A stretch of DNA of 64,000 nucleotides from Isoetes taiwanensis (Eukaryota > Streptophyta > Lycopodiopsida > Isoetales > Isoetaceae): positions 26,444,620 to 26,508,619 of the forward strand of contig JAJEKV010000005.1 in the NCBI GenBank assembly GCA_021234155.1, in the 5' to 3' direction. Position numbers and translations under genes: made by a program. The notes under the pieces were generated by a model, which was not told the DNA's origin, did not search any database, and saw only the letters and a list, made by a program, of their open reading frames with translations. This document shows, in pieces, positions 1 through 64,000 of this stretch (position 1 is its first letter; every line of letters begins with the position of its first letter).

Positions 1-1808
1 TGGCCTCCATCTCTTCTTCCAGCAATTGGCATAATTAGCTGGGTAGACTTGGTTCCTCACCGGGATTGGCTCCCACCAAGTGACCAGAATAGTCTCAAAG
101 TTCTCCTTCTTATCATCCATTTGTGGCTCCTCGGAGCTAGGCCCACCCAAGTTGGGCACATCTCATCATCATGGCGTGCCATAAATAAACATCCCTTTCT
201 TCAAATCTTTGTATGGGTTGAATTCCGGTACAGGTTTGTCCTTCCACGGACCGACATAAGGAGGAGTGATAATAGCAATGGGTTCCACCACTACCGCTAC
301 ATCAGGTGGAGCTCGCTCTTGCCTAGTACATGGCCAGAAGTCATAATAAGTGCCTTCGTCACTGGTGATCTTCCCCAGTTCTTGCAAGAGTCTCATCCAA
401 TATTCAATTGTGGGCGTGAACTGTGCCGAGTACTTGGTTGTTTCTGGAGCACCCTTGTTACTGGTTGAACAAGCAACCCAATGCAATATATGCTTGTGGA
501 TACTGTTTCGCAGCAGGCCAAGGTCCTTCACCGATTTCTTGGGAGGAAGCAGCTTAGGATATCCAACTGGCATCATGGACTTGCCGTCGTCTTTTTCTTT
601 CCACATCTTTATTCCACCAGCAGGCAACCAATCTAGGTAAGTGGGTCGAGCTTTGTAATACATGACTGGCCAATCACCATTCATAGCGAATCTGAAGGTT
701 AGAGGGATGGTGACCCGTCAATCTATCATCCCCATCTGGTATGTAGCTCCGGAACTTTGTCAATAACATAGGGCACAGGTGTATTCAAGTTGCATTTGTG
801 GAATTCATACAGCAGTTCTGGCATTGTCAGCACCTCGGCCTTCTTTGGTGTCTCGCAAGGAGGAGACCCATTTTGGAGCAGATGATTCAGGCACTAACAG
901 GTGGCCTCCTGCATATTCGTGGACCATCTCTAATCTCTTCAAGATGCTATTCAAAGAACCCACATGGAAGTTAGAGTCATCTGGCCATAAATCTAGGGCA
1001 AAGTTCCCATAGCTTCCCTGTCCATGACCATGAGTCAGTGCACCAGTCAACGACGTTTTGAGCTTGTCAAGTCTCTAGAGAGACTTCACAAATTGTTGCA
1101 ATTTCGGAATCATTGTTTTCGTTTGATCCATTTTGTCGTGAATAATACAAAGATATTGGCCTGGATACTTGTGGGAGTATAATCTCCACGACCAGTACTG
1201 TGTGCGACATGAGGCCTGCTCTAGTCTATGTGCTCTTTTTTGATCATGCAATATCCTCCTCTCTCCTTCATCCTTGGTCTTCAGTAACTTTGTGCGGATC
1301 ACCTCGCACGTGTCGCATTTGGAGAATGCAATTTTCTTTACGATACTGACATCCCAGAATCCCCGCCTCCACGTTCTATGAAACCCAGTCAGAGATACCT
1401 TCTTGCCAGTCAGTGCCATAACTTCTGCATTAACTTCTTCGAGAATGCTGGACTTCATAAACATTGCAGGCAACTTCCTGATATTCTCTCTTATCCCGTC
1501 CTCATTTCTCCTGCTGCGGTGGGGCAAAGATTCACGGTTTTCCCTCACGAACATAGAAAACACAGCCTCACATGCCAATGTCGAGGAACGAGGCTGCCGA
1601 CTTTGAGATCCCGAGACTAAGGTACCACGCCCTCTCGCAAACGAGATTCCCTTGCAGCACTAGTCGTCTTCGACCTTTTCATGTTGTTGCCGAGCATGTC
1701 ATAAACAAAAGTAACCCTATCACTAGATTTGATGGCAAGGAATTCCTTTCGCATGTTAACAACTTGATTCGTAGAGAACTTGATGCAACACCTATTTTTG
1801 CAGCACAA
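1..1808 (-). pseudogene. DUF7869-like DDE transposase gene, copy 1, decayed and running off the window start
   Basis: Several minus-strand blocks read in order as one transposase-like protein. Block 1808-1617 holds the N-terminal part. Block about 1640-1075 holds a Cys pair (SKCDTCEV), a charged helix and the motif IIHDKMDQTKT, which sits where this family has its first catalytic Asp. Block 1050-805 continues with HGHGQGSYGNF. Block 684-169 is the C-terminal domain (WPVMYYKARPTYLDWLP). Positions 168-1 stay open (TWWEPIPVRNQVYPANY), so the gene probably continues beyond the window. Frame changes near 1600, lesions between 805 and 684, and three tandem TGA codons at 163-171 say it is broken, although unrecognised introns could explain some of this. 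The same family recurs at 26738-28010, where the Asp and DN..ENKN motifs are clearer. The DUF7869 name is from memory of the motif pattern. Confidence 0.55.
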
Positions 1809-1835
1809 GATCCTCCTGTAATTGAGGATAGCATT

Positions 1836-2522
1836 CTAAGTGGTGAGACAAACAAGCTTTGGTGGCCTTACAGCCTTCCTGGGCTGTCGGGAATGAAAAG
1901 TGTAATGACGTTTCTCATAGTTTGGGTGCTTTTGATGCTCTGAGCTGCCCTGGATGGACACTATATCTGCTTCCTGTTGTGGTGCCGCGGTCAATATCTC
2001 CGAGACCTTAACTCTGCCAACACGAACGAGGTCATTGTTCCATCTCACAAGCATCCCCGGTTTCGGCAGCTGCAAGCATCCCTGGCAACGGATATTCACT
2101 TCGGAGGAGGGGGAGGGGAGGGGGGAAGGGGGGGGCCTTGATAACAATGATACTCCCACAAATATAAAACCCAGAAACTGGTCACACACTGCATCATCAG
2201 GGCCAATGAATGATATGAATTCCTTTCCGGTGATATTGGAGTCGCAAGAGTGCCATATCTCACAATCCATTTCAAGAAGCGTATATCTTGTCAGCGGTTG
2301 TGCCTCCTTCCTCGCCTCTGTCCGTTGTCTTTTTCTAGAGACGTCATTAACAGACGACTCACGATCATCTTCACTTCTCCAGAGAACAAATGAGCCCCTA
2401 GCTTCTGCTATTGTGTTTGCATCTGGAGTCGGCCAAGGAAGGGTATGGTGGCCTTCGATCACTTCCTCCACACCAACGCTCACTACTCCATTCGGTATTT
2501 CCTTAAAGTGGCATTGTGTCAT
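1836..2522 (-). CDS. Unrecognised 228-codon ORF, likely 5' exon of the copy-1 transposase gene
   Basis: This open frame lies on the same strand just upstream of the transposase blocks. I do not recognise it. It contains GSFVLWRSEDDRESS, followed by a basic KRQR stretch (possible nuclear signal), a Pro/Ser-rich stretch (RPPPSPLPSPSSE) over the G-rich tract at 2103-2140, and WNNDLVRVGRVKVSEIL. Plant transposases often carry such charged, low-complexity N-terminal regions, so it may be the first coding exon of the same gene; unit 2 has a Pro-rich ORF at the same relative place (28590-29221). It ends within 30 bases of the next transposase block and in a different frame, so a splice or frameshift would be needed to join them. 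The palindrome field begins about 150 bases upstream of it, in its presumed promoter. Confidence 0.35.
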   Translation of the reverse strand: MTQCHFKEIPNGVVSVGVEEVIEGHHTLPWPTPDANTIAEARGSFVLWRSEDDRESSVNDVSRKRQRTEARKEAQPLTRYTLLEMDCEIWHSCDSNITGKEFISFIGPDDAVCDQFLGFIFVGVSLLSRPPPSPLPSPSSEVNIRCQGCLQLPKPGMLVRWNNDLVRVGRVKVSEILTAAPQQEADIVSIQGSSEHQKHPNYEKRHYTFHSRQPRKAVRPPKLVCLTT

Positions 2523-2675
2523 TTGGCCTACAACTCCTTTTGTTACCAGACGATCATGAGGAAGAGATACACAACCTGCACAAGGATTTCAGTAGTGTTA
2601 AAACCGAATAACGAGAACGAGAAAGCAATGCAAAAGACATAGGGGCATGACAATTTAAGGGTTACATGGACAATG

Positions 2676-3194
2676 AAATTGGGCGGGTGCCAATTTTCAC
2701 ATATGAGGCCCTTAGGTTCCCCTCAATGCAAATTGGGCAGGCGCCCACTTTGCCCACATCAGGCGCTTGTATAACGTCAGTATTAATGCAGTCAAAGACA
2801 GACTGAGTGCCAGAAAATGTTCACCTGCTAAACATGCCATGATCGCGGACAAATTGGGCGCCCGCCCAAATTAGCCGTGGTTGTAGAAGAACATTAAGGG
2901 GGGTAAGATTGGGCGCCCGCCCAATTTTACCTTCTGGGCATGCCTTGATCGCTCACAAATTGGGCGGGCGCCCAAATTGGCCCTTGGTGTAGAAGAACAT
3001 TCAAGGGGCTTGTTTCAACGTCAGTATAGGGCGTTGTTTCAACGTCAGAGTCAGATTGGGCGCCCGCCCAATTTCACCTTTTGGGCTTGCCTTCGTCGGG
3101 GACAAACTGGGCGCCCGTCCAATTTGTCCCTTCGTGTAAAAGAACATGAACGGGAGAGACACTAAAAGAACATCTTGTGTGCCCGCCCAATTTG
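2676..3194. repeat. Unit-1 palindrome cluster A (upstream of the transposase ORF)
   Basis: At least seven copies of a near-perfect palindrome lie here, starting at about 2676, 2730, 2851, 2906, 2957, 3054 and 3103, with a half copy at 3180. The arms are AAATTGGGCG and CGCCCAATTT around a two-base core that reads GG or CC, so each site has an orientation. Copies carry one to four substitutions. They sit between the two divergent genes of unit 1, in the presumed promoter of the minus-strand transposase. Flanking text also recurs (for example the phrase GTAGAAGAACATT), so older local duplications probably spread some copies. Confidence 0.9.
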
Positions 3195-4468
3195 TGAAGG
3201 GGGGAGGGCTGGACTGCACACCACAGTGGAATTATCATTGAGGAACTTGGAAAAAAACAAACAAGCACTGGAAGGGCCTCCAGACGGCACTAGAAGGGCC
3301 TAACTGCACACCACGGTGGACTTATCATGGAGGTTCTTGGGGAAAAACAAACAAGCATTAGAAAATAGCATGCACACATTCCCTGCACACCAATGTCAAG
3401 ACAAGCAAGCACTGCATCAAAACGCATAGTAGATGTAAATCTGACATTAGCCCGTAAAAGTCCAATCTCCAGAACTGTGACTGAACTACCAAGCCCTGTG
3501 TGATTGAGGAGTCGTGGATGAACAGGCGTCAACGAAAAGACGTGAATGAAGGGGTGTGTATTTGATTTAGGACACACACAGCTCTTGAGATTAGTTTTAT
3601 GGCAAATAGACATCGAGCTATGTCGAGTGCAAATTGTGGAAGAGCACAAACCTTTGGAGATTTAGTCCCCATGATTATTAAGCGCTGAAGATGGTTGCGT
3701 CTTGAAGATAAGAGACTAGCCAAGAATAGTATTGCCAGAAAACCGAAAGGTTTGATAATCATTTACATTTAAGCCTAACTTCCCCCCAAAATTTGAATGT
3801 AATTTCCCCCCTAATTTCAAAAAAATGTCCCCCCTAGCTTTAAAACATATTTTCCCGCCTGACCCTGCTTTGCATACGACACGTGCGTGATTGAAATTAA
3901 AATTGGGCGGGCTTTAAATGACATGTTTGAAATTCAAATTTTGTGTGCATTTAATAACGAGGTCCACAATTAATTCCTCACACTCGAACATGGCGACGGT
4001 CCATTTTTTTTTGAAAAGGTCCACTTCTTTTAGGCATGACACTTGTCATGCGTGCATGAACGGTCGACTGCAGTTTTAGAAAGTTATGTGTTTTCCCTGT
4101 TGCTTTCGCGCTTTCTGCTCCACTTAACACTGTCGCCTTTGGATTTTCTATTCACCAATCTTCTTCTTGTCGGCGCGCTATACTCCCGAACCAGCTGTCG
4201 GCTTCGTGTCGATCACTTGGCGCCTGCTATTTCTCAGCCGCTTGTCGCCTTCCTCTTGGCGCCTTCTTCAGTTGATTGTTCTATAGCCTTCGAATCCCTG
4301 CACACCAGGCGAATCGTACCAGTTGATGGCATCTCGCCCCACGATAGGAGGCAAAGGTAAGCTGGACCACTTGTTTAATATTAACTTGGCAGTATCCCTC
4401 AACGCCTGCCTGATTGAGACTGCCATATTATAAACCTGACCCTTAGGGTATCCTACCTTTCCATTGTG
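3195..4468. other. Non-coding spacer between palindrome clusters
   Basis: I see no convincing gene here. One degenerate half-site of the unit-1 palindrome is at 3899-3914. The stretch 3780-3850 is rich in C runs (CCCCCC) of the kind seen in promoter-like or repeat-derived DNA. A 105-codon plus-strand open frame at 4043-4360 has a hydrophobic start but no recognisable domain; it could be part of the 5' end of the downstream ParB-like gene's transcript. Confidence 0.5.
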
Positions 4469-5095
4469 GAAATTGGGCTGTGGCTAGCAATTTCGCCTCA
4501 CTGGTCCCCACCAATGCATACCTCTCTGAGGAAATTTGGCAGGCGCCCAATTGTTTTCCCACGGGGCGCCTGATGTTCCTCAAGGTTAGGTCATTGCCCA
4601 AATATGGTCTGGAAAGAGCGCCCCATGGGTCTCCAAAAGGGACCCTGACACCAAAGTGGGCAGACGCCCAATTTATTCGAAGGGTAGCTTTACTTTGTTC
4701 AATCCGAGACATGGGCCATTGAACAAATTGGGCGCCCACCCAATTAGCTGTGACTGAAGGCTTGAGATCTCTTCTTACACCAATGCTTACTTAAACAAAT
4801 TGGCAGGGGCCTACTGCAGAAGTCACTCCTTTGACGTTCATCTTGTTCCATGCCCCTCGCAGCAAATTGGGCGGACGCCCAATTTATTCAAAGGGGAGCC
4901 AGACTTTCTTCGATTGAAGGCATGGGCAGGAGCAAATTGGGCGGGCGCCCAATTTGGTGTGAAAAGGGATCCTAATCACGTTCATCCCGATGCATGCCCC
5001 TCACACCAAATTGGGCAGGCGCCCGATTTGGCCTCTCTGATCCAACTATTTCTACAGCCCCAATTCTCCTTCCAGAATTGAGTTTTAACAGCCCA
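4469..5095. repeat. Unit-1 palindrome cluster B (upstream and first intron of the ParB-like gene)
   Basis: Good copies start at about 4533, 4652, 4724, 4863, 4933 and 5007, with weaker ones at 4469, 4794 and 5088. Arms and core match cluster A. The cluster lies directly upstream of the acceptor TTATGTAG that ends at 5173, so the last copies are probably in a 5' intron or leader of the ParB-like gene. Stretches between sites share short phrases such as TTTATTCRAAGGG, pointing to duplication of site plus flank. Confidence 0.9.
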
Positions 5096-5178
5096 ATTTG
5101 AGCTCGGCCGAGTCTAGAATGCACTGGAAAATTTTGTTGGGGCCGTGTTCTAACACTTCTTTCTGTTATGTAGGAATT

Positions 5179-7761
5179 ATGGCGCGAACAAAGCAGACTG
5201 CTCGAGTTTGTGGGCCCGCACCGAGATTTGCAGAAGCTGTAGCCGAAGCAAGGACGGAAGAAGACAAAGAACTATTTGCTGGCATCACTGTAGTGCCCCA
5301 TGAAGTTTTGGCACTAGCTGAGGAATGGACCTGGTGCATGGAGATAGGGAATATCCACCCTGGGTCCCAGAAGAACCACCTCAAGGACCTCTTGCTTTAT
5401 TTTGGTGAGAGAGGGACACGGAAAATCCACTCAGCGGGTATCCTCATCGACATGGAGGTCTCACCCGATAACAATGATGATTTCCATTGAAGACACCATA
5501 GATCGGGCTTTCGTCCGTTATAAGCTTCCCCTTTCTAGCTACGAGCCCACAATGATGCACGCAAGTATAACTGAAAGCCCCCAATCCTACGCTCAGAGAG
5601 GATGGGCGCTAGACTCATATGAGAGTTTAGAGCGGTCGGGCATCAAATCTCGTACTGATATCTTGGATGGCTTCTACGCAGTCCGTCAGTGGATATTTGA
5701 ACATAAGCAGAACAGGTCTAAAGCATTGTATATGGAGTATCAAGGCAAAAACCAACCCAAAGTCTACGATACTAAGTGGCTAAGGTCCATATACGGGGCT
5801 CCAAAGAAAAGTGAGACAGCACAAGCGCCCGTGGAGACGCCGACAATTGCAAAGAACGCGAGGACACCTTTGACGACTAATCCCACTAAAACTGCCCCTA
5901 AACTTTTATTGGGTGGAATGTCGAGGACACGAAGGTCGCCCGAATTCAGTGCAGAAGAGGAACATTCATCTGAAGAAGAAGCCGGTAAGCGCAGAGAACA
6001 ACTTGTAGCTGGTCCGTCCTCCAAGAGACACAAGTGGGACATCTCACTTGAGAGCCCACATGGTTCGGAGAGGGAGTCTTTGACTGCATCTTCATCTGAA
6101 GAATGGGAGACTTCCCGACAGATCGTAAAAGTCACTCCATCAGCTGGCGACGTCACACAAGAGAGCAGACATGAGTTGTCTCAGAGTGCCATTGTCAACA
6201 TCAAGCACAGGGAGAGAATTTACCCTCTGGGGGTGGGCTTCAAGATTGATATCGATGTGTTCAAGATGCACAAAGCCCCGGCAAATATGACATGGAGGGT
6301 CATAAGTCCAGAGCACTTGGACACTCTATATGAATCATTTATCAGCCATCAGATGCACCCTCCATGTGCTGATGTCGTAATATTCAATCCACAGACAGGC
6401 CGTGCAATTAAGTGGAAGAAGGCCACAGACCTGGAAAATGCAGAATTCTGGATTGTGAATGGCAACCATACAATGACGGTTTCTCAACTGCTTGTTACAC
6501 AAGCTTTGGCATGGCCTCCCGAGAGAAAGCACTTGGCAGAACTGATATTCTTTTTCTATGCCAAAAGGAAATGCCGAATGCTGGCAGGAAATCTCACATC
6601 AATTGAGTACGTTCGTGTGAGCCAGGAGAACAATGATATAACAAAGAAGACTATACACGAAGAAGTATTCTTCGAAGAAATTCAGCAGCTTCGAAACCAG
6701 TGGGAATTTTACGGGAAGCCTAAGAAGGGGAAACGCGGGCAGTCCCTGGGTGGAGCTTATTCTGTAAGTGCTCTTCAACCTTTGTTGTTGATACTCCATG
6801 CTGTCTCGCACTGCCAAATTGGGCGCCCGCCCAATTTGAGACATTGAGGCAATTTGGGTTACATGCCTGAACACTAAACCCAAATTGGGCCAATTTGCCT
6901 AAATGAGTTTCAAAATGGGCGGGCCCCCAATTTGGTACTCGTCGAGGCAAATTGGGCGACCGCCCAATTTGGCACTCGTCAAGGCAAATTGGGCGGGCAA
7001 TTTGGCACTGGTCAAGGCAAATTGGGCGGGCGCCGAATTTGGCACATGTGTATAATGCTTTGTGTGTCCTGTAGGATTGGGTGGCAGTGGCGCTACAAAC
7101 ATTGAAAAAGGCAACTATGCGTGACTACGACTACTTTGTTTACCTGGATGACGAAACGTGGTCCATGTGCACTGAAGTCGCGCAGTTATTTTATGAAGAT
7201 CGTTTGAAGGATGAGAAGGGAGAAAAAATTGAAGTGAAAGATAGGCTGAGACTTTTCACCAACAATTCCTGTCGCCCATTGAAGTCCATGCATCCTCTAG
7301 ACCTGCAAAGGCTGATGAAGGAGATCAAGGATGGCACCACATTCCTCAAAGGTGGCAGGCGTACCATGAAAGTCATTGCCCTTGAGCTGAAGAAGATTGG
7401 AACAATGGAGTGGGCGCTTCTCAGATACCTGAAGGAAGTGAAAAAATTACCATTTCAAGACATGGCCGCCTTGAGGCAAGCTCATCCCATATTTACGGAG
7501 AACTTAATGCTTATGTTCGCCAGCAGTATCAGTGGATGGGCAGAAGGACGCAAAGAGATGGAGAAGGAAAGCTATCCGGTGGGCCAGTTGAGGAGGGGGG
7601 GCAAACCGTTTAAGTGTTTCCACGTGAGTCCATTAGGTTTGTGCCTAGACGAAGTGAACACTTCTGCCCGCTTCGTTGGTTGCGACTTCAGATATACTAA
7701 GAAATGGGCAATGGAAGACTATCAAAAATTCCTTGACGGTGGCTCCTGCCAGACAAGCTGA
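5179..7761 (+). CDS. ParB-like protein with an H3-tail-like N-terminus, 3 exons, unit 1
   Basis: Joining 5179-5404, 5502-6763 and 7075-7761 by GT-AG introns (97 and 311 bases) keeps one frame of about 724 codons. The ATG lies five bases after an acceptor (TTATGTAG). Residues 1-9 are MARTKQTAR, identical to the start of histone H3. A variable, charged linker (about 190-290, EEEHSSEEEAG, SSKRHKW) precedes a ParB/Srx-like domain: DIDVFKMHKAPANMTWRVISP, a helix, then FWIVNGNHTMTVSQLL, which matches the 'G.HR..A' signature. The part after intron 2 is alpha-helical. It aligns by eye with unit 2 at SGW...PVGQL, then FKCFHVSP...GCDFRYTKKW..EDYQKFLDGG at the place of methylase motif IV. The frame stops where LINE sequence begins, so the methylase half is missing here. 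The ParB call rests on the motif and on the matching layout of unit 2, not on a search. Confidence 0.6.
6815..7041. repeat. Unit-1 palindromes filling intron 2 of the ParB-like gene
   Basis: Five palindromes (about 6815, 6911, 6947, 6983, 7018) and one collapsed form (6880) occupy almost all of the 311-base intron between the donor TCT|GTAAGT at 6764 and the acceptor CCTGTAG ending at 7074. Spacing between the last three is 35-36 bases. Intron 1 (97 bases) has none. Unit 2 has its own palindrome packed into the intron at the matching place, right after the ParB-like domain. Confidence 0.9.
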
Positions 7762-7806
7762 TGGGGGATCGATTGAGCCTCATGGCTTGGGGCTGAAGCC
7801 AAGGGA

Positions 7807-8364
7807 GATGGCGAGGAGGAAGAATCCTCCAGTAAAGGGGAAGGGCGCGGGTCTCGGCATGCATGAAGAGGCACGGGCTGTAGGAAGTGGCATGCAATTG
7901 GTGGCAGAGATGAGGGAGCTCTTGGAATCCCCTTCGGTTGAGAGGTATGTAGATTGCTCTTCTTCTCAATATAATTCTGAGACCCCAGTGGATTGTGTTT
8001 TGGAGACTCCGGTCTTGATTCCATCAAGCATGCCCCGTTTGGAAACTGGATATGTGATGCCCTCTTTCTCTGTGCTTGGGAAGGGATCACTTGCTGGTGA
8101 TGCGCCCTCTTCTAGGGTGCATGTAGTTGATGTGCCTCCTGGGGTGCCCCTGGATACCTCTCAGGATGCCAGGGCGGCAGCCCCAACTTCTGTGCGCCCG
8201 GCCTGGCAGAGCAATGACACTGTTGCTCGCATCACTCGGCCGGGGTTTTCAGATTGGATCAAGCGCAAGGCTCTGGAGTGTAGTGTCCGTGTTCAAGAGG
8301 CTCTGGAATTTGTGGAGGATCATCACTCTGTTGACCTGCAGGCAGCTCTTCCAGAGACTCCATG
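7807..8364 (+). pseudogene. LINE 1, ORF1 N-terminal part (5' piece, cut by a Gypsy insertion)
   Basis: An open frame starts at GAG-ATG (7807, MARRKNPPVKGKG) and runs to the 5' LTR at 8365. It has a basic N-terminus, Ser/Pro-rich low complexity, and ends with SDWIKRKALECSVRVQEALE, a helix. Reading resumes beyond the LTR element at about 18055 with a DUF4283-like domain, which is typical of plant L1-type ORF1 proteins. The LINE 5' boundary is near 7740, inside the last exon of the ParB-like gene, so this insertion truncated that gene. No target-site duplication could be confirmed because the LINE 3' end is missing. Confidence 0.6.
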
Positions 8365-8849
8365 TGTTAGTCCTGTGCCTCCTGGTACATGACTATTCAT
8401 GCATACGACGGACCAGATCAAGCTCAAGGATCCACGAGGCGAGCACGCGGTCACCGTCCAAAGCCCGAAAAAAAGACCAAGCGGCCCGACCCACGCAATC
8501 AAAGCTGCGTCCGTCAACAAGAGGCTCCTTCGGACAAGTGATGGCACATCACCGCCACCGTCGGCGTCAGTGATTCTAGGCACTTCAAGAGGCACCGCCA
8601 ACATTCCTCGCAGAAATCGGGCCTCCTTCCGAGTCGGCAAGATCGATCGATCCCGAGTGTCTATATTGGGCCAAAGGCCATTGTACTATATATATGAGTA
8701 GAGCTAGCACATGAGTTTTAGATGAGTTTTGAGTCTTGTCTCTCTTCAGTATTCTCTCGATTGCGAGAGTTCATGTATGTTCATCATTGATATCAAGGAA
8801 GCTTATCATTTTCCTCTCATTGTTCTCTTTTGTTCTGTTTTCTTCTTCA
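8365..8849 (+). repeat. 5' LTR of the Gypsy element
   Basis: It begins TGTTAGTC and ends near TTCTTCTTCA, giving TG...CA ends. It contains GGCCATTGTACTATATATATG around 8676-8698, a TATA-like promoter, followed by the likely transcription start region. It pairs with 17545-18030. The primer-binding site directly after it was not recognised. Confidence 0.8.
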
Positions 8850-8875
8850 GGTCTCTTTTGCTCCTCCACAGGACT

Positions 8876-10562
8876 TTCCCTTCCCTACCTTTCCCACTGC
8901 TCTTCCTGTTTACAATCTTACAGACCTCAAAACCAATGATCAGGCACCTCCCGTACCTCCACCTCAGCAACCCCTTCATCAGGGTCTTTCCGGCACCATA
9001 CCACCTCCAACTCCACCTCAATATACTCACTATACTGTTCCTGTCCAGCCAAGCACTTTCACCTCTACCTTTCAGACACTTAAGCTGACTTATCCCACCT
9101 TTGGCAACACGAAAGGCAAACCCTTAGACCAAAGTGCTCGGGGCCCACATGGAAGAATTTGAGGCTCAGGCTGTCTGAATGGTCATCGCAACCTCAAGCT
9201 GAAATTCCACATCTTTTCCACCACGCTGCGTGGCTCCCCTCATCAATGGCTCATGTCCAACAAAAGCCACTGGGAAACAAGATTGGTCGAAATGAGAACT
9301 GCTTTTCTTTCTCACTATGGGACCACGGATGATGATCGGCTTCATCTCAAGCAACTCAATGACCTTCAACAAGAGCCCACAGTGCGGGGATTTTGCGGTC
9401 GACTTCACATTACGCTCGGCAAACTCAAGGAGTACCCCATACGAGCCGGATCTTGGTCTGGTTTCTCCAAGGACTTCCTCCAAATATCCAACTCATGGAT
9501 GAATACTGGCGAAGACTTTGGAGCGGGCTATCGATCTTGTCAATCACTTTCGATCAATGTTTCCTCCCGTGGCGTGGCTCTTGAGAGCTCCCTTATCATT
9601 CCACCCGTCATGGTTCCCCGGATCAAGCCGTTCAACCTCCACACGCCAATCCATGGCCTTGTCGGATCACGGTGCCATATGCGCAAATATCAAGGCCACT
9701 TGGCGAATGAGTGCAACTCCACCAATGGCCCCTCTCATTGTAAAAGATGCAACATGTGCAATCATGCCACGGAAGAGTGCACTTTCGCACTCATCCTACA
9801 CCTTTCCACAACAAGATGGTTTATCAAGTGCAAACAACACCTCGGCACCAATCGCAATATCGGCGGCCACCACCGCTGCGCAACCCAATCAACTCTATCG
9901 GCAATCGGAGCAACAATGGGGACCCAACACCGTCCTCCTTTTGATCCTTCAAAACTCGATGTTATCACTTTGTCAAGAATGGGGTCATACCACCACGGGC
10001 GTGTCCTCAACTTCCACAAGTTCAAAATGTGCGGCTTCACGGCACAAATCGGACCACATCGGTCCGCCTCCACGGCTTACCAACTCGGATTGCTAATGGC
10101 AAACAAGGCCCGCGTCATGTTCTTCGGAAGCCACCTCGCGCGCCTCAGCAATCACGCTATCAACCAGCTCCTGCCAATCAACCTCAGATGGATCAACAAG
10201 CACAGGAAGAAATTTTTCAGGCACTTAATCCTCCAGTTCAGCCCTCAAATTGGGTTGGTTTGGTTTCACGTCAGACCAGGGCGTCACGTCCCTTCATCAT
10301 TATTTCTAATGGCACGCAACCTGCCTTTGCAGTAGATACCATTCCTCATGATGAAGAAATCTTTCCGTCGACAATGCTGAACCCTCTCTCTCCGACGACG
10401 CCCAGAATATCTATCAAGTTCAGGCTCCACCTGCGAGTCTGCCTCTGTCATCCTACCCCGAATATCTTTGATCCTTGGGGAGAAATGACTCTTGATCGGG
10501 ACCGGTACGTGGGTGCTTTGCTTGACCCTTACGGCTCCTTGCAATCGAATCCAACGTGTTGA
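8876..10562 (+). pseudogene. Gypsy gag (capsid and zinc knuckle), frameshifted
   Basis: A Pro-rich leader (PPVPPPQQPLHQ) at 8940-9060 is followed by a capsid-like stretch at 9190-9430. In this stretch KFHIFSTTLRG, W..RLVEMRTAFLSHYG and LHLKQLNDLQQ match the retrotransposon gag pattern. Cys/His residues at about 9675-9785 (C.KRCNMCNHATEECTF) look like a zinc knuckle. The frame changes several times: it can be followed in one frame from 9253 to 10335, and the C-terminal linker is better read in the frame 10029-10562 (SRPFIIISNGTQPAFAVDT). A separate protease could not be confirmed. Gag would form the virus-like particle in the cytoplasm, but this copy cannot encode one intact protein. Confidence 0.65.
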
Positions 10563-10949
10563 TCACTTTTCGGATCTTTGAACCTCCCCGCTCTCACTGT
10601 AGATGTACACGCCGTCATGAAGCAATCTACGCTTGATGAAACTTCGGCAACCTCTCTTTTTTCACCACGCCGAAGTGCCACGCATCCCGTTATGCTTCAA
10701 CCTCCTGCTCATATTGTCCGGACACGGAAGTTATCCCCATATTCGGACTCACGAAGTCGAGAGTGTGGACATAGGCAACAATCACCTGTCCGAATTGTCT
10801 GCGAATCTTCCGACACCCTATCGTAACAGTGGGCTGTCACGCTCTTCAAAAGTTCAAACACATTTTCGCCGGAGCTATAGAGATCTTGGGGATCAACAAA
10901 ACCTTGGGGAACTCACCATTCCTACCAAGTCGATGCACGCCGAAAGATA

Positions 10950-13501
10950 GCAACGGCGATGCGGCTCAACCCCAATTACGTGATCGCGTCAAAGGCGGAA
11001 ATTGACAAACTCCTTCTTTGCCGGGTTTTGATCTATGAGGTCAAACATTCGAATGGGTGAGCCCCATCGTCATTGCACTCAAACACAATGGTAAGATCCG
11101 CGTTTGCGTGGACTACCAAAACTCAATCGAGCCACGAGGCGTGATCATTTTCCACTTCCCTTCACGCAGACCAGGTTACGGAAGAGGTTCTTTGGACATG
11201 AGATGTACTCCTTCATGGATGGTTTTTTCGGCTACAATCAGATCTCAATCAAAGAATCGATCAACTCAAGACTACTTTCACCACCCCGGTAAGGGCACTT
11301 TTGCCTACAAGGTGGTTCCTTTTGGATTATCAAACTCTCCATCCACGTTTAGCGTATCATGCTCTCGGTTTTTCATGATTTTATGAAGGAAAATCCCTTT
11401 TTGCAATTTTTTCAAGATGACTTCTCTGCCTACAGTTCCATGGCTGACCATTTGGATAAATTGGAACTTGTCTTTCAGAAATGTGATGAGTCCGGCATTA
11501 GTCTCAATCCCGAGAAATGCACCTTTTGCGTCACTTCAGGTGTTCTGTTGGGACATGTGGTCAGCAAAGCAGGTATCACCACGGATCACCGCCAAAATCA
11601 GGTGTCTTTGAAGGCTCAAGCACCAGCCAATATCAAGGAAACACGCTCTTTCTTGGGTAAGGTCAATTATTACTCCACCTTCATTCCTGGACTCGCCGCC
11701 ATTGCAGATCCCATTCATAAACTCACGGGTGATGAATCCACCTGGGCTTGGAATTCCCAGGCGGATGCGGCTTTCCAACAGTTGAAGCTCTTGCTTACTC
11801 AGGCCCCGGTTCTTGTTCCTCCTCAATGGGACAAGCCCTTTCATGTTCATGTCGATGTCTCGGCCTTTGCTATTGGAGCTGTTCTTTCTCAAGAATATGA
11901 TGCGCTTGTGACAAACCAAAGCTGCTTCGCCCGGTAGGAAACTCAATTCTGCTGGCGCAACTACTCTCCACAGAGCGAGAAGCCTTGGGTTTAATTTTCT
12001 GTGTCCAACGCTTCCGTCACTATCTTTTGGGCAGTCAGATCAAATTCTTTGTTGACCACCAGGCACTTCTTTATTTGATCAACAAATCCACGCCCACGGG
12101 CCCGCATTGCTCGTTGGGTCCTCCTCCTGCAGGAATTTGCACCGTTTGAAATTGTTCACAAGGCCGGCAAATCTCATGTTGTCCCGGATTATCTTTCACG
12201 CATCCACACAGATGATCCCTCCACTGGAGTCTCAGACGCCTTTCCTGACGCTCAACTCTTTCTGGTCACGGCAACACCTCATTGGTTTCATGATTTTCGC
12301 CAAGATCTCCTCACACGCGCTCTTCCACCGAGGACGCGCCACGCTCTCTCCATAGCGACAATCCCGTCGACATCAATTTCTCCGCGAGGTCCGGTGACTA
12401 CACCATGGTTGCGGGCCATCTTTACAAAAGGGTAAGGATACCATCCTTCGACGCTATGTTCTCCCTCATGAGGTCCCGGATATTGTTCGCGAAGCCCATG
12501 AAGGGCTCCGGTGGTGGTCATTTTCATGGTGACACCACGCGCCGCGCCAAATCCTTCTTCTTTGGTTATTTTTGGCCCACGCTCTTCAAAGGCGCCACGC
12601 CCCACGCCCCGCCGCGTGTGATGCTTGCCGGCGTGTGGGGCGGCCCACGCCCGTGGCGCTCTTCCCTTGGCGCCGGGTTGCCGCGCCACTTCCTTTCAAA
12701 GAAATGGGGAATGGATTTTGTGGGACCCATCGACCCTCTGCCGGGCACACCGTGCAGCTACATTCTCGTTCTCACCGACTCACGCTACCAAATGGGCGGA
12801 AGCTTGCGCGCTTCCGGACAATCTTTAGCGGCAAAACACGGCCAAAGTCATCTATCAACAAATCATCACGCGATTCGGTCGCCCCTACCTGAGTCGGGTC
12901 GCTGATCGTGGTGTCCATTTTATCAATCATACCATCAAGGAGCCGACGGATTATCTCCCCGATACATCATCACAAGAGCACACCTTACTATCCTCAAGGG
13001 AATGGTTTGGCGTAAAGCACCAACAAAACTCGGTCACAATTCTCAAGAAAATTTGTGGCGCTTCTTCTCACCGGGACCGCAAACCAAGCTTCCTACTGTT
13101 CTTTGGGCTTACAATACTTGTTTCAAAATAGCTACTGGTCACACTCCTTTCAAATTGGTTTATGGTCAAGAAGCTCTCATGCCTTTTGAGTACATTCTCC
13201 CAACTCTCCGTTTTCAACTGGCTACTGCCCATAATCCGCTTCTGCACTCAAAGAAAGGGTTTATCAATTGGAACAGTTGGATGAACTTAGAAGGGATGCT
13301 TATATTCGTGTTCTTCATGGACAACGGTTGCAAAAATCTTTACATGACAAACGTTTGAAGACAAAAACATTCAAGGAAGGAGATTTGGTTCTTCTTTATG
13401 ATTCTCGGTACAAAAATTTTCCGGGTAAACTAAAGTTTCGATGGCTTGGCCCTTATCAAATTGCTCAAGTGGTTCAACCCGGCGTTTTCCAAATTGGCTG
13501 A
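10950..13501 (+). pseudogene. Gypsy pol: reverse transcriptase, RNase H, integrase remnants
   Basis: RT begins near 10980 (EIDKLLLCRVLIYEV), then WVSPIVIALKHNGKIRVCVDY at 11057 and FGLSNSPSTF at 11330. The catalytic box reads FFQDDFSAYS at 11408 instead of the usual Y.DD, and SFLGKVNYYSTFIP follows. RNase H covers about 11770-12150 (HVHVDVSAFAIGAVLSQ; REALGLIFCVQRFRHYL). Integrase pieces lie at 12410-13140 (GMDFVGPIDPLPGT, and VADRGVHFINH). The integrase C-terminal domain is at 13268-13501, with KEGDLVLLYDSRYKNFPGKL and FRWLGPYQI. Each block is in a different frame with many stops, so the polyprotein is dead. Domain order (RT-RH-IN) identifies Ty3/Gypsy. No chromodomain was seen after the integrase. 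Confidence 0.8.
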
Positions 13502-14566
13502 ATTAGATGGAACTCCATTACCTATACCGGTTAATGGTTTTAAGCCTCAAAACATTTCATACAACGAAAAGTACAAATCAACCAACGATCTTTGTTCGGG
13601 CGCTTAAACACAACGGATAGTGACTAAACCAAATGGCATATTATAGGTGGAATTTTTTTTACAAAAGGGGGCACACCCGGCTATTTCGCTATGGGCACTG
13701 CCCTATATACAAAAACGGGCTTAGAGCCCTATCTACTAAGTCCTAAGAAGAAAAACCCTCTACTCCGGGTTCGGAGCAGAGGTGATGCGCAGGATGTGGT
13801 AGAGGTTATGCTCCGTCCCAATGAAGGTGCGAGAATCACCTCCATCCCGTTGGTCTTGGATCGGGATGTTCACCATCCCGGCGCACCAGCCATCCATCGC
13901 CAAAGCCACGGTTGTGGCGGCGCCCGAGGTCCGAACAATCCATCTTTACGGGTAATCCACTCCGCACGGTTCGGCGGCATAGTGCGGTTATCATGCAAAC
14001 CAGCCCCCTTGAACATCTTGGCGCCATCGGATGCCTTCGCTTCACTCCCGGTTCGTCTTATATAGCCAACCGAGGAACTCCTTGTCGACGTGGACCAATC
14101 AGCAAATTCGCCAACGTGGTTGCAATGCAAGTTTGTTTCTAAAATGAGAATCTTTTCTCCGCCCAACATATCTAGCCATGGTACCTTCGACACATTCGTT
14201 TTGATGATATCCCACTTCAAGTTGCCAGCATTAAATGCCATTCCTTCTTTTCATACCCGTCGAACATTAATGTGTGTCCTTTGGCCACCTGTCACATCCG
14301 CTCATTCTCTCACGCCTCATCTCCACCGTTCATTGCTTCTCCCTTTATTGTTCGGGGACTTAGCCAAATTTTTGCCTCTCAATCCCCTCCTTGGCATCTT
14401 TTTAGACACAGCACAATCAGCGGTTCTGGTTTAAGCCCTCATCATACCCCTTCGCCTCCATTTGCGCGCCCTAAACCTTTTAGCCTCTCTGCGCCTTAGG
14501 TCCTTAGTCCTCCGTTCTCTCGCTCTCCGCCTTTGCATCACCATTCTTTTCTTCAAGCTCTTTGCC
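13502..14566 (+). other. Non-coding internal spacer of the Gypsy element
   Basis: This stretch between pol and the extra ORF has no supportable gene. It contains a T-run (13651-13659), GC-rich text with many lesions, and a pyrimidine-rich segment (14280-14560) just before the extra ORF's ATG, which could serve as a leader or splice acceptor region for a subgenomic RNA. Some plant Ty3 elements express a 3' ORF from a spliced RNA; that is inference here. Confidence 0.4.
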
Positions 14567-17242
14567 ATGGCTGCCCCAAAATTTCCTACACTTCAAACTC
14601 TTGCTCGAGGGGAACCGCTCTTTTCGAGTCAGTATCTTTCTTGACGCCCACTTTCCGTGAAGCCCTTGTTGGCCCGAATCGTGAAGTCGCAGAGCGCTAG
14701 AAGCTTTTACTGAATTTTCACAAATGGAACTTAGGCTCCAAATCCAGACTAGTTGAAGCAGTTCATCGCTCACATCGTCAACAGCCCGAATGGATACACT
14801 ACAGTGGTCGATGGCACCACCATTTCACTGACCCAGCACCTAATTTCTGAGGTATTCCATATCCCTTTGCAAACCCCTTGTTTATCTTGGTCTGCCATAC
14901 AGGATCTAGATGTCACTGAGTTTGGTGCTCCTGCTTATCATGCCAATGTGCATCGCCTGACAAATATTGACAAGCCCCATGAAACCTTTGTTAAGTTTCT
15001 GTGGCGCAAGTTCCTTGGGTATTCTATCAAGAACACTCATATCAATAAGCCTTTCTATAATATAGTGGTCACTGCTACTCGCTCCAACCACCACATTGAT
15101 TGGCCCCAATTATTGTTCTACCGTCTTCTCCAAGAAGTTGACCGTCTTCGGGCTACCACTTCTATCTCTGAAGTTTCAGTGGGAGGCCATCTTCAAGCCA
15201 TCATTCGTCATTACTTTCCTCCCTCACCTCCTCATTCTCATGCTTCCACTCAACAGTCATTTCATTCCCTTCCTCAAAATCAACCAGTTGGCACTTCACG
15301 CCCTTCTTCTTCTGGTCATGTCCAGCATAACACCACGCATGTCACTGTCTCCTCTTCCTCTACAGAAACGAGGCCCTCCAGTTCTCATCATGTCTCCCAA
15401 ACATCACAAACACGGCAACAGCAGGCCCCTCTGCCTCCGCACCCTCGCCAGCTTTTGTATCAATATCAGCAGGATGCTCAAGCTGCTGCTCTCAAGTTAC
15501 AAGAATCCCAAGAAGCTCTCATGCATGGGGTTCAAACGACCCTGAAGGCCTCCGACGCAGTTCACCGTGACCTTCAAGCTGCTACCACGCAAGTGCATAC
15601 TCTGGAGACCCAGCTTCAAGACAAGCACGAAGTCTTTTTACAGGCCCGTGAAGATCTCAAGGCTGCCCAAAATCAGATTACTCAGCTTGCCGATCAGCAG
15701 GCACAATTGCAGACCACCATTCAAGAATTATTGGAGCAGGTCAAGGCACGAGAGACTCTTTTGGTTGCCAAAGATAAAGATATTGCCAAACTCAACACGC
15801 TGTATACAGAACTCTCTCGGAATTACAACACTCAAGCACAAGACCTTACAGCGCGTGACGCTCAAATTGCCTCTTTGACATCTCAGCTCACATCTCTCCA
15901 AGATCAGCTTATGGAGGTTCAGAAACAGAAAATTCTTGATGACGCTGAGATTGCCGTGCTTCGACTCAATGCTCCTGGGCAATCCTCCTCACATGTCACG
16001 ACTTCTCAGAAACGGGTCCGTGACCAGTCACGCCTTCTGTTAGAAAAGGACAACCGGATCCGTGACCTCGAACAACAGCTACAGCAAGCTATTCAGTCTG
16101 CTGATGAGGCTCAGACCAAACTTGACGGCTATGTTACCATCGCTAGCAACCTGCCTGTTGACTTCCCTGTTCCTTCCAGTTATCTGGATTATGTGGTTGC
16201 CCGACGCCACCTCTTTCTTCTGAAATGGCATGGGGCTGATGGTCCTGTTGATGTTCCCCTACGCACTGCAGACTTTCTTCGGATCTGGCCAGACCTCTCT
16301 GTTGAAGCCAAAGATCTATTCTGCGCCCTTTTAGTCTTTGATCTCATTCACTGTGACGATCCGGATATGATCACCATCAGAGTTGTTCAGCCAATGGCGT
16401 ACATTTTTCATGATTTCTATCTGGCTGATACACAGGACAAATTCCGAGATGGGCCACATCAGAACTTTCAGGGTGATCCCACACTTCAATGGTTGCTTTT
16501 GGATAACAACCCCTATCTGTCTGATCATGATCAGACACATGCTCTTCATCAAGAATACATGCCTGAGCTTGCTAATCATTTGCCTCTCTGGCAAGCTGAA
16601 GCGCTGCAACAGATAAGGAAGTATCTGGGACATCCCGAGGATCTTCCCTTTGCCCAAGTTTATATGCAGCACCTGGCAGGGTACAATCAACTACGTGCTC
16701 TCCTGGATAGCAAGACAGTCCCCACGGGTTGGGATAGCCCTCCTGTAAATTCTCAGCTCCCTACTTCTGTTTGGGACCATTGGTGCAAAGCTCTCGATCC
16801 GGCTCTTGTCCGAGAATTCAGGGAGCAGGCTCAGCAGTCCACGCCCACGGGCATGATCCCCTCTCCCTATGCTTCCCTGGGTGTTCCTCCACGCCCCAGA
16901 TTTTTGACCTCTGATTGGCGTCTCCCCTTTTGGACCAAGGTCATGGATGGTCATGCTGGATGGACTCCACCTCAGATCTCGACGGATCTCCGGTGGGATC
17001 CCCGTTTTGTTCGCCGCTCCAATTGGGAGGATGGTGCCACCCTTGATAACACTACCAATTGGATCTATATTTCCAATGGCGTGGTTGGCAATGCCTGCGA
17101 TGCTCGCATGGTCTTGACACCTTCTTGCGAATCAGCCCACCTCACCCGATCCTTTCATGACGTCAAGCGGTTTTACGTGGCCGTTATCAAATGCATCCCG
17201 GTCAGCTCTTTAAATCGGCGGCGTCCCCATCTTTCATTGTAA
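14567..17242 (+). pseudogene. Extra 3' ORF of the Gypsy element, coiled-coil protein, 5' end damaged
   Basis: The likely start is ATG 14567 (MAAPKFPTLQTLARGEPLF). Two frame changes and a stop follow before a long frame opens at 14753 and stays open for about 829 codons to 17242. The first in-frame Met in that long frame is about 260 codons in, so the true N-terminus is the damaged one. Residues 15-160 of the open part (DGTTISLTQHLISEVFHIP; FLWRKFLGYSI) resemble the plant 'putative transposon protein' type found in Gypsy accessory ORFs. Residues about 170-230 are Ser/Pro/Gln-rich. Residues about 240-460 are a long coiled coil with heptads (TLETQLQDKHEVFLQAREDL), and the C-terminal 370 residues form an unrecognised globular region. 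It sits between pol and the 3' LTR, as extra ORFs do in Tat/Athila-type elements. Its openness contrasts with the ruined pol. Confidence 0.6.
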
Positions 17243-17529
17243 TCCGAATGCCGGCGTCGGTGCCTTGGTCTCGGTCCCCTGCCTACTCATGGAGTGCCGG
17301 TTTGTTTCTTCTTCAAAGCCCATGCGCCCCTTGAAGACATGGTGCGCTCTCATTTTCTCATTGGCGCCGATCCACGCCCTTGGGCTCAACACTCCTCCGC
17401 TCTTCAAATACGCCCGGGGATCTCATTAGCACTTACCATAATGGTGCGATCCTCACTCCGTGAGGATCACTTTCAGGTGATGGCTTCCCTCCCTCGGAAA
17501 CACTTCCTCCTTTTCTTCACTCACGAGTG

Positions 17530-17544
17530 TCGTTTGGTGGGGAG
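17530..17544 (+). other. Purine-rich tract before the 3' LTR
   Basis: The bases GTTTGGTGGGGAG sit directly before the 3' LTR start TGTTAG. A purine-rich tract at this place primes plus-strand DNA synthesis in LTR elements. It is short and interrupted by two T bases, so this is a positional call. Confidence 0.5.
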
Positions 17545-18030
17545 TGTTAGTCATGTGCCTCCCGGTGCGGGACTATTCATGCATCTGACGGACCCGGGTC
17601 AAGCTCAAGGATCCACAGATAGGCACGGGTCCATCGGTCCAAAGCCCAAAAAAAGACCAAGCGGCCGACCACGCTTGATCAAAGCTGCGTCCGGAAGTCA
17701 ACAAGAGGCCCGCTTCGGACAAGTGATGGCACATCACACCGCCCGCGTCGGCAAAGCGTGATTCTAGGCACTTCAAGAGGCACCGCCAACATTCCTGCAA
17801 ATCACGCCTCCTTCCGAGTCGGCAATCGATCGATCGGTGTGTCTATATTGGGCCAAAGGCCATTGTACTATATATATGAGTAGAGCTAGCACATGAGTTT
17901 TAGATGAGTTTTGAGTCTTGTCTCTCTTGATCTTCTCTCTCGATTAGAGAGTTCATGTATGTTCATCATTGATATCAAGGAAGCTTATCATTTTCCTCTC
18001 ATTGTTCTCTTTTGTTCTGTTTTCTTCTTC
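17545..18030 (+). repeat. 3' LTR of the Gypsy element
   Basis: It matches 8365-8849 from TGTTAG to TTCTGTTTTCTTCTTC, with many single-base differences and small indels (for example around 17560-17600 and 17660-17720). The right edge could extend to a CA near 18045 (TTCTTGCA). LINE 1 ORF1 reading resumes just after it. Confidence 0.8.
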
Positions 18031-18054
18031 TTGTTCTTTTCTTGCAAATCCCGC

Positions 18055-18660
18055 GTGACATAGTCCCCCAGATTCTCCTGTTAGATCCACAGGTCCTCAC
18101 AGAGGGCTGTCTTGCAGGAGTTCCCGAACCCAGACCCCAAACACCATGGATAGATATTGATCATACCAGGCATGTTCAGACCATTGAGAATCTAGTTTCA
18201 TTTGCGGTATTGGGCTACTTCACGGGTTACATATTGGACACGAGGAGGTTTAGCTCTTGGCTTGCCAGACATTTGAGGCGGATTGGTTTGCCCAGATATC
18301 AGTCTCTGAAATTCCTACCAAATAATTTTTTCATAATCATGTTTGAGGCTGAGTCTTCTGTGCGGCAATTGATTAGTCGGGGGCTGGATACTTTGGGTGA
18401 ATCTTATGTGTTGTATCAGTATTATACTCCGACAATGTCCACCAGTTCTTTGACAAATTTAAAATCCTGTAGAGTTCCGCAGTTCGGTTATCTTCCTCCC
18501 CGATCGATGGTGCCCGATTTCTTGGTTTCTATGGCTAATGGCCCGGGTGTATATTTGGCTCATTCTATTGTGCGGATCCCCAAGATCGTGTTGCTCTGCC
18601 GCTGCGCCTGCACTCCACTTCTCTTCCAAAGGCGTAGTGGTCCCTAGCATTTTCTCTTCT
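18055..18660 (+). pseudogene. LINE 1, ORF1 DUF4283-like domain (3' piece)
   Basis: Directly after the 3' LTR a frame reads RDIVPQILLLDPQVLTEG and then a compact domain: VSFAVLGYFTGYILDTRRF, WLARHLRRIGLP, LPNNFFIIMFEAESS, TLGESYVLYQYYTP and FLVSMANGPGVYLAH. The order (GYF..., W...., LG..FF...F, G......Y.P, ...G..L..) is that of the nucleic-acid-binding domain DUF4283 found in plant L1-type ORF1 proteins. A Cys-containing tail follows (LLCRCACTPL). It continues the ORF1 piece at 7807-8364, so the LTR element split one ORF1. Confidence 0.65.
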
Positions 18661-19269
18661 GATTGAAGCTTTTGAATGGCTCTGAGATCCGGCAGATGTT
18701 TCCATCTATTGTGCTACCAGCTGACCCTGTTGATGATCCTGCTGGTGCTTGTGATGTGGTAGGGGTTGCGGGTGCTTATGCAGGTGCCCCGGATTCCTCT
18801 GTTCCACAGGCAACAAGGCAGGACTCGTGGTCTGCGGAGTGGAGTTGGACGAGGTGGTGCAGCTTGGGGGGGTGGTGTGGATGAGGCCGGGCAGGCGCTT
18901 GCCGGGTCACCCATTGGATGGCGGGCTAGGGGCGTGGTGGCTCAGGGGAGGGCTCAGATGATTTGGTTATGGCTAGGTCTGAGGACTGGGCTGTGGGAGG
19001 GGCTGGTGATCCTGTTGGGGATGTCCCGGTAGCGGTATGTGCAGAGCATGAGGTGGCTGGAGCAGCCCAGTTGGAGGTAGAGACTAGTGTGGCCCATGAC
19101 TCTATGGAGGTGCCTGGGGACTTCCAACATGTGTTGGAAGTGGAATGTCATGTAGAGCGGCTGTGGGTCACATTGCTGTGATTAATCCTCTGGCTCTAGA
19201 TGATGACTCTGTGGAGTGGGCTGATGGCCTGGTGGGTAGGCATGTGGGGCTGGACACTTCTCCTCCGAG

Positions 19270-21090
19270 ATGAATAGATCGATCCTTAGTTGGAATGTGC
19301 GGGGGGTGCGGTCCTCCAGTAGTAAGAGGGCCCGTATTTCTTTGGCACTTCGGCAGTTGCGTCCTGATATTGTTTGCATTCGGGAGCATAAGTGTCACAG
19401 GGGTGATATGTCCAGGCTCATGAATATGGTTGGTAGGCAGTTTGCCTCTATTGCTTCTTCTTCTGGGCGGACTAGTGGGGGTACTCTTATTGCTTGGAGG
19501 ATGGATGTGCAGGTCACGTACTCTGCAGCAGACAGGTTTGGTCAATATGGTAGAGCGAGTGGAGGATCGCTCTGGTTCTGGAACCCAGGTTGTGCATGGG
19601 TTTGAGAGGGACCAGTGGTCTCGTTTGTTGCAGGATTTGGCCTTGGTTGAGGTCCCTGGGGACTTGTCTTTCATCTATTGTAATAGGCAGATTGGTGCGG
19701 GCCGGGCGTATGCTAGGCATGACCGATGCTATGCTTTCCCATGCGCATTGGATGGTGTGCCCTCTTTGCGCCGGAGTAACATTCTGTCTACCTCCATTTC
19801 TGATCATTATCCTCAGGTTTTGTCCAGTCAGGGTGCGGTTGCCTCTCGGCCCTCTAGGACGGTGTTCCGTTTGAACACCTGGCTTTTGGCAGATGCGAAT
19901 TTCTCGGCCCAGTGCCAGGAGTTGTGGCTTGATACCTTTTCATCTCTGAAGGGTATGTCTGGTATGGTGACTGCGTTGGCCATGGTGAAGCGTTTTGCCA
20001 AGGTCTTTGGTAGGCAGCGTGTGCAGCAGGAGCGGCAGGAGTTGCATGGTCTCTATCAGGAGTTGAAGAAGATTCGGGCGCAACCTTCTGATGGCATTAG
20101 GGAGAATGCAGTGTTGCAGCGTATTGTTGCTCTGGAGCAGGTTAAAGTGCAGGAGGTGCGTGTGAAGGTGGCCCTTACCTGGTTGAAGGAGGGGGACACA
20201 AGTTCGTCGGTGTTCTTCAGAGTAGCTAGGCAGTGGCGATATGCAGCATCTATGGCGTCCCTTGCTTTGCCTGATGGCCGGACTTTGGAGGATCCCGCTG
20301 ATTTGCAGAGGTATGTGCATGCTCATTTCTCAGGGTTTTTCGCACAGCGCACTCTTCCCTATGAGCAGGAGATGCAGGAGCTTGTTTTGGGGGCTAAGCC
20401 ATCTATTCTGCCTCACCAGCGTGAGAGCTTGGAGCAGGAGCTCTCCAGAGAGGATTTAGCGGAGGCATGTATGTGTATGGCCAAGGATAAATGTCCTGGG
20501 CTGGATGGCATCCCTGTAGAGTTCTTTCAGACTTATTGGGAGTGGGCTGGTGAGTCTGTGTACCAGGTATATCTTGAGTTGCTGCAGTCTTCTCAAATGG
20601 ATAGGATCTTGAATACCGCATGCATTTTCCTAAGGTTAAGCAGCCTTCTACTATTAATGATTGGAGGCCTATCTCCTTGTTGTCCTCTGTGTATAAGATT
20701 ATTGCGAAAGCCCTGGCAGAGAAGTTGAAGCCAGTGTTGACTTCTTCCATTAGTAAGGTGCAGTCTGGGTTTGTCCTGGGAGGAACATTTTGATTAATGT
20801 TGCCGCAACTTATGAGGGCCTTTATTGAGCCAGGAGAATAGGTCAAGGCATTGCCTATCTTAAGCTTGACTTTGCCAAAGCTTACGATAGTGTTCGTTGG
20901 GAGTTCTTGTCTGCCATGATGTTAGCGTTGGGCTGTGGTCCACGCTTTACAGAGACAGTCATGAAGCTGCATAGGTCAGCACGGGCTACGGTGGTATGCC
21001 AGGGTGAACCCTCCGCCTTTTTCTCCTTAGGCAGAGGGGTGCGTCAGGGGTGCCCTTTGGCGCCGTTTTTGTTTACGATTGTCAATTTCC
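19270..21090 (+). pseudogene. LINE 1, ORF2: endonuclease and partial reverse transcriptase
   Basis: The apurinic-like endonuclease starts at ATG 19270 (MNRSILSWNVRGVRSS; PDIVCIREHKCH, with R where an E pairs with the metal in active enzymes, QE>RE). It changes frame near 19600 and continues SRLLQDLALVEVPGDLSFIY, GRAYARHDRCY and STSISDHYPQVL. A connector with LTWLKEGDTSSSVFFR follows, then RT begins with DKCPGLDGIPVEFFQTYW at 20485, INDWRPISLLSSVYKIIAKALAEK at 20655 in a new frame, and LDFAKAYDSVRWEFL at 20866. Next comes GRGVRQGCPLAPFLFTIV at 21030-21084. The text leaves LINE sequence there, before the Y.DD box, so the RT catalytic centre and 3' end are absent. At least three frame changes make it inactive. 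Confidence 0.85.
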
Positions 21091-21132
21091 TCAGGTGGGC
21101 TCGAGGTAACTTTGCTCAGACCATCTCCAGGG

Positions 21133-21155
21133 CAAAGTGGGCGGGCGCCCAATTT
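21133..21155. repeat. Lone unit-1 palindrome beyond LINE 1
   Basis: One clear copy of the unit-1 palindrome (left arm AAAGTGGGCG, core GG, right arm CGCCCAATTT) lies 45 bases after LINE 1 sequence ends. No other copy occurs between 7041 and here. It suggests unit 1 resumes here after being split by the LINE and the nested Gypsy element. Confidence 0.85.
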
Positions 21156-21319
21156 CCTCGGGATGACTCGAGGGAACTATCTTCAAACCATTCTATTCAT
21201 ATAGCAATGGAGTACATAGATGGAGTACATAGATAATAAAATAAACTAAACATCATGCCTCGACATAATTAGTTCAACACAAACAGAATAGATAATAGAT
21301 AATATTATACATGGATGTT

Positions 21320-21820
21320 TCAATCAATGCCCAGTTCTACCTGAATAAGATCCTTCAGATCGAACTCATCAATGTAACTTCGGCTATACAGATCCAGCCA
21401 GTCATCCAAATCTTGGACCGAATGAGTGCTGAGGATGAGCTTGGTTATCAAAGCTACATGCTGCCTTTTCTCCTTTTTATAAAGCTTCTTAAATAACGAT
21501 CTGAACGTGTTGTGCAGCCAAACATCCTCCATTTTCAGCAGCCTCTTCAGTGCCTCTGTCCTGTAAATAAGGCGTTTCAATGATATGAAGCAGGCCTCTA
21601 GCTCCACCCTATTGAGGTGATCCGGTTCGTTGCCTTCTTTTACCAACCCTTCCCCATGGAGGAGCTTTGTGAGTTGGTGACTGATTTCTTCTGTTCCATT
21701 CTGGTTGATCTCGTTTTGCACCTCAACCTGCAGCTGATTCGCATGAGCTAAGATTGGCTCACTAATATGAGACTGCATTTCGCTCATTGTGAATCCATAC
21801 CTGCGCCTCGTTTGCACCAT
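21320..21820 (-). CDS. Unrecognised 166-codon alpha-helical protein
   Basis: An uninterrupted frame starts at an ATG (MVQTRRRYGFTMSEMQSHI) and ends in IQVELGID. It is rich in charged and Leu residues with no signal peptide or membrane span; long helices are likely (LEACFISLKRLIYRTEALKR; LHNTFRSLFKKLYKKEKRQ; VQDLDDWLDLYSRSYIDEF). I recognise no family; the middle faintly recalls helical bundles of transcription-factor docking domains, but I would not call it. A donor-like GCAG|GTAAGT lies upstream on the same strand near 21974, so an earlier exon may exist. It lies just beyond the lone unit-1 palindrome, so it may be a passenger or the 3' part of unit 1, transcribed toward the LINE. Confidence 0.5.
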   Translation of the reverse strand: MVQTRRRYGFTMSEMQSHISEPILAHANQLQVEVQNEINQNGTEEISHQLTKLLHGEGLVKEGNEPDHLNRVELEACFISLKRLIYRTEALKRLLKMEDVWLHNTFRSLFKKLYKKEKRQHVALITKLILSTHSVQDLDDWLDLYSRSYIDEFDLKDLIQVELGID

Positions 21821-22024
21821 TCTTAGTGTCCCGATATGAATCTACACTGTGCAGATTTGTAAAAGCCGGCTTCAGTAGCAAGACCACCTATACTTCGAAG
21901 GCGCTTTTCCGGGACACAAACTTGGATGGCTCTTCCTTGGCTTAATAGACACAACGCCTGCCATCTCACTTACCTGCACGCTTCCCGAAATTTTGCATCA
22001 TTCTAATAAAAAAACCCCTATATT

Positions 22025-24578
22025 CTAAAACTTCGGGTTCATTTCGGAGGCATATGGACGTAGGGAAAGTCCATATATAATGAAATTATGCTTGACAGAA
22101 GATTGTTTTTTGCTCCTCCATGATACAATACCCCCCGCAAGAATCAAAGCATAACCGGATGTGGATCTCCTTGCATCTAAATCACCTGCCCAATCTGTGT
22201 CTGAGTATGCAAACAAGGTCATATTGGCTGAGTTAAATGTGATCCTTTAATCTTTAGTGCCCTTCAAGTATCTTAGAATCCTTTTTTCTGCAATCCAATG
22301 ATTTTTACCAGGATTGTTATTGTATATCTGCTCAACAGATTTACTGCATATGAAATATCTGGATGAGTACTATTTGCTATATAGAGTAGACATCCTATAA
22401 GTTCTCTATATGGCACATTCTCCATTTCTTTCTTCTCAAATTCTGATGATGGGCACAAGTCTACTGAAATTTTATATTCTACAACCAAAGGAGTTTTTAC
22501 TGTTTTTGCATTTTCAAGCCCAAACCTTTTTAGCATATTCTCTATATCCTGTGCTTGATTTAACTTAAGCATTCTATTCTCTTTATCTCTTCTCATCTCA
22601 ATACCTAGGAATTGCTTTAATTCTCCCAGATCTGTCATCTTGAACCGTTTCATTAGAATATTTTTGCACTTATCTAGCCACTGTAGACAGTTTGCGGCCA
22701 TTATGTAATCGTCTACATATAAAGCAATAATGCAGAATTTATCTCCTTTTTTAAGCATATACAAATTTCCATCATTTTTAAGCTTATCAAATTCTTGTTC
22801 TCTCAAATATTCATCCATACATGTATACCATTATACCATTCCCTAGGTGCTTGCTTTAGACCGTAAACTGCACGTTTTAATTTCCAGACCATATTATCTC
22901 CTTCTTGAAAGCCTGGAGCTTATTTCATATATATTTCTTCCTGCAGTTTTGCATTTAAAAATGCCGTCTTTACATCCATATGATGTACATCAAGTTTCAT
23001 GGCATTGGCTAAGGCTAATATAATTCTTACACTTGTCAATTTGACAATAGGAGAATATGTTTCTTCGTAATCAATTCCTTTCTTTTGAGAGAACCCCTGA
23101 GCAACTAGTTTGGCTTTAAACCTTTTTGACCCATCACTATTTCTTTTTATTCTGAAGATCCATTTGTTCCCTACCAAATTCTTGTCTGTTGGACATTTTG
23201 CTAGTTCATATGTGCATGTATCTTTAAATGATTCCATCTCTTCTTGCATTGCTTTTAACCATTCAGATGTCTTTTCTGAGTTAATAGCTTCTTCAAATGA
23301 TAAGGGAGTTCCAGGTTCAAACACAGCCATCAAGGAAGGATATCTGACTGGAGGTTTTCCTATTCTCCTAGTTTTTCCTGTGCCATATCTACCATACATC
23401 TCTGGATTGTAGTCCATACCTGTATCTTTAAGCTTTTCTACCTCAGATTTCCTTTTGCGTTGGCTTGTTTCTGCTATAGGTATTGACATTGCTGGTTGCT
23501 CTCCAGTGATATCTCTATCTACTTCATTATCTATTTTATCATCCTCAACATCTTCATCAGAATCAGTATCAGCCAGTACATCAACTTTACTAGAATCATT
23601 CTGAGTTGATTCAGATACAATCTTGTCTAGCTTTACTATCTCATGCCTATCTTTATAGAATTTACTTTCATCAAAAACATCATCTCTACTGACCACTATT
23701 TTCTTGGTGTTTGGCATGAATACCCTATAGCCCTTTGATTCCTCGTTATATCCTACAAGAAAGCCAACTTCCGCTCTATCGTCTAGTTTGAGTCTTATTT
23801 CCTTTGGAACATGGACATATGTTAGACATCCATAAGCTTTAAAATAATCATATGACCTACTTAATTCACAGTTTGACCAGAGCTCTTCAGGAATGTCCCC
23901 ATTCAGAGCACTTGATGGTAATCTGTTTTGTAAAAAAAATACAGTTTTAACTGCTTCCTCCCAAAGATAATTTGATAAGCCCGCAAACTTATCTAGTACT
24001 GTCCGATTTTTCCTTTCTACAACACCATTTTGCTGTGGTGAATATCTGCATGCTAGTTGCCTTTTAATTCCCTGCTCACAACAAAATCTTTTAAATTTGT
24101 TTGAAAGATATTCACCACCTCTATCAGACCTGATACATTTTAGCTTACGCCCTGTTTGTCTTTCCATCTCATTTACATACAGCTTAAGTGCTTCAAGGGC
24201 TTCATCTTTAGAAGATAACGGATAACACTTTCCTAGTCTACTAAAATCATTAATAAAGGATATAAAATACCTTTTACCTGTCTTTCCTTCCACAATTAAT
24301 GGTCCACATAAATCCGTATGAATAAGATCGAGAGGTCCCTTTGCCCTTTTCTTAGATCTGTTAAATGGCAATCTAGTTAACTTGCCTAGCATGCATCCTG
24401 GACAAACAAACTCCTTGGCTATGTCATCTTCTCCACTAATGAGACCTTTCTTTATCATGTATCTGATATTATTTATATGTGTATGAGCAAGTCTATTATG
24501 CCAGACTGAAGCAGTAGATACTGAGAATACTTTTATGCTTTCCAGAACATTATTTGAAAATTGAAATAAACTCTCCAA
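22025..24578 (-). pseudogene. Ty1/Copia pol fragment: integrase, reverse transcriptase, RNase H
   Basis: Read on the minus strand from 24578. The GAG-pre-integrase zinc motif comes first (WHNRLAHTHINNIRYM; CPGCMLGK), then the integrase core with all three acidic residues (DLIHTDLCGPL, CIRSDRGGEYL, QQNGVVERKNRT). A charged connector follows, then RT (WLKAMQEEMESF; KLDVHHMDVKTAFLNA). A TAA at 22920 replaces the codon after EIYMK. Reading goes on through APGFQEGDNMVWKLKRAVYGL and shifts frame near 22830. It resumes at 22818 with LYVDDYIMAA, the catalytic box. RNase H (YSDTDWAGDLDARRSTSGYA) is at 22222 and breaks off near 22080, before the usual EAEY. Domain order IN-RT-RH is Copia. Gag, protease and both LTRs are missing. 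Confidence 0.9.
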
Positions 24579-24600
24579 AAAAAAGAAAAAAAAAAAAAAC
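24577..24600 (+). repeat. A-rich tract at the 5' edge of the Copia fragment
   Basis: Eight A, one G and fourteen A on the plus strand mark the exact edge of the Copia homology. On the element's own strand this is a T-tract at the 5' end, so it is not a normal 3' poly(A) tail. Confidence 0.8.
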
Positions 24601-26737
24601 TTTCAGCAAATAATCAGGTTCTTACCATAAGATTGTATCATCTATCAGTCTGGACATAAATCAACCTGTACATTAACAGTCATCTATCAGATCAACAGGA
24701 ATTTCTATGATATTTCAGTTTTGTGTGCATCTATGCAAATGAAACAACCCTACATAATCTAAATGCCTCCTAATCATGATGTTTCTCTATAAAAGTTTCT
24801 AATAACATACCTAGTAGATTTGGTGGATGCAGTAGCAAAATCTACATTTCGTTTGATAAGTTTAGAGGCAACTGTAAGTCTTGAATAGAGATTTGTATGA
24901 TTTGATAAAGGAATTAAGTATAAAAATAGGGATGTTATATAAAAACACGAAAACAAGCAAGAACAGGCACTAAAATCCCAAAAAATAATCAAAGAAACTC
25001 AAGGAACTTACTAAAATCATGCTCACTTGCTTCTTAAGCTGCATGCTTTAGAATTGGTCAGCTCTTTGATTTGGGCCGTGCTAGTTTAGACGTCCCTATC
25101 TGTGGACCAGTTGACGATCATGTACATATCGTGGGTGGTTGTGGAAGAAGAAGATGAAGTCAGGCGCAGGAACTTTGATCGGGAAAATAGTTAGCAGTTA
25201 TTGTGTGCACTTCCTCGGGCCCATCAAAATTTTATGCTTTATAGTTTGGATGCAGTACGGTTTGACCATATGCCATGTCAGCAAACGCAATATGGGCACA
25301 ACATTTGGCATGGGTTAAAGGTTTTTTAATGCAGTTATAGTCCATTATAGTTAAAGTGGCTAGGATATTTTACAAGTTATTCTATTCACGTTTTCCACGT
25401 CTTTTTTGTTTTGCAATTCTAATTGCCCAATTATATTTTAAATGTGGCAATTTTTGACATATCATTTCTAACATAACATTTTTGGATTTTCTATGTGTAT
25501 CTAGGAAATGGCTTCAATTGAATACACAATTGCAAGCCAAATGTGAAGCAATGCCCGAGGCTGGAGTGGACGAAAATGGTATACTTACTGGTGCACATGT
25601 GCACTGATACAGTCTTTGCAGAGGGTATGATAACAACAATGCATCTATCAGATAGTGTAAATGATCAAAGGCTTGGGGATGACCATCTAGGTGTTGGCAT
25701 TGGATGGCTACTTATCCAAATTGATACCATCATGTCCCAAGGGACCTCTAGTGATTGCATTGTATGCTCTAGCCTGCTCGAGTCTAAAGCTTAGCTAAGA
25801 TGGCCAAGTATATATATTACTCACGTAGATGGAAAATGCCTGGAAGCTCCAACCCAAGAAGATGACTTGAATTTCCATCAAGGTCACGTGGAAGATTTCG
25901 TGCTTGTCGAGCATCAATCGATGACGAGGAAGAGGCTCTACCTGTTTCACAGAAGGCAACATCCAAAAGGATTAGATGTGAAAAATGCCAGGCAAAGGGT
26001 CTAACTTGGGGAAACCTTAAAGACTTCCTAAATGGTTCTAACAGACTATTGAATACCATTCGACAAGTTTCCCTCTGGACTACACAAGAATAGAGTTACC
26101 ATGTCTAATTGTAGAGTTAACTTATGTTGGGTGAAGGTTGCTTGGCAGGTTGGGATTGCAAAAACTATTATAGCTCAGAAACAGAAAGCAGAAGATAATT
26201 GTGACCACACATCAACAAGCACTTCTGCATGCCAACAGCTAGTCTTACTTCAAAAGGCACTTGGAACTGATTATTTGAGAAGTAGTCGGACATCCTCCAA
26301 ATCTTTCGTGATTCTCTTGTTAAAATGTATCCCCTTATGTTCCATGGTCTACAAATAATTTCTCTTGATTGTACATTGTTCATTTTTGAAAGATTATCTA
26401 CAGACAAGCAGCTTGCATAGTTTAGGAACTTGTACTATCACCACAAGGAAAAATCCTTTGCTTTGGATAATGAACTTGTGCATGAAATTCACCCCTTCTA
26501 GCCCTTTTCCTTTGCAGCAAAATGGAGCTAGATTCTACGGTTGGCTCATCCTTCTCGGGGCCTCCACATGTTCCTTCCTGATTTGCTCCATAAACATTAA
26601 TCTCTGATAACTTTTTTTAGACTGCATTGGGCTCCTCGACTGTACAAATACCAAATCAAACTCTAGTATTAATTTAATGTAATCATGTATATCATAAAAA
26701 CCATGAAGCGTGTTTGGCGTTATACTTAAAATAACAG
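24601..26737. other. AT-rich DNA without a supportable gene
   Basis: I see no gene I would defend. Short open frames at 25543-25794 (+) and 26101-26358 (+) lack known motifs and show no clear splice signals. They lie on the side where the C-terminal part of the copy-2 transposase should follow, so strongly decayed transposase sequence or a separate insertion could both explain them. Confidence 0.4.
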
Positions 26738-28010
26738 TTACACAAATATTGTAACGGGCCCATAGTTGACCGTTCGAGTAAATGATCCTTGCACAAGCAT
26801 AGCACAGTACCTAAATAATGCTTGGTTCTTATTCTCTCTCATTGTGTTGTCAAGTTGGAGGTACAGAACTGGTGGTAAATGCTCCAGACTAGAAAGAATC
26901 TTGTGCAAGATTGTAATAGCGAGATTAGAATCAACATGAATGTTTGGATAGTTTAAGAAAGTCTTGCAAGAAAGTTTTCCATTCAAGACCATGGCACCAA
27001 CAACATGCAAGTGTACAAAGTCTTCTTCTGGAGCATCCTTGGGCACATTGACAAAGTGTGGCAGAGTTGTTTTTTTCTGGTGCAATCCATCAATGACAAC
27101 TGATACATAGCTGAGAGGATGTTCAAGTGCTTTTTTCCTATGTTTTGTCAGCTTTCTCCTCTCAAGAGATTGTTGTTCTCTGTGATTGTTAAGCTTCTCT
27201 TTCAATGCATCTGAGAAGAAAAACATGGTTAGGAAAGGAATCTAACAGTACAGGCAACCAGAACTCTCGGAAGCTTACTTTTAATGTGTTGTGTCCTCGC
27301 ATTCTGTCGTTGAGCTTTCAATTCAGAACATGTAGCACAAACAGACATACGGTGCTTTCTAGGAACTGTTACCCGTGAGAATTCCTTTTTCCACAACACA
27401 GCCTTTCACTAGCTTCAACACACAAGTCTTTGTAGTTGTTATAAACCTCACGTTTAGTAAAGTTATCACTTAAATGGTACATTGGGCTGTTAGATAGTTT
27501 CTCGCAAGACTCTTTGAAGAAGCCTTCCATCCAAGAAACACATTGAAGTGCATGAATTCTTGAGACACTTCCTGTGTGGCAGTAGTCATTGATGCCTGGG
27601 TTCTTATCTAGCCCTTATATATGAAGTCTTCTGCTGCCTAAAGCATGAATCATTTTAAAGGCTGCTTGACAGACACTGCGCCCACCAGCTGTGTAAGAAA
27701 ACTTGTCACCTACGTCTGGTCTAATGTTCAGTGCTAAGTAACCTCATGGAACTGTAGTTGTCACGTAGTAGTCTTAATTCTCGGAGACCAATCTGTAGTA
27801 AACAGCGCTGCGAGCAACAATGTTTTCTATGAGTTGCTCTCAAGTGCCCCCCCATCCATCAATTTCCTTCGTCTTTGTGAGGTACAAGCCTTCTTGTGCA
27901 AGTCTCATTTGAGGTTATGACTAACAGGGGCCTTGAACTCGAACAAAGTATCTTTTGAGCGAGCTATATCCTCATCGGAAAGATCTACACGAGGTGTTTC
28001 TTCATCAGAC
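26738..28010 (-). pseudogene. DUF7869-like DDE transposase gene, copy 2
   Basis: Read from about 28010 down, the N-terminal part gives KEIDGWGGT, then DKFSYTAGGRSVCQAAFKMIH, WMEGFFKESCEKLSNSP, KREVYNNYKDLCVEASER and RKHRMSVCATCSELKAQRQ (a Cys pair). A 60-base GT-AG intron lies at about 27280-27220 (IK|GTAAGC ... CTTCTCAG). The exon 27219-26738 then has YVSVVIDGLHQKKTTLPHF with the first Asp, VHLHVVGAMVLNG, LYLQLDNTMRENKNQALF with the DN..ENKN signature, and YCAMLVQGSFTRTV. The expected H-T/H-E-D box after this is missing, because the frame ends at VTIFV. Stops and a frameshift near 27380 show it is not intact. This is the DDE-type enzyme that would move unit 2. It diverges from the ParB-methylase gene across the palindrome array. 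Confidence 0.65.
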
Positions 28011-28589
28011 ACGAGAACTACACGAGATGATTAGGGAATAAATTACTAATCGCATATTTCTTATTGCCAGAATGACTCTAGCTAAACTTGCTCAATATTA
28101 ATCCCAAAACTTTTTGTGGTTTAGCTAAACTCTATACATTTTTCCTCTCATACTTTCTAGCGTTTAGCTAAACTAACCCAAACATCATCCCAAAAATTTC
28201 TATGGTGTGGCCAACAGAAAACATTAAACCAAATTACTATACTTTTTTTCAATATATTCCACTTATTTTAGTCATTTTCTTTGTGAAAATATTCTAAAAT
28301 AATGCTAACTAGTAAAGCCTAGGACTCAAATTAATTCATAATGCTAGAAACTAAACTACTAGTCATATATTTCATATAAACTAGAATGATATTAGCTAAA
28401 CTAGCCCGAAGTTCATTCTAAAAGTTTCTATGGTTTAGCTAAACACTACAAAATTTCACGCTCTTACTTTCTAGCATTTGGCTAAAGAGCTCCAGGGTTG
28501 GTGCGGTCCCGAAAAAAGTGAAGCTAAAATTATTCTTTTTTTCCCAATTTTTTCCATTTACTTTAGCCAATTTTTTTTTTTTAAATGTG

Positions 28590-29221
28590 TTAAAAAATCG
28601 CCAAATAGCTAAGTTTAGCCCTTAAATTATTCCATGGAGATGATTCTTCATTTGAAGTAAGAGCAGTAGATGTAGAGGCTGATGTTGTAGAAGCTCCAGG
28701 ACCTTGTGTGGAAAGAGAGAGCCTGTCTCTGGAAAAAAGTAGTCTAGGTTGGTGGCGTAATTGAGCAGCTCCTGACGTGGCATAGGACACAGGAGTTGCA
28801 AGTCTAAGACTACCACCGCTAAGATCAGGATGTCCAGAGTTAGAAGGGGAAGGACTAAGTTGCACAGGCGCAGGAGTGAAGTGGACAGGAGAGGGAAGTC
28901 GACGTTGGGCTGCGGGAGGGGTTGGCGTAAATTGAACAGGGGGAGGTAGCCTGCGTTCAGGTACTAGAGTAGGTGGAGTGAACTGAACAGGAGGGGGTAG
29001 CCTGCTTCCAGATACTAGAGGGATTGGAGTGGACAGTGGTGGAGAAACGGTCTGCAAGTAAGAGTCGGGTGAAGATGAATCAACATCATCGTCTAGTGAA
29101 CACACTACTGAAGAGGAACCAATGCCGGCTGGAGGAGGGATGAACACCACACGTGGAGGAAGCCGTCTGGACTCAATGGTGGTGAAACATTTTGTTTTTC
29201 GCGGTCCATGGTAAGCAGTAG
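28590..29221 (-). CDS. Pro/Ser-rich ORF, possible 5' exon of the copy-2 transposase gene
   Basis: This minus-strand frame encodes a low-complexity protein with three copies of a 20-odd-residue unit around RLPPPVQFTP (SRLPPPVQFTPPTLVPE, RRLPPPVQFTPTPPAAQ, RRLPSPVHFTPAPVQL). An acidic patch (SLDDDVDSSSPDS) precedes it and a Ser/Thr-rich tail follows. There is no convincing ATG at its upstream end, so the frame may be entered by splicing; the upstream bases are unit-2 palindromes. Position and strand parallel the ORF at 1836-2522 in unit 1. It is probably a disordered N-terminal region; no enzymatic motif is visible. Between it and the transposase core (28010-28590) I see only AT-rich intron-like sequence with repeated TTTAGCTAAAC words. 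Confidence 0.4.
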
Positions 29222-29234
29222 AAGGAGTAGAGCA

Positions 29235-29309
29235 GTATAAATTTATACGGAGGCGGTACAAATTTAAACAGAGGTGGTATAAATTTATACCGTCGGTATA
29301 AATTTATAT
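29235..29309. repeat. Unit-2 palindromes at the transposase side
   Basis: Three copies of the unit-2 palindrome (core GTATAAATTTATAC) start at 29235, 29276 and 29295; the first is imperfect outside the core and the last ends TATAT. A degenerate one (GGTACAAATTTAAAC) lies at 29256. They are at the 5' end of the minus-strand Pro-rich frame. Confidence 0.9.
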
Positions 29310-29608
29310 GAAAGCTAGCAAAGAAAGGAAAGAATCCGTATACACACCTCTATGAACAACAACTGTACGAAAACATAAACGGAAAAAGTACTTAAGCCCC
29401 CCCGCTTCCCCGACTATTTACTCATACGCGAGTTCGGGACGAAGGCGCTCGCGATCCGCCTTAAATACTTGACCTCTTTGGCACTGCATCAACTCTATAG
29501 ACCTCTGTATACCACAATGGCCACGTAAGTATCCAACCTGGTACAGTTTTAGTTTGGTAAAAATTTTATTCTACTAGATCTTTAAATATTTTCTAGTTTG
29601 TACTCCGT

Positions 29609-29896
29609 CGGTATAAATTTATACCGCGAAAGTGCTTGGCCGTCACAAAACCAACAGTGTGGTGACTCGAACGGTATAAATTTATACCGCGTAAGCACTT
29701 GGACTGTATAAATTTATACCGTAGGAACCACGAAGAGCGTAGATGGTCCGAGCGCTCACGGTATAAATTTATATCGTCCGAGTGCTTACGGTATAAATTT
29801 ATACCGCCCGAGTGCTCATGGTATAAATTTATACCGTCCGAGAGCTCACGGTATAAATTTATACCGTCCAAGTGCTCACGGTATAAATTTATACCG
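29609..29896. repeat. Unit-2 palindrome array, five units in exact 30-base tandem
   Basis: Eight copies of CGGTATAAATTTATACCG (18-base perfect palindrome) start at 29609, 29672, 29704, 29759, 29789, 29819, 29849 and 29879. The last five are spaced exactly 30 bases apart, and the 12-base linkers are alike (TCCGAGTGCTCA type), so this is a tandem repeat whose unit contains the palindrome. It lies between the divergent transposase and ParB-methylase genes. Confidence 0.95.
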
Positions 29897-30063
29897 TCTG
29901 AGTTCTAGATTTGGCAAAATTTGGGTCGTATTCTGCAAACAGTTACACAGAAAAGAGATGTTTATGTGAGAGAAAAAAAAACAGAAAACCTCAAAATTTA
30001 TCACCTTTGTAAGCACAATCATCAATGTTTCTGGCACTTTTTTTTACTACGGCTTTGTTTGCA

Positions 30064-31423
30064 GCTCCAGTGTTGTTCCAAGAAAAAGGCCAACGTTCTG
30101 CCACAGAATCAGATCTTTACGACATGAAGGATACCACCTGGTTCGTGCATCGGGGTGCCAGAAGCAGATCTCCTACAGATGCTAATTTGTACATCTGTAA
30201 CAAGCCAGGCAGAGCCAAATACAAGGCAGAAGACTATTACCCGGGTGGAGAAATGTGTAGCATTACAGCCACAGAGAACGAGAATAAACTTTATCTGAAA
30301 ACTCTGAATAATGATAAGGAGGTGGATTACCTTCTCTCCACTACGATGTTGAGAATATCAATGTGCAAGCCTAAGGACGTTCAAGAATACATTTCTGATA
30401 ATAATAAAGCAGGGCATATAAGTACAGAGTTCACAAACTGTGACTTGATTTCGTTTCGTATAAATTTATACCGATCGTATGCTCAAAACATTTCTTCTTA
30501 CAGGACATTGTTGACATTTTGGCATTAGTTATCCTCTGCGACGAAAAAGATGGTAAAGGGCATATGGTATCCACGTGTCAAGGAAGATTCAGACAAAGCA
30601 AGTGAGACAGAAGACGAGGAGGTTGAGGAAGAAGTGGTCCTGCCCTCTAAGAAAAGACCTGCGGCATCTAAGGCCATAGAAACTAAAAAACAGAGAACAA
30701 CCAAGGCACTAACCATTGATGAATCAAAAGAAGCTTTGAAGAAGGCGCCTGCCAGCTGACAGATCTAGCGCTTTGCTAAAAGGGGTCAATGAAACGAAGT
30801 TGTCAAAGCAAATCATTTCATTGTCCATAGACACAATTAAGAAGCCTCCTAAGAACGAGAATGGTGTGAGGTTGCTTCAAGTGAGGAAGCTCTATGCTGC
30901 GCATGTTGCTATCTTAAAGCAGAGAATGCGGAGGAATCCATGTGCACATGTGTCCCCGCTAGTTGTTATGGTCAGCCGAGATCAGATTCAAGAACTCTCA
31001 GAGTACAAGAAAGCTCTTTTTGAAGATTACACATATTATGTTTTAGGTGGCACCCATAGTTACAAGGCCAGAAAGGAGTTGTCGAAAGAAGAAAGCAGGA
31101 ATGGAGTTTGGAAAAGTGTGGAGGTACACATTTATGTTGGACTGACCGATGAAGAAGCTAAAATAGTAGCAGTGAGCCACAACTTAGACAACGACTTCAG
31201 GTTGAAGATGAGCTTAATTGATAAAATTCGTTTTATGCACAGAGAGTTTGTGGAGTTTAAAAACGAGCATGGTGAGGACTTCAAAAAACAGAAAAATATG
31301 TTACAGCAACTGCGAGAGGTTTGTGTCACAGAATGTTGCCTTAGCTATGACACGGATAAGAAGCCTCACATGGCCATGAAGCAATACGACAATTACTTTC
31401 AGCTTACCTTTCGAAATGGCCAG
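30064..31423 (+). pseudogene. ParB-like half of the unit-2 ParB-methylase gene
   Basis: After an acceptor (TTTGTTTGCAG, ending 30063) a frame reads ATESDLYDMKDTTWFVHRGA to about 30440. A further exon from 30504 (DIVDILALVILCDEKDGKG) is likely; its joins are unresolved. An acidic/basic linker follows (TEDEEVEEEVVLPSKKRPA), then a one-base frame change between 30740 and 30757. The frame 30773-31423 holds the ParB/Srx-like domain: SIDTIKKPPKNENGVRLLQV, a helix with AHVAILKQRM, SPLVVMV, YYVLGGTHSYKARKEL (the 'GG.H...A' signature), KSVEVHIYVGLTDEEAKIVAV and SHNLDNDFRLKMSLIDKIRF, as in ParB 'dl.deeA....eN' helices. The exon ends NGQ|GTGAGT at 31424. It is homologous in layout to 5179-7761. The one-base lesion makes this copy probably non-functional unless it is an assembly error. 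Confidence 0.65.
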
Positions 31424-31466
31424 GTGAGTTCTTAACTTGCTGTAGAAGGTTCTCTTTCGTGTTCAC

Positions 31467-31640
31467 GGTATAAATTTATACCACCAGCATACTTGGTATA
31501 AATTTATACCGCTTAGGTTCTAGGTTTCTCTTTCGTGTTTATGGTAAACTTGGTATAAATTCATACCGCTAGGCGTCTAGACCTGTTCCATGCTCACGGT
31601 ATAAATTTATACCACCAACATTATTCGTATAAATTTATAC
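31467..31640. repeat. Unit-2 palindromes in the intron after the ParB-like domain
   Basis: Five copies (31467, 31495, 31552, 31598, 31626) fill the 246-base intron 31424-31669. One has a single change (AAATTC) and the last lacks its final C. The intron lies at the same place as the palindrome-filled intron of unit 1. Confidence 0.9.
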
Positions 31641-31669
31641 TAAGATATTCATTGCATTGGGTTTTCTAG

Positions 31670-33364
31670 GTGTGGGATTTACAAGAAAGAATTTTTTGTA
31701 TGTTCGAAGATGGTGAACTGAAAGAGCAAACAAGCAGCACGGGCAAGAAAACAAAGAAAAACACAGAGGCCAAACAAAAAAATATGAGCATTGTGCCATA
31801 GACGCAACTTCAGGGAATAAAAAGCAAAGAAATAATTGTCAGGCTACTAGAAAAGGTTGTTGCAAAAGAGTCTACACTTGATGAAATGGCAAAAGAAGCC
31901 AAGACGTGAGTTGTCATCTTAATTTGCTAGGTTCTTTTTGTCATTTTGTAATTGGGTTCCTCTGTTTCATTACAGTCAAAAAGACATTGTTACTTGCTAG
32001 TCTGAGCTTATGAAGCAACTAAACCTAGAGGTGTGGGAGGAGTGCAAGCTTCTTTACCCTGGAAGTACGTCCGACAATATTATAAGAGAGCATGCTGTCA
32101 ACTTTAGTGGCTGGGTATGTAAACTTAGGCTCATCTTCGAGGAGTGGCTTCTTACTGTGTGTTGTTTTACAGAACAAAAAGAAAGGGCTACCAGTAGGAT
32201 CTATGAATCTAGTTCGGAGAGCAAAAGAAGAAAGGCACAGATTGAAAGCCATAGAACAAGGCAAACAAGTTGCAACAAGTGGCTCGAAGGGTGACTATAA
32301 AAGATTTACCACCTTCGGCCAAGATTGTTTGTACAAAGTAGTGCATGGCGACTGCAGAAAAGTGCAAACATTCGTTGAAAAGCAAAACTTCACGCTTTGC
32401 ATTGCTGACATACCTTACGGGTTCAAGATAAAGGACAATCTTTTTGATGATGAGGCCTTCTCGCACATTCAAGTTCGAGAATTCTTGGAAGGCCTGAAAG
32501 AAGTTACCTTGTCTTCCCATTGGCGTATCATTGTTTTCCACTCAGACTTGCAAACAACGTCTGTACTGAAGCCCATGGATGTCGTTTGCAATGCTGGCTT
32601 CGAGAACTGTATCTGGTAAAGTCTAGAGCGTTGCGGTATAAATTTATACCATCTACTTTGTTTTCTAACTTCCTCTTTCCAGGTTGAAAAAGAATGTAAA
32701 AGGAAATGGTGGAGGTCCTAGGCTGGTTAGCTGCTTCGAGCACTTCCACATGGATATTATAGTGCCGACACCAAGAAAACCATGGTGCACTTTAATACGC
32801 GAGAAGAGAAATCACCTCCTTGCAATGCTTTCCAATTTCCTGCTGGTGTTGCAAAAGTTAAGAGATCCTCAACGTCAAGGTGCTGTGGTTTCTCACTACC
32901 AAAAACCGCAGAGACTAATTAACAACTTGATACAATGGTTCTCTCGCCCAGGTGACTGGGTCCTTGATGCATTTTCTGGAACTGGCACCACAGCAATTTG
33001 TGCTCTCAAGCAGGGTCGCAATGTGGTGTCCATTGATATAGATGTGGATAAAATCAGTTTCATAAGAACTAGAATAAGTTCTTGTGAGTCTTTTCCTGAT
33101 AAGAACGAGGAACTTGGTGTTAAGAGTGCAACTGGAGAAGTTAAAAACACTTACACAGAAGTACAGCCTCCTATCACGGGGAGGCGTGATGATAAGGTTG
33201 AGTTCGTTGACCTCGAACCAGTACAAGAACAGACTGCAGAGAAACCCCTAGAAATTTTGGCGCAAGCAGAAACAGGTGTCTCCGTCCAAGTGTTGTCTCA
33301 AGAAGATGAACGAAGAGGGGATGAGAGTCCCATGGACTGGGATGATCCACCACCCAACAGATAA
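31670..33364 (+). pseudogene. N6/N4-type DNA methyltransferase half of the unit-2 gene
   Basis: Exons 31670-31905, 31976-32114, 32173-32615 and 32683-33364 join in frame across introns of 70, 58 and 67 bases with GT-AG ends. The domain reads YKVVHGDCRKVQTFV, LCIADIPYGF (motif IV, D-I-P-Y for the usual DPPY), HWRIIVFHSDLQT, WLKKNVKGNGGGPRL, HYQKPQRLINNLIQWFSRPGD, LDAFSGTGTT (motif I, S-adenosylmethionine binding) and NVVSIDIDVDKI. Motif IV before motif I is the beta class, as in PF01555. The Asp in motif IV favours adenine-N6 over cytosine-N4 (usually SPPY). An acidic tail ends EDERRGDESPMDWDDPP. Two in-frame TAG codons (31799, 31998), both possible CAG>TAG changes, lie before the catalytic part; the methylase exons themselves are open. 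The same transcript would carry the ParB-like half. Confidence 0.8.
32635..32650. repeat. Unit-2 palindrome inside a methylase intron
   Basis: A perfect GGTATAAATTTATACC sits in the 67-base intron 32616-32682, between methylase motif IV and motif I. The two neighbouring short introns (70 and 58 bases) lack it. Confidence 0.95.
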
Positions 33365-33382
33365 ATATTTATTGCTTGTTGT

Positions 33383-33426
33383 CGGTATAAATTTATACCG
33401 CTGGGCTTCGGTATAAATTTATACCG
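33383..33426. repeat. Unit-2 palindromes just downstream of the methylase stop
   Basis: Two perfect 18-base copies at 33383 and 33409 lie 19 and 45 bases after the TAA at 33362. They are the last copies in the window, so unit 2 probably ends not far beyond. Confidence 0.95.
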
Positions 33427-33883
33427 CTCTTTCCTGTGTTGTTTTGACCAAATTTTTTTCTGACATGTACTACTCCCTGATTACTTCCTACAGGAAGAAC
33501 TTTGTAACATTTCTTTTCTAATTCCTTAATATATCATTTGCATATATGCAGTTTATTCTAAATGGGTGATTTTAAGAAGTTTGTTCCGTTGTATATTGTT
33601 CTTTTTGTTTTGTAGTTCTATGTCAACTTGGATTTTCTGTGTAGGAACATATTTCTTTGCCTCTGTAACTGCAACCACAAAAAAATTATTACATAAACAT
33701 GAAAGAGAACCTCTTTCAAAACCTCAATTTCGTCCCCAGTATTTCAGTCCCCGATATTTCAGTTGCTCTCCTAAAAGTTCTTTTGCCCCCAAAAAATGGC
33801 CTTTTTTTTGTATTGATTTATAGCATATTTTTGTAGCAATTTTTTCGTAGAATCGTAACCCTAAAAAAGCTAACAACTATAAT

Positions 33884-34543
33884 ATGAGGGAGGCAGAAAG
33901 AGTGGAGCTCCGCCCCGAAGATTTTAGCAACTCCGGCCATACTCTGCTGCGCCCAGAGCGTCCGATCAGATTCGCCTACATAGGTCTGATACAGATGGAT
34001 AAGGGGAAGAAGATTGTAGTGCAGCAAGAGATTGAGGGACAGACAACCAGGAAGCGCCCAAGATCCGGGGTCCCAGGTAACCTCACGGTGCCATGGAACC
34101 CAGAATTGGAGGAGATAGGCCCGTGGTATATCTGTGAGCAAGACTGCTTTTGTCTGGAAAGGGGGTTGCCGTCGTGTATAAACTGTGGCAGAGTGCACTG
34201 CTTGTTCTGTGACCGAATCCACCAGGCACAGGCAATGAAGGATGCGGGGTATACTCTTCACCTGCTTGAAGTCTTAGGGGTTATGTCGGATAAGAACGAT
34301 ACGATTCGGAGACAAGATAAGGAAAGGGTAATGCAATGCTTCAGCGGGCTCCAGATCAATGCAACCATACAGAAATCTACTTGCTACCAGCACGAGCTTT
34401 TAGTTGGTGATCTCGGTAAAGTATGCGTCTTTTGCTGTGAAAAGAATCCATCTGATTACATATGCAGGGCTTTTATGACCAGGAATGTGGAGAAAAGGAA
34501 GAAGGTAGGGGAGTCATCAACAGGAAAAAGGCTGAGAAAATGA
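33884..34543 (+). CDS. Cys/His-rich putative zinc-binding protein, 219 codons
   Basis: A single open frame starts at ATG 33884 (MREAERVELRPEDFSNSG) and ends at TGA 34541. A basic nuclear-type segment (TTRKRPRSGVPG) lies at residues 55-67. A dense metal-binding region follows at about 80-120 (YICEQDCFCLERG, CINCGRVHCLFCDRIH), with further Cys at about 167 (STCYQHE) and 182 (CVFCCEKNPSDY). The C-terminus is basic (RKKVGESSTGKRLRK). The spacing does not fit a family I can name; it is looser than a RING or PHD finger. It stands 460 bases after the unit-2 palindromes and 1.5 kb before LINE 2 ORF1. It may be the first ORF of LINE 2, a passenger of unit 2, or an independent gene; I cannot decide. 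No introns or lesions are visible. Confidence 0.5.
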   Translation: MREAERVELRPEDFSNSGHTLLRPERPIRFAYIGLIQMDKGKKIVVQQEIEGQTTRKRPRSGVPGNLTVPWNPELEEIGPWYICEQDCFCLERGLPSCINCGRVHCLFCDRIHQAQAMKDAGYTLHLLEVLGVMSDKNDTIRRQDKERVMQCFSGLQINATIQKSTCYQHELLVGDLGKVCVFCCEKNPSDYICRAFMTRNVEKRKKVGESSTGKRLRK

Positions 34544-36098
34544 ATGAAGCAACGGGTGGACAGATGGGAGGATGATGAACGGGATGCCTGAGAGGGAGAG
34601 GGGAGATTGGGACACTATTTTTTGTTTATCCTTTATTTTTGTTTTTGTTATTCCTTTTATATTTTTATGATCCGAAAATGTCAGCTTTGTGACCAAGGTA
34701 GTGTTTATAATTCAGCCCCTGGCTGAGTATATTAGAATTCATATCTGGAATGCGCCGATTTGGAAGGAATACAAAAATGGATATTACCTGCTCATATGTA
34801 GAGTAGTATTTCTTCTTAACTAAGGAATTTTGGGCACTGAAATGGGATTACGAAACATTCTTGATATTTAATTTCCTTAAAGAAGTAGGGAGCATAATCA
34901 TGAGGGGTGTATGGTATCATAATAGTATTAAATCAGAGCAAGAGCTATCTAAATTAAGCGTAATTTATCTATAGACCCGGAGGAGGGAGCGTTTCAATCA
35001 TGTAATTTCTCCAAGATCTGCGAAATAATCTCATAATAGCATTAAAATTTGGGTGGGAACGAGACGAGGGATGGAAACTTTGGAGTAGTTGAGGGGACAA
35101 ATGGTATAACCGCGGGTGGATTTATAAGAAGGATGGTCAAACAGATAAAAAGTACAGTTTTAATGACAATAGAAACAACGAGCCCCAAAGTCAGCGAACT
35201 CTGGACATGATGACAAACCGAAAATCAACTACAGGCGAAAATAATCAGAACGATCGTGGACAATATGGTAAGGCGCGACAATAAATAGGAGGGTGGCGAC
35301 CGCAAGAATAACCTAAGATGATCAAATAGGATACACAAAGATAGGGACAGCTTAAGAGTTATACATAAGTGGGGAAATGAAGGGACACATAGGCTGCAAA
35401 AAGGGACTGCAGCAGAGACTGGAACTGTACAGGAAAGCAAATTTATATGAGTAAAAAGTGGACGGAATAAGTTACGGGACAGAGAGGCTCAGCCTCCGCC
35501 ATACACCAGGATAGCGAGGGCCAGACCCACCAACTGGTAATCTGGACCACTATAAACTCAAGAAATCATGAGAACAAATTTGACAATCATATACTATCAG
35601 CCAGTTTGAAAGGACACAATGGGTACGTATACAAAATGTTTTTTACAGTAAAAAAGGAGAATGGGATACGCTACGGACTTAGAGGTCTAACCCCCGCTGT
35701 AGGCCAGGATAGCGTGGGCACGGCCCCCAACTAGTTCCCAGATCACCAAAAATGACCGAACAAATGCACAAATGCACAAATGCACAAATAAACATATAGT
35801 GTTCTGGTAGGCAACTACCGAATCTTGTATTGGCATAGAGAGGGTCACCCCCGCCCAATCAACAGATGTGGAAATATGACGAGATCTGCAGGGGCGGATC
35901 GAATAATAAGTGGTGGCAGGCAGAATAATTAATGAGCATGGCTATTTCAAAATTCAAAGTTAACGGTGATTTTGAATAAGAGACCGTTTTAGAGACAGAA
36001 TATATATACCATACGAAAGTAGTACAACTACCTTACCAGAAGAATTCCATCGCAGTAATCCAGTCGAGAGTTACTGCGGTATACTGCAACCAGGTTCG
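34544..36098 (+). other. Probable 5' untranslated region of LINE 2, with two diverged repeat modules
   Basis: No gene is supportable. Two similar modules of about 95 bases at 35452-35548 and 35648-35746 share ACGGACTTAGAGG/ACGGGACAGAGAGG, then CAGGATAGCG and a C-rich end. A short 11-base tandem (AAATGCACAAATG) lies at 35760-35790. Repeated modules upstream of ORF1 are common in L1-type 5' promoters. The ORF1 start is at 36099. Confidence 0.5.
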
Positions 36099-37317
36099 AT
36101 GGCGGAGAATACTAGCAGCAGCCAACAAAAGAGAATAGATGTAGCAAGAGCATCAGTAAGCCAGCAGAACCTCAAAGATTTTCTGGCTCAAATGAACAAG
36201 CAACTAGAGTCTAGGATTCCGAGCATGGATGCACTCAACACGCTGGCGGAGACGGCCAACCGCAACAAAATAGCCATCTCCAGCATGGACGTGAGGATAG
36301 GAGGGGTCGAGAGGACAAGCGAGGAGATGCAACGTAGGATAGACGAGATTGAAGAAGAAAAAGCTAAGATCATGCAGAGGTTGGTTGAGTTAGAAAAATC
36401 AAATGTTGAGTTAGATGCATGGGAGGGTTGGTTGAGTTAGAAAAATCAAATGTTGAGTTAGATGCATGGGAATCATTTGATATAATAAAGCCACATATCA
36501 TGGAATTTGAGGAGCATAATAGAATTAAGCATGACGTTAGGCTGATAGGTGTAGCATAGAAACCTAATGAGGACACATATCGAGTGACTGCAGAAATAAT
36601 AGAGACAGTCTTTAAAGAACATCGGAGCATCATCGTCAAAGCAGTGCAGTCAGGCCAATGGAGAGGGCAGTCGAGGCACATAGACCTGACACTCAGGGAC
36701 CTTACAGCCAAGGAGAGGATACTGCGCATGGGATCCAGGCTGAGAAATGGGATCCAGGCTGAGGAAAATCAAATGTTGAGTTAGATGCATGGGAATCATT
36801 TGATAGAATAAAGCCACATATCATGGAATTTGAGGAGCAGAATAGAATTAAGCATGACGTTAGGCTGATAGGTGTAGCAGAGAAACCTAATGAGGACACA
36901 TATCGAGTGACTGCAGAAATAATAGAGACAGTCTTCAAAGAACATCGGAGCATCATCGTCAAAGCAGTGCAGTCAGGCCAATGGAGAGGACGGTCGAGGC
37001 ACATAGACTTGACACTCAGGGACCTTACAGCCAAGGAGAGGATACTGCGCATGGGATCCAGGCTGAGAAATGGCATCAAAGTACAGGAGGCTCTAATAGT
37101 CATGCAACGCCAAGGGCTACACAGGGAACTGGCCAAGGCCAGGGAATTGAATCAGGCAGGGATACACGCGGGAGTCAGGAACGTCAAAGTGTACCTGCAC
37201 AAGAGAGTAAGAGAGCAAGCGATCCTAATACAAGAACAGAATGTGGGGACACCGGGGTTAACAAAGGCAATAGAAGTGGAGAAGGAGAATATCAACCCCG
37301 TGATGGCTATGCCGTAA
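36099..37317 (+). pseudogene. LINE 2, ORF1 (coiled coil plus RNA-binding-like domain), duplicated and broken
   Basis: ATG 36099 starts MAENTSSSQQKRIDVARAS, followed by a coiled coil (MNKQLESRI...; SEEMQRRIDEIEEEKAKIM). The frame stops at 36440 because of a 47-base duplication around 36391-36480. A 323-base tandem duplication follows. Its second copy (36764-37086) stays open and continues to 37317 as RIKHDVRLIGVAEKPNEDT, ETVFKEHRSIIVKAV, HIDLTLRDLTAKERILRMG and LHRELAKARELNQAG. The order 'R..GV.E', 'DLT.KE.IL' and 'Q..L' resembles L1-type ORF1 RNA-binding domains. The first copy has a TAG in place of a Glu codon. Such ORF1 proteins form RNA-bound trimers that accompany LINE RNA; this copy cannot be made in full length. 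Confidence 0.6.
36441..37086 (+). repeat. 323-base tandem duplication inside LINE 2 ORF1
   Basis: 36441-36763 and 36764-37086 are nearly identical with a constant offset of 323 (for example AATCATTTGATA at 36471 and 36794; ATGGGATCCAGGC at 36729 and 37052). Differences include CATAG versus CAGAG, CAGTCG versus CGGTCG, and a few others. The small number of differences says the duplication is recent. Confidence 0.9.
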
Positions 37318-37519
37318 GGGCAGGAGAGCAGAGCTTTGGAGGGGGAGGGGGGGGAGGGGGAGGGGAGGCGCCAAAAGCGATAACCCTAGAAGGGATTCAG
37401 CACGGAGGAGCAGAAAGAAGCGGAAACGGGGTCGGCGAAGACCGAACACCCCAAGCCGGAGCCATGGGTCCAACCCCGACCACGAAGACCCCGAAGGAGC
37501 AACCTCGAGGGAGGAGACA

Positions 37520-40500
37520 CTGACAATATGGTACTGGAATTGTACCGGATACCCCTGGGACGACGGAGAGAGGCTCGAGGGAGCCCACAACTGCGACATA
37601 ATATGTTTGGTAGAGACATGGGAGCACAACGTCAAGAGGCTGCCAGAGGAAGAGGGGTACCAGCTATTCACATGCTGGAAAAATAAGGATTTTAAGATAG
37701 GAAGAGGAAGCGCAGGCTTAGCCTGTTATATGAGAGAGAGTGTAGCAAACAGTGCATGTATTTTACATTCGGATATCAATAAAAGATACATGGTCCTAAA
37801 TATCCAATTGCAAAACAAACAAGACCTAATTCTGATCATAGCATATTACCCGCCAGACAGTGACAAGCTAGAACTGCTAGACCTGGGGGAGAGTATGATG
37901 AAATGGAAGGAACAGGGGCCAATGATCATAATAGGGGATCTAAATGCTAGAACAGGTCAGGAACAAGCACAAAACACAAGCATGGATGAAACAAATAGTC
38001 AGTGGGCACATACTGCGAGAACACAGGATTGGAAAAGGAATACAGAAGACAGGACAGAGATCAATGCCAAAGGTGAATTATTGCTCGAAGTATACATGGC
38101 GACAGGGGTCATCATAGTTAATGGGGTACAAAAATGGGGAAGATCAGGGAATTTCACGAGTCAGAATGCACACGGGAAAAGCATAGTGGATTATATGATT
38201 ATGAGTGACCAAGCAGTGGAAATCGTCGCAGGATTTGTGCTACTAGAATGGCCGACTGGGAAAAGAGAAAGTGACAGACCCATACAGTTAACACTCAAAG
38301 GGGGCGAGTCGACGCAAGTTGATAACACACAGGGAAAGGAGAAAGAGAAGGCGAAGATGAAAATACAATTTCAGGATAAGTATGCAGATACATTCGTACA
38401 ATCGATCAGGGCAGAAATGGGAAAATGGGAATGGGGGGAGCATAAGGCAGATGAGAATGGCAACAGGCTTAATGACATAATGGTTAAGGTGGCAACAGAA
38501 GTATTCAGAAAACGAAAGAGACCCAGGAAGAGCAATGCTTTTAAGGCCTCCGTATGGTACGATGAGGAATGCAGGGAACAAAAAGGAAGAATCAAAGCGC
38601 ATATAGGCAGGGAGACATATCAGACAGAAAGAACGGCATACCTAAGAATGCTGAAGTCAAAGCGGAACAGAAACTTGGCACAGCATCAATGGGGTCTCGC
38701 TAAATTGCTGAAAAGACAACCCCGAAATTTTTGGAAGGGATTTAAAAGGAAGGGAGATGGGAGTAGGAAAACTGAGAATATGCAGGACATCATTGGAGCA
38801 ACCGGATGGGAGAAATACCTTGAGAAACTATACAGGACGGGGGCATCCCCAATGCCAATACTAGCACTGCAAGATTTGGATAAACCGTGCTTCAGCATAC
38901 AGGAAGTAATGTTAGCGCTAAGCAAGATGGCTAATAACAAAGCCCCAGACCTCTATGGACTGACCGTGGAATTACTAAAGTGTGATGATACAGCAATAGG
39001 AAAACAGGTCACCGACATTTTTAATGGCATAATACATACGGGGCTCCCAGACAACAGGGCATACAATAGGGTCATACCTCTATACAAAGGGGGGGAGCAG
39101 ACAAGAACGTGGAAACTATAGGACAATAATGGTGAGCTCGATCTTCGCAAAATGGTTCGGAAAAGTTCTGGACAGTAAATTGTAATGATTGGCAGAAACG
39201 GGAAACCTGAGGGCACAAGGGCAGGCAGGCTTCAGGCCGGAACACTCGACCACGGACCACCTAGTAACCCTTCAGATATTAATAGAGCAGAACAGAGCTT
39301 AGGGGAAGAAAATAGTATGCTGCTTTGTAGACTTTAGAAAGGCATTCGACACAGTCCCGAGGGAGAGGCTCCTACAAAGACTGATAGATATGCAGGCACC
39401 AAGAGACATGGTAGGAGCGATTGCAAGACTATACCACAGGGTATACGCAAAGATGGAACATGAAGGACATGCAATAAACTGTGATACAGGGGTCAAGCAG
39501 GGGTGTCCCCTATCTCCGACATTATTCGGAATATACATAGATGCATTACAAGGTTACATAGCAGAACAACAAGGGGACACACACGCCCCTACATTAGGAG
39601 ATACATTAGGAGCATGATGGCCACAAAAAATAAAGAAATGCACAGATTACTGAAGCTACTAGAGACCTTCTGTGAAAGAACAGGGTTAACAATAAACCTT
39701 GCAAAAACCAAGATAGTCATCTTCGGTCATAAGAACAGGCACAGACCTTTCAGGTACACGGGGACAGAAATAGAAGAATCAACAGAATACAGGTACCTGG
39801 GGTATGATGCACGTAGCACGGGGAAATGGGCTAAAGGTGTAGATGCGAGATTTCAATCAGTCATTGGGAGCTACTTCAATATGAAATTTTTTTGTAATAA
39901 AAGCAGAATAATTGATTGGGAGATCAAATGTTACTTGTTTAGTGCAGTAGTCGCGACGACACAATTATATGGGGTTGAAGCTTGGGGACCGTGTTTGACG
40001 GATAAGAAATGGGATAAACATGAAGGGATCCTCAGACAATGGCACACATAGGAAATTAAGGTACGGACAAACACACCACTAATAGTCATGATACTCGAGA
40101 CAAGACAGAAACCAATGGAGGTGAGAGCATGGGAGAAGACTATCAGATACCTAATAAAGGTCAATGCAGGGGGTCACCAAGGGAAGCTGTCAAGTATTGC
40201 AATCGTCGAGTCAACAAAATCACACATCCTCATAGGCAGAGGATGGTTTAAGGATGTGGCAAGGTGGACCAGAGAAATGGGAATGAACCTGAGTGATCTA
40301 GTAAACGAAGGGAAGTGGAATGAAGAGCGAGTAGATAAGGCTACAAGAGCATGGCTGCAAAAACACACAGGACCCAAGACACTTTGGCTCATGACAGTCT
40401 TCAATCCAGAACAACAGATAGGACCAGTGATGACTTTATCATCCTCTAGCTACTTCTACTATAGAAATGGTGGCGATTGTTTTCTATTTTTCCAACAGTT

Positions 40501-41087
40501 TTATAGAAACGAATTTAGTAAAATTGGATGTTTTACCATAAAATTGAGGTTTTTACTGTAAAATGTCCATTAATTTGGCGAATATATAATTGGGATGCAA
40601 TATTATCAAATTTTGGCGATTTTATGAAGTTCTTTAATGTATGCATCCTAGTAAACCATCGAATCCATTTTTTAAAAAATGGTAAAATATAGCAACTTTA
40701 CGAAGTTTCACATCTTAAAGTCATCACTGGATAGGACAACAGATGTAACGAGATAATCTGCTAGGAAAGTCCAGGAGAGACATCCTGGCGAGATTTAGGA
40801 TGGGGAGCCACGATCTAAGAATTGAAAAGGACAGATGGAGGAAAATAGAGAAGGAAGACCAGATATGTAGAATCTGTGACACTGGGAAAGTAGAGGATGA
40901 GAATCACATGCTCAATGCATGCCCAATATATGGAGACATCAGAAACAAGTACAGAAATATAAGATGGGGTCAACCAGTACACACCCTGATGATAAGGGCA
41001 GAAACAATGAGAGATCTGGCAGACGCAATCCAGGAAATAATGATCAGACATCGAGAAGTACACAAAGAAAGAGGGCTTGTAATATGA
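37520..41087 (+). pseudogene. LINE 2, ORF2: endonuclease, reverse transcriptase, C-terminal zinc motif
   Basis: From 37520 the endonuclease reads TIWYWNCTGYPWDD, DIICLVETWEH (catalytic E), MIIIGDLNARTG and HGKSIVDYMIMSDQ. RT follows with NNKAPDLYGLTVELLKC and NRVIPLYKGGE, then stops at 39121. It continues in other frames with SIFAKWFGKVLD, GFRPEHSTTDHLVTL, CCFVDFRKAFDTVPRERL, GVKQGCPLSPTLFGIYIDAL, the thumb region INLAKTKIVIFGH and VEAWGPC. The Y.DD box expected at about 39600 is absent, apparently lost in a small deletion. A 305-base MITE interrupts the frame at 40425. The C-terminus resumes at 40738 with CRICDTGKVEDENHMLNACPIY, a CCHC-type zinc motif. Several frame changes make it inactive. 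The RT resembles LINE 3 at the window's end. Confidence 0.85.
40425..40729. mobile_element. hAT-like MITE inserted in LINE 2
   Basis: A 305-base AT-rich insertion has terminal inverted repeats CAGTGATGACTTTA ... TAAAGTCATCACTG (one base short of perfect at the inner end). It is flanked by an exact eight-base target duplication GATAGGAC at 40417-40424 and 40730-40737. The eight-base duplication and the CAGTG start fit the hAT superfamily. It has no coding capacity. It splits LINE 2 ORF2 in two. Confidence 0.9.
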
Positions 41088-41332
41088 ACCGCACAGGAGG
41101 CGATTCATAGACGCCCACGAAATGCTCAGCTAAAAGCTGATTGATAACGCGCACCACCGCACGTCCACGATGCCGATTCAAAGCGGGGTGCCGGTACTAA
41201 TAGAAACTAAGGAAGCCTTCAGAAAAGACTACAATAAATCAGCGTGATGTGCTAGTAGCGCCCTTTTAGGGAGCTCGCCCGTGTTACATAAGTCCAGGGG
41301 CCTGAGGGCACAAGGGACAATAATTTCTTTTC

Positions 41333-41396
41333 TTTTCTATTCTATTCTATTCTATTCTATTCTATTCTATTCTATTCTATTCTATTCTATTCTATT
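41333..41396 (+). repeat. (TTCTA)n tail, probable 3' end of LINE 2
   Basis: About a dozen TTCTA/TATTC units follow 250 bases of 3' untranslated text after the zinc-motif frame stops at 41087. Simple repeats instead of poly(A) terminate several LINE clades. Homology to coding sequence ends before it. Confidence 0.75.
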
Positions 41397-42410
41397 TTCA
41401 AAAAAAAGTTTCTAAAATTATTTAAGGAATCTTTCAAACGCACTTCTTAAATAAGTGCGTTTCAATTTAAACGTTGTTTGGGGCCTCTATATACGATTAA
41501 GAAACTTTTCTTGAGTTTAGTATTCCTATTTCTATCCTCTACTATTTCAACATATGCCACACCACCTTGTTCAAGAGTAGAAAAATAATTAGCCTTTGGT
41601 TGTGAAGTCATTTTCATTACTTATCCACTTTTGATGTTGGAGAGTTGTAATATATCTTATGATCTACTCGAGGGTCTTTGGTCACTTGAACCGTACTTTA
41701 TTAAGAAGAAGCAAAATATCGTGGTGTTGTTTCATCCACAAGGCTCGACATTTTGCTTCCTTCGCAAGTTGGACACAAGACAATATTTCTACTATGTGTC
41801 ACCCAAACCAATGTTACTTTGAGTAAAGATGAATTTTACGCAAAAAGCACATACAGGTGCACTATCATTGTATAGATTGGTGGCGAAAGAAGCGTTTGCT
41901 TTCTTTATCTCTTGGTATTAGTAGAGGTTTGCATCACTTCTCTATATTTGTTGGTGTGACTCTTACTATATATTTCAAGGTTGCATGGAGGCAATGTATT
42001 ATGGAAACATTTTTAGATGCATAATAATTGAAAGATCAGCATAAGTATTTCAATCTTCTTTCATTACCTGCTTCATGGTGCAAAATAAATGAGATTCTAA
42101 TTTACTGCTGCAAAATATTTGAAAAAGCCATTTCTCTGGCCACAGTCGCAAATACTGCCAATATCTATTCGACTGATGGCTTGTAAAAGTTTTCGTAAGT
42201 TATAACCAGCTGCAATCCTTTATAGACCTCTACGAATAGGTATATCTAGAACTATTGAGCATGTATAGTCCTTTGTATAAAGACATTCAGAAATCGCTCC
42301 TCTAGAGTGGCTTTGCTCAAGTACTATGTTTTATCTCACCAACCCTTCCTTGTGAATGTGGTATATTTTTTTTTTTTTTTTTTTTTTAGGGGTGGTGTTT
42401 TTGGAAGAGG
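41397..42410. other. AT-rich stretch without a gene
   Basis: No supportable gene or structured repeat was seen apart from a long T run at 42366-42387. The short open frame at 41631-41822 has no recognisable feature. Confidence 0.5.
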
Positions 42411-43125
42411 TAATTTTCACCGGCAGAAAATTTCGCCGTGAAATTTCTGGCGACCGCCCAGAAGCTCATGGCGGCGCCGCGCCATCATCGGCGGCGGCGC
42501 CCAAATTTCACGGCGAACTTTTCTGCCAGTGAAAATTTCCTTACGAAAAAACAGGGGCCTTGAAATTTGGCCCCTGATCTTTTCTTTCCAGTGAATTTCT
42601 GGTAGCTCTTCCTTGGCGGCGCCGCTTCGCAGGGGAAGGTGAACTCAAGGGAGATCATTGCAGGGGAAGGGGCAAATCAGCTGAAGATCAGATGGGTTTT
42701 TCGCTTTGAAAGAATGAGTAGTTTGGGGCCGAAATTTCAAGGCCCCTGTTTTTTCGGAAGGAGAAATTTTGTTGAGCAGAAAATTTCACGAATTTTGTTT
42801 TTTCGTGACCCGCCACCGACTGGCGGGGGCGAGTGGCGAAAAACGGCGGTGCCGCCAGGTCAGCGGCCGCTAGAAAATTTCAAGTGAAATTTCTCTGCTC
42901 AACAAAATTCTCCAACGAAAAAAAAGGGGGTTTCAAATTTGCCCCCGATTTTCTCTTTCCTGCAGTTTTCCGGCAAGATCTGTTGGCGGCGCCGCTTAAG
43001 CTGGGATGGCAAGGGCAGCTTCAGATCGGGTGGAGATCAACATAAAATTACAGAGTTTAAAAACCTGTTGTTTGGGGCCGAATTTTGATGCCCCTTTTTT
43101 TTTCGGGGAAGGGAATGCGCTGGGT
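42411..43125. repeat. GC-rich nest of foldback (inverted) repeats
   Basis: Four inverted pairs follow one another. 42419-42455 pairs with 42503-42538 (GGCAGAAAATTTCGCCGTG type). 42546-42580 pairs with 42722-42758 (AAAAAACAGGGGCCTTGAAA). 42759-42790 pairs with 42878-42915 (GAGAAATTTTGTTGAGCAG). 42920-42960 pairs weakly with 43060-43105. Between them recur GGCGGCGCCGC words. The strand would fold into several hairpins. It is far more GC-rich than the flanks and lies 750 bases before the proline-rich gene. Confidence 0.75.
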
Positions 43126-43851
43126 GTGTATGTAGACATTCTTGGACTTGCCCTTTATTTTAACATGTGCCATACCGCCTTGTTTAAGAATAGAAAAAGA
43201 ACTAGCAGCAAGTGGCTGTAAGACGCGAACATGTGATGTCAGTTTTATTACTTACTTTTTCTATTTTACTTTCGGACATTTATAATTTCATAGACTAGAG
43301 GAACCTCGTGGTATTAGTGGAAAAACGTGCAGGACGTTTTGTTTGGTGCTGTGTTCTCTGAAGGATTTTTATCATTGGTAAAGGTAATGAAGTATCTGGC
43401 TGTGATCGATCCACACAAAATAAACTTGTCCATTTCGTCCATTCCAACACGCTACAAATTCCGTCCCGGGCAGCAACATTGCTTAGGCTAGCTGGGAATC
43501 GTAGAGGAATTGGCTAGCTCCTACTCAAAGTCTTCGAGTCTTGAACAGTAAAGTGCTGTATAACTAGGTTAGGGCAGGGGCCCTACACTTATGCAAGCTG
43601 ACAGCGCTCCCACACCGTCGAGCAGGATTTAAGAAGTACATTTAAGTTCTCTACTTTGTATCTTGCTTTGAAGCATTCTAGTTCCTTTACAGTCTGGGAG
43701 AGAGCAGGGGGGAATGCGATCATTTGCTCTACGCTGTTAGCTTTTCCGCTGTACTTTGTTTGTGCCTGCGGATTCAAGCTTAGAAAGGAGGACAAGGCTG
43801 TGAGCTGAACAAGGCGATCAAACGCTCTGCTCCAAAGAGGGAGGATCGAAG

Positions 43852-44732
43852 ATGAGGATAGACAGAATGGCATCAATGGGGATGATATTCTGGGCAATAG
43901 CGATGATAGCAGTAAGAGCAGGAGCAAATCCATACAGTTATGTATCTCCTCCACCTCCAGAGAAAGCAGGATGTTCTCCACCTCCAGCTCCGCCTCCGCC
44001 ACCACCAAAGGTTGAATGTCCTCCGCCTCCAGCGCTACCACCACCGCCGCCTCCTGGAGTTCCATGCGCGCCTCCAACTCCGGTGCCACCACATGGACCG
44101 CTCTTGCCACCTCCATCTCCAGTTTATACACATCCTCCATATTCTCCGTTGTCCCCTCCTCCTCCATCTCCAGTTTATACGCATCCTCCAGCTCCGGTGT
44201 ATACGCATCCTCCAACAGCTCCTCCAACTCCGGTGCATTCACATCCACCAGCGTCTCCGCCAACGCCAGTTCCTCCAACTCCGGTGTATGGGCATCCTCC
44301 AAATTCATGGTCCCCAACTTCGCCCCCAACTCCGGTGTATGGGCATCCTCCAAATTCATGGTCTCCAACTTCACCCCCAAGTGGTCCATCTCCATCAGCT
44401 CCCCCGACTTCTCCACCATCGGGGCCATCTCCAACTCCAACCCCAACTCCATCTCCAACCCCAACCCCAACCCCAACCCCATCTCCATATTCTCCCATTA
44501 CTCCCATTTCTCCCGTTGCTCCTTCAGGCCCCTCCGGTTCCCCCCCTTCCTCCCCCCCCCCTATTCCCTCCCCCACTCCCCCGGCAAACACCTTACCCCT
44601 GGCCAGAAGGGTGGCATCGCCGTTGGTGTTATCGTCGGTGTCATTGGTTGTTGCGCAATCGGTTTCTTCATCTTCAAAAAATGCATGCATAAACCTACCC
44701 CTGCTTATGCTGCTGCTTCTACTTACGCTTGA
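43852..44732 (+). CDS. Proline-rich (extensin/HRGP-like) membrane-anchored protein, with an apparent 1-base frameshift
   Basis: ATG 43852 starts MRIDRMASMGMIFWAIAMIA, a basic then hydrophobic signal peptide with likely cleavage after RAGA. The rest is a Pro-rich ectodomain: YVSPPPPEKAGCSPPPAPPP, repeats of PVYTHPP, two copies of PVYGHPPNSWSPTSPP, and TPTPTPSP stretches. Cys residues recur early. These are sites for prolyl hydroxylation and O-glycosylation in the cell wall. In the start frame the ORF ends at 44778 in a non-specific tail. One frame over (from about 44590) the text reads TPGQKGGIAVGVIVGVIGCC, continues to FFIFKKC, then HKPTPAYAAASTYA and a stop at 44732, which is a good transmembrane segment and short cytosolic tail. 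A single missing C in the run of ten at 44552-44561 would join the two. AATAAA-like signals follow near 44800. It is the best candidate for a host gene in the window. Confidence 0.7.
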
Positions 44733-46513
44733 TCCTCTTTTTAGCTATACCTTTTCTATTCTTATTGCATTCCGGTGAATTTTTTCATACTTATGATTTT
44801 AATAAACTGGGATTTGATTTCGTTGTTGCTTTTGCATCTCCAATCCCAATTCTAGAACTTAGCCGTTACTTACTTTGGCTTGCTCTACTACATTCATTGT
44901 ACAGTAAACAATGGACAGCTTTATAAAATTATTAAACATTTGTTGTACTATACACTTGAGAAGGGATTTAATTGCTTCCTCAAAATGCATGAGGGTGGAA
45001 CTTGCTCGTAGACTAATATATAATTCTAGCACGGCCAATAGGGGGCCACCCACGTGAGGCCATCCCTTTGTATGTCATTTCATACGAGGGAGAGAGAGAG
45101 AGGGGGGATGAACAAGATTTCTCATTGATTGAACAAGAGGATTTTGCTTGATGATAAAAGATCTAAAACTAACCTTGTTGCCAAGGGAGGCCTCCATCCC
45201 TCCACCTCTCTCTCCATAATAGGCGTCAAATATTGGACGTTTGTGGCATGTGGGCGCCGATGTCTTTTTAAATACACGATCGTGGATGAAGCATCTAGCC
45301 ATTAGTCACAAAAAGATCTTTAGGCAATCCCAATCTTTTGTTAAATAATTGGAGCAAGTCAAGTAGGCTAGCTGGCATTGCCTTTTGGGTTGTATCCCAC
45401 CATTGATAATGATACTTCTCCTACCCATACGACGCCAATGAATTGAAATGTATTCAAAACATTTATTGATGGTCTAATGATCCTTGTGAATAACATTGGA
45501 AACAACTATTAAATATAATAAAGCAAAACTGCATTAACTTCCCATCAATAACATTTACTATAAGAAATTTATCGTGCCAGCATTACCAAACAATGGGTTT
45601 AGTACATTCTGTTACGTCAAAACAATACTCTGGAAGGATGCTTAATTGAAAAGATGGATACGACATATTTTACTATATGGACAAATCATAAATTGAAGTT
45701 AGCATTCTAAATGGATTCAGCCTCAAGTGTATGCATATAACAATGAAATGGTACCTAGGGTGATCGATATTTTTTCTCCAATTGATACTTTTTGTCCAAT
45801 CTTAATACTTAAATAACATCTGACTACAGGAATCGATATTATTATCACATTGACCAATTGTATTGAATAACATGCTGTTGTTATGAGTTAGAGAAATCAA
45901 TATTACAATCGTATTTAACCAATGATATGAACAATATAGTTTAACCAATGATATGAACAATATAGTGTAAAAACTCTTCCAAGTATAGAAAGTACCCCAG
46001 TCAATAATAAATAAGATGGGGGCCTAGCTTTGATGTTGCCTGTAGTGTGAAGTTCCCAAGTTAAGGAAGCTTCTTAGATTACACTAGCTACCACATAATA
46101 GGGTATAAAGAAAAGTAACAGTGTTCGAGTCTATGGCATATATTAATGCTATGTAATGTTATGGCTATGTTGCACATGCAAGTGCTGATCCAAGAGCAAT
46201 TCAAGTACATATTGTCAGGGAAGGCTTGACCTTCGATATAAGAAGGTGGGCATTGCTGTGTAAATTCTTGTAGATATGAGACTGATAAAATCATGCAGCA
46301 GCACCCTTATAAATGTTGGATATGTTTATGCTCCAGGTTTACCTTCTTCGGCACCCAAGTTTAAGTAGAGGTCTACAGAGTTGGGGCAGTTATTCTGCCG
46401 GTCTCCTGAGCATAGTTTGCTTGGAGGATACCTCTAGAGAAGCATTGTCTCGATCCAAGCTTTTTCCTTTCTTGCTTCTATAGAGGTAGTTTGAAGAAAA
46501 AAAGATGTCACGA

Positions 46514-46558
46514 TTACCATACCATACCATACCATACCACCGTACCGTACCGTACCGC
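46514..46558. repeat. (CCATA)n and (CCGTA)n microsatellite
   Basis: Five units of CCATA are followed by three of CCGTA, a pentanucleotide tract whose second half looks like the first with A-to-G changes. Confidence 0.9.
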
Positions 46559-47428
46559 GCACCGCACCATGTCATATTATAATACAACATATCATAACAT
46601 GTATATATGCGTTCCATCTCCAAGGAAGTCATTAAAAGTCAATTCAATTTAAGACATCCTATCATAGCATGTCATATAACATATGTTAGCATGCCATATA
46701 TATGTCTTAACATGTGTGATCATTCTACCAAGGAGGATGATAAGATGATAAAAAAAGTCAATCCAAATTCAATGATTCCTTTAGTTGTGGAACTTCTGCT
46801 ATGCTTATCATACAAACATCATTAACTAGATCATTCTAGTAATTAAAGAGAATTGGAAAATGATTTAGTGTTAATCTAGTGACATGTGATTTGGAAGTTG
46901 TTTCTATCTAGATAGGCATCGAACCATCAATCAATAAATAGAATGCCATCCTTGACAAAGATAAACCAATAAACCTTTGATACCAATAACATATTTCGAG
47001 CATAAACTCGAAAGCACAAATACAAATAACAATAAATCTTAAATCTGCTAGATAGAATCTTCTACAGGGGTGGGAATAAGAAACAAAAGGATTCATACGT
47101 TTGTTTCTGCTATGACCTAGTCACTTTGATGTGTATGTTCTGGAATCAAGCTCAACTCAACTAGCATTTAAAACCAAAATATGATGTTGGAAGAGATATA
47201 AGATATTTTTAAAACGATAGTAATGATCCACAAGGCCCCCAAAATTGAATTAGTATGTTTTTTTTCTCAATGATTTGTTAATAAAAATCAAACATTAAAA
47301 TCAATACGTTAGTGTGTTCAAAAGTTTACAAACTATATCTAGTTATACAACTTGGTTTATCAATACAATTTGATAATGTGATAAATAAGTTTTCTTTTTT
47401 AACTTTGTATTGCAACATGATAAGTATA

Positions 47429-47640
47429 GTTGGTGTCTCTTCTTGCTTAAAATATATGATGTCTAGTGATGTTTAGTAGGTCAAGTTTAATGTCATAGTA
47501 TTTGATCACATCTATTTTCCGTGATGAATGTAGTTGGTCTCTATTATTGCTTAAAATATATGATCTCTAATAATACTTAGTATATCAAGTTTAATAACAT
47601 GGTATTTGATCACATTTATCTTTCTTGATATATTAGTATG
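47429..47640. repeat. Two-copy tandem repeat of about 104 bases
   Basis: AGTTGGT...GCTTAAAATATATGAT...TCAAGTTTAAT...GTATTTGATCACATCTATTT is found at about 47429 and again at about 47531 with roughly one change in ten bases. No coding signal. Confidence 0.7.
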
Positions 47641-48334
47641 CTAATACAAGATGACAAATAATACGTTCTATAGCAATTAATCATCACACTTTTTACGATG
47701 ATAATTTAAGTGATAAATTTGCGTGGTTTACCATAGATGGTGGATTATGTCTAATATATAATAGTTTATGCCTATGTGTTCCAATAATGTCTAATATTTA
47801 ATAGTTTATGCCTATGGGTTCCAACTCGGCACTAGGGTTTTTCATTTTGGTTCTAATTGTGGTTAATTTGTGGTTAAAATCAACATATATGTGAAGGAGA
47901 ATTGGTCTGTGCAATATTCTCAATTTTAGCAAAACTTGCATCAAACAGCTCAAGGGATTTGAACCCTGGTATTTCCATTTTCATTTACATATGCAACTTT
48001 CCAACAAAATTAGATGTATCCAAATAAATTACGGCAGCTTCACACATCTGCAGCTTAAAGAGAAAGACAAAGCATTAATTTGAAATCCCAATAGTACCCA
48101 TAATACAGAACAAACATCAAGCATTGGACTGATATTCTAGGCACCTGCTAGACTATCCACGTTAAAATTATTTTGATCAAGCACCACCATAGTTCAAGTC
48201 GTGCTCACGCTTCACAGAAAATCGTCTTAGCCTTGTTGGAGCATTTGAAAATATTCTTGAAATTACATAAAAAGAGCTCTGAACGTATTTAAATTTCTAC
48301 AAGAACCTAATAAAAGCCAATAGCAACAAGTTAA

Positions 48335-50959
48335 CACTAGAGTTGTCCCTTGATGGACCATAAATGGTTCATTTGTACAGTTCGCTTTAAAATTCATATA
48401 AAATCAACGACACAAAATTCAGTTAAACCCTTTCTATATGTTAATATATGGCAGTCATATTGCATAGAAAAAATAGTTAAAAATGCATATACCCCTAAAA
48501 TTGAAAGTTATGCTTAGGTGAATGAAGGGGGGTCAAGTCCAGTTTGCTTCATGTTTACATAATGTAAAACTGTCTCAATAAAAGGGTTTTTTTTAATTTT
48601 TTTCATTATAATGGTGTTTTTCTATACGAGATAAGGATAAATACACAAAAAACCTTCTTCCAATCCGAAGTCTAGAAAGGAAGATATAGTCAGTCAAACA
48701 TGACAGGGTCAAAACAGTTTTCTGTCTTCTGTGGACCAATAATGGTTCCCAGAAGGCTGTTTCAATTAAAATTCTACAACTTTTGCATAAAAATAATTTT
48801 TTTACTTCAAATTTGGTATATAAGTAGTTGACTAATTGCTTCATGCATAAAAAATATTTGTTGGCCTAAAATTTGAAGGTTCGACTTTGACATATAGTAA
48901 CAATTTTAAGTGACTTTTAATTGATGCTTATTTTGTTATATTTGAAGGAAATTTATTGAAATAGTATGTCATTGAAAAAATTATATATGAATGCTTGTAT
49001 GGATATGAAACCAATGAAAAAACAAGTAAAGAAAAAGAGCAAAAGGCACGACCATGATAAATCAATAAAGGTTTCTGTACCCAAGACCATTACTGGTCCA
49101 CAGGTTTATTTTAAATCAATAACTTCTTTAGCTTTAGTCGATCTCAAACTGAATTTTAGGATATCAGTATCTCATGAGCTCCTCTATCAATAACAAATAT
49201 CTATTGCTAAGTTTGGGCTAAGACTTTTAGTATTAGTTCCAAGTTATCATCAAATGTTTTCCATATTTGATCTCTAGATTTATGCCTTGAAAATGAACTT
49301 CAAACACCATATTTCAAAGCTTCCCAAAGTTAAGAAACCAATGCAAGATGAACCAAGGAAAAATATGAAAAGGTATGACTAAAGAAGATCAAGATAGACT
49401 GTTATGTCGATGCCAATTATTGGTCCACATGACCTCTCATTTAAAAGTCAAGAACATCATCATCTTAATCAATTCTTTAGAATATAGTTTATACCACATT
49501 ATCTATGATAACATTAGTTGATTAGAGAGGATTATCTATCTAAAAGGTATATCGAAGCACAAAAATTAAGTAGTTAAGAGCTACTTTGAATGTATGAGAA
49601 TGTCCACTTACACCTTTCAAAGATTATCTTATAGACGATGAGAAATCATAATATCATTGTAGGGGACAAAATGAATAAAGCGAGCGCAAATAAATAGAGA
49701 AATTTTCTCAATTCAGTTGGTTTAATCCTGGACCTATAAATAGTCCATGCTATTCAAATCTTGTATATAATATATTATTCTAACATGAAATTTGAGATAT
49801 ATATTGCCAACAAAGTTTCAAATTTACAAAAGTTATAGCCTATCATAAAAGTTGATCTACATGTACTATGGTCCTACTTAGACTACAACACTTTGGAACA
49901 GCCTCACATTGACTAAACTTATAATAGTGGAAAGTAAGTAGGTTTCTTCATTTTTTTTTTCTAATAATTTTTTTAAATGGCATTTTTTTTTATCCTATAT
50001 TATGCCATTTAAAAGGCTTATGGGAGAAATGTAGTGCAATAAGATAATATTTTAGAAAAACTAGAAAAACAGGTGCAGAAAGTCGTTTGATCTATTTAAT
50101 TATAGTCATGGCTAAACTTCGTGATATTGTTCTCCATTCATCAATAACCAGTACTACCTACATCATTGTTGAGTTTTAGACCTATAAGGATATAATCAAC
50201 GCACTTTGGAACCTTTCTTTGTGTTCATCCTATTATATTAGATCTAGATAATGCATGGTTATACCCTAGTTACACTATATTTATGTTGATAAAGTAAATT
50301 GCTATATAGAGTTAATTAGTATGCATCATTTACTATCCTTATGAGACTTATAGATAGGGTTTATTGGAGCACTTTAACCTATATTTTTATTTTGAATTCT
50401 GTACAATAATTTCTTTAGTTAATAACGATACTAATATAACATATAAACATCTAAAAAATTCCTTGGACTATAGCTTGTCTAGTTAAGGACTCATTGCCAC
50501 AAAAATTAAGTCAAAACTTGTAATAATAAGAGAGAAATAATTCTTGAACCTCATGCAGAGGTTTAAGCAAAATAGAGTTTGGCGACTTCAATTGATATCA
50601 AATGATAGCAGCCAAACATAGAAACATGCAAATCGATATGTTTTATCATAATATATCAATTAATTTCATATTTAGCAAGGTTTAGACACATTTATGCTAG
50701 AAAATTGAAGAATGCAGTTCTAAAGTGCTGTAAAAACTGCCAAATTTTCCAAAGTTTGAACAATCATACCAATACAAAGGTGAATTTAGTGGTCATGAAA
50801 TTTTCACAGGTCGTTAAGAATCAAGTGTAGACTCAAATAGTGGTGGTATATTTTAAAATTAAAATTTCTCTTGTGTGATATATGGGTTTAAGTGGTAGGG
50901 GATATGGTGGACCATTTCTGGTCCATGGACCAGAAATGGTCCCCGGAACAACTCTAGTG
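48335..50959. mobile_element. TTAA-flanked non-autonomous DNA transposon (piggyBac-like, possibly CACTA-like)
   Basis: The ends are inverted: CACTAGAGTTGT at 48335 and ACAACTCTAGTG ending at 50959. TTAA flanks both sides (48331-48334 and 50960-50963). A four-base TTAA duplication fits piggyBac-like transposons; the CACTA start fits CACTA elements, which duplicate three bases. The 2.6-kb interior is AT-rich and has no transposase frame, only short frames. A word of the form GGACCA...TGGTYC recurs inside (about 48354, 48731, 49726) and twice in the last 60 bases. Confidence 0.65.
50909..50942. repeat. 34-base perfect palindrome at the right end of the TTAA element
   Basis: GGACCATTTCTGGTCC is followed immediately by ATGGACCAGAAATGG and TCC, giving two 17-base perfect arms with no loop. 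It is 17 bases inside the right terminus and repeats the GGACCA word found at the left end. Confidence 0.95.
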
Positions 50960-50963
50960 TTAA

Positions 50964-52560
50964 CATACCATCCAGATATTTGCGACATTAAATTCGTAAC
51001 CAAATCTGCAATTTAGAAACTGCTCCTCACAATGTCGTCACATCTCTAACAAGCATGGTGAGCAAAAAAACAAAATGATCATAGAAAAATAAAGCATACC
51101 CATATGTTCACGAGTTGTACTTGTGTTGCTTTTGTGTTGCTTCCAGTCCAGACATGAACAGGGCCATGGAAAGCAATTCCGAGTGTACCACCTCCAGGGG
51201 TATTTGTATCTCCAATTTTGTAAGCTCCACTAAAGAACAAGCTTGGAGTATGAGGGCATTATTCTCCTTCCTCTGTAGAATCAATGTTTCCGTCATCCTG
51301 TCACTATAGTTAAGATCAACAGGAACATTAGAAAGATGGTCTTTATTTTTGAAATATTTCTAAAGAGAGGGATGTGGAGGGCAACAGTTTACCAGATCTG
51401 CGCCCGGGGGAAAAATACCTTTTTTGCAGCTGTCTACCCTTTGTCACTTGTGGATAGATTCTACCAGAGGTTGTGAGCTTGGCACAAAGTGCTTGCTGCT
51501 TTCCACAAGACAATCGTAAAGCATAAATATCTAGCATTATAACAGGGGGTTTCCTCTGGATTTTTTATACGCTTTTTATTAAGGTTTTTATATGATTTGA
51601 ACGATGTATTCACGTCGATGTACGAAACAGTATTTCTAGAGTGCTTCCCTTTCTCAGCCATTGATTTTGATTGAGAAGAAGAAATCGTGTGGTTTTAATT
51701 AGTGGCAGTTCCTATTTTTTACCCATGTTTCTTGCATGTAGGCCCAGGGAACATCTAGCAAAAAAAGAAAAAAATTTAGGGTTAAGGCGTGGCTTGGAGG
51801 AGTTGAAGCCTCCTACCTTTGCTTCGAATCTCTGCTTCGAATGGGTTAGTATTGTTTGCATACAAGCATTAACTGTATCAAAGATCCCTGGATAGTCTTG
51901 TGGCGCCAAATTTGTGCATGGCAAATAACTTCATACAGCCTGATTGATATATATTACGGATTTAGGGCTTCATAGATCATTGATACATCATCAAGCATTG
52001 TATCTTTGTTGGAATGGCAGATGACGATCTGACTTTGGTGCAGTATAAGACAAAATTGTATCTTCTGAACTGTTTGAGTTTAAGGCAAGCTTATTGACCA
52101 CGATAGTTCTTAACGTTTCGTTGAAAGAGTGGGAGTTGGACGAAAATGGTAGTAAAAAACAGTTAGAACTTATGCCAGGAAGTCTGGCCTGGAAGAGAGT
52201 GTTGCAGATTTATGTCTTGTACTGGAAGTCTTTCTGTGTTGGTATACATTTTATTGCCCATACGTATACAGAAGACGAAGCTTCTAGCTAAGCCAGTCCT
52301 TGATCTGGCAAGGATCACAGATCTGGGGACAATGTTGTAAAACACTAAGATCTTTTTACAAGAAGGAATCTTACCACATCTCCCTGTTTGCGAGGGAATG
52401 CCTATTCAAATTCCCAAACTATCCTTAGGTTAGCCTGCCATAAGTTGGCCTCTTCTAAAACAGAATTGGCTTCGTTTAATTATTTTTTGTTTTGATCCCT
52501 ATCTATTTTCCTAATACATTTATTTGAATGCAAAATATTACTTGAAATTATCGTGTGTTT
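50964..52560. other. Non-coding stretch
   Basis: No supportable gene. A minus-strand frame at 51661-51343 and a plus-strand frame at 52094-52291 (SLKEWELDENGSKKQLELMP) are short. The latter could be an upstream exon of the exon-like group that follows, but there is nothing to confirm it. Confidence 0.4.
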
Positions 52561-52565
52561 GGCAG

Positions 52566-53503
52566 CAAGGAGTTGATATATCAACAAGCTCTTCGCAGAT
52601 TTGCACATTTTACTGCATTGAGGCTATCAAATCCAGCACCACTATATGATGTAATGATGATGGCTCTAGAAGAAGAGGAAAGGCGTGGCAGATTGGTATG
52701 AATCGGATGGGTCCAAGGAAAAAATTGCAAAGGTATGTATCCTAGTTTGTTCATCTGCAGAATCCTGAATTGTTTGGAGCATGGCATTGCAGATAGGCAA
52801 GCTTCGCTCTCTTTGCACACAATGGTGCAGAAGGAAGAAAAGGTGCAGCGGCAGTTCCGTCCTAGGCATGGCTCCTGCAAACATCTCGATTTCGTGACAG
52901 ATGCTGCCAGGCCATGAGTCCTTCACAGGTGAGTGCATCCACTCTTACATTATATTACAGGGGTCCAATTCTTCTCTCTTATTTCAGTTTTGAGGTGGAA
53001 TGTTTGATTCTCTATTGCTCTAAAACAGACTTTTGCAGAGCTCATCCAAAATTGTAGCTTCTTAATTTGTCTCTCCAAAATCTTGCTTACTTCTGTGAGC
53101 ACACAGATCAATTGCAATTTGTTTGTGCAATCAGGGTGGGATGTTGTTTTGTATCGGCCCAATACAGACTTCTGCATGCCTCATCCAAAATCTAGCTCTA
53201 AAATCTGCCTACACTTCTGTAAGCCCATGTAGTCATCTCAATCATCTTCCAGGTGCAGAATTAAATTCAAACTGCTATATATGGCCACGTGATGTGCCAG
53301 TGGTGCAACATCCTTTGATTCACTGCTTTGTGGGATCACTACTCTTGCTTCATGTTCATTTGCAGGTAGAAATCGTGGAATATAGACAATGCTTCAAAGC
53401 TATGGTCACAATGGCACATTACACGCAAACAGATGTGGCAGATGATGTGCGAAAAGGATGGAAGGAACCATTGGCACCGCAGAAGAATCGTATATATGTC
53501 TAA
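52566..53503 (+). pseudogene. Exon-like blocks of an unrecognised host gene
   Basis: Three blocks have splice-like edges. Block 52566-52695 follows TTTGGCAG and ends at TTG|GTATGA. It reads KELIYQQALRRFAHFTALRL, then SNPAPLYDVMMMALEEEERR, which looks protein-like and helical. Block 52793-52928 lies between CATTGCAG and CAG|GTGAGT, but its best frame has a stop. Block 53366-53503 follows CATTTGCAG and reads VEIVEYRQCFKAMVTMAH, then DVADDVRKGWKEPLAPQKNRIYV before a TAA. I do not recognise the family. The last block ends like a true C-terminus. The intron between 52929 and 53365 contains an imperfect internal duplication (about 53000-53110 and 53130-53245). The gene may be a fragment left in repeat DNA or a real gene with a missing 5' part. 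Confidence 0.35.
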
Positions 53504-53833
53504 GACATTTTCAAGTAGATAGACCTGCATATAAGATACACACATCATCTCATTGCTTGGTCATATAACATGCAATGCATCATCTCTTTGCTTGTAAGCT
53601 GTGCAATGCATCATGTTTTTGCTTGTAAGCTTTGTGGCCGAAGATGTCTATTGTTACTACTTTTTGATTAAAAGCTTTTTTAGGATTTGGTGTCAAACAT
53701 TCAATTAGCATTTATGCCCATAAATCATTACATAGCCATTACATTCTACACTTCCAACTTAAAATTCAACTTTAAACCATTGCATTCAACGCGTTCTCCT
53801 AAGGGCCCGAAGGGCCCAAAATTTTTTTTAATA

Positions 53834-55905
53834 CAACAACCAACACATAACTAGTATTAACATTAATTAACTTGAACCATTGCATCAACATTTCTAATTT
53901 AAAATCCCCCTGAAACCCCCTTTGGTTTGGGTGCATATTCACACGGGGGGTTAAATAGGGTAGCGAGAGCCCCTAAAAACTTACAATACATGTACAAAAT
54001 TAACACCATTAAGTATACATTATGGTTTTATACTGTAAGCAAGCTATACATTTGGACAGTAAAATAATAAAATTTCCATCATGCTTGTAAGGTCAGAAAT
54101 GCATACCAAAGTGGATCGGATAACGTGATTGGGTTCAGAAGTGTGAAATTTGCAGCTACAGAATGATCAGCGGGTATCTAAAAGAGGCTGATTAATGAAA
54201 TTAGGGTTGCCCTAGCCGATTTATCCAAAAAATCAGAGCGGCAACCACAAAACAAAGAACATTAGAGAAAAAGCAAAAGGACTTACTCTGGCCGCTCCGA
54301 ATGAAGCAGGTATCAAGGAAGAGTAGAATCTGGCCGCCGCCTTGAGGGAAAGAGGCCGATTAATGATGTTAGGGTTGCCCTAGCTGATTTATCCAGGGAA
54401 TCAGAGAGGCAACTACAAACGAAGAACATTAGAGAAAAAAGCAAAAGGATTTACCTCTCTGGACATTCCGAATGAAGCAGGTATCTGCAAGGAAGAGTAG
54501 AATGTGGCCGCCGCCTTGAGGGAAAGAATGAGAGGGGAAAGAAAAATTAGGGTAAGAACACGCCGCCTTGAGCGTTCTCACGGCCCAAACGTGCTCTTCA
54601 AAATTCAATGGCCCAGATTCTTTCTTCATTTTGCCAAATGGGTTTATCTGTATGTGCCAAATTGTATACTAGGTCTGGCCTTTCTATGTAGAGTCTGGTG
54701 TTTACTTGAAACTTACCATTTGAAGGATCTTTTTTCTTTTCAGATTATTGATAAGGCTTAGCCTATATTTGAAAATGGGTTTGTCTAAAAAGGCATCCAT
54801 CAATTGCAAATGCCAAGCATCAATAGCGAATGCCAAGCATCAATTGCAAATGCCAAGCATCATGTTATCCGTTCTCATGTTTGTATGCAGGTTTAATCTA
54901 ATTCAAGATCATTGAGGTTTGTTACTTTGAGTTGAGATCACATGGCTTGGAATTTCAAGATTGTCAAAAGCGTCTTTCTCATATTGAGCAGACTAAGCTT
55001 ATATGAAGACAAAACGACTGGCCTTTGCATTTTAGATACAGTTATAAATTTTTCAATTTCTTACAAGTACTATAGTGTAAGTTCTTGCATCTAATGCCCC
55101 CTGCCTGAAAAAATGCAAAATTGAAATTGACTATGTTACTGTATAATAGGGAAATTAAGGCCCATGTTTTATAGCCGTAATTGTAAACCACCACTTTCAA
55201 TGCCCAAAAAAAAAAAGCAAACTGGATCTTGAATAAAAAAGGGTAATCAACACTCCGTGGCACATCAAATATGGTTTTGTTGAAGCCGATACTTCTTGCA
55301 TATTGGAGGTGCTAGAGAAATGGACACTATACCTATTCTAACTTATGTTGGTTCCTTCTAGCTTATTTGTTCATCTCGTGATTGAAGTGTATTTTGTGAT
55401 TGAAATATAGTTGAGTGCTATCATTTTTTCCTCTTGCTACTTCATTATATTAGACTTGGAAATCATGAAACTACAATAAAAATTGTCATGGGATGAACAC
55501 CACCATCCTCATCTACGTTTGTGATATTTAACAATTTCTTGTTATTTTTGTACTTTGGCACACGGGGGGTGACTCCGGGCAACGAGAGCTGTTGGATAGG
55601 CATATTCACCTCTTATTCCTTAATCTACACCGTACGTAAAGTTCCTCGTTTGTGGGATATGCAAGTATAACATTTGCTATACTGTATAACAAGATTCGCA
55701 AAATACTATAAGATTTCAAGCGGAATACTATATGGTGTTGATTTTATATGTGCAAAATACAATTATGAGGGCTCTCGCTACCCTACGTCACCCCCCGTGT
55801 GAATATGCACCCAAACCAAAGGGGGTTTAAGGGGGATTTTAATTTAAATGTGTTGGACCCAATGGTTGTGTTAATTAATGTCAATGGTAGTTATGTGTTG
55901 GTTGT
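53834..55905. mobile_element. Non-autonomous element with long (about 140-base) inverted arms
   Basis: 53834-53973 and 55768-55905 are inverted copies, sharing CAACCAACACATAACTA, CATTAATTAAC, CCTTTGGTTTGGGTGC, ATATTCACACGGGGGG and TAGGGTAGCGAGAGC. The 1.8-kb interior has no transposase. It holds a 168-base tandem pair (from 54185 and 54353) and a short tandem of GCAAATGCCAAGCATCAA (54800-54870). A partial third copy of the CACGGGGGGTGAC...AACGAGAGC word is at 55560. Target duplications were not identified because the outer limit of homology is gradual. Confidence 0.7.
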
Positions 55906-56170
55906 CAATGTCAATGGTTGTTATGTGTTGGTTGTTATGTGTTGGGGGATTTAATTTTTATATGTTGGATGTTAATGGTTTGTGTTGCTTAGGGACGTCC
56001 TCCCCCGTGACAAAAAATTTTAGAATTCAAACCAGAAAAAAAACTAGAATTTATTTGAGGCTTTCATCACATGTAGCTTTTGAATTTCATCACAATAAAA
56101 CAAATAGAACATAAGTAAAAGTTACCATAAAGATAGAGCAGATTGATCCCATTATTCTGAAAGTCATAAA

Positions 56171-56257
56171 GTTTGCAACACCCATACACAAACATTTTTC
56201 AACTGGAATTTAGTTTGCAACACCCATACACAAACATTTTTCAACTGGAATTTAAAA
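56171..56257. repeat. 43-base perfect tandem pair
   Basis: The unit GTTTGCAACACCCATACACA followed by AACATTTTTCAACTGGAATTTA occurs twice in a row without a difference. Confidence 0.9.
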
Positions 56258-56316
56258 GCAGCCTTTGGCCGCCATGGATTCTTGTGGTAAGAAACCAAAG
56301 TGGGAAACTTTTCTGC

Positions 56317-57095
56317 TTGTTAGCACAAGGATCTAGAAGCCTTGGAATTTGCTTAATAACTGCCTCAAAATCTAAAAATGCATGGTAATTTTTTGCAAGT
56401 TTCATTTGGAATGAGCCATAAAACAATATCCAATAGTGCAATCCTGTATTAATCAGCTGGTAGGATGTGAAAGCCTACCAAACCCGGCCGAAAAAATGTT
56501 CTTTTAGGATAGATAACTTAACCAAACATATCAATATTATATACTATTAAAAAGATCTCGGAGAGAGCTTTTCAACGCAATAAAAATCATCTCAAACAGA
56601 GCTTTGAATCAACAGTTATGATAAGAAATGTGTTGCCGGTGGGGAAACTGCACTACATGCGCCCTTCAAGCCCCTCATGTGCCCATTATGCACCACACAC
56701 ACTGTTTGTTAGCACAAGGATCTAGAAGCCTTGGAATTTGCTTAATAACTGCCTCAAAATCTAAAAATGCATGGTAATTTTTTGCAAGCTTCATTCGGAA
56801 TGAGCCATAAAACAATATCCAATAGCGCAATCATGTATTAATCAGCTAGTAGGATGTGAAAGCCTACTAAACCCGGCCGAAAAATTGTTGTTTTAGCATA
56901 GATAACTTAACCAAACATATCCATATCATACACTATCAAAAAGGACTCGGAGAGAGCTTTCCAACGCAATAAAAATCATCTCAAACAGAGCTCTGGATCA
57001 AAAGTTATGATAAGAAATGTGTTGCCGGCGGGGAAACTGCACCACATGCGCCCTTCAAGCCCTTCATGTGCCCATTATGCACCACACACACAAAA
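56317..57095. repeat. 389-base direct repeat pair
   Basis: 56317-56700 and 56706-57095 match with offset 389 from TTGTTAGCACAAGGATC to CATTATGCACCACACACAC, with scattered substitutions (for example AAAAAGATCTC versus AAAAAGGACTC). No coding capacity is visible. Confidence 0.85.
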
Positions 57096-57190
57096 AAAGG
57101 GCTTTTGTTGTGAGCCATTGGTTGTTGACCATTATGCACCACACGCACAAAAAAAGGGCTTTTGTTGTGAGCCATTGGTTGTTGACCATT
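57066..57190. repeat. 60-base tandem pair
   Basis: The unit begins CATTATGCACCACAC, continues with an A run and ends CCATTGGTTGTTGAC. It occurs twice with one difference, attached to the end of the 389-base repeat. Confidence 0.9.
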
Positions 57191-58011
57191 GGAAAAAAAA
57201 AAAAAGGGCTAAAATCAATGGCTCAGAAATGGTGCACTCTAGATGTACGCATTAGTACATCCATTTAAATACATCACGAAATCATAGGAAAATCTTAGTG
57301 AAAAGCGTACAAAAACACAAAGAAAACCCCCTGTTATTATGCTACATATTTTGAAGTGTTCTTCTAAGTACAATTGAATAGATGATTAGATTACCATAGA
57401 AACATCATTGTGTTATTTTGTTTCCATGGGTGTCTCCTTTTTGTTCTAGAGTGTGGCATGATATAAAAATACTATCTATCTATCTTTCTTCCGGCCATCA
57501 GTAACACCGATAACATCCCATTTCCCTGTTAAAAATGAAATTTTGGGACCAGAATATATTCTTTGTGCGTTGCATAATATTTCCATGTTTGGCAGTGGGG
57601 CGGTGGCAGCCGTTATGCAGGATATAGTGGAGGGTGTATCGTGGATTTGTGCTAAGGTCTTCTAATTCATTTTCATTACAAGTTTTAGCAGCTTTCTGCA
57701 TAAAGCAGATAGGGAGGATCGGACGACAGCGTCTCTACAGGGGCCACGAGCAATTTTCTTTTTTTGAATAAGCATTCTTACATTAATTGCCTGTGTTAAC
57801 ATAAGCGCGGTAATATCGGACACCAATGTAATCATACTTATGTGCGACAATGCCATGCATTTCCTTTTTACTGCGGCTAAAAGGAAATATGTCTATTCGT
57901 ACCAATATTAATATGCGCTGTTGTCGAAATTGCACATATGGACGTTAAAGGCCGAGTAAAAACACACATCAGGACATTAGCCCGGCAACGCCGGGCACAT
58001 GTTTACTAGTA

Positions 58012-59040
58012 TTCTAGAATGGGACTCGCATGAAACCAACAAACCGCCCGACTTAGACTTGCTTCTCATTCATCTCAGCAGATTTTCTACAATGGTGGAT
58101 AGTGGGTAGCCGCACACATGCGAACTACCCATAAAAAATAAAGGGAAAATCCAATTATATCATTTGGACCCCAACAAAATACAATGCTAATAGAGACTGG
58201 GCTAGTGTACCTGCCGAAAGCTTATCACCGGGATTAAAAAACCCCGCCCTTTCGGGTTTTCGAGGAAAAACCCTAGTGATAAGCCTTCGGCAAGGGGCTT
58301 GGACAAACGTAAGGCATAAAATCGCTCCCAAAACCCACGAATGGAAAAGTCGAAACAGATGCCGCTCGCTAACCTGTACCTGCACATCACCAACAAAACA
58401 ACAAGACAAACCAAACCTCCCAGAGTGGAGGGGCTGATTACGCCGCCACACACGATAAAAATACAATAACAAAGAAGGGGGGGGGTGGGTTCAAAGAGAA
58501 TAAGGTAATGGCTTTGAGAGAGAAGAGGAAGCGCCGATGAGAAGTCGGGCGTAAACGCCGCCTAAAATAGCGAAACTCCCAACCCGAAACGGGCATGCGC
58601 CGCCCCGCATGCATGCAAAACATGCATGCTCGCCCCATTCTAGAATGGCGATCCGATGTCTCGGATCGATGGGATTCTAGAATGGGACTCGCATTGAAAC
58701 CAACAAACCGCCCGAATACCAAAGGACTTCCTTAACAAACTAGGATCGAGGACCTAAGGTCACAGGATGAAGGCTAAAGGCCGAGAACGGACAAAGATGA
58801 AAGAAACGCCAAATTAGCCAAACCAGGCAGAAGAAGCCCCTCCCCGCCGGAAACAATTCAAAGAGAATAAGGTAATCACGAGAGAGAGAAGAGGAAGCGC
58901 CGATGAGAAGTCGAAGCAGAAACGCGCCTAAAATAGCGAACTCCCAACCAGAACGGGCATGCGCCGCCCGCATGCATGCAAAACATGCATGCTCGTCCCA
59001 TTCTAGAATGGCGATCCGATGTCTCGGATCGATGGGATTA
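58012..59040. repeat. Interleaved direct repeats containing several palindromes
   Basis: A module of about 185 bases occurs at 58491-58676 and 58855-59038 (GAAGCGCCGATGAGAAGTCG near the middle). Each copy ends in three inverted structures: GCATGCATG/CATGCATGC around AAAA, the palindrome CCATTCTAGAATGG, and GATCCGA/TCGGATC around TGTC. A second shared word, GGGACTCGCAT followed by GAAACCAACAAACCGCCC, starts at 58020 and 58684. No gene is supportable; the open frames here are by-products of GC-rich text. Confidence 0.75.
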
Positions 59041-61640
59041 TTTGAGTTACAATCTCTTTATTGTAATGACTGATCGGTCGAAATTACTGGGATATTATGC
59101 CAGTTTTACATGACATAAAATTTCTCCCCTATTTGCGGAGCGGTGCCGCAGATTCCTCTGGTTCAATTCCTTTGTTTCCCACACATCGCACCTAGAAGCA
59201 TTCCATCGCTGCAACCTTCAGGAAAAAGAAATGGTTTCTTGATTTGGTTTCGCACAGGGCATATTACGAAGATAAGGCTATGGAGCTTGTAATACCGCAG
59301 TTCTGAACATGGGCAAAAGCAAAAGGCCCAAGCATTGTTATCTTTCTTCCCCATCATAGCCAAATCCAACAACTTTATCTAAAGCTTTGCATCTACGGAC
59401 ACAAAGCAAGGATTTTTTGTTGAGAGCTTTAATAAAGATCTATTTGCCTAGCATTTAGCATTTTGTTAATTTATTTTGGCTTATTGATCTGCCACAAAGG
59501 AGAGCAAAGACGAACCTAGAGAGAAAATTCTTTGCCTAGAAATAGCATTTCGGCACAGGAAGTAATGCCATAGCCATTCCAAAAAGATCTTTCCTCTACT
59601 GCCGTCCTACGCCATAGCTATTCAGCGAACATAATTTTGCCAACTGGTCATTACGTCTTGTAATTTCCACCTGTCGGCCATTACGCCTATAAAGGGTCCA
59701 GCGGCACCGCCGGGGGCACCGCCAGACTCAGCGGAGCACTCGCAGCTCTGTCGCTCATGCTTTGCCTCGTCTGGCGGAGCTGCTATATAGAGCCCTTTAC
59801 ATGGCGTGATGAACCTTCAGGTGGATATTACCTAGCACATAATTTCAATGGGTTCAAAACAAATTCTGATCACTTCAGTTTTTCAGATGCAGTGATGGTG
59901 CATCTGAAAAAAGTCCCAGATGCGGTGCCATGTCAATCGAAATCAGTTGGAGTGAAAGTAATGGGAACGGTGAAACGTGCCGGTGGAATTCCATTACTTA
60001 TTTGGCTCAAGGAATTCCATAGCCATCGTTCAAAAGCTGGATTTTTGCCATATAAAGTCGGAGCCTGCATTTCTGAAGTCACCCCACTTCCTTGCGCCAT
60101 AGCCGCTTCCTTGCCAAGAGCTTCGCCACACGGCAGCATCTCATTCGTAATATGAACCTTATGTTAATTACATAGGGTAATCTAAGCTGCTCGTACGCCG
60201 CCTTGGCTGGCGGAGCCGCCTCACCACTTCATATGGCGCAAAAAACTTGGGGCGTAGATTACCTAGTACATAAGTTGTTCTATATGGTATACGAGTTATT
60301 CCTCAGCATGTACCATGCTCGAGGCATATCTTGGTACCATTTATAAGCTAAAATTAGTCCATGCCTAGATTGGAATAGTTAGGGATCAAACTTGGTGATC
60401 TATTTGTTGCTAAATACTAGAATCACATCAAAATGGTATGCGAATTGCAAGAAATATCATAGCTTGCATTTGAATTTACATACCACCTTCCTAATAAGGT
60501 ATTTCCTTCCTATAAAGGTTAAAAATGTTATATAATCAAATGGTCCATAATGGGCTATTTTTGTTGTAGCTATGTATTATTTGTTTTCATATGGCAATGG
60601 CAAAGATCTCGAATAGTTGTAGGTAATTTCTTAAGTTTATTGTCTAGGACTTTGCTTTATAATTACAACAAGAATTTTGTTAGGTCCTTTATATATGAAA
60701 TAATACATTCTTCGTGAATAAGGCTAGCATTGATGCCTTTGTTGATAGAAATTTCAACACTCCTTGTGAATAAAACTATCATAACGTCTTTGTTGATGGA
60801 AATTTCAACTTGTGCACAAAGATAGCATGACATATTGTTGATAAAAATTACAGCATTTCTTGCTAATAAAGCTAGCATGCCATCATCGTTGATAGAAATT
60901 TCCATGAGAACAGGGCGAAGCCCAAACTTCAGCGTATGTGCCTAGAGAGTCATGTTTGTCTGCCTAGCTTATTTTTTGCCCTTTTTTTTGCTCTGTTTGT
61001 GTATGTTCTCGCAGGTACGCTCCTTTCATTATGCGTTCAGTATTTCCAAAAGAGAGAATTGGAACTTCATTCTATCTCCAGTTATAATCTTAGAAATCGG
61101 TTTTCCAATGTGTCCTGTTCATGTTTTGATTCCACAAAGAGGTAAGATCTCTGAACAAAACTCACAAGCAGGATATATTTACACCCTTAGTGCACAGACC
61201 AACGCCATAGCAACGGCCATACCAAGGGTTTGTGTTTGGATTCAAGGAAAACATTGCATAAAAAGAGAAGGAATCGAGCTAGACTCAATTGGAAGTAAGA
61301 GTAGACTTACTTGGAAGCAATCGAAGGGGAATAGCCGATTTGAGCAACCGATTTCAAAATTATACAATGGGCAACACTTCTTATATGGCAAATGCCAGAT
61401 CAAGCTGTCCACTGCCAGACTGGATCATTTAATTTACCTTCAAGCTATCGCGACAGATCCAGAGTAGAGGATTGCTTCCAAAGCAAGAAATCCGGAGCCC
61501 GTCAAATTTTCTTTCTTATTTTCATTTATTCTTTTTCAAAAATACGTGTCTCTCCTAGGTTTTTTGTTGGGAAAAAAATATTACCCTCTTACAGAAATGG
61601 GGACTGCATTATATATGTTAAGATTATGATATGATATAGA
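59041..61640. other. Non-coding stretch with a degenerate tandem repeat
   Basis: No gene is supportable. GC-rich text at 59690-59780 and 60190-60250 (GGCGGAGCYGC words) flanks a 132-codon open frame (59757-60155) without a known motif. Degenerate repeats of GTTGATAGAAATTTC occur at about 60742, 60793, 60836 and 60890. An open frame at 60952-61467 has a hydrophobic start but no family I recognise. Confidence 0.45.
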
Positions 61641-62130
61641 AATTTCAAATTAATATAAAAAGCATGATATGAACCACTATTGGTTTTACAAAACCAATAT
61701 ATGCATAAAACACATCTTCTAAACTATTGAATGATTGTAGAATTTATGTAATTAAGCATAATATAAACTAGCAATGATATTGCTAAACCAATGTACACTT
61801 AAAAATAATCTTACAAACTGATGATGATTTTTTGAAACTAGTATGAAATTTAGAATTAATACAAAAAATATGATATGAATCACTATTGGTTTTGCAAAAT
61901 CAATATGTGCATAAAACACATCTTACAAACTATTGATGGTTTATAAAAACTATTGTATGATTGTCGAATTCATGTAATTAAACATGATATGAACTAGCAA
62001 TGTTTTTGCTAAATCAATGTACACTTAAAAACAATCTTACAAATTAATGATGATTTCTAGAAGCTAGTGTGAAATTTCAAATCAGTACAAAAAATATGAT
62101 ATGAACGACTATTGGTTTTGCATAATCATG
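61641..62130. repeat. Satellite-like tandem repeat, about 206-226 bases, 2.3 copies
   Basis: The words ATATGAAYSACTATTGGTTTT, ATAAAACACATCTT, TGTAATTAARCATRATATRAAC and AATGTACACTTAAAAA return in the same order at offsets of 206 and 226. A third partial copy ends near 62130. Confidence 0.85.
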
Positions 62131-62479
62131 AAGGACACGTGGTTTTTTTTTAGATTATGGATTGTTGTATAAAAAAACCATATACATACTGGTTTTTATG
62201 CTAATTTTTTATACAAGTTCATTTTTGGGGGCCTTGTGATCTATATATGGCATCGGGGATCCTTACTTGGTATGCTCAAAAAAGGTTTGACGTGTGAAGT
62301 TTGGATGTGTTGGAGATTGATTGTTTGTCGCCTCATGTGCATCCATATTGTTGTCTGCGCTACAATGATAAATGATCAGGCTCTTATTAATGCAGAGATG
62401 TATTAAACATTTCAAACGAAGACTACACTAGATGTCCCAAAAACCCTGTTGCTTTCCTACTTGCCAGATACCTCGCAGA

Positions 62480-64000
62480 GCATCAGCAACAGATGTTTGG
62501 TCTCCTAGATTGGCACCCAAAGACATTCTGGAGAAGGGTCTTGAGCAAGACTGCACAGCCCGTAGGGAACATGACCTCGGAGCAATGGGTACAGTACTTG
62601 CAACAGCTTTACGACCTTGCTTGGGGGCCAGACACCAGTCCCCCCACAGATAAGCATGGCTCTGGTCATCACAGAGGGGGATATCATCATGGGCCTACAA
62701 CGTCTAGCTAATGGGAAGGCAGCAGATTTAGATGGCATGCAGGCGGAACTTCTGAAATGGGCTGGGCCTCCATTGGTGCCTGTCCTCACGGCATTATTCA
62801 ATAAAGCATTGCAAGCTTCCCTCCGCAGTGGTCCACTAGTAGAGTTGTGCCCATATACAAGGCAGGGGACCCTCAATGCCCAACCAACTATCGTACTATT
62901 ATGGTCAGCTCTCTCTTTGCAAAACTGTTGGCTGGCATCCTTGAGCAACGACTGACAATATGGGCAGAGGAGGCAGATGTGCGAGTCTCACACAGGCAGC
63001 CTTTCGGCCCAGGCATTCCACCATTGATCATATCTTCACTCTGCGCACATTGATTGAGGATAGCAGGAATCACCGGCAAAACCTGTACTGTTGTTTCGTG
63101 GATTTCGCAAAAGCTTTTGACACAGTGCCCCGGGACAGGTTATGGGACGACTGCGCCAGTTGGGGACCCCACTTGACTTGCAGAATGCAGTGTATAGGCT
63201 ATACGAGGGTAGTAGGTCGTAGTATTGGACAGCCGGTAATCAGTAGTATTGGAGTGCGTCAGGGTTGCCCCCTCTCCCCCACACTCTTTGGACTATACAT
63301 TGACCAGCTGGAAGATTGGCTCTCTGAGCATGGAGGTGCAGGCGCCCATCTCATGCATCACACAATCTGACAACTTATATATGCTGACGATGTCAACCTC
63401 TTGGCCTATACCCCAGAGGACATGCAACGTCATCTGGATGCTCTTCACACTTTTTGCCGTTTCACTGGCATGCGAGTTAACTTGGCCAAAACTAGGGTGC
63501 TACTAGTTTCATCATCCCGTCAGCCAAGGCTTCTCTCATTCACTTACCAAGGACAAGATGTAGAGGTGGCTCCGACCTACAAGTACTTGAGGATCGAGTT
63601 CTCTGCCACCACCCACTGGGATGCTGCCATCAGGTTGCGGGTCACCGCTGGTTGGAAAGCACTGTATGCCATGCAGAACAACAGCCACAAGGCAGAGTTG
63701 TATGCCTGGGGCCACCAATCGCACTTGTTTCGGGCCTTGGTCGAGCTGGTCCTCTTGTATGGGGCAGAAGTGTGGGGTCCGGTGATAGCCCTCAACACCT
63801 GGAATGACCTCGAGCAGGTGCAGAAAGCCTTCTTGGCACGAGCCCTTGGGGTAAAGTCCACAGTTCCATACCAGATCCTACTTCAGGAGGCAGGTTTTCT
63901 ACCCCTTCAATGGGCTGCATTGGAACGCCATATCATTTACTTCCATAAGGTGGTCACTATGGGTGATACACGTTTGCCCAACCTTGCTTTGACCATGGCG
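62480..64000 (+). pseudogene. LINE 3, ORF2 reverse transcriptase (5'-truncated, runs off the window end)
   Basis: The text starts near 62480 with FGLLDWHPKTFWRRVLSK, then the RT start NGKAADLDGMQAELLKWAG, VPIYKAGDPQCPTNYRTIMV, FRPRHSTIDHIFTLRTLIE, YCCFVDFAKAFDTVPRDRLW and GVRQGCPLSPTLFGLYIDQL. After a TGA at about 63368 the catalytic box LIYADDVNLLAYTPEDM appears, followed by GMRVNLAKTRVLL, VLLYGAEVWGP and QKAFLARALGVKS. The frame changes near 62860, 63050 and 63370, so it is not functional as read. No endonuclease is present upstream, consistent with 5' truncation. The CCFVDF.KAFDTVPR box and the following order match LINE 2, so both belong to one clade. The C-terminal end lies beyond the window. 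Confidence 0.85.

Follow-up and report, generated by a model that had tools for sequence, protein, structure and literature searches.

Here we report two units in Isoetes taiwanensis DNA, at positions 1-7761 (unit 1) and 26738-33426 (unit 2) of the 64,000-nt stretch analysed (the window), which we regard with moderate confidence as decayed copies, separated by ancient divergence, of a single DNA transposon class with a ParB-methylase that would bind a private palindrome. In both, a decayed minus-strand DUF7869 transposase lies head to head with a plus-strand ParB-like/DNA-methyltransferase gene, the two occupying opposite strands. The common gene order put forward in the sequence-only reading (minus-strand transposase, palindrome field, divergent plus-strand gene) is borne out by profile matches and alignments (Table 1). 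The identification of unit 2 is firm, and unit 1 appears, from end-to-end profile tests, to be a very diverged member.

Table 1. Features of the two units in window coordinates; exon boundaries in both units are models of this analysis
Feature	Position	Strand	Basis or remarks
Unit 1 putative transposase, C-terminal piece	172-717	-	Aligns with P0016 "LQFRFLMIDEFPVMQYRM...GIKMWK", downstream of the DUF7869 domain
Unit 1 putative transposase, central pieces	805-1659 (805-1074, 1075-1659)	-	DUF7869 on read-through composite
Unit 1 ORF at transposase N-terminal end	1836-2588	-	Position alone; no Pfam match
Unit 1 palindrome field A, 8 copies	2675-3194		Upstream of transposase
Unit 1 tentative exon 1	4328-4357	+	ATG, GTAAGC donor; sequence and splice sites
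Unit 1 palindrome field B, 6 copies	4531-5030		Modelled intron 1
Unit 1 exon 2	5174-6763	+	One frame change near 5480-5490
MARTKQTAR in unit 1 exon 2	5179-5205	+	
Unit 1 palindrome field C, 4 copies	6815-7041		Intron 6764-7074
Unit 1 exon 3	7075-7758	+	Linker and start of methylase domain, then cut off
Unit 2 putative DUF7869 transposase	26741-27241	-	PF25273, E 3.2e-22, and alignment
Unit 2 upstream transposase piece	27372-27614	-	Position and reading frame; part of read-through composite
Unit 2 proline-rich stop-to-stop ORF, transposase gene start	28593-29303	-	Position; no Pfam match
Unit 2 palindromes, 4 copies	29234-29310		Between divergent genes, upstream of nearest minus-strand ATG at 29209
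Unit 2 tentative exon 1	29518-29525	+	ATGGCCAC, GTAAGT donor
Unit 2 palindromes, 8 copies	29610-29895		Modelled intron 1; five at exactly 30-bp spacing
Unit 2 N-terminal exons	30064-30756 (30064-30414, 30504-30756)	+	Frame change near 30558
Unit 2 ParB-like exon	30773-31423	+	YYVLGGTHSYKA, YVGLTDEEAKIVAVSHN; aligned with family
Unit 2 palindromes, 5 copies	31467-31641		Intron 31424-31669
Unit 2 linker exons	31670-32108 (31670-31906 with one stop, 32004-32108)	+	
Unit 2 methylase exon, motif IV ADIPYGF	32173-32616	+	
Unit 2 palindrome, 1 copy	32635-32650		Intron 32617-32683
Unit 2 methylase exon, SAM motif DAFSGTGTT	32684-33361	+	PF01555
Unit 2 palindromes, 2 copies	33384-33425		After stop codon

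Layout and putative transposases

Both copies are broken, and the units are interrupted by insertions or cut by the start of the window. No terminal repeats were recognised among the inverted repeats listed (best 25 of 112 and best 25 of 46). Nested repeats, a Copia polyprotein and pieces of reverse transcriptase also occur in the window.

Such content would suit a reading in which unrelated mobile-element pieces came to adjoin through nesting in a repeat-rich region, the shared layout being coincidence. We consider this very unlikely, as both units show the head-to-head arrangement, with words between the genes and also inside them, and a transposon of Ectocarpus has an equal pairing (PMC12477816).

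The unit 2 transposase retains the first two acidic blocks (VVIDGLHQKKT and LYLQLDNTMRENKN) and is truncated beyond them, ending before GHTHED. In unit 1 the read-through transposase reaches E 4e-4 with DUF7869 (20.4 bits, the Pfam cutoff being 26) and aligns piecewise with DUF7869 transposases, "YLCIIHDKMDQTKT" and "SLTGALTHGHGQGSYGNFAL" of its central pieces matching P0016-P0018. Its catalytic second half is absent between 805 and 717, and about 170 aa in P0016 numbering, including the DN..ENKN and GHTHED blocks, are missing. Both transposases lack the third of the three acidic blocks that form the conserved DUF7869 set. Pfam labels the domain as being of unknown function; the acidic blocks suggest a DDE transposase. 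At the start of the unit 2 transposase gene, the ORF at 28593-29303 has no in-frame ATG, and its upstream end overlaps four palindrome sites. Among the 8 proteins listed by the transposase search, 3 came from Riccia sorocarpa and none was named as Chara.

The ParB-like/methylase gene

In unit 2, the plus strand at 32669-33361 matches N6_N4_Mtase (PF01555) at E 2.5e-14, which upholds the earlier claim that a methylase follows the ParB-like gene there; the claim needs amending in that unit 1 begins a methylase domain too. Pfam recognised the plus-strand gene in unit 2, and the plus-strand ORFs of unit 1 gave no convincing match (best E 0.052). Upstream in unit 2, 30529-30756 scores 30 bits with a family HMM that includes unit 2 itself, and 30740-31432 matches the ParB-like PHROG 1033 at E 3.9e-4. 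The gap between the N-terminal exons contains a palindrome at 30457, and the donor at 30415 is non-canonical.

The ParB-like region of unit 1 exon 2 starts at about 6240 (NGNHT, NLTSIEYVRVSQENND), CDFRYTK of exon 3 falls on motif IV in the traceback, and the methylase domain is broken at about 7741-7760. Aligned end to end with the accessory family, the block from the ParB-like region to CDFRYTK scored -62, whereas shuffles averaged -170 (sd 19.8, best -109) and 0 of 120 reached its score (z 5.4). The ParB-like part of exon 2 alone (z 3.82) and exon 3 alone (z 3.24) were each reached by 0 of 150 shuffles. A separate global test of exon 2 gave z 3.85, with 0 of 100 shuffles reaching the score and the best of them close, and in a local test 2 of 100 reached it. 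In a local HMM search unit 1 scored 1.9 bits, less than 6 of 500 shuffles. No significance was reached by BLAST between the two units (best E 0.12) or by hhalign when the exons of unit 1 were compared with the family (P 0.26 and 0.29).

Exon 2 of unit 1 also carries MARTKQTAR, which we take to be identical to the start of histone H3. Its first 21 aa gave four matches in PDB, all histone H3 (best E 0.31), and with its first 49 residues histone H3 was not found at E up to 10.

The accessory family search listed 15 proteins, 2 of them JGI metagenome proteins from two metagenomes and the other 13 gene models of Chara braunii. Many of these models are partial, one is part of the query, and a pair with consecutive numbers is possibly a single gene. 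The ParB-like motif and methylase motif IV occur together in 7 of the 15. Identity between the accessory protein and its Chara braunii relatives is 24% in the search and 30% in a pair alignment. One IMG/VR scan found a single locus matching 41 residues of the methylase, and further IMG/VR scans gave no match.

The methyltransferase is of the beta-class amino type and most likely an N6-adenine enzyme. Motif IV precedes the SAM motif, the profile is N6_N4_Mtase, and the fold agrees: the best PDB matches to the P0008 methylase fold are M1.HpyAVI, CcrM, M.BceJIV and RsrI, adenine enzymes by name, with N4-cytosine enzymes lower (PvuII at rank 44). The N-terminal part is likely ParB-like, judging by one weak profile match, by its motifs and by the domain layout of certain phage enzymes. 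ParB_N stands before N6_N4_Mtase in three of five prokaryotic methylases from the match lists, one of these matches being above the Pfam cutoff and two, from near relatives of each other, below it. A ParB family was not seen among the Pfam families listed for the 15 family proteins (25 of 29), nor a ParB PHROG in the 4 relatives scanned, and the predicted model of this part has a pLDDT of 40, too low for fold reading. Compared with three bacterial ParB-methylase N-termini, the family's ParB-like block gave global z values of 1.2-1.7, with controls up to 1.4, which is not significant.

Private palindromes outside modelled exons

Each unit contains one repeated palindrome: GGTATAAATTTATACC in unit 2, and CAAATTGGGCG-NN-CGCCCAATTTG in unit 1, with two variable central bases and kept arms. 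At up to 4 mismatches the unit 2 word has 24 matches in the window (21 within 29234-33425, 13 exact), against a mean of 0.4 and a maximum of 2 in 20 shuffles of its 8 kb. At up to 6 mismatches the unit 1 word has 19, 18 of them within 2675-7041 (shuffles: mean 0.05, maximum 1). With these mismatch limits neither unit yielded a match to the other's word, in line with the complete difference that the sequence-only reading had described.

None of the 39 palindromes touches a modelled exon, and when each whole set of sites was rotated, exon-avoiding placements made up 46 of 4213 and 84 of 5922, about 1% each. Pairwise core identity is 0.93 and 0.79 for the two words, values raised by the picking of sites by similarity, against 0.27-0.35 for the flanks. 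Conserved cores between drifting flanks are as expected of protein-binding sites, and the variable centre and kept arms of the unit 1 word would suit binding by a dimer. The possibility that the words act as RNA hairpins was set aside on loop size alone (0 or 2 bases).

The arrays are partly tandem (a 30-bp unit at 29746-29903 and a 37-bp unit at 6911-7045), which, together with the inflation of core identity by site choice, would fit ordinary local repeats spread by duplication and recognised by no protein. We find this highly improbable: taken over all copies, flank identity is close to random whereas the cores (in unit 1, the arms only) are conserved, and modelled exons are avoided even though the unit 1 word is open in every frame and the unit 2 word in two, its remaining frame having a stop.

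Transposon proteins commonly bind repeated words, as in CACTA, and the palindromes could be sites of the transposase or of another element protein (a TnpA-like regulator), with the ParB-methylase a passenger in a general role. Eight of 18 sites in unit 1 (field A) and 4 of 21 in unit 2 (the 29234-29310 group) lie at the transposase start, as would then be expected, but 17 of 21 unit 2 sites and 10 of 18 unit 1 sites lie in modelled introns or at the 3' end of the ParB-methylase gene, and we hold this explanation to be unlikely. Sequence alone cannot choose between transposase and ParB-methylase as the binder, because both diverged along with the words.

Proposed role of the accessory protein

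We propose that one accessory protein, in which a ParB-like domain is fused to a beta-class amino-methyltransferase, probably forms a dimer on the palindrome repeated solely in its own element, at targets between the two genes and in introns, and would methylate the DNA there. The likeliest use would be to mark the element's own regulatory DNA, which might thereby stay open or escape host silencing; alternatively, transposition may be regulated by self/non-self recognition. Each element family may thus recognise and mark only its own DNA, and the position of the private palindromes outside modelled exons makes this proposed self-recognition directly testable. The earlier suggestion of one transposon family with a private word per member gains from the two copies, from words that in both lie in noncoding DNA and from the opposite-strand pairing in Ectocarpus; it extends over two copies, and binding of word by protein is what we infer.

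Sites between divergent genes would also suit a protein that is mainly a transcriptional autoregulator or a ParB-like DNA-bridging clamp, with methylation minor or lost. Consistent with this, DFPC replaces DFPY in 9 of 10 Chara relatives covering motif IV, so that activity may be lost in many copies. Unit 2, P0001, P0007 and P0008 nevertheless keep both D-x-P-Y-G and the SAM motif, and one sampled phage methylase also has DVPYG, and we think this reading rather doubtful. Taking the self-marking proposal further, it is possible, though we would not call it probable, that these elements represent a eukaryotic transposon class with a parS-like system, comprising a private promoter/intron palindrome, self-marking by lineage, co-divergence of word and protein and, in one lineage, an H3-tail mimic.

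Comparison with known systems

The pairing of a ParB-methylase with a transposase has precedent in algae. In the Ectocarpus transposon Sola1-1_Ec32 a ParB-like/DNA methyltransferase gene faces the transposase from the other strand, and the paper describing it cites cases from green and red algae (Iyer 2011; Petroll 2025; PMC12477816). The earlier statement that no described plant transposon pairs the two functions stands for land plants in the literature searched and gives way to these algal cases. As in our units, Sola1-1_Ec32 has a single protein with ParB-like and N4C/N6A methylase domains on the strand opposite the transposase, and the proposal made there, that this protein binds and modifies its own transposon, is similar to ours (PMC12477816). 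Unlike that brown algal element of the Sola1 class, our units have DUF7869 transposases and streptophyte relatives. The account of self-marking in PMC12477816 names no target, and "palindrom" has 0 occurrences in its main text; private palindromes would supply a concrete target for each element. As far as searched, what is new is the association with DUF7869 and the presence of private palindromes in noncoding DNA.

Fungal TET/JBP transposons, which belong to several DNA transposon superfamilies, similarly carry an enzyme that modifies DNA and is thought to aid escape from silencing, but theirs is a dioxygenase acting on 5mC, and the abstract describes neither a ParB-like part nor private words (PMC12730594). 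Phage ParB_N-N6_N4_Mtase proteins (Streptococcus phages Javan93 and Javan346, Gardnerella phage AB1), found among the listed prokaryotic matches to the P0008 methylase, have the identical two-domain order. They are 411-418 aa long against 789 aa for P0008, their ParB parts have no significant similarity, and no transposase appears among the few neighbours listed.

VANDAL elements are characterised by a VANC protein and a Mutator-like transposase, VANA. In our units DUF7869 is the match of the transposase and N6_N4_Mtase that of the accessory protein, which places them outside VANC/VANDAL, and VANC serves, as had been suggested, as a functional precedent only. Like the protein proposed here, VANC of Arabidopsis VANDAL recognises a short word repeated in its own family's noncoding DNA, and related families use different words (PMC5735166, PMC10398659). 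Its targets, in introns and upstream of VANA and partly in tandem arrays, resemble our palindromes in placement (PMC5735166). The VANC21 word, YAGTATTAY, is arrayed in one orientation and VANC21 induces loss of DNA methylation, whereas here there are palindromes and a methylase, and the descriptions of VANC in these papers mention no ParB or methylase domain (PMC5735166, PMC10398659). If our reading is true, transposons in land-plant relatives would have acquired sequence-specific self-marking independently of VANC, by means of a bacterial-type methylase.

An accessory ParB-like/methylase family

The accessory protein, in which a ParB-like part and a DNA methyltransferase are joined, represents a real family. 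The methylase that the sequence-only reading had recognised in unit 2 is confirmed by Pfam (see table). Among candidates scored from 5.77 billion sequences, the joined unit 2 protein has one relative, Chara braunii CBR_g66820 (E 1e-38), and a profile of these two (7979 candidates scored) gathered 15 proteins including CBR_g66820: 13 Chara braunii gene models, many of them partial, and 2 JGI metagenome proteins. Seven of the 15, namely both metagenome proteins and five of the Chara models, combine the ParB-like motif with methylase motif IV. The adjacently numbered Chara models 39710 and 39711 may be one gene. The Chara relative P0005 is modelled as a fusion to a DUF4360 domain (E 3e-31), perhaps a gene-model error.

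The predicted model of another relative, P0008, which an 8915-bp contig encodes, is weak as a whole (pLDDT 49); the top matches of its methylase half are M1.HpyAVI, CcrM, M.BceJIV and RsrI, while METTL3 and PvuII, an N4-cytosine enzyme, rank lower. At motif IV, DFPC is found in nine of the ten Chara braunii relatives covering it (P0002-P0006, P0009, P0010, P0012 and P0014), and because it replaces the D-x-PY kept by P0001, P0007, P0008 and unit 2, many copies may be inactive methylases.

Evidence on the ParB label points both ways. One unit 2 exon matches a ParB-like PHROG (see table), and the family block GGxHxxEA stands at the place of GERRxxA in ParB; after it come a strand and then a T-x-x-EA...N block, in keeping with the ParB pattern. 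Pfam finds ParB_N ahead of the methylase in three of five prokaryotic methylases taken from the hit lists, namely Gardnerella phage AB1 (1.1e-6, above cutoff) and the near relatives Javan93 and Javan346 (4.2e-5 and 6.9e-5, both below cutoff), and not in phiGT1 or the Chlorohelix plasmid protein. On the other side, the 25 Pfam families listed, out of 29, for the 15-row family set include no ParB family, scans of P0001, P0003, P0007 and P0008 returned no ParB PHROG, direct alignments of the family's ParB-like part with prokaryotic ParB-methylases were not significant, and the ParB-exon model was unusable (pLDDT 40). Weighing these motifs and matches, we regard the label as quite likely to be correct.

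Features located in the two units and elsewhere in the window
Feature	Position	Strand	Evidence or remark
Unit 2 transposase ORF	26741-27241	-	DUF7869, E 3.2e-22 (Pfam)
Unit 2 ParB-like exon	30740-31432	+	PHROG "ParB-like partition protein", E 3.9e-4
Unit 2 methylase exon	32669-33361	+	N6_N4_Mtase, E 2.5e-14 (Pfam)
MARTKQTAR	5179-5205	+	ATG plus ARTKQTAR codons, start of unit 1 exon 2
LINE-like DNA	7741-21090		By eye; RT motif near 21040-21090
LTR-like repeats inside LINE-like DNA	8364-8859 and 17544-18040		88% identical
Extra unit 1 word	21133-21156		Flanked by similar repeats, past LINE-like DNA
Copia-type polyprotein	22923-24602	-	Integrase, SH3-like and RVT_2 domains
Tandem duplication	36439-37077		323 bp, 97%
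Tandem duplication	56313-57091		389 bp, 94%
Perfect 34-bp palindrome	50909-50942		Listed once

Unit 1 as a distant member

A Pfam scan of the unit 1 ORFs gave no convincing match, BLAST of unit 1 against unit 2 was not significant, hhalign comparison of the unit 1 exons with the family gave P 0.26 and 0.29, and a local HMM search gave 1.9 bits, a score that 6 of 500 shuffles exceeded. In an end-to-end alignment to the family profile, the 384 residues of unit 1 from the ParB-like block through CDFRYTK scored -62; 120 shuffles averaged -170 (sd 19.8), the best of them reaching -109, and the reversed sequence scored -175. The exon 2 part alone (z 3.82) and exon 3 alone (z 3.24) had scores that none of 150 shuffles reached, and CDFRYTK fell on motif IV even with profile and sequence extended past that point. 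Tested separately, the ParB-like part had a global z of 3.85 (none of 100 shuffles reached the score, the best coming within one unit of it) and a local z of 2.44 (2 of 100 reached it). On these alignments we take unit 1 to be a distant member of the accessory family. From the end-to-end scores and the position of CDFRYTK it follows that unit 1 begins a methylase too, a point that the sequence-only reading had missed.

Exon 2 of unit 1 opens with nine residues identical to those that begin histone H3. A 21-residue query from this exon had four PDB matches, all histone H3 (best E 0.31); a 49-residue query had no H3 match, and none of P0001-P0015, some of them partial, contains MARTKQTAR. With a real exon 1 (4328-4357) the peptide lies inside the protein, whereas translation from 5179 would produce a free H3-like tail. 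Being a single case in a broken gene, the match may reflect chance, capture of an H3 fragment or mimicry of the H3K4 region.

Private words outside the modelled exons

The palindromes do differ between the units, as had been noted: GGTATAAATTTATACC in unit 2 (21 sites in 29234-33425, 13 of them exact, with three more weak matches elsewhere in the window) and CAAATTGGGCG-NN-CGCCCAATTTG in unit 1 (18 sites in 2675-7041, plus one at 21133). An exact-palindrome scan (arms 6-8, gap 0-3, at least three copies) yielded both word families and the three-copy GTTTAGCTAAAC. Sites in both units lie upstream of the transposase, in modelled intron 1 and in one later intron; unit 2 also has sites past the stop codon and in two more gaps or introns. 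None touches a modelled exon (0 of 21 in unit 2, 0 of 18 in unit 1), for which the chance under independent placement is 5e-11 and 2e-6, respectively, though the sites are clustered; when the whole site sets were rotated, 46 of 4213 and 84 of 5922 placements were also exon-free. The modelled splice sites are mostly canonical, the donor at 30415 being non-canonical, and four unit 2 sites (29234-29310) overlap a minus-strand ORF, read from stop to stop and lacking an in-frame ATG, at its upstream end.

Mean pairwise identity in unit 2 is 0.93 in the core versus 0.33 and 0.35 in the 10-bp flanks (210 pairs), and in unit 1 0.79 versus 0.27 and 0.30 in the 15-bp flanks (153 pairs), the core identity being partly built in because sites were chosen by likeness to the word. 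Flanks in the 30-bp tandem array are 0.79-0.83 identical (10 pairs), and part of the field therefore grew by duplication. The two central bases of the unit 1 word are mostly G or C with no clear preference, and its arms are conserved; judged from the base pattern, this varying centre between kept arms is consistent with a protein bound to double-stranded DNA as a symmetric dimer.

Transposases and interrupting DNA

The window is repeat-rich and eukaryotic in character, and all reading frames of unit 1 (172-7758) and unit 2 (26741-33425) were inspected. Profile matches back the DUF7869-like remnants proposed for both units, that of the unit 1 read-through transposase (E 4e-4, 20.4 bits) lying below the cutoff of 26. 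Pfam labels DUF7869 a domain of unknown function; the DDE assignment is our reading of three conserved acidic blocks. Pieces of the unit 1 transposase align collinearly with transposases from Riccia sorocarpa and ENA contigs; it lacks the DN..ENKN and GHTHED blocks (a stretch that spans about 170 aa of the related transposase P0016), and unit 2 lacks the GHTHED block. The unit 2 transposase gene region also holds a second palindromic word, GTTTAGCTAAAC, whose three exact copies (28039-28486) lie in a segment of about 135 bp that is duplicated.

Unit 1 breaks off at about 7741-7760, within DNA judged LINE-like by eye, of which 19424-20725 gave no Pfam match. The word past this DNA may belong to a further copy or to a right-hand part of unit 1 that was displaced; the adjoining minus-strand ORF (21323-21841) had no Pfam match.

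Proposed self-recognition

Among the listed papers on ParB, methylases and transposons, judged by titles and abstract openings, only PMC12477816 was relevant. It describes an Ectocarpus transposon, Sola1-1_Ec32, whose ParB-like/methylase gene stands on the strand opposite the transposase, and cites cases from green and red algae. DUF7869 was not met by name in the literature searched, and as far as we searched there is no description of such a gene in a DUF7869 context or of private palindromes.

The simplest reading is self-recognition of each element by its own protein. That protein joins an amino-methylase to what is probably a DNA-binding domain, and a repeated symmetric word lies in the noncoding DNA of the same element; between the two elements the words differ and the proteins have diverged strongly. 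Each protein is predicted to bind and methylate its word, between genes and in introns. Such marking may benefit the element: adenine marks at the words could keep it active, because in green algae, according to PMC12633428, 6mA sits around transcription starts. A precedent for this proposed benefit is VANC (PMC5735166, PMC10398659), from which it is seen that recognition of a private noncoding word can be of advantage to a plant element.
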